Assembly (NCBI GenBank): GCA_947561395.2
Contig: OX387183.1
Location: 55,597,915 to 55,661,914, forward strand
Direction: 5' to 3'
Source: Buxus sempervirens
Lineage: Eukaryota; Streptophyta; Magnoliopsida; Buxales; Buxaceae
DNA length: 64,000 nt
Part shown: one piece after another, positions 1 to 64,000 of the stretch
How positions within the stretch are numbered: the first letter of the stretch is position 1
Layout: the number at the start of each line of letters is the position of its first letter
Translations under genes and position numbers: made by a program
Notes under the pieces: model-generated
Database searches by the model: none
The model's input: the letters and a program-made list of their open reading frames with translations, nothing else
What the model was told of the DNA's origin: nothing

Positions 1-825
1 AAAATCCGCTGGATAGAAATTTGTGAAATTTGGTGGACATAAACTAGACAGCCTCACCTTTCCCATGGTTCTAGAATCGCCCCAAAATTCATCCGGATGA
101 TGAAGTTACGGGCGTCCGAAGTAAGGGTACAGGTGCTGTCAAGCTAAGCCACTTTTGAAGAAATCCAAATCCGAAAATTGACAAAAAGTGTGTGATTCGT
201 GTGAGATGAATCCAAAACCTTTGAAAAACATTTAAAAACACTCCAGAATTTGATTGAGGCCATTTATTGGAGATTTATCCCAATGAATGTAATAAATCCC
301 CAAATGTGAGCCTATTCACCAAAAAGGTGTAATATGTGTGCAAAAGTGAAAAACCAAGCAAGATCAATACAACATGCATATAGATTCAACAAAATAGGTT
401 CTAGCATAGCCTAGGGTTCCGTTCCATTATCGTTTCCCTCTGTTCTCTTTAAGATAATCAAGGGTACTTTGAATATGGAACGGTTTACAATCAATCAAAA
501 AGCCTTATGCTACATGGGTTCTAGCACTAGGGTCAATCCCCAGTCTCGTTTCTCCTAGATCCGCCTTCACGTTTTACGGCTAGGGGAGTCTTGAGATACT
601 TTGAGCCGGGGAAGGATTTCCACACATACAAACAAGGCTTTACACTACAGAAAGGTAGAAGAAGAGATCTAGATCTAGGAATGTAAAGACAGAAAATAAA
701 AAGAAAAGTTGAGGCTTACCTGAGTTCTGGAGGCGATTCCACAGCGGTTTTCTTCTTCTCTTGGAGTTCTTCTTTGCGAGAATTCAAAACAAGAGTTGTG
801 TGTCATTTGCTCAAGGAGGAGGCTC

Positions 826-835
826 CTATTTATAG
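826..835 (-). promoter_or_regulatory. TATA box of the LTR promoter
   Basis: The minus strand reads CTATAAATAG, about 390 bases into the LTR from its TG end. It is followed by a leader that contains CTCAG/GTAAGCC near 719, a good splice donor. The position is normal for the U3/R boundary of a plant LTR. Confidence 0.55.
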
Positions 836-990
836 GCAAAGGCCAAGGTCATTGGTAGACACAAATTAATGTCTAGAACCCCTCCAACCTAAACCCTAAG
901 GTTATTTCCGAGATTTCCCCTCATTTAATGAGGGACATGATGGTAAAAGTGAAAAGCTCTCGGAAAACCCTAATTTTGAGCAAACTTAAG

Positions 991-1132
991 GTATCCGGTA
1001 TATCATGCCGGATAACAAAGGGCTTTAAGGTATCCGGTACATGGTACCGGATACACTAAGGCTCACATGTATCCGGTATGAATATCCGGATACGGGAAGG
1101 AGTACTTGTATCCGGATTGAGTATCCGGATAC
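991..1132. repeat. Four 39-bp tandem units, each a palindrome of GTATCCGG
   Basis: Units start at 991, 1030, 1069 and 1108, an exact 39-base spacing. Each holds two inverted half sites related to GTATCCGGTAC. The second unit is a perfect 11-bp-arm palindrome with an ATG loop (1030-1054). They lie 150-300 bases upstream of the LTR TATA box on the minus strand, where plant LTRs carry enhancer repeats. The binding factor is unknown. Confidence 0.75.
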
Positions 1133-1222
1133 AGGTAAAAGTCTATTTTCTTCAAATTCTGTGCTGGCTTTCCAGGAGATAATGATTTTTGATGATTATT
1201 TGTGCAATTTGGGGTGTCTACA

Positions 1223-2513
1223 GCCCCGGGCACTTTGAAGGGTCCATCTCCACTATCGCTAACCATATCTCCTCATCCGATGGAATGCCGGAAATGGTTT
1301 CATTTTGAGCAACCGAGACAGAAGGAGTTATCAGTCCTGGGAGCTCTAGATCTGACCATTGTTGAGTAGCTTGATATTGGTACGAGAAATGCTTGAGAAC
1401 CATCTTCCTAAGCTCTGTTTGAGTGGTAACTTCGTTGTGTTGATCATCTTGAAGTAAATTGATGAAGTTTTTCTGTCTACGAATGAGGGTGGTTCTATGG
1501 AAAAACTTAGTATTTCTGCCTCCTTCCTTTAGCCATGAAATTCGTGATTTTTGAGCCCACACGGCCTCAATCTGGTGCAGGACTTTGGCGAATTCCATTT
1601 GAAATTTCTTTTCCTCACGAAACAGAGCATCTGACGGATTGATATTCAAGGACTGCTGGATATCATCTAATCTTTCCATGATTATGCCTTTCTTCCGAAA
1701 CATATTGCCAATTTCCTCTCTATTCCATCTAGTTAAGTCTGCCGCCAACTTACGGAGTTTTGTTTTTAGGGGTGTAACATTTGGGTGAGGGGGACGGTCG
1801 TTCCAGGACTTTTGGATTGTTGGGTAGCATGAGGGTTCGTGTAACCAAAAGGCTTCGAATCTGAAAGGTTTAGCTTTTGAACAATTCTTATGAAGGAGGT
1901 CAAGAATGATAGGACAGTGATCAGAAGCTATAATGGGTTGAGATTGAAGAGTAGGATGAGGGAAAAGGTCAAAAATGGAGGGAGAGACAAAAACTCTGTC
2001 AAGTTTTTCTGAGATTCTACGAAGGTCTTGTTGGCCATTCGTCCAGGTGAATTGGGGTCCTCTCATTTGGACTTCAAGGAGAATACAATTGTCTACCATA
2101 GATTGAAACTAATCTCTTTGCCTGAAATTAAAAGGGTGGCCTCCACACTTTTCAGTAGGCTTCAGCATACCATTGAAGTCCCCAAGAAGGATCCAGGGGC
2201 TTTGGCAGCTATGAGCAAAATTTTCAATCAGACTCCACTGAGTGATCTGTGTCTCTTCCCGAGAGTTTGCATGAACAAAAAAAGTAACCCACGACATTCC
2301 TTTAGACGATATCTGAAGCAAAATATACCAATCAGTGGCATTCAAAACAAAGACTAAGACTTCATGGATCCACATAATCATATAACCCTCAGCCCAATTG
2401 ACACATGGAAAAATAAGCTTATTAGAATACCAACAAGTCCTAGCTACTTTCACACCCAGAGTTCTCAATGCAAAAGTTTCAGACAGGAGAACTATTCCAG
2501 GTTTGTGAAACAA
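1223..2513 (-). pseudogene. LINE ORF2 remnant: endonuclease and start of reverse transcriptase
   Basis: The upstream open frame (2109-2513) contains IVLLSET, then ILLGDFNG, the GDFN motif of APE-type endonucleases. After a frameshift the next frame (1223-2099) has FTWTN, KLDRVFVS and SDHCPI, which are later endonuclease motifs. The frame ends in EMDPSKCPG, the beginning of the conserved KxPGPDG entry to reverse transcriptase. It then runs into the LTR. In a live LINE this protein nicks the target and copies the RNA into it; here it is frameshifted and truncated. Confidence 0.8.
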
Positions 2514-2916
2514 AAGTTGGTCATGAAGGTGATCCTATGTTGTAGCCTAACCAAGGCCGTGACAATTCCAGGTGAATATCTTCATTCTGAAAACTCGTTG
2601 TAGCTCTTTCGAGGCTTGAAAAAGCACTTGAGGGGTAATTTGTCTTCCGCTGTCTTTCTTTTCTTCGATGCTTGACTGCCTTCCTTGAGGTGATTCCGAT
2701 CCTTTTCTACCGTCCTTTTGGGCAAGCTGCGTATGATGATGCCCTTCTTGGAATGACCCGAACTTCCGATCTTGTGCTTTAGTTGCTGATCTTTAGATGG
2801 GTGGAGGAGAGCTAGATGAGGGTTCACTGAAAGATGCATACCTTGCTAGTTGCTGGAATTCTGCTTATTTGGCACAAAGAAGTTCGAGAGCATAAGGTTG
2901 AACTTAGTATTGGTGT

Positions 2917-3948
2917 TCAATGGATGGGAGCTACACTGGGCTGAAAACGTGAAGGCCTTGTTAACGCAGGATGGACTGGATTGCTTGGGCGGATAAGATA
3001 AACCAGTCTGGGCTTGAGAAAACCTGGGTTGCATAGGGTCAGGCCACTCGAACTATTAGGGTCAACACCAATCTCTAGGTTCAGGTTTACCACATCAGCC
3101 TGCACCGGAGACTCCTGAGATCTGCCCTGACTTCGACGACTCAGGGGAAGTTTTAGCGATGGAAATCGGCGCCGGCGAGTAGGGACGATGTTACCGGCAG
3201 AGTATTTTGGGACAAAATCCTCATCAGACCTTTCAAACCTTCCAGAGGAGATGTTGGGGAATAAATTTAATGAGTGACCGAACAATCCACAAGAAAAGCA
3301 GAAAACTGGGATTCCTTCGAAAGCAAATAGCACCCAAGCTTGAGTTGAGTCAACCGACTCAACAAAGATGCATTTTGGAAGGGGGGATCGGCGAGGAAAA
3401 CGCATCCGAAGATAGGCATGTGGGAATTCCGACCCCTGAGGCAACTCGACCTCCAGCACCTAACCAAATTCGGAACCCACACGTTGGAGAAAAATCTGGT
3501 CTCATAGCATTCTTGGGAGGTTTAGCAGTTGCATCCAAATGACCAACCACTCGCACTGGTGTGTTTCCCCAACCTCCGTTGTCTCCACTTTCTCCATTAA
3601 ACAGGGGTTACTATTGACAAACCACGGTTGATTTGATAAAATAAAATCCAAATCTTCACCCGAACCAAAGGAAATAAGAAACCTTTGAGGAGAGAGCATT
3701 GTTGAAGAAAGGACAACCACAGATTTCCAGGCACGTTCAATGAGCCCACGGACTGCGTTGAGCGTGACAGTCCCAAATAGTTCAACCAACATGATGTATT
3801 TCCATTTATCAGCAAGTCTGACTTTCTCTTGGTGGCTAAGGAATAGAGTACGCGTGGATGGGGGAGGGATGAGTAGATTCTGGAAAGTATTGCTTAGGTC
3901 TTCCATGTACAGGCAGCTAGGACGGCATACAGGAAACGAAAACCTCAA
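2917..3948 (-). pseudogene. LINE ORF1 remnant: DUF4283-like domain and zinc knuckle
   Basis: The frame at 3502-3948 has the pattern of the DUF4283 domain of plant LINE ORF1 proteins (GLIERAWK, FLISFGSGEDLDFILSNQPW, then a VIWMQLLNLP-type strand). The frame at 2917-3459 continues with a zinc knuckle, CFSCGLFGHSLNLFP, in which the last cysteine has become phenylalanine. The two halves are in different frames. ORF1 proteins bind the LINE RNA; this copy is dead. Confidence 0.7.
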
Positions 3949-4359
3949 GGAGACGAGAACGAGTTAGTTCATCGAATACAAGCGAACAAACCACCAACAA
4001 TGGATGAGCGAGAAAGGAAACTAAACTGGATATAAAAACTCAGAGATGGGGTTAGAACAGGAATCAAGAATGGAGAAATCGAGTAGAGAGAAAAAAGGAT
4101 GGGGGTTGGGGACGGAGGCGAAAGCGTCTGAATCGGGAAGGCAGGAAACCGCTTTAGGAAAACCGAAAGACGAACCGATACCACCTAGGATAGGGCGAAA
4201 AGGCTCTGATCAAAAGGAAAGTAGGATAATCTCTGGTTTGTAAAAACAGCTGGTCTTGGGCCCACCTCACGACAAGACCGCTTGAGACCGCCTCAGATCC
4301 ACCCCACACTCAAACGCCACGAAATCACCACTCAATCTACCATGTCCTCCACTCAATGT

Positions 4360-4660
4360 GATACATATGATAAGTGCATATATTAATTAGTTCGAGTGCA
4401 TTACTTGTGACCTAAGCAACCTTCACGACTCTTTTCTACCAAAAAAAAAAAAACTTCACGACTCTACTTCTGACGGAAGTCTTCACGCGGCCGTCCATGG
4501 CGCGACCTACAAATCCATCAACAAAAGTGTTCTCGTTGGTTAAAGCTACACTGACCCAAGTCTGTACATTGCTCATGTGCCAGTTGAAGTCCCGACTTTT
4601 GGTTCGACCCATCTATCCAAGTTCTTGAACAGATTGGTGAGTCTGGCAACTGGTCGTCGG
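4360..4660 (-). pseudogene. Pectin methylesterase inhibitor-like gene fragment
   Basis: Minus-strand translation from about 4613 gives SRDFNWHMSNVQTWVSVALT, then NENTFVDGF, GRAMDG and SVRSRVV. After a short insertion it gives VTSNALELIN. This is the C-terminal part of the PMEI/invertase-inhibitor four-helix domain (typical pattern: MSNVQTWVSAALT, DTCxDGF, VTSNALAL). Upstream, SVQELG is in frame but followed by a TAG stop. Damage: the conserved cysteine of the DTC motif is phenylalanine, a glutamine codon is now TAG just after the insertion, and an insertion of 21 bases plus a 12-base duplication interrupts the frame (4433-4465). The N-terminal half and signal peptide are not recognisable. An intact protein would be secreted and would inhibit cell-wall pectin methylesterase or invertase. 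Confidence 0.7.
4421..4465 (-). repeat. 21-base poly-A micro-insertion with a 12-base target duplication
   Basis: CTTCACGACTCT occurs at 4421-4432 and again at 4454-4465, flanking TTTCTACC plus 13 A. The duplicated target and the A tail are what a severely 5'-truncated LINE-driven insertion would leave. It sits inside the PMEI-like fragment. Confidence 0.6.
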
Positions 4661-5138
4661 CAATCGGTCTAGTTAGCACTCTCACACAGCAATCGGCGAC
4701 AATCGACAGCAGCTATTCGTTTGGAGAGGGAGAGAAGGAGGGGAAAGGTATTGAGCTAGGGTTTAGGGTTTGGGAGATTGGGGGTGGATTTGGTTGATTT
4801 AAGGGAGGGGCTAATTGTAATATGTTTAAAATTTAAAGGTAAAGTTATATATATATATATATATTAAAATATGTATTTTTTTGTTCGGTTTAGAGAAATG
4901 TATGACTTCGGTTTGGTTTTCGGTTCGGTTTAGTTTAATAGATCATACAACCCAAAACCAAATCGATCTAATTCGGTTTAGAGATTTTGGGACCAAACCC
5001 GAACCAAACATATAGGAAACTGAACCAAATCGAACCGAAGTCGTTTTGGGCCGATTCGGGTTCGGCTTTAACCGGACCGAGTTGCACCCCTACTACTTGC
5101 CAAGCATGTGGCCTAGTAATTGTATTTGGGAGAACGGT
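4661..5138. other. Non-coding, low-complexity and CCGAACC-rich DNA
   Basis: 4720-4800 is a purine-rich stretch with telo-box-like TAGGGTTTAGGGTTT. A short TA run lies near 4848. From about 4880 to 5095 there are many GGTTCGGTTT and AACCGAAC motifs ending in TTGCACCCCTA, like the right end of a small hAT-type element whose left end I could not find. No gene is visible. Confidence 0.4.
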
Positions 5139-5146
5139 CTTAGAGG

Positions 5147-5701
5147 TAGGGATGGCAACGGTTCAGGTCTGTAAAAAAACCAAAACCAAAACCAAACCGA
5201 CAAGTTTACAATGAAACCATAACTGAACCGTAATTTTTACGGTTTACTAATTATAAAACCAAAACTATTTTTCTTATTCTTTCAACTGTAACCAAACTGA
5301 CGTTTCACCTTTTTTGAAAGTTTAGATAGATTAAATTATTTATTATTTTATCATGTCTATACAAGGATGTGCTAATTAATGAAAAACCGTATCAAAACTT
5401 GTCAGCCTCCTCTTCTCTAATTCATCATTCTATTCTATCTCTAAAATCTTTAATAAGTCCCTAATGCACTAACTGACAAAAAATTGTGCAGTTGTCTAAT
5501 TCAAAACTTATGCATATTATATGTAATCAGTTTAGTTTCGGTTTAGTTTCCCCTTAAAACCGTAACTGAATCAAAACTGCATCAGTTTTTCAGTTAAAAA
5601 ACAAAACCGAACCGAAATCAATTATTGAAGACCCAAAACTGACCCTAATAAGTTTGGTTCGGTTCGATTTGTTGGTTTTAATCGAACCGTTGCCATCCCC
5701 A
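5147..5701. mobile_element. hAT-type MITE, 555 bp
   Basis: The ends are inverted repeats (TAGGGATGGCAACGGTTC on the left; the right end read inward is TGGGGATGGCAACGGTTC). They are flanked by a perfect 8-base target duplication, CTTAGAGG, at 5139-5146 and 5702-5709. An 8-base duplication and a GGGATGGCAA end are typical of non-autonomous hAT elements. The interior is rich in AACCGAAC motifs and has no coding sequence. Confidence 0.88.
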
Positions 5702-5931
5702 CTTAGAGGCGGATGGAAAGAAAATGTTAGGCTCTGTTTGTTTTGATGCAAAACGTTTTCTTTTGAAAAACATTTACATCGGAAAATGTTTTCAGGAAAA
5801 TCAAAGTTTTTCAACTATTTGGATAGACATTAGAAAATAGATTTGAAAATGAGAAATTTTCATTTTCTTATGTTTGGAATAAATGAAAATAATCAAGGAA
5901 AACTTTAAAAAAAAAAGATATACATTTAAAT

Positions 5932-6128
5932 AAGGGTGCATCTCTGTCTGAGTTAAACCGAACCCAAAACAACCCAAACTAACTTCGGTTTAGTTTGGAC
6001 AGTTGTTCAGTTCAGTCTAAAATTCTAAACCGAACTAACTTGATTCGATTTTGAGTTGGATGCTCGGCTAAACAGAACCAAACCAAACCGAATTCATATA
6101 TTTGCCTAAACCAAATTGAACCAACCTA

Positions 6129-6202
<74 letters not shown>

Positions 6203-6418
6203 TACAAACAATACCCTTGTTTGAGCATAAGCATGTGTTGGTCTAACCCAAACCAAACCGAACAGAATTGATTTCATGGAATTCGGTTCGGTTCGGGTTT
6301 TGGTTTTCTTATTTATTTTGGGTTCGTTTTATTATTTCGGTTTGGTTTGGCTCGACTATAAATATTTTCGGTTTGGTTTTGGGTTGGCCTCAACCGAAAC
6401 CGACCCGAGTTAGACCCC
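5932..6418. mobile_element. Nested 487-bp element inside the outer MITE
   Basis: The flanks ACATTTAAAT (5922-5931) and ACATTCAAAT (6419-6428) form a 10-base target duplication with one mismatch. The ends are loosely inverted (AAGGGTGCATC...GAGTTAAACC and the complement of GAGTTAGACCCCA). The interior carries AACCGAAC-type motifs and a long TA run. A duplication of 9-10 bases would fit a Mutator-type MITE, but the family is not certain. Confidence 0.65.
6135..6197. repeat. (TA)n microsatellite
   Basis: An almost uninterrupted TA run of about 60 bases in the nested element. Confidence 0.95.
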
Positions 6419-6617
6419 ACATTCAAATGGTATATCATTTTCCGTAAAATGGCATACGGGATTTTCAATGGTAAGTCATTTTCCAGAAAATAGCTACCTT
6501 TTAGGAAAATCATTTTACACCATATTACATTTTACATGAAAACAATCATGCGGAAAACCCTATTTTCTGCTAAAAAAATTTTCCGCATTAGATTTTACAT
6601 GAAAACAAACAGAGCCT

Positions 6618-7412
6618 TAGTTAAAAAAAAAAGAGAAATTTACACCTAGAACCCTTGAAGTTTGGGAACGTGACACAAACACCCCCTATGGTTTAAAACT
6701 GATCACTTACTATCCTTGACGTTTCAAAAAAGGTCACCGATCACTCCTACCGTTAGTTTAGAGGCTAACAATGTTAAATTATTTTTTAAAATGTCAAAAA
6801 TACCCTTCATTAATAACCGTTTTCTTCCCCAAATTTTTGGAAGAAACCCTTCAGATAATGTTTGTTCGATTTTTTTGGCGTTTCAAAAGGTGAACGTTTG
6901 TAAGTTGAACTTGAGCCTAAGAGATGTTGGTGGGACCGAGTTTGGTTGCGGTATATTACGAACATACTTTCCTTCTAATGGTTACAGTTGCTACAGTTCC
7001 AGTTCAGTTTAATGGCCTAGCATTCGGTGACATTAGTCCCCCACACCAAAGCCCGCTTGGGGTTGGAGCTCAGCCTGTCAATAAAGTTGCTGTTAATAGG
7101 CAATTGCCTTTTGATGAAAGTCCCCACTCAAAACGCACATTGACCAGCAAAAAGTGCATAAACCTCCGATGTTCCAAGAGGTACCCATGAAACACACAGA
7201 AAGTTCCAATTCAATATTGAAAATGAAATCAGAAGGGAGATACGACGATGAGGCCATTATCAGTTCAACAATTCTAATTAAAAACCATTTCAAAGGCTCA
7301 TGTTTAGATCACTTTAAAAGGAATTGGCAAATGGCCCTTCAAATGTATTCATATGCAACGAAAACATCTGTCAAATATTTATATACGGGCTATTCTTCTA
7401 TTATTTCAAAGA
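6618..7412. other. Non-coding DNA, probably old transposon sequence
   Basis: The part near 6640-6800 (ACACCTAGAACCCTTGAAG, ACACCCCCTATGG and similar) resembles dispersed plant repeats, but I see no ends. Open frames near 6924-7190 have a plausible composition, yet match no family I know and have no gene context. Confidence 0.35.
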
Positions 7413-7420
7413 GTTATAGG

Positions 7421-8014
7421 TAGGACTGATCATTGGGTGGGTTCGGACGGGCAGAGGTCATACATAAGTGATATTGTCTTTGTCCAAGCCAGCCCAACCC
7501 GATGATTGGGCTTGTGATTAATGACCAAACCCGTTCAAGTAGCAAATTTAAATGTCCAAGCTCGATCAAACCCATCCAGCAATAATCACTCAGAGATTTA
7601 ATTTTATACTTTAAAATAAGGCAATAATACTAATCTTTTTTTTTTTTTTTATGATAATTCAAAAAAATGTTGGGGAGAAATTTCACCTACCAACAAAAAG
7701 TTATCAGCTTTTTGAGAAAGAGATGAAATAATGAAGACTTTTGTAGTAGAAATAAGTAGTTTAAGGTTATATATGAAAGTATTAGTTAAATAGTAAAAAT
7801 ATAAACTAATTAAATAGTTAAACTTCGGGCCAAGCCTGGCTGGGCTAGGCCGGCCTGCTATTTCTTATTTTTGACCAAGCCCGTCCAAATTTTTTCGGGC
7901 TCTTAAAAATCAATCACAGCCCGGCCCTATGGTCAACCATTGTATGACCAAGCGCATAAAAAAGTAGGCTGGTCACCTCGGGCTGGGTGGTCGCCTGGCC
8001 CATGAACACCCCTA
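7421..8014. mobile_element. hAT-type MITE, 594 bp
   Basis: A perfect 8-base duplication, GTTATAGG, lies at 7413-7420 and 8015-8022. The ends are imperfect inverted repeats (TAGGACTGATCATTGGG, and TAGGGGTGTTCATGGGCC read inward from the right). The interior has AAGCCCGTCC and GGCCCGGCC-like motifs found in this kind of hAT derivative. No coding sequence. Confidence 0.8.
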
Positions 8015-8119
8015 GTTATAGGGATTCAATATTTGACGCATCCTATCGGCCATATTGCTTTAATACGAGTAGAAATCACATGCTATTTTTTCCTGCATTA
8101 GATTCTGTTGCCGATGTAA

Positions 8120-8245
8120 GAGCATGCTGCCATGTAGAGCATCTCATGCTTAGTGTTTTTTTTATTCTTTTTTGTAAATGTTTTAAATGGATCTATTTTG
8201 AAAAAAACACTAATCGTGAGATGCTTCATATGACAGCAATATATG
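8120..8245. repeat. Fold-back MITE-like element, about 125 bp
   Basis: The left arm (TGCTGCCATGTAGAGCATCT, then TTAGTGTTTTTT) and the right arm (AAAAAACACTAATCGTGAGA, then TGCTTCATATGACAGCA) are imperfect inverted complements around a T-rich loop. A related fold-back lies near 47115-47217. Confidence 0.6.
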
Positions 8246-8280
8246 CCAATAGCAGAATCCAATTCCGAAAAAAAAAATTG

Positions 8281-8394
8281 TAGGGAGGGCACCACCTACT
8301 CTGGTAGTAAAGACGACCCTCCTGGTAATAGTGTGTGAGTCTCGGTTATGTACCGGTCCCCCTACCCCGAACCCGATTCCTACCACCAAAAAAG
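8281..8394. repeat. Possible short retroposed sequence
   Basis: A GC-rich block ending in ACCACCAAAAAAG is flanked by direct copies of an A-run followed by TTG (8269-8280 and about 8395-8406). That fits a SINE-like insertion with an A tail, but no clear polymerase III A and B boxes were found. Confidence 0.3.
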
Positions 8395-8406
8395 AAAAAA
8401 AAAATT

Positions 8407-10277
8407 GCAGGAGATCGATTTCAACCCCCATTTATACTATTATTCATATTCATAATAATTAGGATAAGAAACTAGCTAGTCGATCTCCAAATTTGAAGCT
8501 AGAGAGAGAGAGAGAGAACCATTGGTTAGCTTCCTAACACCTTCTCACTATGAAATGATAACTTGCTAATTGAACAAAAGGATTGACCCTTTCGTTGATT
8601 TCATACGTATTACTAGGAGTTACTGGCATTGAAACGGTTACACATTCACGTCAATCTTTTCGAACTTTGAACCGAAGATTCACCAACCACACATATTACA
8701 CACTCTATGGAAACTTCCCTTTAACTCATAGTACATGAAAGGATAGTGATAAGGCCTCTCTCTACCATGAAGAAAACATGGACCCAAATTCGATCAAGAA
8801 CATTCAAGCTACATTGAAGCACGTGCATGAGGTTAATTAGTTACATTGGAATTGGTCAATGGAAAGCTGTTTCTTCTCTACTTTTTGGCCAAAGTTTCCG
8901 CTTACGCTAACACACGTTTTACAAGCTTGCTATTTTCTGCAAGTGACCATTATTTGCGTTGATCACTGACTTCAAATTCGTCAGTTACTGAAGTATAGAA
9001 GGTTTTCCTTCACACGTAAAGATAAAACTGCCACCGCTTAAGTTGAACTCCTTGTTCCCGGAGCTGGCTTCTGTTGACCTCCTGGACGCAGGAAAGTTGG
9101 AACCCTAGTTACCTTTTAACCAGGACTTTGAAACAGCTAAATCCTTCTAGTGAAAGTACAACATCAATGGACTATTCTCCAAGACCCTGTCAGAGGATAA
9201 CGTAACACCGAATCCCACCAGCTGTTTCACTGGTCCTCACGGTTTTGTTCGAGGGTTTTATTTCAAAATGTCGAGAAAGTCATAAACCCTACATATATAG
9301 ACCTTCACTTTCACTTCCGGAATAATGTGTGATTCGTGGATCTCATGGATAACGAGTCGTGTTAATATTGATTTTTTTGGGTGGTCCTGCGTCTTTCTCA
9401 ATTCCAAAAGTTCGCTCATGGGACGAGGCTTTTTCTCACGCCAATATAGTGACCATAGCACCTTTCAGAACCGATATGTGGGATAACCCAACAATCTCTC
9501 CCTCATACATGTGGCATTGGGTCAGAGAGAGGACAACTCATTTCTCCCTTGCAAGGAATGAGTTAGGCATTCAAAAAGCTGGGAAGGAACGTCTAGGAAA
9601 TTTCTTTGCCAGTTAATTAGATAAGGAATGAGGGGATTAATCTGATTTCGTGTTCTAAGTGTGTTTGATTTCGAGCTTCTTCGGCCTAACAAGATGAAGA
9701 AATTAATGAAAGCTCACATGGGTTTTTGACTGGTTGACTACTTTGAAGGTTCTGGAGATTTGTTAGTCCCATTCAAAAGATCGGGTTTCATGAAGACTAG
9801 TGTACTAGAGTAGTCCTTAAAGGTTGCGTAAGTGCACATCCCGTTTGGGCGTCCACCGTCTCATTAATAGGTCTCGAACAATGTACATTGGACGAGTTTG
9901 GGTGTTTTTGTACCAAACAAGGTTATCTAGATTCACTCAATGAGAGGATGACATCTGGCATAACAAGGTCACGTGCGATCATCGTGAGAACACAAGTCAC
10001 GTGCAAAATGCTTCGTTTCATGTTGTTGGATGCTGGATGGTGTCCAGCCCACATGAATTAAAACCGTAGCCAAGCTCAACGTTACGGCCCATCAAAATAA
10101 TGATCACTAACGCCGTTATCGTTTAAATAATAATAATTTAAAGAATATATTGTAGCGTGAGTTACGATGCGGAGTTACATGAGAACTAACGTTACTAATT
10201 GTTTGAGATTTAAAAAATTTTACAAAATGACAAGAGTGTTTTCACTAGAATCTCCCCCTCTTTACGTTATATAAAAG
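8407..10277. other. Intergenic DNA without a recognisable gene
   Basis: There is a short GA run near 8503-8516. Otherwise this is ordinary unique-looking sequence. The only longer open frame (9359-9616) has no family signature, and I see no exon structure around it. Confidence 0.45.
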
Positions 10278-10604
10278 GGAAAATTGATTTTTAGTGATAT
10301 TTTTCAAAATAATTTAGATTCAGTCGCCCAATTCTAGATAACTAAGATTTAGTGGTATTTTTATCAACAATTTTTTTTCCAAAAATACCCTCAAAAGACT
10401 TGCAAACTTTACCTGAAACAAAATGAGTAATAAAGATTTCAAAGTCTTTTGAGGGTATTTTTGAAAAAAAATTCTTCATGAATAGTTAAATACTTATATG
10501 ACACTGATTCTTAATTATTTTAAATAAGTACTACTAAATCTCAATTACCTAGAATTAGGAATCTAAATTGTTTTGAAAAAATATCACTAAAAACCAATTT
10601 CCCC
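10278..10604. mobile_element. Fold-back MITE, about 330 bp
   Basis: Two arms of about 130-160 bases are inverted complements. The left begins GGGAAAATTGATTTTTAGTG, and the right read inward begins GGGGAAATTGGTTTTTAGTG. Both continue through AATTTAGATTC and AAAATACCCTCAAAAG. The flanks TATAAAAG and TATAAAAAG look like a target duplication of 8-9 bases. No coding sequence. Confidence 0.75.
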
Positions 10605-10830
10605 TGTATAAAAAGCAGAGGCACTTGCCTTTCATGTATGGAGAGGGACTCTTTAGTTGGTAATTTTTTATGGGAGTAGTTCCAGGAGTCTTTTTAAGGA
10701 TTTTGAAAGATTTTTTTTTGATAAAATAAAGAAGTCGGTTAGAATTCTGAAAATATCTTCTAGAGTCCGATTAATTATCTTATTTCTAATGCCACTAACC
10801 TAAAAGTAATCACCCATAACAAGAACCCAA
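10605..10830. other. Short host flank between the MITE and the Helitron
   Basis: AT-rich sequence with no gene. It ends in A at 10830, the host base expected before a Helitron. Confidence 0.5.
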
Positions 10831-10890
10831 TCTATCTATTCTCTTAAATGGAACGGCCTCGGGCTGACGTGGCCGCCTCGCGCGGCCTCG
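10831..10890 (+). other. Helitron 5' terminus, present once
   Basis: Starts TCTATCTATTCTC next to a host A and contains CTGACGTGGCC, then GC-rich DNA. These 60 bases occur only before copy A; copy B starts without them, directly at CCCGCCCGAGCC. Confidence 0.7.
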
Positions 10891-13800
10891 CCCGCCCGAG
10901 CCTCCTTTTTTCGCCCGAACCTCTTTTTTAAACCTCTTTTTTTTACTGCGCTGACAAAAGCCTTGCCCTGCCGCGCTGACAAAAGCAAGACCTCTTTTTT
11001 AAACAAAAGCCTCGCCCTGCCGCACTGACAAAAGCAAGGCCTCTTTTTTGATAAAAAATTTCGGCCGATCGGCCGATCAAGCGTCTTTTAAAGGGCGTCT
11101 TCTAAAGGAAAAAGGAAGCATTACCACAAAAAAAAAAAAAAAAAAAAGTCTGCTAAAGAGGTAAAGTTCTTTTCTATATTAAGGTGCCAAGTGACGACAA
11201 AAAAAGAAAAAGTTTATAGCAAGCCTATGTCATAGCAAGCCTATATCATAGCAAGTTTATAGCAAGCCTATATCATAGCAAAGCCTCTTTTGAGGCTTTT
11301 TCAATAGATCTGACGTTAACTGTGCCCCATTAAAATATTTAGAATTTCAGAAACGCGTTTTTTCAACTTTGCAGACCTGACGTTTTCCCAACTTTTGACA
11401 CGCGTACTCTCCCTGTTCTCGGTCTCTGGGTTCGTTTTGCTGCCTCTTCCTCTGTTCTCTGCGCTCTCCCTCCCTGTCTCTCCCTCCGTTTGTTTCGTTT
11501 TGCCTGCGTTCTCTGCGCTATTCCTCTCAGTGTCTTCTCTGCGCTCTCCCTCTCGGTCTCCGTTCTGATTTTTCCATCCCTCTGTCTCGATCTTTCACTC
11601 CTTCCTCTCATTCTCTCAGACACGATCTTCATCTCTCTGCCAGTCTTTGTCAAACCCTAACGGTCCAAGCCTGGATTTAAAGTACGATGAGGAGTGGCGG
11701 TGCAATTCTCTCACACGCGACCTTCATCTCTCTGGCAGTCCACTACCACAAAAAAAAAAAAAAAAAAAAAAATCTCTCTGGTAGTCCCTGTCAAACCCTA
11801 ACCATCCAAGCCTGGAATTTTTTTGGTAATGGTCTAAGCGTGGATTTGAAGTACGATGAGGAGTGGGGGTGCAATTAATTTTATGTTCGTTTTAAGAAAA
11901 TCTCACGACATGTACAGTATAGCAGTTGCTGCCAGAAATGTTCTTTGTAATTTAGTTTTAGTTTTTCTCTTATTTGAGAAAGAGCGACATTGTCGACATC
12001 AAGCGCTTGAACTGCTGAAACAGTGCAACATCAACGCCGAAATCGGTTGCTGCCAGAAAGGTTCTTTCTAATTTAGTTTTTCTCTTATTTCAGCTATTAT
12101 TCTCATCAATTCCATACAGCCATCTCATAGAACCATTCTTCCAACCATCTGTTGTTGCAGGGTGTTGGATTTCTTCTGTGATTCTCAGACGTGTGTTTTT
12201 GCACACCTCTGCATTTCCAGGTATATTTTCAGACAATCTTTTATGAGTTTTGAAATCTTTTATTAGTTTTGATAGACAATCTTTTTCTCCAAATTTCAAC
12301 AATGCACTATAGGTGAAGTGAGACAGAAACGCAGATGTCATTTGCAGTACAGATCAATTGCTGCAACTCACGTTGCTGTTTTTTTTTCCCTCCTTTTCTT
12401 CTGATGCAGTTTTTTGTTGATTGTGCTCGGATTTGAATTTTTCTGTAATACAGATTCCAGTAATTGATGCAATGAGGCTTGGAGACAAATTCTAGAAGCA
12501 TTTATACCTGAGGTTATTTATTTACCTTTTTTTCCTTATCTCTTGATTGATTGATTGATTATTTACCTGAGGTCATGTTCTGATCTTTGAGAAATGAGAA
12601 ACAATTCTTTCATGTTGAACTTCACAGGGAAGAAATATTATGAACACTACATAGGGAAGAAACTTCATAGGGAAGCCAATTTAAAAGCACTGAAATTAAT
12701 GATCGGATACTGCACAATAAATAGAGAAAAATTTTAAATCCAGGCAAACTATTCCATGATAATTAAGACTGCAACAAAAGAATGATTAAAAAAAATGATT
12801 TAGTTAGGTCAGATTAAACAATTTGTAACAAATGAGTCATTAAAAAGCATGAGCTGTTTAGATCAGACTAAACAATTATAACCCCACCAAAATGATAAAT
12901 GCTCTTTTCACACAATACCATGACATAAAGCATGCCCCTGCTTTCGATATTTCCTTACTTTCATGGATGAGTACACTGCGAATGATTACATATTATAAAT
13001 GAATATAATAAGAACAAGCTCACCAAATGCTGCAAAGCTGAAAGGATAGTCAATGGCTGATACTTACCTAACCTTCATAGCAGAACATGACAACAGAAAG
13101 GATTAACAGGACATTAACAAAATGGTATTTCCATGATTTGTAAACGGTTAATATAAAGAATTATCAGGCCAAAGTTCTTCTGTTTTGTACGTGTTATATG
13201 CCTTAAAAAGAAAAAATAATTTCTTTCTTTCAAAGCTTAAAATTTTTAAAAGAAAAAAAGAACACACATGGAATTCCATATAAGAAGATACATTAGATTA
13301 TTTGTTTACTTGATTTTACCCCACAATTGGTATTTTCCTCCATTTACAACACCTTAATATGATACGGGTTTCCACTTTTCATTTTTAAAAGCCTTTATGA
13401 CTCATGTATGGGTTAGACCTCAAGATATAATAATGGGTTAGACCTCATTATTATACTACTAGAAAGGCATGCACAACGCGCGGTGAATATAGTAAATGTA
13501 TATGAACTTACGTAAAACAATACGTCCATAGTAAATGTACATGAACGCACCATGAAGCATTGTAAATATCCACTTCAAACTGCTTCGTAACTTATAGGAA
13601 ATAAAATAAAAGCTAACCAGTAATAAGCTAGCTTAGGTAATTACAGCCAATACAAATCATATTTCCTTGCAGGCGGGGCCAAGGTAAAACCTGGCCTGAG
13701 TAGGTGCAGTTTGAGCCAAGAAAACCTGGCTAATTTAGTAGTTCACAACCCTTTCTATATATATATATATGAAGTTTCAGAAAACAGGAGTCTTACACAT

Positions 13801-16800
13801 CTCAAACCTTATGTCCATTATATGGAGATAGGAATCATTGTCTTAACTGAAAACTGTGAGGAGGTTGGCCCAATCAATACAACCAAGGCCATAACAATCA
13901 CAATTAACTAATTATCCCAATAGCCAGGCACGAATATAGACGCTAATTTAGTAGTTCACAATATATATTCCAAAAATAAAAATAAAAATAAAAAGATGTA
14001 GCCCAGGAACATAGCCCATCTGAAGATTTCAGGATGTTAGATATTTCCAGAAATGGAATTTGCATTAGATTTTAAATATTCTGTTTTGGAAAAACAAAAT
14101 GAATCTAAATGAATGCAAATAGCTCCAAGTAGAATAGAAATGAAATGATATAAAATTTCTAAGAAGTATGTTTAGATGTTATTTATCCAAAAAATTAAGA
14201 AACAAATGAATAAGAATATTCCACCAAGAATGCTCGCTTCTGAAAACATAAGCAACAATCCATTATAGATTGAGTTCACATGCAACTACTGGAGAAGTTT
14301 ACATCAAAAGAGAAAATGTGTTTGCACATTTTTTATTACTAGATTTAGTAACTACACGAGACTATTTTTTAGGCATAAATTTCAAGCTGAAATTGAACTA
14401 ATTTAGATTTAGTTACATCTTAACCTTCATTAAGCTATAACATTCCAATGGATACATATTTTAAATAGAAGTGAGTTTTTGTTGTTGCATTTCAGTCAAA
14501 TCTTACTCTATCTTCACATTGCTTTTTTAAATCAAGCAAAACCTATTCTGTTATGGCCGCTGCTCTCATTTTCCACCTAGATGTTTTGTTGTATTTAACA
14601 ATTTGCCCCTCTTTTTGTTACATATTTCTTTGACCGCTATTTTATGCATATTAAGTTTATATTGAAGATTGTATCTATTATCTCAACAACTTTTGCTCGG
14701 TAATGTAGTTACTTTACAGTTGATTTATTGATTGAATGAATTGATCAATGATTTGCTTGATTTAAGTTTAGTGATTCGTTTGGTAGACTTCTTCAAATGC
14801 TTGATCTCTCGATTTGATGTTTTTATAGGCGGATGTTAAACTATCAAACGGTTGCTTAGCTAGAGCTGCTCTTCCAAGCGGTGGATTGACAGGTAACCAA
14901 AAGATCTCTAATTCCATCATCGAAATTTGGGATTAGGAAATATAGGAATCTTTTGATGTTAAAGTGTTTCCTAATTGAAAGATTTGTGGCAATGAGTAGG
15001 GAAGTTATGTTAAAGTTTTTGGAGTTGCATATAATGTAATAAATAAAAGTTGAAAACCGCATATTATATAAGAAAAAAGGTGGGCTTTCTTTTTCCTTTA
15101 TAAACATCTTGCTGATGGTCTAATTGTTTAGCTTACACTCTACCAAGCATGGTTTCATGTATAATTCACAATACCGGTTCATAAATTAAAATTTTTTCAT
15201 GAGAAAAAGTTTTTGATCATGGAACAAATTTTTTCACTTAGTTGATGTTATGGAGCAAAAAGAGATAAAGAGTGAGTTGCTCTATTGACACTTTACCTAT
15301 TATGGATTAAACTATAAATAGGTGGATTAATATATCTTTTAAACTCACTTTTAGATGAATGTATAAATAACATAATGGACTATTTGTCTTTGTTGGATTA
15401 GTCCTATAAAGTGTATTCTTATAGCATGTACGAATTTCTTTAATTGCTTACTATTAACACAATTTTAGCCAAATGGTTTTATTAAACGGTTAAATCATTG
15501 ATTCAATGTTATAGAAATCCTTTACTTTAAGCCTTAGATACACTCCTTTTACAACTCCTATTATAATAAAATATTTGTTATCTATATGAAGATAAAACTT
15601 CTTTCACTTACGTATCAAGTTTGTGTGGTTTTGGTTCGAACCTTAACACAAAATGAAATCTATAACACCTACCAGAAAAAAACATAAGCAACAACCCACT
15701 AAACTCAACCTAGAGCAAAACTGACTCTTATCTTTTCAGCTCATTACATACAAAGTGAATGTCCAAACACTCTACCCAACAAAATTAAGTCAAACCTACT
15801 CCGTCAAAAAAGGCTTGACTCAAATCTAAAGCTACCAAAAAGATATTTATATGCATATATATTTAGGTTTTCGATTAGGTTAGCTTAAGCCTGGCATCAA
15901 CCCAGATCCAGACCTATCTTGCTCGACACCTAACAAAGCGAATAAAACTCAACACATTGACTTTCTATCTAATATGTTTTAATCCAAAATTAAATAATTT
16001 AAATCCTATTTTCTTCTCTACTGACACTTTTCCAATGTTGTTTTTTCATTTTAATGTGCCAGGTGTGGCTTTTCTTCTTTAACTATCTATTGATGAAATT
16101 TATATTTGTTTTCTTATTCCTTTTTTTTTAAATGCTTCACAGTTCTTATACTTTGAGTAATCAATTGGGTGTGGTACTGATTTTCAGTTATTTGCGCATT
16201 GATTTTCAGATTTGTCCTCTTCGTCATCTAAGCATTGCTCATATGCTTTAAAAAACAGTGGATTTTGTTGGTACTTCAATTTCAGTAATTGACTAAAGTG
16301 GAGAGATCGAAACAGGTATGGGTTTTCCTTCTTTCTTATATTTCGGTATTGAATAAAATATATAAAATTTTGCTTATATTTTCTAGATTTAGTTTTATAG
16401 TTATGAGAATCAATGTTGCTTCTTACTTACTTTTTTTTTTATAAATTGTATCGCTTTTTCTTCTCTTTATTTATAGGTCTATGGCACATTCTATTGGTTC
16501 TTGCTTCATTGGAACACAAAATATATTGGTTGTTACATACAAACACTCTTTGTTTAGCATGCTTTTTTTTTTCTGTTTTAATCAATTGTGTCTATTTGCT
16601 TTCCTACATTTGGTTTTATAGTTATAAGATGAAAAGAAGGGATTAGCATGTTGCTTTTGCAATTTTTCATTTTCTGTTTTTTGTTGACAATGTTACTTTC
16701 TTAGTATTTCGATCTTCTTTTAAGTTGCGTTCTTTTTTTGTTTTCCAAGCTTATCATATAACTCAACTTAGATTACCAATAAGCAGTTTAACATCCATAC

Positions 16801-17047
16801 ATAAAAAACCCAATAAGACAATTAAATAAAGGAAAACAAAAAATTTGATAACGTATAATTCAAATAACAATTCATCCATGAAGAAATTAGAATGTTCTTA
16901 ATGCAACTTATTAGGATCGTATTACTCTTCTTCATAATTACATTTTGTTATTAAAAGGAATTAAACTCTTTAAAATGTTATTAATAGCTTAATGATATAG
17001 CTTGATACAAAAAACAACTTAATTTTTCCAGGCATCTTCCTTCTGCT
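10891..17047 (+). other. Helitron 5' non-coding region, copy A
   Basis: Six kilobases before the transposase start. Order: short repeats with GACAAAAGC and CCTCTTTTTT (10919-11045); a palindromic CGGCCGATCGGCCGATC near 11065; short repeats of ATAGCAAGCCTATATC (11215-11285); a pyrimidine-rich leader-like tract (11395-11650); and an imperfect direct repeat around TACGATGAGGAGTGG (about 11630-11706 and 11772-11876). Beyond this the DNA is AT-rich with one probable captured exon (14829-14892). The transposase promoter and leader presumably lie here, but I cannot place a start site. Confidence 0.55.
14829..14892 (+). pseudogene. Probable captured enolase exon, copy A
   Basis: A 64-base segment bounded by TTTTATAG and GTAACC reads ADVKLSNGCLARAALPSGGL plus T. 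Enolases have VEVDVxLSNGxxARAAVPSGASTG near the N-terminus, so this fits one exon with its own splice sites and part of both introns. The loop residues AST are changed to GLT, so the segment has drifted. No other enolase exon was found nearby. Gene-fragment capture by Helitrons is well established; the enolase identity is my inference from a short match. Confidence 0.5.
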
Positions 17048-20000
17048 ATGTCAACTCATTCACGAACAGGTAATAGTAACTATATCTTATTATCTTACTT
17101 ACATAAAAAATACACAATGAAGTAGTCATATTTCTCATTGTATTTTTTTTCACTAGGTGAATACCATGGCCACTCAGATGGCAATCAAACTCTATCACAT
17201 GCGATTATTTCCTCACAACAATTAGCTAGGCGTCATAGAATACAAATTTTACAGCAAAGGAGACACACTAGAGATAATGATGTTACCATGACACCATCAA
17301 CTCAAAATGCTTCACATGTTACTGATGGTGTCAATACATCAACAATACAACAAATCATGCCCAGATCACATGGTCAAATGATTTCCAATGTCGAATCTTC
17401 CTCCGCCAGTAAGCTAATTTACTTTTATGTCTTCATTTCCTTCAATTTATCTTAATCCTCATATGGCATTCCTATTACTATTATCTAAAAAGTTTTCCCC
17501 AAATATTCTGTACAATAGGTACACTTAATGCAAATTCCAGCTCCACAAGGAATAGGATATTCACAGAACGATTTGAATTTGGGCCACCATCACATACATG
17601 TCCAAATTGTGCAGCTAAAATGTGGATTCAAGAGCGATCATCAAAAAGTTCATTAAATAATCCAGAATTCTCGCTATGCTGCAAGAATGGAAAGGTTGAT
17701 ATACCTTTATTGTTAGAGACACCTACTTTCTTGCAAGAATTGTTCAACGGCATTCATGATAGCACACAATCGAAGTTTAAAAGTTTGATTCGAGTGTACA
17801 ATTGCATGTTCTCCTTTACTTCTATAGGAGGAAAGATTGATTATAGTTTACTGGATGGTCGAGGCCCCTATGCTTTTCGAATTACTGGGCAAAATTATCA
17901 CAGCATAGGCTCTCTTCTACCATTGGAAGGATCATCTCCAAAATTTGCACAACTCTACATTTATGACACGGCTAATGAAATTCAAAATCGGATTTCTTTC
18001 ATCCAGGAAAATAACTCTACAAGAGAGATTGTGCATCAAAGTAACTCTACAAGACATATTAATCCTTTAGTCGTTGAAGGATTAAGAGAAATGTTGGATC
18101 AAACAAATCCTTATGCACATGTTTACCGAAGAGCGCGTGATTTTATGGCCAATAATGGTACCATAAATTTACAAATAAGGATTCTGGAAAATAGAGCAGC
18201 AAATTGGAGACAATACATACGGCCATCAGGTGATGAAGTTGCCGCATTAATGGTTGGTGATGGATCTGGAGATTATAACCATCGTGACATTGTTATCTCT
18301 ACTACTGATCACTTTCTACATAGAATTAATGAAACTCATCCAAGTTACATGCCATTACAGTATCCTCTTTTATTTCCATATGGAGAAGATGGATGGCGAA
18401 TTGGAATACCATATAGAGCAAGAAATATTAATATGACTTCTTCTCGCGATACTGTTTCAATGAGAGAATTTTATGCATTTCGCATTCAACATCGATTGGC
18501 GGAAGGTAAAACCCTTTTACAAGGTGGACGAGCTTTCCAACAATTCGTCGTTGATGCCTATGCTGCAATTGAAGAATGTCGTCTGAAATGGGTACGAAGT
18601 AATCAAAAACAATTGCGTTCTGAACTCTACCAAGGATTACATGATGCAATAACGACAGGAGACAATGTCGCTGCTGCTGTTGGAAGACGTTTAATTCTTC
18701 CATCTTCATTTACTGGTGGCCCACGGAATATGATCCAAAACTTCCAAGATGCAATTGCTATCTGTAGATGGGCTGGACCTCCTGATCTTTTTATTACATT
18801 CACATGCAAGCCAAAATGGAAGGAGATCGAACAAGCAATACAGTCAATAAACAATCAGAAAGCAGAAGATAGGCCTGACATAGTTGCTCGAGTCTTCAAG
18901 ATTAAGGTCAAGCAGTTATTACATGACATTAAAATAACAAAAATTTTTGGAACAGTAATTGCAGGTAAGTACTTCATTACATATATTTAACTCACTCTAA
19001 TAATATCAACCTTATTATCTATATACTGACATTATATAAATTTGTTGACAGATCTTTATGTTGTAGAATTCCAAAAGAGAGGATTGCCGCATGTTCATAT
19101 GTTATTTACTCTCTCAAGTGAATACAAGCCTACTTCTGTTGATGATATTGACAGAATAGTTAGTGCTGAACTTCCCGATCGGAATATAAATCCTCTAGCT
19201 TATGAAACGGTTGTCAAATGTATGATACATGGTCCATGTGGTCACTTCAATCCATATGCACCATGCATGATTGACATGAAGTGCTCAAAAGGCTATCCCA
19301 AGCAATTTTGTAGTCAAACTACAATTGCATCTAATGGATTTCCAATATATCGACGTCGAGATGATGGAAGAACTGCCTTAATTAATGGTATCGAAGTTGA
19401 TAATCGTTGGGTCATACCTCACAACATTGAACTATTAACGCGTTATGATAGTCATATAAATGTGGAGATTGTTGGCCGTTCAACAATGACAAAATACTTA
19501 TTCAAGTATGTACATAAAGGACCAGATCGAGCAACTATAGTAATTGAGAACAATGACAAGGCTCATGACAGTACACAAGGCCATCAATATAGTCACATTG
19601 ATGAAGTTCAGCAATATTTAGACTGTCGTTACATATCATCATCAGAAGCCTGTTGGAGAATTTTTGAATTTGACTTGCATCAAAGACATCCAGCAGTTGA
19701 GAGACTGGAATATCACTTGGAAAATCAACAGGCAGTTGTCTTCAATGACAACGATGATCTACATCGAGTTATTTCAAGAAGCGATACAGGCAAAACAATG
19801 TTAACTCAGTGGTTTGAAGCTAACAAAATAAATCCAGATGCTCGAACTTTAACATATGTTGACTTCCCTAGATTCTGGGTTTGGAACAACAAAAGAAAAG
19901 AATGGAGTAGGCGACAATCTCATGACTGCATTGGAAGGTTATATTTTGCTCATCCAACATCAGGTGAACGTTATTACCTGCGTATGCTCTTGCACATTGT

Positions 20001-21975
20001 ATGTGGTGCAACTTCCTATAAAGATATACGTATGGTTAACGGAATTGAATATCCCAATTTCAAGTCAGCTTGCATTGCACTTGGACTCCTTGATGATGAC
20101 AATGAATGGAACGATACTCTTTCGGAAGCAAACACATGGGCGTCTTCATACCAACTTCGCCACATGTTTGCATCAATGCTCATGTTTTGTGAAATTTCCA
20201 ATCCGTATCAACTATGGAATGCTCACTGGGAAAAGTTCGTAGATGATTTCATTTCAAGAGCAAGGAGAGAAGCAAGTAATTTTTCCATTGAGTTGCCTTC
20301 CGATGACTTACAAAACAGTGCTCTTCATGAGATTGAACAAATTCTAAATCGAAACGGAACATCGTTGAAACAATTTCAAGGTATGCCTTTACCAAGATCT
20401 GAAATAAACTCTGTCATTCAGAATAGTCTTATCCTTGAAGAATTAAATTACAATGCAGCATTATTAAAGCATGAATTCGAACAAATGCATGCACAACTAA
20501 ATGCTGAACAGAAATTAGTTTTCAATACCATTATGGATAAAGCTGCAAGTATGTCTGGGGGACTATTCTTTCTTTATGGAAGTGGAGGTACAGGAAAAAC
20601 GTTTCTATGGAAGACAATCATTGCTAAATTACGAAGTGAACAGAAAATCGTTCTTGCTGTAGCGTCTTCAGGGATAGCTTCCTTATTATTACCTGGTGGC
20701 AGAACAGCACATTCGCGCTTCAAAATTCCATTACAATTACATGAAACTTCAACTTGCCCAATTAGTCAACAAACTCATTTAGCAGAACTCATAAGAAAGG
20801 CACACCTCATAATTTGGGATGAAGCACCGATGATACATAGGCATGCTTTTGAAGCAGTTGATCGAACGTTTCGAGATCTCATGAACCAAACTTCTCCAGA
20901 TGCAATATATAAACCTTATGGCAGTAAATTAGTCCTTCTTGGAGGAGATTTCAGACAAATATTACCAGTCATTCAAAAAGGAGGAAGAGAAGATATTGTA
21001 TCATCTTCAATTCAAAGATCAGTTCTTTGGAGACATTGCCAAATATTCCATTTGAAGACAAACATGCGGATTCGCTCCAATAATGCGTCCAATCCAAGCA
21101 ATTTAGAGCTTGAAAGGTTCAGAAAATGGGTTCTTGACATAGGAAATGGTTCCATACCGGGTCTTGATTTGTCACATAATGGTGAATTTGATTGGATAAA
21201 AATTCCTGATGACTTACTTATCCAAAATAAGACATCAGGCATTGAGGCACTAATTGATCATATTTACTTCCGGTTACAAGAAAGATATCAAGAACCTTCT
21301 TTTTTTGAAGAACGTGCTATTTTAGCACCAAAGAATGAAGATGTCGATACCATAAACAACAAAATACTTTCAATGCTTCCTGGACATACTGAAACTTTCT
21401 TCAGTGCTGATACTAGCAACCCCATAGAAGGAAATACAGATCACCAAGATAATATGCATCCGATTGAATATCTGAATTCTTTGAATCTTAGTGGCCTACC
21501 AAATCACCGATTGCAATTGAAAGTTGGAGCACCTATTGTCTTACTACGGAATCTAAATCCATCAATTGGCCTCTGCAATGGTACAAGACTTATCATTCAT
21601 AAGTTACAAAGACATGTCATCGAAGCAAAACAAATCACAAGCATGAGCAGAGGCCAATCGGTTTTCATTCCAAGGATTATCATGTCTCCTTCAAATATCG
21701 ATATGCCCTTCAATTTCAAAAGAAGGCAATTTCCTCTTCGGCTAGCTTTTGCAATGACAATTAACAAAAGCCAAGGACAAAGTTTCAAAAAAGTTGGTTT
21801 ATTTTTACCAAATCCAGTATTCTCTCATGGCCAACTATATGTAGCTGTGTCACGAACTACAACACGAGAAGGATTGAAAATTTTGATACAAAATAATGAC
21901 AAACCAGATGGTTACACCAAGAATGTTGTCTTCAAGGAAGTTTTTCAGCAAATATCAAGCACAAGATCAATCTAG
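17048..21975 (+). CDS. Helitron Rep/helicase transposase, copy A (four exons)
   Basis: Exons 17048-17069, 17157-17408, 17519-18964 and 19052-21975 join in frame through three GT-AG introns into 1547 codons. A zinc-finger-like start (C119, C122, then CC at 145-146) precedes the Helitron-like N domain. Rep motifs follow: FITFTCKP (516-523), the HUH motif GLPHVHML (H587, H589) split from motif 1 by the last intron, and YLFKY (Y722, Y726), the tyrosines that cut and join DNA. The PIF1-type helicase has Walker A GSGGTGKT (1083-1090), DEAP (D1163), GGDFRQ (1204-1209), TINKSQGQ (1476-1483) and VAVSR (1504-1508). All key residues are present, so the protein should be active. The ATG sits 13 bases after a splice acceptor, suggesting a non-coding first exon upstream. 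The RPA-like gene follows 0.9 kb downstream. Confidence 0.92.
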
Positions 21976-22891
21976 ATATTTCAATCAAAGGATTGCATGA
22001 TATGGAAGGTACAAATTCTCCATAATACAAAATATCCTATCTGCTACAACAAAGTATTTCATATTGTTTGCAAATTTTGCAAATTCAATATACATTCACC
22101 TAAAGGAGAGACCAAAAAAATCAAAACTATTTCAATAAAATATGACAATAGGATTGAGAATACAATTATACTATTGACTTCTTTTCTGAATTCAACCCAT
22201 CAAAATTTTTTATGTGCATAATCTGTTTATATATTGCTAACTTTTGCTGCGCTCAATTACATTCATAATATATCTTCATTTCTTTTTTAAAACTTTCATA
22301 ATAGGTTCTCAAAAGTACACAACAAAGTTAACACTTACGTAAACCCATTATAATCATTACAAAACATACAATATAAACTACACATCTTATGCATACTCTC
22401 TACCACTATTGACTTAAAAGACATTATTCAAAAAATACTGCATCTTATAAATTTTGTTGAACAAGCATATAAAGCAAAAAAAAATTTGGAATATAAACTG
22501 TATCTTATCTTTGCTCTCTATAAGATGTTTTATTTTGCAAATAAGCAACATAGTTCCTACTTTACCGACCTACACTCTAAAAAAACGAAATAATACAAGC
22601 TAATTACTGTTTTTCATATTCATTTTGTTTCCGCCATGCAATCTAACAGATGCCAAAGATAGCTGTGTACAATCCAACATGGGGTTTTTCAATAAAGATG
22701 CCATTAACACAACTGAAGAAGTTAATCAGGCCTTACATAAACGAGATATCTAATGAACAGTACGCTCTACAATAACAATATCTTCATAAATGTGTTACTC
22801 TTTCATGACTTTATTTACCATGCATTACCAATTGTATACAAAATATTATTATTCTAATAATTTATTAATACTCTTTTCTCAAATATACAGG
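21976..22891 (+). other. Spacer between transposase and RPA-like genes, copy A
   Basis: AT-rich with no conserved frame. It must hold the transposase 3' end and either the RPA promoter or an intron, because CAAATATACAG, a good splice acceptor, lies directly before the RPA start codon. The same spacer is at 38328-39243 in copy B. Confidence 0.5.
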
Positions 22892-25800
22892 ATGGCATTT
22901 CAATCTTATACACCATTTCGCTTCTTACATAAATTTCAACCACGATGGAAAATCAAGGCAAGAATTGTACGGCTTCCACATATCCATACATTTGTCAGAG
23001 GAAACTCTAGAAAGCATGTTTGGAAAATAATCTTCATGGATCAAGAGGTAACTTCATTTACGTGTAAATTTAAGAATATACACAAGAACAAATTTTATAT
23101 TTACAAATATTTATCTTACCTTATTTACTTGACTATTTCTTCATTTAGGGAGAAGAAATGGAAGCTATTATGTGGAATGAAGTGATTGCAAAGTTTCAAA
23201 CACAATTCCAAGAAGGCAAGGTCTATGCGTTATCTGCTGTTAAGGTCATTGAATCTGACAAAAGGTACAGAATTCTTCAAAATGATAAGCAACTACTACT
23301 GACCGACCAGACCTCTATTGATGAGGTATTCAATGAGTGCATAGAAATTCCAGACTTGAAATACAATTTCACTCCGCTGAATGAAATCTGCCAGCAAACC
23401 ATGCCAGAGCACACTTACATAGGTACTTTTTTATTGTTTTCATAATATATATATAAAATTAAAACCATTAATTCATTATAACATATATACTTTACAGATC
23501 TCATTGGAGTTGTAGTTCACATATCTGTAGTTCGTCCAACTAGCACTGGATTGAGAAGGGATGTCATACTACTTGACAAAAAGTATGGTACCTTCTACTT
23601 TCTTTCCATATTTAAATAATTATTTATAAATCATGTCACCAATATCTCTTAAAACATGATAAATACAAAAACATTCCTTTCTCGGTTATTTCATCCAGAT
23701 TCGATCCTCTGGTCTTAACTTTGTGGAACAACTTTGCTTCGAATGAGGGCAAACAATTAGAAGAAATCATAGAAACCAATCCCATTCTAATCGGTTTGGC
23801 ACTTAATCAAAACCATTATCGAGGTATGATTTACAACTTTCAAATTTTCTATTTTAAAATTATACGACTCGCATCTAAAAACAATGCATTGTTCACCTAT
23901 CCAACAATTAATTACTGTAATACTTTTTATATTTTATTTGACTTTTTTACCTCTTGCAGGCCTGTCAGTCACAAGCACAGCACACTCAAAGTTCATCATT
24001 GGTCCAACTACATATGAAGCAAATGAGTTGAAATCATGGTAATTCCATGAACTCCATAATATGCAATTCTCATTTAAACATTATTTACAAACCAACACAT
24101 CACTAACCTATAAAATTTCAGGTCATCCACTAATGAAACAGTCAAGTTTTTCATACATTGGATTCAAAATACAAGACCTTCATTACAGTGGACGACGATG
24201 TTCTCAAAATCAAAGAGGATCTCCACAATGCACTTGCAAATGCCTTTACTCTCTCAATCGTCTGAGGTATTAATTTCTATTTTATATAAAACAATATACA
24301 TAGGAACATTTTCACAAACTAATGATATCCTATTTACAGATATACTACTATCGCATCCTGGCTCATCTCACACAAATAGACACAAGCCGACCACTGTGGT
24401 ATGATGCCTGCTCACAATGTAACAAGAAAGTACAATTTTCAAATGGAAGGTATCTTTGTTACCCATGTAAAAAGGAAAATGCAGATGTAGTCTTCAGGTA
24501 AATAAACATAACATACTATATCATTTACATGACAATATAACTTTCATTATATTTATGGCCAATCTTATTGCAGATGCATTGTTCATGCAACTGTTCAAGA
24601 TTCTCTCCAAGAAGCAACACTCACTCTGTTTGATAAAGAAGCCGAATACCTGATTGGATGCACTGCTGAAAATGCTAAAGAGCTATCATCAAAGGTAAAT
24701 CCAAATCCTATCATAACCAAATAATAATTATAAAACTAATTGACATAATATAATAAATATGACCTCTACAGGACAACGGCATTGAACTATTGGAGCGATA
24801 CATTACAACAAGGTTGTGGAAGCCATACATTTTCATTATTGCATCTTCCACTTTTCCTACTTCATCAATCAGAAGACCTTCATTTCCAGTATGTGTAATT
24901 CTAGATCCTAATTGGTCTTACGAGACTTTCAAACTTCTTCAAGAAATTGAAAGTTATCCAAAATTGCCAACGGTATAATTTCCTTTGATTAAATCAACCC
25001 ACTTTCTATCTTCTCTCTCTCTCTCCGTCTCTTATCCATCACTTATATAATTAATTCAAACCAAAATTTCAAGCTAACAATCTGTCTTACTCATTCCCAA
25101 TTAATCATTTAGGATCAGATGCTTCCAAGTCTTACACAAGAAAATGCTAGACCACAAGAGGAAGAACAGGTACCTATCTACACACATAATTAGTTCCTCA
25201 AAATTTTTAATTTCTTATCATTTATATCAATTTTATACGTTTAATCGCACACAAGTTCTCATTGTTATCTTAGAACATTTAATTTCCAATCGATGTCAGT
25301 ATTAGTCATATAAATCTTTAACATCAACTTTGCAGTTCCCTTTCATAATCCATGTTGAGACTTTAATATGAATTTCAGATTTATTATTTCAATCACAATG
25401 TAAAACAAATTTAATAAATAGAACTTGGATATGATATTTTACGTATTTTCTAATCAATTGCCTCATTTCAATGTAGATCATATTGATACCATTTAATTTT
25501 CTTTTCCATTCTTTAAATTTGTCTTAAGATATAAATAATTCAATTTATTCACCATTTGTTTTCAACATTACAAACTATACAACCTCAACAAAAATAAATT
25601 CCACTTCCATAATGAAACTAATAATACCCTAATATTAAAATCATTTTGCAGGATCCAAATTTTGCAGCAGAAACTTCAAGTTACTCAGGAAATAAGCGAA
25701 GATGGAATTCACCAACTCATACACAAGAAACTACGTCCATGGTATTTTTCTCACTTTAATTTTTCTACCAATCCACAATAAAGTTCCAACATAAATTCGT

Positions 25801-26002
25801 TTTATGACTCCCACTATATTTCTCAAACTATAGAACAAATTTTGTCAACAAATTTTGTCCATAACTTTAACTATACCAGTACTTACAGCTGAACTAATAC
25901 TTGCTTTATTTTTTCACCATTTTTCAGGAACAGTGTCTTCCAAAAGAGACTGCCAGTAGCTCAGGATGTAAGCGAAGATCAAATTCAACAAATTCTGAAT
26001 AG
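22892..26002 (+). CDS. RPA70-like single-strand DNA-binding protein, copy A (12 exons)
   Basis: Exons 22892-23047, 23149-23422, 23498-23582, 23699-23823, 23960-24038, 24122-24266, 24340-24497, 24574-24694, 24772-24972, 25113-25169, 25652-25741 and 25928-26002. All eleven introns are GT-AG and the join is in frame for 521 codons to TAG. The order matches the RPA large subunit: a first OB fold (WKIKARIV near residue 20), a second OB fold (DLIGVVVHIS near 144; LVLTLW), and a third with a four-cysteine zinc site (C312, C315, C328, C331). The N-terminal protein-interaction domain of cellular RPA70 is absent. The tail is basic with two SGxKRRxNS motifs, possible nuclear localisation signals. Many plant Helitrons carry such a gene, thought to coat the displaced strand during rolling-circle transposition. 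Confidence 0.88.
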
Positions 26003-26729
26003 AAACCTGTTCTTTTTTGTTGAACAATACAAACACGTTTTTTGTTTAATGATGCAAACCAGGTGTTTTTTGTTTAACAATACAAACAACTTTTTGAATC
26101 TACAATACAAACAAGGGCATACCAGCTCGGCTGGCAAAAATGTCAAACCTGAAACTTGGTGAACCAAATCTAAATGAAGCAATGTTCTATGTATTTCTAT
26201 ATGTTCATTTGATGATGTTTTGTCCGGCAGCAGATACATATCTTTGCTTCATAACAATGTAGATGTACTGTTTGATCTGAAATTGGGGAAGGTTAGTTTC
26301 TATGATTCGAAAATTTTTTATTCCAATTGGTTTAATCACAGGTTGTTAATTTGGATCTTGACTTGCTACTGAAAATTTTTAATCGCTGTTAAATGTTATT
26401 CATGGACATTGGAGCTGAGCTGGTTGGGTTGTTATGTTTGGGACTTTTAAATTTCTTTTTCTTCTTTTTGGTTTTGTGGTGAGGATCCTGTTGGTCTGTT
26501 AAAGCAGCCATACATGTCCTAAAATAATTGTTGCTATGCAATTATTTTCGTGTTTTGTTTTTTTCTTCTCTACTATTATTGTTCCTATGCAAATATAAAT
26601 GTAAAAACAGGATTGTTTTGCTGACCCTGATTAATTTGGATAAGGCACTGTTGCTGCTGCTGCTGTTGTCATTGTCATTGTCATTGTCATTATTGTTTTT
26701 GGATTGTCTACTTAGAATAACTACTGCAC
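26003..26729 (+). other. 3' region of the RPA-like gene, copy A
   Basis: Non-coding. It includes short GAACAATACAAAC repeats (about 26020-26110) and a CTG/TTGTCA microsatellite (26649-26692) that is 12 bases longer than in copy B. The copy B equivalent is 42355-43069. Confidence 0.5.
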
Positions 26730-27241
26730 GTTTATTGTCTCTATAGGTTACATAAGTTGCTATAAGCACAGGGTTTACAATGCTGCAGGTTTATTGTCTC
26801 TATAGGATACATAAGTTGCTATAAGAGGGTTTACAATGCTGCAGGTTTATTGGCTCTATAGGATACATAAGTTGCTATAAGCACAGGATTTACAATGGTG
26901 CAGGTTTATTGGCTCTATAGGATACATAAGTTGCTATAACAGGGCTCTATAGGATACATAAGATCCTATAAGAGGGTTTACAATGCTGTAGGTTTATTGC
27001 CTCTATAGGATACATAAGTTGCTATAAGCACAAGGTTTACAATGGTGCAGGTTTATTGGCTCTATAGGATATATAAGTTGCTATAACCACAGGATTTACA
27101 ATGCTGCAGGTTTATTGCATTTACAATCCTGCAAGTTTATTGGCTCTATAGGATACGTAAGTTGCTATAAGCACAGGGTTTACAATGGTGCAGGTTTATT
27201 GGCTCTATAGGATATATAAGTTGCTATAACCACAGGATTTA
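26730..27241 (+). repeat. ~60-bp tandem array, copy A, truncated at the duplication junction
   Basis: Imperfect units of GGTTTATTGGCTCTATAGGA, then TACATAAGTTGCTATAAGCACAGG and GTTTACAATGCTGCA. Some units are partly deleted. The last unit stops at CACAGGATTTA, where copy B begins. Confidence 0.85.
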
Positions 27242-30200
27242 CCCGCCCGAGCCTCCTTTTTTCGCCCGAACCTCTTTTTTAAACCTCTTTTTTTTACTGC
27301 GCTGACAAAAGCCTTGCCCTGCCGCGCTGACAAAAGCAAGACCTCTTTTTTAAACAAAAGCCTCGCCCTGCCGCACTGACAAAAGCAAGGCCTCTTTTTT
27401 GATAAAAAATTTCGGCCGATCGGCCGATCAAGCGTCTTTTAAAGGGCGTCTTCTAAAGGAAAAAGGAAGCATTACCACAAAAAAAAAAAAAAAAAAAAGT
27501 CTGCTAAAGAGGTAAAGTTCTTTTCTATATTAAGGTGCCAAGTGACGACAAAAAAAGAAAAAGTTTATAGCAAGCCTATGTCATAGCAAGCCTATATCAT
27601 AGCAAGTTTATAGCAAGCCTATATCATAGCAAAGCCTCTTTTGAGGCTTTTTCAATAGATCTGACGTTAACTGTGCCCCATTAAAATATTTAGAATTTCA
27701 GAAACGCGTTTTTTCAACTTTGCAGACCTGACGTTTTCCCAACTTTTGACACGCGTACTCTCCCTGTTCTCGGTCTCTGGGTTCGTTTTGCTGCCTCTTC
27801 CTCTGTTCTCTGCGCTCTCCCTCCCTGTCTCTCCCTCCGTTTGTTTCGTTTTGCCTGCGTTCTCTGCGCTATTCCTCTCAGTGTCTTCTCTGCGCTCTCC
27901 CTCTCGGTCTCCGTTCTGATTTTTCCATCCCTCTGTCTCGATCTTTCACTCCTTCCTCTCATTCTCTCAGACACGATCTTCATCTCTCTGCCAGTCTTTG
28001 TCAAACCCTAACGGTCCAAGCCTGGATTTAAAGTACGATGAGGAGTGGCGGTGCAATTCTCTCACACGCGACCTTCATCTCTCTGGCAGTCCACTACCAC
28101 AAAAAAAAAAAAAAAAAAAAAAAATCTCTCTGGTAGTCCCTGTCAAACCCTAACCATCCAAGCCTGGAATTTTTTTGGTAATGGTCTAAGCGTGGATTTG
28201 AAGTACGATGAGGAGTGGGGGTGCAATTAATTTTATGTTCGTTTTAAGAAAATCTCACGACATGTACAGTATAGCAGTTGCTGCCAGAAATGTTCTTTGT
28301 AATTTAGTTTTAGTTTTTCTCTTATTTGAGAAAGAGCGACATTGTCGACATCAAGCGCTTGAACTGCTGAAACAGTGCAACATCAACGCCGAAATCGGTT
28401 GCTGCCAGAAAGGTTCTTTCTAATTTAGTTTTTCTCTTATTTCAGCTATTATTCTCATCAATTCCATACAGCCATCTCATAGAACCATTCTTCCAACCAT
28501 CTGTTGTTGCAGGGTGTTGGATTTCTTCTGTGATTCTCAGACGTGTGTTTTTGCACACCTCTGCATTTCCAGGTATATTTTCAGACAATCTTTTATGAGT
28601 TTTGAAATCTTTTATTAGTTTTGATAGACAATCTTTTTCTCCAAATTTCAACAATGCACTATAGGTGAAGTGAGACAGAAACGCAGATGTCATTTGCAGT
28701 ACAGATCAATTGCTGCAACTCACGTTGCTGTTTTTTTTTCCCTCCTTTTCTTCTGATGCAGTTTTTTGTTGATTGTGCTCGGATTTGAATTTTTCTGTAA
28801 TACAGATTCCAGTAATTGATGCAATGAGGCTTGGAGACAAATTCTAGAAGCATTTATACCTGAGGTTATTTATTTACCTTTTTTTCCTTATCTCTTGATT
28901 GATTGATTGATTATTTACCTGAGGTCATGTTCTGATCTTTGAGAAATGAGAAACAATTCTTTCATGTTGAACTTCACAGGGAAGAAATATTATGAACACT
29001 ACATAGGGAAGAAACTTCATAGGGAAGCCAATTTAAAAGCACTGAAATTAATGATCGGATACTGCACAACAAATAGAGAAAAATTTTAAATCCAGGCAAA
29101 CTATTCCATGATAATTAAGACTGCAACAAAAGAATGATTAAAAAAAATGATTTAGTTAGGTCAGATTAAACAATTTGTAACAAATGAGTCATTAAAAAGC
29201 ATGAGCTGTTTAGATCAGACTAAACAATTATAACCCCACCAAAATGATAAATGCTCTTTTCACACAATACCATGACATAAAGCATGCCCCTGCTTTCGAT
29301 ATTTCCTTACTTTCATGGATGAGTACACTGCGAATGATTACATATTATAAATGAATATAATAAGAACAAGCTCACCAAATGCTGCAAAGCTGAAAGGATA
29401 GTCAATGGCTGATACTTACCTAACCTTCATAGCAGAACATGACAACAGAAAGGATTAACAGGACATTAACAAAATGGTATTTCCATGATTTGTAAACGGT
29501 TAATATAAAGAATTATCAGGCCAAAGTTCTTCTGTTTTGTACGTGTTATATGCCTTAAAAAGAAAAAATAATTTCTTTCTTTCAAAGCTTAAAATTTTTA
29601 AAAGAAAAAAAGAACACACATGGAATTCCATATAAGAAGATACATTAGATTATTTGTTTACTTGATTTTACCCCACAATTGGTATTTTCCTCCATTTACA
29701 ACACCTTAATATGATACGGGTTTCCACTTTTCATTTTTAAAAGCCTTTATGACTCATGTATGGGTTAGACCTCAAGATATAATAATGGGTTAGACCTCAT
29801 TATTATACTACTAGAAAGGCATGCACAACGCGCGGTGAATATAGTAAATGTATATGAACTTACGTAAAACAATACGTCCATAGTAAATGTACATGAACGC
29901 ACCATGAAGCATTGTAAATATCCACTTCAAACTGCTTCGTAACTTATAGGAAATAAAATAAAAGCTAACCAGTAATAAGCTAGCTTAGGTAATTACAGCC
30001 AATACAAATCATATTTCCTTGCAGGCGGGGCCAAGGTAAAACCTGGCCTGAGTAGGTGCAGTTTGAGCCAAGAAAACCTGGCTAATTTAGTAGTTCACAA
30101 CCCTTTCTATATATATATATATGAAGTTTCAGAAAACAGGAGTCTTACACATCTCAAACCTTATGTCCATTATATGGAGATAGGAATCATTGTCTTAACT

Positions 30201-33200
30201 GAAAACTGTGAGGAGGTTGGCCCAATCAATACAACCAAGGCCATAACAATCACAATTAACTAATTATCCCAATAGCCAGGCACGAATATAGACGCTAATT
30301 TAGTAGTTCACAATATATATTCCAAAAATAAAAATAAAAATAAAAAGATGTAGCCCAGGAACATAGCCCATCTGAAGATTTCAGGATGTTAGATATTTCC
30401 AGAAATGGAATTTGCATTAGATTTTAAATATTCTGTTTTGGAAAAACAAAATGAATCTAAATGAATGCAAATAGCTCCAAGTAGAATAGAAATGAAATGA
30501 TATAAAATTTCTAAGAAGTATGTTTAGATGTTATTTATCCAAAAAATTAAGAAACAAATGAATAAGAATATTCCACCAAGAATGCTCGCTTCTGAAAACA
30601 TAAGCAACAATCCATTATAGATTGAGTTCACATGCAACTACTGGAGAAGTTTACATCAAAAGAGAAAATGTGTTTGCACATTTTTTATTACTAGATTTAG
30701 TAACTACACGAGACTATTTTTTAGGCATAAATTTCAAGCTGAAATTGAACTAATTTAGATTTAGTTACATCTTAACCTTCATTAAGCTATAACATTCCAA
30801 TGGATACATATTTTAAATAGAAGTGAGTTTTTGTTGTTGCATTTCAGTCAAATCTTACTCTATCTTCACATTGCTTTTTTAAATCAAGCAAAACCTATTC
30901 TGTTATGGCCGCTGCTCTCATTTTCCACCTAGATGTTTTGTTGTATTTAACAATTTGCCCCTCTTTTTGTTACATATTTCTTTGACCGCTATTTTATGCA
31001 TATTAAGTTTATATTGAAGATTGTATCTATTATCTCAACAACTTTTGCTCGGTAATGTAGTTACTTTACAGTTGATTTATTGATTGAATGAATTGATCAA
31101 TGATTTGCTTGATTTAAGTTTAGTGATTCGTTTGGTAGACTTCTTCAAATGCTTGATCTCTCGATTTGATGTTTTTATAGGCGGATGTTAAACTATCAAA
31201 CGGTTGCTTAGCTAGAGCTGCTCTTCCAAGCGGTGGATTGACAGGTAACCAAAAGATCTCTAATTCCATCATCGAAATTTGGGATTAGGAAATATAGGAA
31301 TCTTTTGATGTTAAAGTGTTTCCTAATTGAAAGATTTGTGGCAATGAGTAGGGAAGTTATGTTAAAGTTTTTGGAGTTGCATATAATGTAATAAATAAAA
31401 GTTGAAAACCGCATATTATATAAGAAAAAAGGTGGGCTTTCTTTTTCCTTTATAAACATCTTGCTGATGGTCTAATTGTTTAGCTTACACTCTACCAAGC
31501 ATGGTTTCATGTATAATTCACAATACCGGTTCATAAATTAAAATTTTTTCATGAGAAAAAGTTTTTGATCATGGAACAAATTTTTTCACTTAGTTGATGT
31601 TATGGAGCAAAAAGAGATAAAGAGTGAGTTGCTCTATTGACACTTTACCTATTATGGATTAAACTATAAATAGGTGGATTAATATATCTTTTAAACTCAC
31701 TTTTAGATGAATGTATAAATAACATAATGGACTATTTGTCTTTGTTGGATTAGTCCTATAAAGTGTATTCTTATAGCATGTACGAATTTCTTTAATTGCT
31801 TACTATTAACACAATTTTAGCCAAATGGTTTTATTAAACGGTTAAATCATTGATTCAATGTTATAGAAATCCTTTACTTTAAGCCTTAGATACACTCCTT
31901 TTACAACTCCTATTATAATAAAATATTTGTTATCTATATGAAGATAAAACTTCTTTCACTTACGTATCAAGTTTGTGTGGTTTTGGTTCGAACCTTAACA
32001 CAAAATGAAATCTATAACACCTACCAGAAAAAAACATAAGCAACAACCCACTAAACTCAACCTAGAGCAAAACTGACTCTTATCTTTTCAGCTCATTACA
32101 TACAAAGTGAATGTCCAAACACTCTACCCAACAAAATTAAGTCAAACCTACTCCGTCAAAAAAGGCTTGACTCAAATCTAAAGCTACCAAAAAGATATTT
32201 ATATGCATATATATTTAGGTTTTCGATTAGGTTAGCTTAAGCCTGGCATCAACCCAGATCCAGACCTATCTTGCTCGACACCTAACAAAGCGAATAAAAC
32301 TCAACACATTGACTTTCTATCTAATATGTTTTAATCCAAAATTAAATAATTTAAATCCTATTTTCTTCTCTACTGACACTTTTCCAATGTTGTTTTTTCA
32401 TTTTAATGTGCCAGGTGTGGCTTTTCTTCTTTAACTATCTATTGATGAAATTTATATTTGTTTTCTTATTCCTTTTTTTTTAAATGCTTCACAGTTCTTA
32501 TACTTTGAGTAATCAATTGGGTGTGGTACTGATTTTCAGTTATTTGCGCATTGATTTTCAGATTTGTCCTCTTCGTCATCTAAGCATTGCTCATATGCTT
32601 TAAAAAACAGTGGATTTTGTTGGTACTTCAATTTCAGTAATTGACTAAAGTGGAGAGATCGAAACAGGTATGGGTTTTCCTTCTTTCTTATATTTCGGTA
32701 TTGAATAAAATATATAAAATTTTGCTTATATTTTCTAGATTTAGTTTTATAGTTATGAGAATCAATGTTGCTTCTTACTTACTTTTTTTTTTATAAATTG
32801 TATCGCTTTTTCTTCTCTTTATTTATAGGTCTATGGCACATTCTATTGGTTCTTGCTTCATTGGAACACAAAATATATTGGTTGTTACATACAAACACTC
32901 TTTGTTTAGCATGCTTTTTTTTTTCTGTTTTAATCAATTGTGTCTATTTGCTTTCCTACATTTGGTTTTATAGTTATAAGATGAAAAGAAGGGATTAGCA
33001 TGTTGCTTTTGCAATTTTTCATTTTCTGTTTTTTGTTGACAATGTTACTTTCTTAGTATTTCGATCTTCTTTTAAGTTGCGTTCTTTTTTTGTTTTCCAA
33101 GCTTATCATATAACTCAACTTAGATTACCAATAAGCAGTTTAACATCCATACATAAAAAACCCAATAAGACAATTAAATAAAGGAAAACAAAAAATTTGA

Positions 33201-33399
33201 TAACGTATAATTCAAATAACAATTCATCCATGAAGAAATTAGAATGTTCTTAATGCAACTTATTAGGATCGTATTACTCTTCTTCATAATTACATTTTGT
33301 TATTAAAAGGAATTAAACTCTTTAAAATGTTATTAATAGCTTAATGATATAGCTTGATACAAAAAACAACTTAATTTTTCCAGGCATCTTCCTTCTGCT
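27242..33399 (+). other. Helitron 5' non-coding region, copy B
   Basis: Same content as the copy A region, with one extra base in the poly-A run (28101-28124) and one substitution at 29070. It lacks the true 60-base Helitron 5' end. Confidence 0.55.
31181..31244 (+). pseudogene. Probable captured enolase exon, copy B
   Basis: Exact duplicate of the copy A segment, with the same AG and GT borders, carried along by the 16-kb duplication. Confidence 0.5.
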
Positions 33400-36300
33400 A
33401 TGTCAACTCATTCACGAACAGGTAATAGTAACTATATCTTATTATCTTACTTACATAAAAAATACACAATGAAGTAGTCATATTTCTCATTGTATTTTTT
33501 TTCACTAGGTGAATACCATGGCCACTCAGATGGCAATCAAACTCTATCACATGCGATTATTTCCTCACAACAATTAGCTAGGCGTCATAGAATACAAATT
33601 TTACAGCAAAGGAGACACACTAGAGATAATGATGTTACCATGACACCATCAACTCAAAATGCTTCACATGTTACTGATGGTGTCAATACATCAACAATAC
33701 AACAAATCATGCCCAGATCACATGGTCAAATGATTTCCAATGTCGAATCTTCCTCCGCCAGTAAGCTAATTTACTTTTATGTCTTCATTTCCTTCAATTT
33801 ATCTTAATCCTCATATGGCATTCCTATTACTATTATCTAAAAAGTTTTCCCCAAATATTCTGTACAATAGGTACACTTAATGCAAATTCCAGCTCCACAA
33901 GGAATAGGATATTCACAGAACGATTTGAATTTGGGCCACCATCACATACATGTCCAAATTGTGCAGCTAAAATGTGGATTCAAGAGCGATCATCAAAAAG
34001 TTCATTAAATAATCCAGAATTCTCGCTATGCTGCAAGAATGGAAAGGTTGATATACCTTTATTGTTAGAGACACCTACTTTCTTGCAAGAATTGTTCAAC
34101 GGCATTCATGATAGCACACAATCGAAGTTTAAAAGTTTGATTCGAGTGTACAATTGCATGTTCTCCTTTACTTCTATAGGAGGAAAGATTGATTATAGTT
34201 TACTGGATGGTCGAGGCCCCTATGCTTTTCGAATTACTGGGCAAAATTATCACAGCATAGGCTCTCTTCTACCATTGGAAGGATCATCTCCAAAATTTGC
34301 ACAACTCTACATTTATGACACGGCTAATGAAATTCAAAATCGGATTTCTTTCATCCAGGAAAATAACTCTACAAGAGAGATTGTGCATCAAAGTAACTCT
34401 ACAAGACATATTAATCCTTTAGTCGTTGAAGGATTAAGAGAAATGTTGGATCAAACAAATCCTTATGCACATGTTTACCGAAGAGCGCGTGATTTTATGG
34501 CCAATAATGGTACCATAAATTTACAAATAAGGATTCTGGAAAATAGAGCAGCAAATTGGAGACAATACATACGGCCATCAGGTGATGAAGTTGCCGCATT
34601 AATGGTTGGTGATGGATCTGGAGATTATAACCATCGTGACATTGTTATCTCTACTACTGATCACTTTCTACATAGAATTAATGAAACTCATCCAAGTTAC
34701 ATGCCATTACAGTATCCTCTTTTATTTCCATATGGAGAAGATGGATGGCGAATTGGAATACCATATAGAGCAAGAAATATTAATATGACTTCTTCTCGCG
34801 ATACTGTTTCAATGAGAGAATTTTATGCATTTCGCATTCAACATCGATTGGCGGAAGGTAAAACCCTTTTACAAGGTGGACGAGCTTTCCAACAATTCGT
34901 CGTTGATGCCTATGCTGCAATTGAAGAATGTCGTCTGAAATGGGTACGAAGTAATCAAAAACAATTGCGTTCTGAACTCTACCAAGGATTACATGATGCA
35001 ATAACGACAGGAGACAATGTCGCTGCTGCTGTTGGAAGACGTTTAATTCTTCCATCTTCATTTACTGGTGGCCCACGGAATATGATCCAAAACTTCCAAG
35101 ATGCAATTGCTATCTGTAGATGGGCTGGACCTCCTGATCTTTTTATTACATTCACATGCAAGCCAAAATGGAAGGAGATCGAACAAGCAATACAGTCAAT
35201 AAACAATCAGAAAGCAGAAGATAGGCCTGACATAGTTGCTCGAGTCTTCAAGATTAAGGTCAAGCAGTTATTACATGACATTAAAATAACAAAAATTTTT
35301 GGAACAGTAATTGCAGGTAAGTACTTCATTACATATATTTAACTCACTCTAATAATATCAACCTTATTATCTATATACTGACATTATATAAATTTGTTGA
35401 CAGATCTTTATGTTGTAGAATTCCAAAAGAGAGGATTGCCGCATGTTCATATGTTATTTACTCTCTCAAGTGAATACAAGCCTACTTCTGTTGATGATAT
35501 TGACAGAATAGTTAGTGCTGAACTTCCCGATCGGAATATAAATCCTCTAGCTTATGAAACGGTTGTCAAATGTATGATACATGGTCCATGTGGTCACTTC
35601 AATCCATATGCACCATGCATGATTGACATGAAGTGCTCAAAAGGCTATCCCAAGCAATTTTGTAGTCAAACTACAATTGCATCTAATGGATTTCCAATAT
35701 ATCGACGTCGAGATGATGGAAGAACTGCCTTAATTAATGGTATCGAAGTTGATAATCGTTGGGTCATACCTCACAACATTGAACTATTAACGCGTTATGA
35801 TAGTCATATAAATGTGGAGATTGTTGGCCGTTCAACAATGACAAAATACTTATTCAAGTATGTACATAAAGGACCAGATCGAGCAACTATAGTAATTGAG
35901 AACAATGACAAGGCTCATGACAGTACACAAGGCCATCAATATAGTCACATTGATGAAGTTCAGCAATATTTAGACTGTCGTTACATATCATCATCAGAAG
36001 CCTGTTGGAGAATTTTTGAATTTGACTTGCATCAAAGACATCCAGCAGTTGAGAGACTGGAATATCACTTGGAAAATCAACAGGCAGTTGTCTTCAATGA
36101 CAACGATGATCTACATCGAGTTATTTCAAGAAGCGATACAGGCAAAACAATGTTAACTCAGTGGTTTGAAGCTAACAAAATAAATCCAGATGCTCGAACT
36201 TTAACATATGTTGACTTCCCTAGATTCTGGGTTTGGAACAACAAAAGAAAAGAATGGAGTAGGCGACAATCTCATGACTGCATTGGAAGGTTATATTTTG

Positions 36301-38327
36301 CTCATCCAACATCAGGTGAACGTTATTACCTGCGTATGCTCTTGCACATTGTATGTGGTGCAACTTCCTATAAAGATATACGTATGGTTAACGGAATTGA
36401 ATATCCCAATTTCAAGTCAGCTTGCATTGCACTTGGACTCCTTGATGATGACAATGAATGGAACGATACTCTTTCGGAAGCAAACACATGGGCGTCTTCA
36501 TACCAACTTCGCCACATGTTTGCATCAATGCTCATGTTTTGTGAAATTTCCAATCCGTATCAACTATGGAATGCTCACTGGGAAAAGTTCGTAGATGATT
36601 TCATTTCAAGAGCAAGGAGAGAAGCAAGTAATTTTTCCATTGAGTTGCCTTCCGATGACTTACAAAACAGTGCTCTTCATGAGATTGAACAAATTCTAAA
36701 TCGAAACGGAACATCGTTGAAACAATTTCAAGGTATGCCTTTACCAAGATCTGAAATAAACTCTGTCATTCAGAATAGTCTTATCCTTGAAGAATTAAAT
36801 TACAATGCAGCATTATTAAAGCATGAATTCGAACAAATGCATGCACAACTAAATGCTGAACAGAAATTAGTTTTCAATACCATTATGGATAAAGCTGCAA
36901 GTATGTCTGGGGGACTATTCTTTCTTTATGGAAGTGGAGGTACAGGAAAAACGTTTCTATGGAAGACAATCATTGCTAAATTACGAAGTGAACAGAAAAT
37001 CGTTCTTGCTGTAGCGTCTTCAGGGATAGCTTCCTTATTATTACCTGGTGGCAGAACAGCACATTCGCGCTTCAAAATTCCATTACAATTACATGAAACT
37101 TCAACTTGCCCAATTAGTCAACAAACTCATTTAGCAGAACTCATAAGAAAGGCACACCTCATAATTTGGGATGAAGCACCGATGATACATAGGCATGCTT
37201 TTGAAGCAGTTGATCGAACGTTTCGAGATCTCATGAACCAAACTTCTCCAGATGCAATATATAAACCTTATGGCAGTAAATTAGTCCTTCTTGGAGGAGA
37301 TTTCAGACAAATATTACCAGTCATTCAAAAAGGAGGAAGAGAAGATATTGTATCATCTTCAATTCAAAGATCAGTTCTTTGGAGACATTGCCAAATATTC
37401 CATTTGAAGACAAACATGCGGATTCGCTCCAATAATGCGTCCAATCCAAGCAATTTAGAGCTTGAAAGGTTCAGAAAATGGGTTCTTGACATAGGAAATG
37501 GTTCCATACCGGGTCTTGATTTGTCACATAATGGTGAATTTGATTGGATAAAAATTCCTGATGACTTACTTATCCAAAATAAGACATCAGGCATTGAGGC
37601 ACTAATTGATCATATTTACTTCCGGTTACAAGAAAGATATCAAGAACCTTCTTTTTTTGAAGAACGTGCTATTTTAGCACCAAAGAATGAAGATGTCGAT
37701 ACCATAAACAACAAAATACTTTCAATGCTTCCTGGACATACTGAAACTTTCTTCAGTGCTGATACTAGCAACCCCATAGAAGGAAATACAGATCACCAAG
37801 ATAATATGCATCCGATTGAATATCTGAATTCTTTGAATCTTAGTGGCCTACCAAATCACCGATTGCAATTGAAAGTTGGAGCACCTGTTGTCTTACTACG
37901 GAATCTAAATCCATCAATTGGCCTCTGCAATGGTACAAGACTTATCATTCATAAGTTACAAAGACATGTCATCGAAGCAAAACAAATCACAAGCATGAGC
38001 AGAGGCCAATCGGTTTTCATTCCAAGGATTATCATGTCTCCTTCAAATATCGATATGCCCTTCAATTTCAAAAGAAGGCAATTTCCTCTTCGGCTAGCTT
38101 TTGCAATGACAATTAACAAAAGCCAAGGACAAAGTTTCAAAAAAGTTGGTTTATTTTTACCAAATCCAGTATTCTCTCATGGCCAACTATATGTAGCTGT
38201 GTCACGAACTACAACACGAGAAGGATTGAAAATTTTGATACAAAATAATGACAAACCAGATGGTTACACCAAGAATGTTGTCTTCAAGGAAGTTTTTCAG
38301 CAAATATCAAGCACAAGATCAATCTAG
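33400..38327 (+). CDS. Helitron Rep/helicase transposase, copy B (four exons)
   Basis: Exons 33400-33421, 33509-33760, 33871-35316 and 35404-38327. The protein is the same as copy A except for residue 1402, isoleucine in A and valine in B (A21535/G37887), a conservative change between the DEAP and TINKSQGQ motifs. All Rep and helicase residues are kept, so this Helitron carries two apparently functional transposase genes. The long frame opening near 35394 is exon 4 read back into the intron; it has no ATG there, and the GACAG acceptor gives the true exon start at 35404. Confidence 0.92.
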
Positions 38328-39243
38328 ATATTTCAATCAAAGGATTGCATGATATGGAAGGTACAAATTCTCCATAATACAAAATATCCTATCTGCTACA
38401 ACAAAGTATTTCATATTGTTTGCAAATTTTGCAAATTCAATATACATTCACCTAAAGGAGAGACCAAAAAAATCAAAACTATTTCAATAAAATATGACAA
38501 TAGGATTGAGAATACAATTATACTATTGACTTCTTTTCTGAATTCAACCCATCAAAATTTTTTATGTGCATAATCTGTTTATATATTGCTAACTTTTGCT
38601 GCGCTCAATTACATTCATAATATATCTTCATTTCTTTTTTAAAACTTTCATAATAGGTTCTCAAAAGTACACAACAAAGTTAACACTTACGTAAACCCAT
38701 TATAATCATTACAAAACATACAATATAAACTACACATCTTATGCATACTCTCTACCACTATTGACTTAAAAGACATTATTCAAAAAATACTGCATCTTAT
38801 AAATTTTGTTGAACAAGCATATAAAGCAAAAAAAAATTTGGAATATAAACTGTATCTTATCTTTGCTCTCTATAAGATGTTTTATTTTGCAAATAAGCAA
38901 CATAGTTCCTACTTTACCGACCTACACTCTAAAAAAACGAAATAATACAAGCTAATTACTGTTTTTCATATTCATTTTGTTTCCGCCATGCAATCTAACA
39001 GATGCCAAAGATAGCTGTGTACAATCCAACATGGGGTTTTTCAATAAAGATGCCATTAACACAACTGAAGAAGTTAATCAGGCCTTACATAAACGAGATA
39101 TCTAATGAACAGTACGCTCTACAATAACAATATCTTCATAAATGTGTTACTCTTTCATGACTTTATTTACCATGCATTACCAATTGTATACAAAATATTA
39201 TTATTCTAATAATTTATTAATACTCTTTTCTCAAATATACAGG

Positions 39244-42200
39244 ATGGCATTTCAATCTTATACACCATTTCGCTTCTTACATAAATTTCAACCACGATGG
39301 AAAATCAAGGCAAGAATTGTACGGCTTCCACATATCCATACATTTGTCAGAGGAAACTCTAGAAAGCATGTTTGGAAAATAATCTTCATGGATCAAGAGG
39401 TAACTTCATTTACGTGTAAATTTAAGAATATACACAAGAACAAATTTTATATTTACAAATATTTATCTTACCTTATTTACTTGACTATTTCTTCATTTAG
39501 GGAGAAGAAATGGAAGCTATTATGTGGAATGAAGTGATTGCAAAGTTTCAAACACAATTCCAAGAAGGCAAGGTCTATGCGTTATCTGCTGTTAAGGTCA
39601 TTGAATCTGACAAAAGGTACAGAATTCTTCAAAATGATAAGCAACTACTACTGACCGACCAGACCTCTATTGATGAGGTATTCAATGAGTGCATAGAAAT
39701 TCCAGACTTGAAATACAATTTCACTCCGCTGAATGAAATCTGCCAGCAAACCATGCCAGAGCACACTTACATAGGTACTTTTTTATTGTTTTCATAATAT
39801 ATATATAAAATTAAAACCATTAATTCATTATAACATATATACTTTACAGATCTCATTGGAGTTGTAGTTCACATATCTGTAGTTCGTCCAACTAGCACTG
39901 GATTGAGAAGGGATGTCATACTACTTGACAAAAAGTATGGTACCTTCTACTTTCTTTCCATATTTAAATAATTATTTATAAATCATGTCACCAATATCTC
40001 TTAAAACATGATAAATACAAAAACATTCCTTTCTCGGTTATTTCATCCAGATTCGATCCTCTGGTCTTAACTTTGTGGAACAACTTTGCTTCGAATGAGG
40101 GCAAACAATTAGAAGAAATCATAGAAACCAATCCCATTCTAATCGGTTTGGCACTTAATCAAAACCATTATCGAGGTATGATTTACAACTTTCAAATTTT
40201 CTATTTTAAAATTATACGACTCGCATCTAAAAACAATGCATTGTTCACCTATCCAACAATTAATTACTGTAATACTTTTTATATTTTATTTGACTTTTTT
40301 ACCTCTTGCAGGCCTGTCAGTCACAAGCACAGCACACTCAAAGTTCATCATTGGTCCAACTACATATGAAGCAAATGAGTTGAAATCATGGTAATTCCAT
40401 GAACTCCATAATATGCAATTCTCATTTAAACATTATTTACAAACCAACACATCACTAACCTATAAAATTTCAGGTCATCCACTAATGAAACAGTCAAGTT
40501 TTTCATACATTGGATTCAAAATACAAGACCTTCATTACAGTGGACGACGATGTTCTCAAAATCAAAGAGGATCTCCACAATGCACTTGCAAATGCCTTTA
40601 CTCTCTCAATCGTCTGAGGTATTAATTTCTATTTTATATAAAACAATATACATAGGAACATTTTCACAAACTAATGATATCCTATTTACAGATATACTAC
40701 TATCGCATCCTGGCTCATCTCACACAAATAGACACAAGCCGACCACTGTGGTATGATGCCTGCTCACAATGTAACAAGAAAGTACAATTTTCAAATGGAA
40801 GGTATCTTTGTTACCCATGTAAAAAGGAAAATGCAGATGTAGTCTTCAGGTAAATAAACATAACATACTATATCATTTACATGACAATATAACTTTCATT
40901 ATATTTATGGCCAATCTTATTGCAGATGCATTGTTCATGCAACTGTTCAAGATTCTCTCCAAGAAGCAACACTCACTCTGTTTGATAAAGAAGCCGAATA
41001 CCTGATTGGATGCACTGCTGAAAATGCTAAAGAGCTATCATCAAAGGTAAATCCAAATCCTATCATAACCAAATAATAATTATAAAACTAATTGACATAA
41101 TATAATAAATATGACCTCTACAGGACAACGGCATTGAACTATTGGAGCGATACATTACAACAAGGTTGTGGAAGCCATACATTTTCATTATTGCATCTTC
41201 CACTTTTCCTACTTCATCAATCAGAAGACCTTCATTTCCAGTATGTGTAATTCTAGATCCTAATTGGTCTTACGAGACTTTCAAACTTCTTCAAGAAATT
41301 GAAAGTTATCCAAAATTGCCAACGGTATAATTTCCTTTGATTAAATCAACCCACTTTCTATCTTCTCTCTCTCTCTCCGTCTCTTATCCATCACTTATAT
41401 AATTAATTCAAACCAAAATTTCAAGCTAACAATCTGTCTTACTCATTCCCAATTAATCATTTAGGATCAGATGCTTCCAAGTCTTACACAAGAAAATGCT
41501 AGACCACAAGAGGAAGAACAGGTACCTATCTACACACATAATTAGTTCCTCAAAATTTTTAATTTCTTATCATTTATATCAATTTTATACGTTTAATCGC
41601 ACACAAGTTCTCATTGTTATCTTAGAACATTTAATTTCCAATCGATGTCAGTATTAGTCATATAAATCTTTAACATCAACTTTGCAGTTCCCTTTCATAA
41701 TCCATGTTGAGACTTTAATATGAATTTCAGATTTATTATTTCAATCACAATGTAAAACAAATTTAATAAATAGAACTTGGATATGATATTTTACGTATTT
41801 TCTAATCAATTGCCTCATTTCAATGTAGATCATATTGATACCATTTAATTTTCTTTTCCATTCTTTAAATTTGTCTTAAGATATAAATAATTCAATTTAT
41901 TCACCATTTGTTTTCAACATTACAAACTATACAACCTCAACAAAAATAAATTCCACTTCCATAATGAAACTAATAATACCCTAATATTAAAATCATTTTG
42001 CAGGATCCAAATTTTGCAGCAGAAACTTCAAGTTACTCAGGAAATAAGCGAAGATGGAATTCACCAACTCATACACAAGAAACTACGTCCATGGTATTTT
42101 TCTCACTTTAATTTTTCTACCAATCCACAATAAAGTTCCAACATAAATTCGTTTTATGACTCCCACTATATTTCTCAAACTATAGAACAAATTTTGTCAA

Positions 42201-42354
42201 CAAATTTTGTCCATAACTTTAACTATACCAGTACTTACAGCTGAACTAATACTTGCTTTATTTTTTCACCATTTTTCAGGAACAGTGTCTTCCAAAAGAG
42301 ACTGCCAGTAGCTCAGGATGTAAGCGAAGATCAAATTCAACAAATTCTGAATAG
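39244..42354 (+). CDS. RPA70-like single-strand DNA-binding protein, copy B (12 exons)
   Basis: All twelve exons recur at +16,352 from copy A: 39244-39399, 39501-39774, 39850-39934, 40051-40175, 40312-40390, 40474-40618, 40692-40849, 40926-41046, 41124-41324, 41465-41521, 42004-42093 and 42280-42354. I saw no difference from copy A in the coding exons or splice sites. The protein therefore has the same OB folds and four-cysteine zinc site, and both copies appear equally functional. Confidence 0.88.
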
Positions 42355-43069
42355 AAACCTGTTCTTTTTTGTTGAACAATACAAACACGTTTTTTGTTTA
42401 ATGATGCAAACCAGGTGTTTTTTGTTTAACAATACAAACAACTTTTTGAATCTACAATACAAACAAGGGCATACCAGCTCGGCTGGCAAAAATGTCAAAC
42501 CTGAAACTTGGTGAACCAAATCTAAATGAAGCAATGTTCTATGTATTTCTATATGTTCATTTGATGATGTTTTGTCCGGCAGCAGATACATATCTTTGCT
42601 TCATAACAATGTAGATGTACTGTTTGATCTGAAATTGGGGAAGGTTAGTTTCTATGATTCGAAAATTTTTTATTCCAATTGGTTTAATCACAGGTTGTTA
42701 ATTTGGATCTTGACTTGCTACTGAAAATTTTTAATCGCCGTTAAATGTTATTCATGGACATTGGAGCTGAGCTGGTTGGGTTGTTATGTTTGGGACTTTT
42801 AAATTTCTTTTTCTTCTTTTTGGTTTTGTGGTGAGGATCCTGTTGGTCTGTTAAAGCAGCCATACATGTCCTAAAATAATTGTTGCTATGCAATTATTTT
42901 CGTGTTTTGTTTTTTTCTTCTCTACTATTATTGTTCCTATGCAAATATAAATGTAAAAACAGGATTGTTTTGCTGACCCTGATTAATTTGGATAAGGCAC
43001 TGTTGCTGCTGCTGCTGTTGTCATTGTCATTATTGTTTTTGGATTGTCTACTTAGAATAACTACTGCAC

Positions 43070-43702
43070 GTTTATTGTCTCTATAGGTTACATAAGTTGC
43101 TATAAGCACAGGGTTTACAATGCTGCAGGTTTATTGTCTCTATAGGATACATAAGTTGCTATAAGAGGGTTTACAATGCTGCAGGTTTATTGGCTCTATA
43201 GGATACATAAGTTGCTATAAGCACAGGATTTACAATGGTGCAGGTTTATTGGCTCTATAGGATACATAAGTTGCTATAACAGGGCTCTATAGGATACATA
43301 AGATCCTATAAGAGGGTTTACAATGCTGTAGGTTTATTGCCTCTATAGGATACATAAGTTGCTATAAGCACAAGGTTTACAATGGTGCAGGTTTATTGGC
43401 TCTATAGGATATATAAGTTGCTATAACCACAGGATTTACAATGCTGCAGGTTTATTGCATTTACAATCCTGCAAGTTTATTGGCTCTATAGGATACGTAA
43501 GTTGCTATAAGCACAGGGTTTACAATGGTGCAGGTTTATTGGCTCTATAGGATATATAAGTTGCTATAACCACAGGATTTACAATGCTGCAGGTTTATTG
43601 GATTTACAATGCTGCAGGTTTATTGGCTCTATAGGATACATAAGTTCCTATAAGCACAGGGTTTACAATGCTGCAGGTTTAGTGTCTCTATAGGATACAT
43701 AA
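43070..43702 (+). repeat. ~60-bp tandem array, copy B, complete
   Basis: The same array as in copy A, continuing about 120 bases past the point where copy A is cut. One more isolated unit lies at 44238-44303, just before the captured ERDJ2 fragment, so the array was once longer or was split by the insertion of 44-kb-region DNA. Confidence 0.85.
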
Positions 43703-44237
43703 ATAATGAAGTAGCCTTTGTAGTAGCCTTTCTATTTGATGAAGTAGCCTTTGTATGCAACGTACACTCTACATCGAAAATTTAATGGTTGAATAACTTA
43801 AATAATGAAAAGTTGCTGGTTCTTTGCTGGGTCTTTTGTGTATCTTGATTCTTGATCGATCCTTTTTTTTACTTTTTGGCTTTCAAATTTTATGTTTGAG
43901 CTGGATTTAGACACTAGAAAATAAGTGATTATGTATAGAGGCTCTGGATGCATTTGGAGTTTCCAAGACTCAAAGTTATGAATCCAGGCTTCAGTCCGAC
44001 TAGGCTGTTTTCTACATGGTTATGAAGGTCCCATTTATTTTTGCAGCTAAATTTGACCTTCATTTTTTTTTCTAGGCTCATCGACTTAGTGTGGTGTAAG
44101 GATAAGAGACGCATAAACTATTGCATTGCTGTCAAAAACTTAGCGTTAGTAATGGAACTGTTTCATTACATGTTAGGCTCCACTAACTAGATGCCATGGT
44201 ATTATCGTTAAGTGTAATAGAAAAATCGATGAGCAGT
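43703..44237 (+). other. Unique Helitron 3' region without a gene
   Basis: Starts with short GAAGTAGCCTTTGTA repeats (43709-43755), then AT-rich DNA with no recognisable coding sequence. Confidence 0.45.
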
Positions 44238-44303
44238 GGTTACAATGCTGCAGGTTTATTGGCTCTATAAGATACATAAGTTGCTATAACCACAGGATTT
44301 ACA

Positions 44304-44398
44304 TTGGCTGCATCTGAAGAGAACACTCCTCTGTTCCCGATCTTTATTTTAACTATAACGGCTCTGCCTTTAGTGCCTTACACAATTCTTAAGTTATG
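44304..44398 (+). pseudogene. Captured start of an ERDJ2/SEC63-type gene
   Basis: The plus strand reads [19 protein letters not shown], then [12 protein letters not shown]. This matches the conserved N-terminus of plant ERDJ2 (DnaJ-domain SEC63 homologue of the endoplasmic reticulum), which begins MAASEEN and has [15 protein letters not shown] and a KL. Here the ATG is lost (the sequence is ATTGGCTGCATC) and homology stops after about 32 codons, followed by unrelated sequence and a hairpin. It is a Helitron-captured exon fragment in the same orientation as the transposase, not a working gene. Confidence 0.72.
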
Positions 44399-44405
44399 CA
44401 TAATT

Positions 44406-44448
44406 GATTATATCTCCATCTGGTGGGGGTTCAGATGGAGATATAATC
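44406..44448. repeat. Perfect 17-bp-arm hairpin
   Basis: GATTATATCTCCATCTG (44406-44422) is followed by a 9-base loop and its exact inverted complement (44432-44448). It starts right after the captured ERDJ2 fragment ends. Confidence 0.9.
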
Positions 44449-45050
44449 GACTATCCAGTACTTTTAGTATATGGCTTTTGATCACCCATTCTTTCAAAAC
44501 CACGCAGTTCAGGTTCCACTTCAACGGAGTTTACCAGAAACGGCTTGACAATCGTGGTTAAGATCTTGGGTGTTCTTGCAGATTTTGACATTTCAATCAT
44601 ACCCTAGAAAGTAACCAATTTAATTTCCAATTCCTTTCGCACCTGTTTCAATCATCAATAACGATCCAGCCACCTTTGGTTTCTATTATTGGTTTAGATT
44701 GGTATAGAGATGGGGCTTCAAATCGAAGACGCATAGTCAATTTAACTGGAGGTTCTCTACGTTATAACGAAAAGTTTGGGAGGTTCGGGATTTAAGTGAT
44801 CCAAGAGAAGCCTCTTTCAATCCTATTACTAAATAGTAATAGTATTATTAAATATATGTAATTTTATTATCTGATATAATATTTTTTAAAATAAGAAATA
44901 TTTTCTGAGAAAATCACAAAATGCAAGTTTCTTTATATATTAGAATTTTCTATTATTTTTCCTTCACAGAAGTAAATAATTCAAACCTTTATTATTAAGA
45001 AGGAAAAATAATATATTATTAGTTAATACATTAGTTAATAATTCATGATG
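44449..45050 (+). other. Helitron 3' part, no assigned gene
   Basis: 44460-44800 has coding-like composition (open to 44561 and with a TTCTTGCAG acceptor-like site near 44580), so it may be another captured gene piece that I cannot name. From 44820 on it is very AT-rich, as usual before a Helitron 3' hairpin. Confidence 0.4.
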
Positions 45051-45078
45051 CCCGTGCATCGCACGGGTTATCTGCTAG
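45051..45078 (+). other. Helitron 3' terminus: hairpin plus CTAG
   Basis: CCCGTGC, loop ATC, GCACGGG (45051-45067), then TTATCTG and CTAG (45075-45078), with T next. A short GC-rich hairpin about 7-12 bases before CTRR is the defining Helitron 3' signal, used to end rolling-circle transfer. Confidence 0.88.
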
Positions 45079-46588
45079 TATATATTAAGCGAAGCGGGGG
45101 TGGCTGCTGACGTGTCACCCCCGCGTCGCTTCGGAGGCTCGGGATAGCCCGAACCTGCCGCAACTTTTGACTTTTTTTTTTCGGTTTTTAAAAATAATTT
45201 AGATTTAGTCATTTACTTTTTATAATAATTCCAAATAAGGTATAAAGAAAAACAATTCTCTACTCATTTAGGTTTCATTTTTAAAGTAATTTAGATTTAA
45301 TCATTTAATAATAATAAAAAAAACCGGCCGCAACTTTTGACTTTTGCTCTTCGGCTTTTAAAGTAATTTAGGTTTAGTTATTTAATTTTCATAATAATTC
45401 CAAATCAGGTATAATTAAAACAATTATTTAATCCTTCCGGTTTTCAAATTTAAAGTAATTTAGATTTAATCATTTGATTAAAAAAACAAAAGAAAAAAGA
45501 AAAAGCTATTATGGAGTTTGAGAACCCTCTTGAATCGTCTCTCTCCGCCTTCTCTTTATCAGATAGTCTCTCTACTGTCGAGGGGGTTCGAGAACCCTCC
45601 TGAATCATCCCTCTCTGCTTTCTCTTTCTAACAATCCCTCAGTCCTGTTCACCCTCCCCTTCCCTCCCTTTCTCTTCTCTCTCCCATTGAAAACCTTAAA
45701 TCAAATCCATCCCTCCCCTTCTCCCTTTCTTTCCTCCCACTCTCATCTTTTCTCTCTCATCAACCCCTCCAGTTTTGGTTGCTCAACCTGATTCTTTGAA
45801 AACCCAAATCGATGTCCCTCGCAAAACCTCGGAGGATCAGCACGTGAACGTGAACGGCTGTGGCCATACATTATAAAATCTCATTCTTTATTTGTCTGTA
45901 GATTCTTGCTTTTAAATTTTTTTAATTTACAACTGATTATGGTTTTTTCAAACCTACTGCCCATGCAACGCACAAACCACATTACTATAAAAACAAAGTT
46001 ACAAATTAGAATAGATGAAATTTCAATTGATGCCTTTTTTATATATCTTTTGATTAAGAGCCTTTTTGACAATTCCTCAGGAAACTCTGATGGTTATTCC
46101 CTTTATTGGTGTTTTCTAGAAGACTTTCTACTTCTTGCTTTTGTATTCTTTGTTCTTTTTCCTCATTTCTTTTATCCATTTAATCTTCTTTTTAAATATA
46201 AATATTTAAAACTGTTTGATGATATTTGGATTATGCATTTTGTTTTGAATAGAAAACATTTTGTAACCTCGATGGTTTATCTTTTGTATGTGCATCCATT
46301 TTAAGTTCTCTTTTTTTGTTTTGTTTTGATTTTTTTTTTAATAAACCCTTTGCAGGTATTGTTCAGTATAACCATACATTATAAAATTTCATTATTTGTT
46401 TGCCTACAAATTCTTGCTTTAAAATTTTTTAATTTGCAACTGATTCTGTTATATGTTGTTAATATATTAACTTTCAAGACTTCCACCAAAAAAAAAATAT
46501 TAACTTCAAGACAATACATAAAATAATTTTTTTTTTAATAATTTTTTTGATCCTATTTGCCCGTGCAATGCACGGGCCAGAATGCTAG
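45071..46588 (+). mobile_element. Non-autonomous Helitron adjoining the large one
   Basis: The 3' end is an 8-bp hairpin (GCCCGTGC, AAT, GCACGGGC; 46559-46577), then CAGAATG and CTAG (46585-46588) before a host T. The 5' end resembles other plant Helitrons (TATATTAAGCGAAGCGGGGG and CTGACGTG). The start is either at 45071, TC after A, overlapping the last eight bases of the first element, or at 45079 right behind it. It has no transposase. Inside are a 66-base-spaced direct repeat around GAGAACCCTC (45514-45632), a pyrimidine-rich leader-like tract (45530-45770), and a duplicated 3' end. Confidence 0.78.
45861..45988 (+). repeat. Decayed internal copy of the Helitron 3' end
   Basis: CCATACATTATAAAAT through TTACAACTGATT (45866-45940) matches 46365-46445. 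The hairpin-like GCCCATGCAACGCAC at 45959 lines up with the intact GCCCGTGCAATGCAC at 46559, exactly 600 bases later, and is followed by ATTACTAT in place of AATGCTAG. Confidence 0.65.
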
Positions 46589-46779
46589 TTATCCAATTAA
46601 GTAGAGGAGGTGGTGCATTTTTACAAACACTATATCCAATTTAACTGTTTTTTTTTTTAAAATTATTTATGGGCATTAGTGAAAAAATCTTTTAAAAAAA
46701 AGGATTATAAGGTAAATACATAGTACATTGAAGCGGAGACTCATTGATTGCCAATACACAGTACACAATTTTCTAGAAA

Positions 46780-46925
46780 CAATGCATGTGGATCCCACCA
46801 ATTAAAAAATATATGGCTTGTGAGAGCCACAGGCACTGTTCCTTGCTTGACGGTGAGGTATAGGAAATTTGATCTAGACTTTTTTTTTTTTTTTTTTTTG
46901 ATCTAGACGATATGTAGCCTCAGAA
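46780..46925. mobile_element. MITE fragment related to 48478-48655, with a poly-T insertion
   Basis: CAATGCATGTGGATCCCACC, ATATATGGCTTGTG and CTTGCTTGACGGTG match the arms of the element at 48478-48655. The sequence TTTGATCTAGAC is duplicated on both sides of a run of about 20 T (46880-46899), so the element was itself hit by a tiny retroposition-like insertion. A long poly-A (46922-46947) follows. Confidence 0.55.
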
Positions 46926-47114
46926 AAAAAAAAAAAAAAAAAAAAAAGTAGTTGAACGGTATTCCGATAGGTTAAACTGTGGCCCCCTTCTCTAGACAAC
47001 GTGTCATGTACAAACTAGAAGTAGCTATACAAAACATTCATTGCGATTTGGACGGGACCATATGTTACGTTGCATTCGTCATTGCTGTTTAAGTCAAATG
47101 CTGTTGCGTACACT

Positions 47115-47217
47115 ATTTTTGCAGTATGTGACGGTTAGTGTTTTTTCTTGTTGAAAATGTTTCTGTGGAACCCATTTGAGAAAAAACTAATCGCTGACAG
47201 ATGCTACATATGATAAC
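47115..47217. repeat. Fold-back MITE-like element related to 8120-8245
   Basis: TGTGACGGTTAGTGTTTTTT and AAAAAACTAATCGCTGACAG are imperfect inverted complements. The core TTAGTGTTTTTT and CATATGA also occur in the element at 8120-8245. Confidence 0.5.
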
Positions 47218-48330
47218 ATTAGACTTCACTAACAATGAACAATACAATACAAAATTGCATAACGATGTCATCCGACAGGACATTTGTATTAATTAATGTA
47301 TGATTACTTGACTTGAACTTTGTAATTCCGTATATTTGCAGCATTGTAATTTTGATTAGACTAAAATGCATTATGTTCACTTTGAATCTCTCTCTGATGG
47401 GATGGGTTGATTGCCATCTACAATATGATTCTAGCTATAATCAAATCGTATAAATCAATCTTCAAGCTGGTTCTAGAAATATACTTGGACTATATTGTCT
47501 ATATCAAGACTCCTCAATAGCACCCTACAATAACATGTATAGGCTGTGAGCCATAAAAATTACAATATTTTTTTTATTTGTGGGGCCCACAACCCCATAT
47601 CTTGTGATATAATCTTGAAATGAATCATGATACACAGAAAAACTGAGATATAACTTCTTAAATGGGTTTGGGGTGGAAAACTAAAGTCTATCTTCAAGCT
47701 GGGTCAAGTCCTGGTTGGAATTCTTGATCTGAATTTTATGGGTTTGGGTTGGAATGTTATAAAGTCCAATGAACCTTTACTCAAAGCTAGCTAGCTACTT
47801 CATACTATAAACCTTAGAACGAATCTAATCCGACCTTGTTGATTTAATTTAGGTGGGCCAAACTAGCTGATTTTTGTGACAAATCTAATAAAACATGATT
47901 ACGACATATTAAAACTAGAATTGTCAAATTGGTTGAGTCAAGCTGTTTTCATATAGGCCGTAATATATATTGAAAATTTTATGCTCTACATATACCAAAC
48001 TTGCCCGTTATTGACCGGCTTGAGAAATATAAATTTAAATCCAGTGTGCCTCAATTTTGTTTAACTTGGTTTATGTTCTTCATAATATTACAGATATTAA
48101 AATAAAATATTACCAATATTATAATAATGGAGAGCATATGAGCAAATAATTTATGAAATTTATATTAAAGTTATACTTTTAATACAAATGACCCAATGGG
48201 TTAAAAAGTTCAGCCCTTTTATTTTGAGACTAAAGTGGGTTTCAATAGATATTTGTTTGTCATAAACCCCAGGTGAAATTTTTGGGCAGGTTAGGGTTGG
48301 TTTCGCCTGCGCATCGTCTACAGCGCCAGG
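47218..48330. other. Intergenic DNA, no gene seen
   Basis: AT-rich, without exon-like frames. A GGGGCCCACAACCCC motif near 47581 may belong to another decayed MITE. Confidence 0.4.
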
Positions 48331-48412
48331 TGTAAACAGCAACACACATCACTGTGGGGGGCCCCCCAAAAATGAATGGTGAGTCCCACTATAATGTATC
48401 TTGCTGTTTACA
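48331..48412. mobile_element. Tiny MITE, 82 bp
   Basis: The ends TGTAAACAGCAA (48331) and TTGCTGTTTACA (48401-48412) are perfect inverted repeats. The inner sequence (GGGGGGCCCCCC) is palindromic. No clear target duplication. Confidence 0.55.
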
Positions 48413-48477
48413 ACAATGTTATAGAGGATGAGAATCGGTTTGTTTCACAAGTATATATTCGACCAGGTTTGAGCTTT

Positions 48478-48655
48478 ATCGTCTACAGCAAATTTCCTGC
48501 AGTGTATCCTCAAGCAAGACACAAGGCATGTGGGTCCCACCAATAAAAAAAAATCTATGGCCTAAAAAATTATTAAAAAATATATGGCTTGTGTGACCCA
48601 CATGCATTGTGTCTTGCTTGAGGGTGTGTTGTAGGAAATTTGTTCCAGATGATAC
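48478..48655. mobile_element. Fold-back MITE, about 178 bp
   Basis: The arms of about 65 bases are inverted complements and include AAATTTCCT, CCTCAAGCAAGACACAA and GCATGTGGGTC, with outermost bases TATC and GATA. A related piece lies at 46780-46925. Confidence 0.7.
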
Positions 48656-50112
48656 AACCTCACCTAGGTTATATATTAATTCATAATCAAATTCGAGAAT
48701 CCTTTGCTTTACATGCAACCTTAAACAATGGTTAAAAAAAATGCAGATTTTTATATTTATGATCAAACGCTCCCTTACCAATTAAATATTTTTTTAGAAG
48801 CTACGTACACCAAATAATACCGTACAAGCAATCATAGTCATGCCCACAATTGTGCTATAAGCGATTTAGAGTTCACATCAAGGGCTACCAAAAATAAATA
48901 AATAAGTAATTTCTTTATAACGTTCACCTCAAGCATTATTAGTTGTTTTCCTATAGTTTACAGCTGATGCCTATACTATTATATAAATGTGCCTAGTTGG
49001 GTCAATGTGCCCATCCAGCCAACAAAAAAAGTATATACTATTATACAAATGGAAGTCAGAAGATTCTGGCCTAATATTTGGTTCTCATTATGCTCCTTTA
49101 AAAATTTAAAAGAAAGATATTTTCTCGACATGGTGAACATGACACGGTTGTGCTCTGAATTCTATAAAAAATGAAAATTAGTGCAATACTAACTTTGTCA
49201 TATGTCATTTCCTGATCATCACACTACATGGGGTTCTAACTCTGGCTTGTTTTACCAGTTGGCTTATTATGACTTTTATTAATTCCTTTATCTTTCCTTT
49301 CTCTTAGAAGATCTTTTAAGTTTCTATTCTTTCAAGTTCTTGTTGGACTTAAAATAATGATAAAAAGAAAGGAAGAAGAACAGTGCTAATAAGTCTACAA
49401 TACTTAAATATCAACAACCGCGCCCCAAGAATTCCAATCCCTAATGCATGACCAACTTCATAGATTTTCTTTTTTAATGCCTTAGAGAATTTTATTATAA
49501 TGGTGAAACATGCATTCTACACATACAGACATATATAAGAGAGAAAAATTTGTCACCCATTGTGTTGAATATTAACTATCCTAACCATGGATCTGATCCA
49601 CTGTGACCTGTAATCCCAATTCATTTCTCCTAAACCTTCAAAAGAAGATGCCCTATAATAATTCTTGGTGAGGATAAACATTAAAAGAAGACAACAGGTC
49701 CCAATCACCAAGTCTGCACCACATGTGCCTTGGCCTAGTACTGGACCATGTATATATGAGACATGTGGTTGACATATGCCATTGAATGATCTACACAAAC
49801 ATTAATAGACAGACCATGCAAATGCGCTTCAAGAACACTAGCATGGCATGTCGTGGAAAGGTTAATTGGTTACATCCCATGAATATTCTCTTATTTTTAC
49901 AAGATTTGCATTCAAAACCCTCTTGTCTATCAGTTGTGAAACATGCAGCGTGAACAGAAATTGGAAGACAGGAAAAAAAAAAAAGGAGAAGATTCACACA
50001 CGGATTTTAGTGATTCTGGCCGTTCAAAAAGGTAGTATGCCTACGTCCACTGTGTACGGTAAAATTTCTACTATATTTCAATTAGGGTTACATCAGAAGT
50101 CATATATTAGTA
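48656..50112. other. Intergenic DNA, no gene seen
   Basis: No splice-compatible coding pattern and no recognised protein in either strand; short open frames only. Confidence 0.4.
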
Positions 50113-50302
50113 CTAGCTAGGGGAATGAACGCGCTATGTGCGTAGCAAAAGAATTAGAAACAAAGAGCTTTGGTAGTTAGTTACTGATACTCATGGCTTA
50201 AAAAACCTACGTATTAGAATAAATTTGAAAAAAATATAGAAGGCATTTTAAGTATAAAACGTCATACAGAAAACAGGAGCTGGATTTATATAATAGTATA
50301 GA
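50113..50302 (-). mobile_element. 190-bp mini-Helitron
   Basis: On the minus strand it begins TCTATACTATTATATAAA at 50302 after an A, a classic plant Helitron 5' end. It finishes with CTAG at 50116-50113 before a T. A hairpin (plus strand CGCGC, TAT, GTGCG, near 50130-50142) lies just inside the 3' end. It has no coding capacity and must have been moved by another Helitron's enzyme. Confidence 0.72.
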
Positions 50303-53009
50303 TGAGCCACACTCCGACATTAATATCCAATGTAAACATTCTCCAAGGATATATAGGAGCTTTAATGGTGGTCCTCTACTTTTAACACCTCGTGTGTGCT
50401 TGCAGACCTGCAGTGATAAAAGAGAATGTTTAAAGTAGAAGGCTGCGCAACTATTAGACCAAATGCATGTCCAATGGACGAAGCAGAAAGAAGAAACTTT
50501 TTAATCTAAAGGGAAAAGTTAACTAGTAAGGGAGGGAAAGCCATCATTTCGGTAGATGAAAAGCAAAACCGAGTACTAAAAAAGCCAAAAGCATTTATGT
50601 TTGTCTATTCACTAGTGGGGGAGTTTCAACAGGTACCCTTTTCAAACAACACGACCTTTGTTCCCATTACAAGCTGATTGCTGATGATTCTTTAGTTTAG
50701 ATTCACCTTTAGACATATGGATAAGAAAATTTCTTAATTTAAGCCATTGAGTTTGGCTTTCCTACTGATGTAGAGAAAATTAAAATATTGCTGTACGTTG
50801 ATATTCTTCTTACTCCTCCATGTCTTCTTTTCTCCCTCCACCTTATCCTCTCTCTTGCTTTTCTCTGTTCCCATTTTAATTTTATTATCCTTGACTAGAC
50901 TTGGTTAGGTGAGCTCCTAAAGTAAGCTCAACCTAATACAACAATAGCAAAAAGCTTAGATACATCAAGATCTCATGAAGTCAATAAATCAAATGTATAT
51001 ATATAGTGCTTTGAAAGCGAATTTAACCTTAGCACAGCATATTTTATACGTAAGCAATTGATTAAACAAATGAGAACACTCATAATTGACTTAAAAAATG
51101 TACGAGGGTTTGAAGCATGCAGCAAGCACATAATCTTAAAATTCATGGGATATTCTATACATTAAGCTTTTGATTAAGAAAACGACGATACCAACAGACG
51201 CGCATTTGTATATGATTAGAAAGGAAGAAATTAAAGCTTTAAATTGTCTCCTCCCTCTGTACTTTTGTGCCAATTCTTCATTCTGATGTTTTCAATCATA
51301 AATATTTCCATTAGTCAAATTGATAGCTTGAAAATTTCTGTCCAATTTCATTCAAGGGGTTCATACTAAACCCCTTATGGTACTACAATCTCCTCCTACA
51401 TTACTGATTTTCCATGGCCCCACAAATTTTAATCACCGAAAGCACCTACAATTAAAACATGAATTGATGGTATTAAAATGAGAAGTTTTACGCGTCAAAT
51501 GTTCATAAAAGTGGTATCAGCTGGATAATGTTATCGAAAGGTTCTTGCGCGTTGAATTAGTTATAATTAATCATGATTATGAGGTATAGCTTCTTCTATA
51601 CGGGCATGTACTTTGCAGAATGCACGAGCATTTGGTCTAGAACGATTTACGATGAAGATAGTCAGGTGTACATGGGTCTATATGAATGTTCCATTGTGAA
51701 TTAAATCGGCGACATAAGTCTTCGATTTCGTCGTAAAGCCATAAACTAAGATTTGACTAATGAAGGAGGCAATTCAAATTATATATTCATCACTTTCTCT
51801 CTGAATGTTGATAATTTCATATCTTATATATATATTAAACCAAGCAAACCAATTCCATATTTTTGGAGAAAAGAGAGACCATTGTCTATGGAATCTTTGG
51901 AAAGACATAGAAGGCTTAAAAAATTGGGAAGAGCTGTAGACTTTGAATGCTACACAACATTAGGTCCAGACTCTCTCAATGTAGCAGCTTTACATGTGGC
52001 ATGGTCCGATTAATGGAGAAATTTCAACCGTTAAAGGGTCACATCTGAAAGACCTCTCACACCAAAACCCAACCTAATAACAGAAGATAAAAACCCTATA
52101 TCCAATGCATGCATCATCTTCTGGGGCTCCAAGAAACTTTTTGAATTAATTAATGAAAGTTGAACAAATCGATCTGACCCTCCAATCCTAATTAATGATC
52201 TGATCTCCTTGATAAGAACCACCTAGTAGAATGTTACTGAGCTTTGCCAATGGGTGAAATTAATCTAACTGGGGTTCCTAGCTAGATTTGACTTGTGGGA
52301 AATCAAATTCACTTGGTTTGGCGATGGATGAGGTTAGAAAATAGAACCCTAGATGGGATGCAGTTGGTCAAAATAGCATGTCCTATTCAAGATTAGAAAA
52401 TAAACATGTTGGGTGAGAGAGTCGGAGATTGTCTCGTCTTTCCAAGATATGGAGAGAAAAGTATGTTTTGGGGCATCAAAGAGACACGCCATTATATCTA
52501 TATCGAGTAGTGCCGACAGTCTGTTCTCACTTATCTTGAACACAAGTATATTGAGAGTCACATGGGATGCACATGATCTGAATTAACGCGTTTCATGGGA
52601 ACATCTGCCATCATTAACTACAGTAGAATGATGTCATTGTGTTAGTCAATTACATCGCTCATGATTCTGATCTCAATTGGACGATCGATGTTGTGGGTCT
52701 TTCCCCTTCAAGTGGGTCCAGCTTCTAAGTAATTAATTTTCTGAGTCTAAATCTAAGATGGGACGGTTATTATCGGTTTAGAACTTTAGATTCATCAGAG
52801 AGGGAAAGTCTTCCCGGTAGTTTGAAAGAAAGAAAGAAACAAAGAAACAAAGCAGCAAAGGAAAAGATAAAAAGGAGAACAAAATATAGGTCAAGAACCA
52901 GTTTGACAAGGCACCCATGAAACATCGTTTTAAAAAAGATAATATTAGGTGACCAGAAAGTTGTTTTAGATTCAAGAATTAGCATAAAATGGACTCGAAA
53001 CAAGGACAG
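50303..53009. other. Intergenic DNA downstream of the LBD gene
   Basis: AT-rich, no recognisable gene, RNA gene or complete transposon. Confidence 0.4.
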
Positions 53010-53035
53010 TTCTCTCTCTCTCTCTCTCTCTCTCT
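53010..53035. repeat. (TC)n microsatellite
   Basis: An uninterrupted TC run about 270 bases past the LBD stop codon. Confidence 0.95.
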
Positions 53036-53306
53036 AGTTTGAACTTTGAAGATTACATGGAGGCAAAAGCGCGCTATCAGCTTCATCCTATTCTTTTGCC
53101 ATTTCTTCAAAGATCTTAGGTACTAGACTGTTTATTCAAACAGTATCTGCTTTAATTCCTAGTGAAACAAGGTTTCTTAATCAAATATGATCAGTTGTAA
53201 GCATGTCACTTCAGACCCTCCTTCCTACTATTACACTTGACTTGGAGATTGGACCTGAAGTGAAATTCTCAGCGATCGACTTCTTTGACATTAATTCAAG
53301 AACTGA

Positions 53307-54091
53307 TCATGCCCACAGAGGTTCCCATGAGCCTAGACCATTTTCTTCGTTGAAGTTCGAATTAGTCTGGAAATTGTAAGGAGTAGTACTGGTCATGAAA
53401 TTATCCAGGGGCTGCTGCAGACTGGGTTCTTGACACTGCGCCACCTCCATGCAAATTAAGGCCATTAGGTTGGCTTGCTGTGACTGCACATTAACAAGCT
53501 CCGCTTGTGTCTTGGCCAATTGTGCCTGAAGCTCATTCACTTGCTTCTGAAGTTGGAAAATGGCCCCGGCACACCCGTAAACCGGGTCTCTAATCCTCGC
53601 ATTCGCTTCATAAACCATGCTACTCACGGCGTCGGCTCTTTGAGCCTCCGGTAACTCCTAATAAAACAAAAACAAATCCCATTAAACCTCCCAAAAATGG
53701 GGTGCCTACAACGCCTGCACTAAGCAATAATACATAAATCTGACGTAAATTATAACACCAACAAATTAAGCTACAAGTCCATTACCTGCAAGAACTTGAT
53801 GATATTGCTGGCACCAAACACCCGATGGGCGGTCGTGAACTTGAGTGGTTCGGTTGGCGGGAAGTACGGCGCCAGGACGCATTTCTCGACACACCGTCGA
53901 CGGAGGATCTTGCAAGCGGCGCAAGGGCTGACGACCACCGGAGGAGTAGGAGACAGCGGAACAGCAAGAGAAGATTGAGAAGGAGGAGAAGATGAGCGTG
54001 GTGAAAGAGAGAGAGGAGAGGATGAAGTAGGCGTAAATGTAATTGGGGTTGCACTGGTGTTGCTGTTCTCACTTGAGTCCATCTTAGTCAT
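53307..54091 (-). CDS. LBD1: LOB-domain transcription factor, LBD1/LBD11 group (two exons)
   Basis: Exon 1 is 54091-53786 and exon 2 is 53657-53307, with a 128-base GT-AG intron at the conserved place (KFLQ, then ELPEAQR); 218 residues. The zinc block is C57, C60, C67, C71 (CX2CX6CX3C, in SPCAACKILRRRC). The GAS block runs from FGASNIIKF to DPVYGCAGAI, and the coiled-coil LX6LX3LX6L is at L138, L145, L149, L156, which makes it class I. The first 55 residues are Ser/Pro-rich. Start choice: the frame is open to 54256, but a TATA box at 54201-54210 puts transcription below that, so I use ATG 54091 (54082 is also possible). LBD1-type factors are nuclear DNA-binding proteins linked to cambium and organ-boundary growth in known plants. 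The exact orthologue (LBD1 or LBD11) is not settled. Confidence 0.92.
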
Positions 54092-54200
54092 GCTTGAGAG
54101 AGGGTGAGAATTAGAGAGCCGTACCAAATGGTGGTGAGGACTCAGTGAGAACCGAGAGAGCGCGAAGGGAAAGATGGTGAGATAGATTGGGTGGGAGAGA

Positions 54201-54210
54201 TTAATAAATA
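54201..54210 (-). promoter_or_regulatory. TATA box of the LBD gene
   Basis: The minus strand reads CTATTTATTAATC, about 110 bases before ATG 54091. It is followed by a pyrimidine-rich leader. It excludes the upstream ATG at 54256 as the main start. Confidence 0.55.
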
Positions 54211-54256
54211 GGGAGAGCAAGAGAAAGCCTACGAAGACTGCGTCATGTGACATCAT

Positions 54257-57200
54257 CGTTGAAAATTTTGTCGTTAAGGTGGCTGCGGCGATCTCCCCGT
54301 TCCGTCGAAAAGTCCGTTTCCGTTAGGTTCGTGATTCTTGATTTCTTGGCATTTTGTTTGAAAACTTGGCAAGTATGAATCCTATTCAAGTTTTCTTTTA
54401 CTGTACAAATAGTTACAGCGGAGAAGAATTATAGCATGACAAAAGAGAACCTTCGTAATGGTGAAAAAATGGAGATAAAACTGGTTGATTAATTAAAAGC
54501 AACTTCGTGATCGATCTTAAAACCCCTTTTAACCCCCCCCAAAAAAAAAATTTGCTTTTGAGCTTTGAGTTTTTAACAAACTCGATCGTTCTTGGGTGAA
54601 AATACTAAAACTATTATCAACTTAGTCTGTCTTCGGATTTTGGACGTATTACAATAATTTTCAACGAGAAAAGTCATAATTGGATGAATAGAAAGATTAT
54701 TTTTGAGGCTTTCGTCCATCTTTCCAATTAAAGATCTTTCTTCTCTCTCTCTCTCTCTCTCATAAACACAATTCTCCACGAGTTAACTCGGATTCTACTA
54801 AATTAAACCCCAATCCCCACTTGAGAAGCCCTGCAACGAGCGGCCCAACTCAGTGAGTAGACTCAACTCATTTTGAATGTTCCCATATATTTATTTTTGA
54901 CATTCTTCCTTGAACAGGACTTGAGCCGCGAGTCACCATCTAAACTCGAACCATTGAGCACTCCCTTCTGACCATCTAAACAACAAACCAATGAACAGCA
55001 AATAAGTTCCCGAGTTGACTCGTGAGTCACCATGTAAAGCTCGACCAACTGATCATTTTCTCTTTTTCTCTCTCTTTCTCTCCCAATATTGTTGGACCCA
55101 AAAGTCCATGCATGGTTGAAGAACTACTGAAAATCTCCAACTCCTCCCATTAATTTAGCTGGAGCTCGATCCACCTGTCCACACACTTTCCATCTACAGG
55201 GACTGGTCCCTGGGTTTGCAACTTTGCATTCTAATGGTGAGTAATGGGATTTGTTGGCGACGTTGAGACAGTGCAACTTTCCCACCACCTTATTAAAATG
55301 AATAACATTAGCGTGGCATTTAAATGACAGTAACACGTGTATTAGAAGAGAGACTAGAGATAAAAAGTTAGGGTTCTTGGGCCCAGAGTGTAGGAAGGGT
55401 TGGTCTGCCTCGTTGAGCACGTGAAAGGGAAACCATTCAATCTCTTTAGGAGTCACTAACTCAAATAATTAACTTAGATTAATGAAAGCTTCCATTTACG
55501 GTTGTCACCTTCAAAGCTTATATTCCTCATAGAGAGTGTTTTATTTTCTAAGCCAAGTACCCCATTTTCCTCTCCTTAGAAAAACTTGAGCTTGAACAAC
55601 AGGGTTTTGTGGTGGAAGTAGTTGGAAACTTGTTCTCCCCCACTTCCCTCTCAGTCTATAGAGAGAGACAGTCGACGGAGAGAAGAGAGAGAGAGAGAGA
55701 GAGTCTTTTCCGTGTGGACCTAAGCGCAACACTTTTCAACTCTAAAGTTTACTATATGATTCAACAATAATGACGTATAAATATTAGATTTTTTTTATTG
55801 GCCTCGTGAGGAATGCTTCTGTTTTATTTAATTTTTATTAGATTAATATAATGGGAAATAGGACATTAACCATAATCTCATATGATTATGTCCTAAATGC
55901 GGTACGGACAATGATTTGATTTATGTAATGCTAGCTTATGATCGATGCAGTAAATAAGAAAATACATACATGGAGATAAATCTTATTAACATAAATTGTG
56001 ATTACAGTATGCATATATATATTATAGCATATTAATTTCACTAGTTAAACATCAAAAGCTTTCTGGAAACTAGTTTAAGGATGCGTTTGGGATTGCTTAA
56101 TTAATCATCTAATTTCGACTTATAACTTATTAAAGCAATAAAAAAATGCTATTAATTCAGATCGTATTAGACAATGTTTAATTAGAACCCTTTTAATTAT
56201 AAATGTATGTTTTGATCAAATTTCGTTCGAAAAATTAGGGGAAAAGAATGCTAGCTAGCTAGAACCATCTAGATCTTACCCAAAAAAAAGCCGTCTAGAT
56301 ATGAAATATAAGAACAAAAATTAGGATTCATAGCTAATTATAAAATTATGCTTTGAACCATCTTAATTTGTATATTTTGTATTAAGGAATATATATATTA
56401 AACATATAAAAGTTCGCCCCTACTATCAGCTTGAACTTTTAATAGGAATGGTGTTTTACAGTTTGAACATGCAATCCTCCTATCCATCTATTTCTTGACT
56501 AATTATTGAAAGGTAGGCTGTGCACTCAATCAATGAGCAGCTAGCTCATGCTTTTAATTGCAAAGGGCTTTGACTCTTTTAGTTAGCCATGCACTACATG
56601 GCAGCATCAGAATGGTGTAAGATCATATATATGGTTATGATCATTTAATTCAGTCAAAATTAAGCTGCAAATTTTGCTGTACACCTTAAATAGGGAGTCC
56701 CCGCCCATTATGTATATATGCAATCGACCAGGCCCCATGGAGATCAAAACATGCAAACAGTTTCTAACCTTAACAACCCTTTCATCAATTAATGAAACCG
56801 AATCAACAAAGTTGTACAGTGTCATTAATGCTTGTCACTACAGAGTCTGCAAAAATCAAAGGAGGGTGATGACATTTCCCACATAGGATATCACTTGTAG
56901 CATTCACAAATTAAAGCCCCTCAAATGAGGCCCACACGGCATGGCTAGCTGATCAGTCGGTCTTCTTTCAAGCGCTTTCCCACTCAGATCGCTGGATATA
57001 GCTACCACACGGTTACAGCTCAAGGGGTAGAACCTTTCTTTCCCTTCTTTTTTCTTTTTCTTTCTTTGTGACTCCAACGTCTATATCTTAGATTCTAAGT
57101 CATGAAATATGACGACTTGTTTTACATTTCAAAAAACAATAAGAAAAAGGTCACTTTGTATCATTTTACTTGGTCCTTTGCAAGAAAATTTGGTTGTTCG

Positions 57201-59992
57201 GTATTATTTTATGTGTCAATGAAGATAGGTTGGAAGCCACTACTCCTTAACCAACCCAAATGAAATGGGGCTGGTCAGATTGCATTTTTATAGGCCTTTA
57301 TGTGGCAAGGGTTTCATACTAAGAGACTTTTGTGTTGTGGGTATTTGAAATTAGAGGATGGGGAGTTCATACGTAAGTCACAGTACTGGTTGGGCATAAA
57401 GGAGACATTATTTTAGTGCTTATATTTTAGTTCAATCTTGTTTGGACAAACTTTACCTCAGAAATCAACTATAAATACAAAATGGTAGGTTTTCTTTCCC
57501 TTCACAAGTCGAGATTAATTCTCTAGTAGTTGAGTGAGTGGTATATAGGTTTGGCTTTTGTTTGACTTCTTTAACTGCAAATATAAAGAAATTATCTTTG
57601 GGATCCTTTAAGAATTTAAAGAGAGATTTTATATGAGCCATCTCTATCCATAGTGGTCTTAAGGGGGTCATATGTATGGTCTTTAGGCACCCAGCAGAAG
57701 GCCCCTGATTAAGCAACCATTTCACACACAATCCACCATTTAGACCCTGAAAGAAGTAAAAAAATCTTCATATAATTAAGGGATCGATAATTACACTTAC
57801 ACCCTTTGCGGCTGTCACTTATGCACGTAGACCTCTTGATATTTTGAAAATGCCAAAAACCTCACTTGCAATATGCACAAATGATCATAAAGCGCACAGT
57901 TGATACAACTAAAATTAGGAAACCCAAAAAAAGAAAAAGAAAAAGAAACCCACAAGTGCACCCGATGGCTCTTCATGATTTGAAACCTTCATATAATTTT
58001 CTCATTCATCACTTATTCAATTTGGTAATCTGTTCTTAATAAAGCGCATAGCAAAAAAATGCTCTCTCAACACTAACCATGGCAATGGAGAATGCTTAGG
58101 CTAAGATTGGACGTTAGACGAACACCCCATCAAACTTCTATAAGCATGTAGTTTGATGAGTAGACCATTGTTAAGAAATGGCTTAGACCGATCAATTGTG
58201 AGAATTGAGGTAATGGATGGATATTTTAAAATTTTCCGAGGGGGAAAATTTTATTTAAAAAATATACTTCTAGATCGATATGGGTTCGTGGACTATATCA
58301 TTGGTGTTTCTGTCAACAGGGAGTACTATATTTCATCCATCTATATCATGTTCCTTTAGCTAGAAAGAAATCTTTCTCTTGTCTACGTTGGATCCTTTGC
58401 CCATACGCCACTCGCGCTTAGGTCATGTATAAAACAAATAAGACTTTATCATTCCTAATACTTCTTGATAGCTCCAAGAATTTAAGCAGAAAAAATCTAC
58501 TAGACCCATTTTTTTTCCATCGCCAGGAAACTTTGCACCCTTTGTTCACACGAACTTGGATTGCAAGGTTCGTGAAAAGGACCGATCTCTCTTTCCTGGA
58601 AGCTGGCCAAGACTCCTGTTTTTCATCCAAGAATCATAACAGAAGAAGCCAAGGAAGAAGAAGAATTACAGCTGGACCCACCATTTAGTAAGTCAGTAGA
58701 AGAAGCATTGCCAATATGGGTTCAATAGAACCAACATTTGCATGTGAACATTGCGGCAGGGTCAATAGACCCAACATTTCGGAAGCCCGTACGAGAACCG
58801 GCATTACCAAAGAAGTGTCAATGGACCCAAAGTAAGTCATCAGTCCTCATATAGACTTAAGGTGAACCATAGACACTTGGGGTTCTTTTAAGTCCTGGTG
58901 CAGGTCCCTGGATATGATCTGTAATGGGATTGAATCAGGTCAATACCCAATTTGGAACTCGAATGATATAAAAGGGATAGATACATCATGTAGACTTTGT
59001 AGTCAATTTGTCTTTGCACAGCTAAACCCACATACATCATGTACCTATAAGATGAAAGTGAACCAATGTAGCTACACAGGTAATTGGGAGACTAGAAAGC
59101 AGAGTCTGTTCTTGCTTTCTCACATACCTCCAATGTCAAGTTCGCGTATGTTGTGCGCAGGCTGTGCTCGTAGGCAGAGTACGCCGTCCTCTTGCTCCTG
59201 CATGCATGTTGATAGAGATGTAAATGAAGAATTGACCCGAGTTTGATAGAGGAACCAGTGTGTTTACATTCACACCAGAAGACACTTAAAAGCAAGTAAT
59301 ACAGAAAGAGAATTAGTAGGAAAGGAAGAAAATACAGTTGAAACTGCTATAAAAGATGAAAATGAAGGCAGGGGTACGGAACCATTTTAATGGCTACAAA
59401 GCTAACAGCAACATATTATGAGACAAAGGAGGTCAGTGTCTTCTTGCTGGGTTGACTAATTGCAGTGAGATGGAATTGGGCACCCCTTGTTTTGCTCATT
59501 CTACCACCATTGTCTTTTTCTTCCCTTCTATTTTCTGTTTTCCTCTGTTTGTATCCTTGTGAAGACAGCTTCAAAGCAATTAACGACATTTAACCACAAG
59601 GAAGAAATTGCCACATAATGCTCCAATGAGCCAAAAGAGGTGTACCCAAGTTGCAACCTAAATAAATTATGGAAAGTGGCTTTTGGATAATGAAAATAGT
59701 TGGCTTTTAAGTATTATCATGTTTGCTTCTAAGAATTTTATGTCAAGGGTTGCATCACCAGTGGGATGAATACTACTAACTTTGAGTGGTGAATCTCATT
59801 CCCAGTTAGTGGAATGAGTTCACTTTGATTGACAGTAGTTTGGTTAAGTGAGTGCCTTGTACGTTTAAAATTTTATTCTATCACATCATATTTTAGAAAA
59901 CGGATAGTGAGGTAGACCTCCACTTTCCTTACATCCATACACATTCAGGATGTAGGAATAATCTTGTTTCTTGCCATCTCCTGCATTCTCGC
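54257..59992. other. Intergenic DNA between the LBD gene and a hAT-like element
   Basis: Contains CT/GA microsatellites (about 54740-54760, 55065-55082 and 55677-55702) and AT-rich sequence. Open frames such as 55124-55456 (minus) and 58914-59246 (plus) have no family signature and no exon context. The LBD upstream regulatory region must lie in the first part. Confidence 0.4.
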
Positions 59993-60834
59993 TAGAGGTG
60001 TAAGTAAGGTGGGTTGGGTCGGGTTATGAGAGTTCGGGCTCAACCCAATCTAGGATTTACTAACCCAAACTCGTTGTTGACCCGCCCTAACCCAAACTCA
60101 CTAAACCCAAACCCAACCCAAACATTATTGTTTGAGTTCGGGCTGGGTTCGGGTTGGCCCAAACAAAATGTAAGAATTTGAATTTTTTCAATTTTTGTTA
60201 TAATTACAAAATGTTGGGATATCATTCATTAAATTGTCTATCAACATGCTTTTATGTTTTTTTGTTATAAATGCAAATGTCACAAATTCTTTTTGATTTG
60301 TCCTTTGAATTTGGGGAAAAAAACACTTAATTAATTTATTTCTTTAAAAATTTTAAAATATAATACTAGCTCACTATATTTGTGGTTTTGTGCAATCTTT
60401 CTTGTAGAGTATGTGCTCTCAAATATCACATTCATTGTAACATATATATATGTATGTGAGTATAAAAATATTTATTTAACAAAAATTCATAAACTTATTA
60501 TCACATGTTAATAAAATTATGTTTAATAGTTGATTGTATAAATATAATGACAATATAAAAAGAAAAGAAAACAATGATACATATACATGCAAATAAATTT
60601 TCACTTATATATATATATTTGGTGGAGTTTTATACATATATCTATATGAGAGCGTGTACATAAAGTCAACATTAACTTCGGGTTTTTCGGGTTATATAGC
60701 TTGAACCCAAACCCAACCCAAACTCAATTTCGGGTTAGAAATGAAACCTAACCCAAACTCAATGCTCACTTCGAGCTCTTATTCGGGCTGGGTTGGGCGG
60801 GCTTTGGGTGGTCCGGACTAGATTTACAGCTCTA
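59993..60834. mobile_element. hAT-like MITE, 842 bp
   Basis: The ends TAGAGGTGTAAGTAAGG and (inward from the right) TAGAGCTGTAAATCTAG are imperfect inverted repeats. The flanks ATTCTCGC (59985-59992) and ATTCTCCC (60835-60842) are an 8-base duplication with one mismatch. Subterminal parts are rich in GGGTTGGGTCGGGTT and AACCCAAACCC. No coding sequence. Confidence 0.75.
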
Positions 60835-60842
60835 ATTCTCCC

Positions 60843-61329
60843 ACCATCCAAATGCAGCCTTAGCTGACACATTAACCATCTCATAGTGAATCATTAGATT
60901 TTGTTATTTAGCTTACACTCTCTTTCTAAAAGTTCACTTCACACAAATGGACCTTTTTGATCAGCTGCTTGAGCCTAAGATGTACATATGTATCTAGGGA
61001 AGATAAAGATAAACATGCAAAGATGTGAAAAGAGGATTTCAAACATGATAGGAATTAGAATTGAGGATGACCATCTGAAGGCTTTATCTGCCTCACTGAT
61101 TCGCACATTCAATACCATTCCTGTGTAATCCAGTCTACTCTCTATTTGGGGTGTAACCTGAAATGATTGACCATCTATTCCTTTTTTTTTTTTTTATCAG
61201 TAACCATTAACCACCTATTTCCCACCTATGCAATGTTTCATGAAATGGTAAACATGGAAAGAAAGGGAACAAGTTAGTTCTGATTAATAACTTCAAAACT
61301 GTATTTCTATCCATCAGCTTGAAAGTCAC
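60843..61329. other. Intergenic DNA beyond the CARB 3' end
   Basis: No gene; contains a T run near 61182-61195. Confidence 0.45.
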
Positions 61330-61448
61330 AAGGAGGAGAAAGAATATGGATTGGAAAATCTAGAAATCAACAATTTATTCAAAGAATCATAAGGAGGAGA
61401 AAGAATACGAATTGAAAAATCTAGAAATCAATAATTTATTCAAAGAAC
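61330..61448 (-). repeat. 61-base tandem duplication in the CARB 3' untranslated region
   Basis: AAGGAGGAGAAAGAATA starts at 61330 and again at 61391, and both units end in TTTATTCAAAGAA. On the minus strand each unit supplies an AATAAA (61379-61374 and 61440-61435), 142 and 81 bases past the stop codon, so the polyadenylation signal is doubled. Confidence 0.75.
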
Positions 61449-61520
61449 CTGTCCAAAATAGCATCAACTGGAAACACTGAAAGAAAAAACATGCTTACGC
61501 ACATGACACAATAAATACAT

Positions 61521-64000
61521 TCAGATAGAAGAAGCAGATTGCAGGTTCTGATGACTAGTTGATTCCACCTGAACAAAGAAGTCCTGGAGTGCAATCATTC
61601 TAATAGTACTGTGCTTCATGCTCCTTACAGCCTCCACAGTAGCCAGTGCGCCAGCAACTGTTGTTATAATAGGAACCTTGTAAGCAAGAGCCATCCTCCT
61701 CAATTGCCGGCCATCAATCTGATCAAGTGCATCTCCAGAACTTGTGATCACCATCAAATGGATCTGTCCATTGGCAATCATATCACCAGCATGGGGCCGT
61801 CCCTCATGCATCTTCAGCACCCGTTCCCCTGGGATGCCCTCTAATTCAAGTACATGTGCTGTTCCAGATGTGGAAATAATCCTGAATCCAAGCCCCAAGA
61901 AGGCCCGGGCAATCGTGGCAAGATGGGGCTTTGTCAAGTCATTTAGGCTTAGGAACACAGTACCTGAAACTGGTAGTTTCTGACCTGCAGCAATCTGAGC
62001 CTTGGCAAATGCAACAGGAAACTCAAAGTCAATACCCATGACCTCTCCAGTACTACGCATCTCAGGCCCGAGCAGAACATCACAGCCCTGGAATTTCTCA
62101 AAAGGTAGCACAGCTTCCTTGACTGAAACATGTTTGGGAATAACCTCCTTTGTGAACTTCAGATCATGGAGTGACATTCCTGACATGAGAAGAGATGCAT
62201 ACTTTGCCAATGGATGCCCAATTGCCTTGGACACAAATGGGACTGTACGGGATGCCCGGGGGTTTGCCTCAAGCAAGAAGACTTCTCCAGATGCTGTGAT
62301 TGCATACTGACAGTTCATGAGTCCACATACATTAAGTCTTTTTGCCAGCTTTGTTGTCCATGATCTAATTATGTCCAAGCATGAAGTAGGAATGGTCTTT
62401 GTAGGGATTAAACAAGCAGAGTCACCAGAGTGAACACCAGCCTGCTCAATGTGCTCCATGATCCCACCAATTACCACATTGCCATGCAAGTCTGAAAGCG
62501 AGTCAACATCTATCTCGATGGCATCAGAAAGGTACTTGTCAATCAACACAGGGCGCTCAGGATCAACCTCAACAGCATTTTCAAGGTAGGTCACAAGTTT
62601 ATCATCACCATACACTATTTCCATTGCTCTCCCACCCAACACATAGGAAGGACGAACAACAACCGGATAGCCTATACTCATGGCAATGGCTAGAGCATCA
62701 GCTTCACTCTTGGCAATGCCACCCTTTGGCTGCACAATCTCCAACTCCTTAAGGATTGCATTGAACCTCTCTCGGTCCTCCGCTGCATCAATGGAATCAG
62801 GGGATGTCCCCCATATACGAACAAGCCCAGACCCACTGGCACACATGGGCTTGTATTCATCCAAGTAGTGCTGAATAGGAAGTGCCAGCTTAAGGGGTGT
62901 CTGCCCTCCAAACTGCACAATGATGCCATCAGGCCGTTCCAAGTCAATGATGTTCAAGACATCCTCAACAGTCAGTGGCTCAAAGTAGAGCCGTTCACTT
63001 GTATCGTAGTCTGTAGACACAGTCTCAGGATTTGAATTCATCATAATCGTCTCATATCCTGCTTTCTGAGAAAACAAAACAATAGAATTAAATGTAATCC
63101 AGATACCAAGATCTTCCATCAAAAGAAAAGAAGATACAGCACCCAGGTCTTTATGCTATGATGATTCCCAGGTTGTTCATTGCATGTATTATTATCCATT
63201 CAATCATAAAATATTTGGATAGTGACAATCCAAAAATCTCGTCAAATGATTGCAATTATTCAATGTGATATCATGAGTTTTAAAAGTTACAGAACATGTC
63301 AGTAGTGTATATAAGTAAGCACCTGTCAGATCGTTGGGTTATTTATTAAACGATTTTCCAATGAGGTTCAATTATTAGCCTACTGCTCTAACGGTGTCTG
63401 TATGAGAATGACACATCTGAGATGGAAAAGTAAAGTCATAAATTAATGGCCCCAGATTATCACACATTTCTCAAAAAGTAGAGACGCAAAATTCAGTTCA
63501 ATGGAAGCACAAACCTGAAGGGCAAAGGAAGCATGGCAGCAGCAGTAGTCAAACTCAATCCCCTGGCCAATCCGATTCGGTCCTCCCCCCAAGATGAGCA
63601 CCTTCTTCCTTTTAGTGGGATCTGATTCACATTCATAATCATAGGATGAGTACATATATGGAGTGTTTGCCTCAAACTCAGCAGCACAGGTATCAACCCG
63701 CTTATAAGCTGGGGTTACCCCCAGCGACAACCGCTTGGACCTGACTTCCTTCTCAGTGGACTTAGTTGCAAATGCAATCTGCTTATCACTGAAACCTCTC
63801 TTTTTTACTTCAAAGAATTCATACTTCGTCAATTGTGACAAACTTCGGGAGGAGAGGAACTGTTCCACATCCACTAGCTCTCTAAGCTGAGTGAGAAACC
63901 ATTTATCAATGTAGCTCAGTTCATGTATCTCATCCACTTTCATCCCCTTCTTCATAGCTGCATATATGGCATGGATTCTATCTGGAGCAGCAACACGCAG
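61521..64000 (-). CDS. CARB: Carbamoyl-phosphate synthase large subunit, 3' part (cut by window edge)
   Basis: Two exons are visible: 64000-63515 (162 codons, continuing past the window) and 63065-61521 (514 codons and stop), joined by a GT-AG intron after FALQ and before KAGYETIMMNSNPETVSTDY. They cover the end of the oligomerisation domain (DRIHAIYAAMKKG), the start of the second synthetase half (LILGGGPNRIGQGIEFDYCC), the second ATP-grasp domain (GYPVVVRPSYVLGGRAMEIV; metal-binding LLEANPRASRTVPFVSKAIG) and the C-terminal MGS-fold allosteric domain (GTVFLSLNDLTKPH, ISTSGTAHVLE). The enzyme makes carbamoyl phosphate from bicarbonate, ATP and glutamine-derived ammonia in the chloroplast, for arginine and pyrimidine synthesis, paired with the CARA small subunit. 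The UMP and ornithine regulatory region is intact. The transit peptide and first half lie outside the window. Confidence 0.96.

Follow-up and report, generated by a model that had tools for sequence, protein, structure and literature searches.

A plant Helitron in Buxus sempervirens with what looks like a recent internal tandem duplication of its coding core

Duplicated blocks and their genes

The window, by which is meant the whole 64,000-bp stretch analysed here, lies on contig C3 (55597915-55661914) of a 676.5-Mb assembly. Self-comparison of the window gives a single long direct repeat made up of copy A (10891-27241, +, 16,351 bp) and copy B (27242-43581, +, 16,340 bp), and the 99.9% identity over 16.35 kb excludes chance. 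Self-BLAST and alignment return exactly the limits of the two head-to-tail 16.35-kb blocks that a preliminary description of this DNA had announced, and its short list of differences is reproduced when the two halves are aligned in full: three substitutions, one poly-A base and one 12-bp (TTGTCA)2 repeat change. The substitutions (T/C at 12718/29070, A/G at 21535/37887 and T/C at 26387/42739 in copy A/copy B) are all transitions and leave the copies 99.98% identical by substitutions (0.018% divergence). The duplicated block (10891-43581) is not the same as the element, whose limits lie outside it at 10835 and 45078.

Both copies contain a RepHel transposase gene in two open stretches. The N-terminal stretch of copy A (17413-18987, +) matches Helitron_like_N (PF14214, E 4.9e-48), and the C-terminal stretch (19030-21972, +) contains the HUH and two-tyrosine motifs and a PIF1-type helicase (PF05970, E 2.3e-89). 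We take the HUH motif to be HVH, the two-tyrosine motif YLFKY and the helicase motif GSGGTGKT. The gap between the two stretches looks like a short intron. Coordinates in copy B are those of copy A plus 16352, which places its stretches at 33765-35339 (+), with a protein identical to that of copy A, and at 35382-38324 (+), with one I/V difference. One of the three substitutions falls within the RepHel frame, which is open in both copies as had been claimed. The amino acid difference earlier given as I1402V is indeed isoleucine in copy A and valine in copy B, but the number 1402 was not reproduced and the position corresponds to residue 836 of the second open stretch.

An RPA-like gene, consisting of exon pieces with approximate limits, is found at 22869-24721 (+) in copy A and with identical sequence at 39221-41073 (+) in copy B. 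It is recognised by DUF223 (OB fold) and Rep_fac-A_C: the latter (PF08646) occurs in two exon pieces, one above the cut-off (E 1.4e-7) and one below it (E 2.3e-5), while DUF223 (PF02721) is below the cut-off (E 2.6e-4) and four of the seven pieces have no match at E <=1. Further along the window, the minus strand has an open frame at 61521-63122 that encodes domains of the large chain of carbamoyl-phosphate synthase (CPSase_L_D1, D2 and MGS).

The assembly contains at least 20 RepHel matches, and the only tandem pair among those listed is the one at this locus; two matches on C11 are parts of one interrupted copy. The nearest relatives among the 20 listed are 96% identical, so that no match found comes anywhere near the similarity between the two copies. 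RepHel is free of stops and frame breaks in only one of six fetched relatives, that on C8, and is broken in those on C9, C1 and C14 and in two on C3. Comparison of copy B with the C8 gene gives dN 0.030 and dS 0.152 for the first stretch and dN 0.029 and dS 0.143 for the second. The resulting dN/dS of about 0.2 is a sign of past constraint on RepHel. The first 1158 bases of the window (1-1158) have an 88% match to a stretch adjoining the RepHel relative at C3:23.4 Mb, which is another repeat common to both places.

Ends of the element, insertion site and captured fragments

The element that encloses both copies extends from a 5' TC at 10835 to a 3' CTAG ending at 45078 (10835-45078, +, 34,244 bp), and without one copy its length would be about 17.9 kb. 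Its left terminal sequence (LTS; 10835-10904, +) is about 70 bp long, is conserved in other genomic copies and is predicted to form a strong hairpin: folded as single-stranded DNA it reaches -21.1 kcal/mol (z -3.5), and none of 200 shuffled sequences folds as well. Copy B retains just the last 14 bp of the LTS. The right terminus (45051-45078, +) reads CCCGTGCATCGCACGGG-TTATCTG-CTAG, with a hairpin (stem CCCGTGC and GCACGGG, loop ATC) close to the CTRR terminus.

The 5' end was searched with positions 10835-11345, which gave 44 matches listed (40 of 140 candidates scored). Base 10835 is reached by 38 of these 44, the window's own included, and many of the matches listed extend no further than the first 70-103 bases, suggesting non-autonomous relatives that have only the terminus in common. 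Because the query itself began at 10835, the flanking sequences have to decide where the element starts. Twelve loci were fetched, two of them the window's own, and eight of the ten others have the exact start TCTATTCTCTTAA with differing upstream flanks, preceded by A in seven of the eight. A search with the last 260 bp gave 40 matches listed (40 of 59 candidates scored), of which six, again including the window's own, reach the last base of the element and the others fall short. The 3' end is called from four of the five non-own matches that reach it; in all four the CTAG end is followed by T and then by divergent flanks, and in three the stem of the right hairpin is imperfect. The element thus starts with a single left end (10835) and closes with a single hairpin-CTAG end (45078), with no end pairs for the individual units, in agreement with the single pair of Helitron ends originally described around both copies. 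By the five features tested it is an ordinary canonical plant Helitron with RPA.

This element is inserted in another Helitron, here called X, which is non-autonomous and 1,514 bp long. The first 4 bp of X (TCTA) are at 10831-10834 (+) and the remainder, which closes with a hairpin and CTAG, is at 45079-46588 (+). Three uninterrupted copies of X (L049, L051 and L053) start with TCTATATATATTAAGCGAAGC and read TCTA followed directly by TATATATTAAGCGAAGC. At the present locus the 5' flank of the inner element ends in TCTA and its 3' flank is TATATATTAAGCGAAGC, which is interior sequence of X. The inner element therefore sits after the fourth base of X. The same copies (TCTA then TATATATTAAG, with the element located exactly between the two) represent a clean empty site, and the insertion took place between A and T without target-site duplication.

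Insertions at this point of X are seen in other places as well. The sequence expected for an insertion after base 4, CTAG followed by TATATATTAAGCGAAGCGGG, is present at 33 places in the genome with at most two mismatches, 15 of them exact and 30 with CTAG intact, and a backward control gave 0; the uninterrupted start of X is present at 77 places, also with a control of 0. Three different right ends were found at the base-4 site in the loci read (L048, L050 and L052). Helitrons appear to have inserted repeatedly at this one exact point, which would be either a hotspot or a spreading composite. A preference of Helitrons for insertion near other Helitrons is cited in PMC12477314, in the part of that paper available. 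Six matches to the interior of X on the same strand, spaced about 0.95-1.2 kb apart, were found at C15:6958396-6964239 and constitute a probable tandem array.

Two segments of the element have counterparts elsewhere in the assembly. A putative captured host fragment at 43734-44242, inside the minisatellite at the right side of the element, is 98.4% identical to C15:32.444 Mb, with 8 mismatches in 509 bp, no gap, sharp edges and unrelated flanks, and one minisatellite unit resumes after it (44240-44312). This was the sole other match found in the assembly, and the fragment is probably a recent host gene-fragment capture with C15:32.444 Mb as donor. The other segment, at 12650-14246 in copy A and 29002-30598 in copy B, has one strong match (C1:68.222 Mb, 92-95%), which holds stretches of 93 and 92 bp that are absent from 12650-14246 at two points. 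Four weaker partial matches to 13000-14000 are found elsewhere among those listed. This segment may be an older capture or a shared insertion.

Junction, age and origin of the duplication

The two copies meet at GGATTTA/CCCGCCCGAG (27222-27261, +), with 1 bp of microhomology (C) and no filler. The sequences joined are a minisatellite with a 59-bp unit, found at the end of copy A (26724-27241, +) and in copy B, where it continues past the end of the duplication (43064-43702, +), and base 57 of the left terminus, inside its hairpin. The left breakpoint within the LTS of about 70 bp leaves copy B without a complete left terminus and copy A without a right one. With 70 bp of LTS in a 17.9-kb element, the chance of a random breakpoint falling there is about 0.4%, although this is post hoc arithmetic. 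No other left end broken at base 57 was seen among the 44 matches listed (40 of 140 candidates scored). A 23-base junction pattern searched with up to three mismatches against the whole 676-Mb assembly gave one match, which is exact and is this locus; the pattern is short, and the backward control also gave one match at up to three mismatches. The doubled form was found nowhere else, either by this pattern in the assembly or among the 20 RepHel matches listed. An exact junction unique in the assembly makes the event look local and derived, and neither this junction nor the 20 RepHel matches listed, which include no other tandem pair, give any indication that the doubled form has transposed.

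The substitutions provide some information about order and age. All six relatives have G at 21535, so the A (isoleucine) of copy A is derived, and the one relative found for 12718 has C, so copy A is derived there as well. Both polarisable substitutions thus arose in copy A, as C>T or G>A; 26387 is not polarisable, and the changes are too few to speak of a faster decay of copy A. C>T and G>A changes are as expected for aging methylated DNA and differ from indel-type sequencing error. The usual plant rate is 7e-9 per site per year, at which three changes correspond to about 13,000 years with a Poisson interval of 2,700-38,000 years; at 2e-9, which might suit a long-lived plant, the age would be about 46,000 years. 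The ten thousand years or so previously proposed hold insofar as the duplication is recent under a clock, but the figure is rough given the width of the interval. Gene conversion between the copies, if acting, would make these ages minima. No single-copy sibling close enough for independent dating was found, the best RepHel relatives among the 20 listed being 96% identical. Sequence divergence is 1.6% and 5-8% for the captures and 0.018% between the copies, so that whichever single clock is applied the captures come out much older than the duplication.

The explanation we favour, with a probability of about 0.6, is that a canonical plant Helitron of about 17.9 kb underwent one recent, real, one-step non-homologous tandem duplication of its 16.35-kb interior. 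A polymerase moving leftward would stall in the left-terminal hairpin and continue from its 3' end on the minisatellite 16.35 kb back, with the body of the element copied twice. Such an event would be template switching or microhomology-mediated repair, either at the chromosome or during copying of the element. The hairpin at one breakpoint and the minisatellite at the other both fit replication or repair with a template switch. The direction of the polymerase and the template switching itself are the conjectural parts, and end joining, a recombined circle or a dimer deprived of its middle could give the same structure. Homologous recombination is unlikely as the first event when a single base is shared, but once formed, the doubled element could revert to one copy if its two halves recombined homologously. 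An origin from pre-existing repeats by unequal crossing over was rejected, since the breakpoints have 1 bp in common.

A rolling-circle origin is possible but doubtful. It would involve either a head-to-tail dimer (CTAG/TC) minus its middle or a defective circle, lacking both ends, that entered the resident element by recombination. Both circles and precise head-to-tail joints have been described for Helitrons (PMC5148889, PMC5876387 and PMC4778049, in the parts available of each), but the joint observed here is not CTAG/TC. A dimer would have required a later deletion of about 1.55 kb covering the right end at its inner joint together with 56 bp of the left end there, and the one-step duplication is placed first because it needs one step instead of two events. 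Stripped of its internal ends, such a dimer would presumably act as one element. In the assembly there are exact joints of CTAG to the left end of the inner element's family (CTAG followed by TCTATTCTC) at C12:31657830 and C3:17163549, two of the eight matches listed, and the same-strand series of six X matches at C15:6.958-6.964 Mb also speaks for rolling-circle products. However, the CTAG at C3:17.16 Mb belongs to X, and the 1.5 kb upstream at C12:31.66 Mb matches the 3' end of the element over only 36 bp, so neither joint is a demonstrated self-dimer. It is improbable that a trimmed rolling-circle product became a single 34-kb element with two transposases which transposes as a unit and amplifies its own genes in cis during transposition.

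That the unit is in reality single-copy and was doubled in assembly, through a chimeric read, an extrachromosomal circle or two alleles set in tandem, is rather unlikely. The near identity of the copies (99.98% by substitutions) would fit, as would the fact that two of the five differences are in a homopolymer and a short repeat, but the differences also include three transitions, and the repeat change is one of two units. Neither allele would have the left terminus beside the minisatellite, so mixing of alleles alone could not yield the junction, nor would repeat collapse by itself make a junction with a 1-bp overlap; the joint requires a molecule that carries it, a chimera or a circle. The window contains no N, and among the 20 RepHel matches listed there is no third near-identical copy and none on a small contig. 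Two separate Helitrons, nested or adjacent, are very improbable, even though both arrangements occur in this genome and the element is itself nested in X. A nested insertion needs a second TC and CTAG, and the absence of both at 27241/27242 refutes this reading; independent insertions would furthermore not be 99.9% identical with the same internal end points.

The doubled form could probably be mobilised only from its single LTS, with all 34 kb moving together or, should termination fail, a shorter product. The left end is essential and the right end not strictly so in the bat element Helraiser (PMC4778049, in the part available), and with a single LTS present here the doubled form would accordingly be expected to move from its single left end.

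Relation to known Helitrons and tandem repeats

The doubled core appears to have arisen by a recent duplication within the element, which looks like an unusual form of a well-known type and does not amount to a novel system. No Helitron whose coding core is present twice between a single pair of ends was found described in the open PMC literature, in the portions available there; most subscription papers lie outside it. If real, the locus would be a datable and sequence-resolved case of a transposon doubling its transposase genes. It could then be used to ask whether template switching is triggered by the hairpins of Helitron left ends, and whether a second transposase copy in cis leads to higher activity or to silencing. 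The finding concerns one event at one locus in this assembly.

Tandem Helitron sequences in the same orientation have been reported both for the head-to-tail Helitrons of bats (Pritham and Feschotte) and for the tandem centromeric Helitrons of plants (Xiong, Dooner and Du 2016), both via PMC2267711, PMC5148889 and PMC5876387, and this is the likeness to the present locus as far as the available passages of the citing papers extend. According to these passages the known cases have a CTAG/TC joint or truncated units, whereas the joint GGATTTA/CCCGCCC lies internal to both ends of the element, 56 bp and about 1.5 kb from them. They also differ in that nearly the whole element is repeated here, with both copies lying between a single pair of ends. 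The doubled element lacks both marks of a head-to-tail concatemer, the direct CTAG/TC joint and separate ends for each unit. An adjacent pair of Helitrons in maize was judged by its authors to be two insertions (PMC2267711, in the part available).

The element resembles the RepHel Helitrons already described from plants (PMC12477314; Mothra and its sister family, PMC4683698; Feng8 of wheat, PMC13286980). In the available parts of these papers they are alike in their TC and hairpin-CTAG ends, in RepHel, in the A-T target and in gene-fragment capture, and those of PMC12477314 and PMC4683698 also in the RPA-like gene. Unlike the present element, none of them is mentioned in those parts as having a doubled coding core. 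The maize P1-wr cluster (PMC2686159, in the part available) provides a parallel outside transposons, with near-identical tandem units of 12 kb that are open to unequal crossover and gene conversion. P1-wr is, however, a host gene in eleven copies, whereas the unit duplicated here is the interior of a transposon and is present in two.
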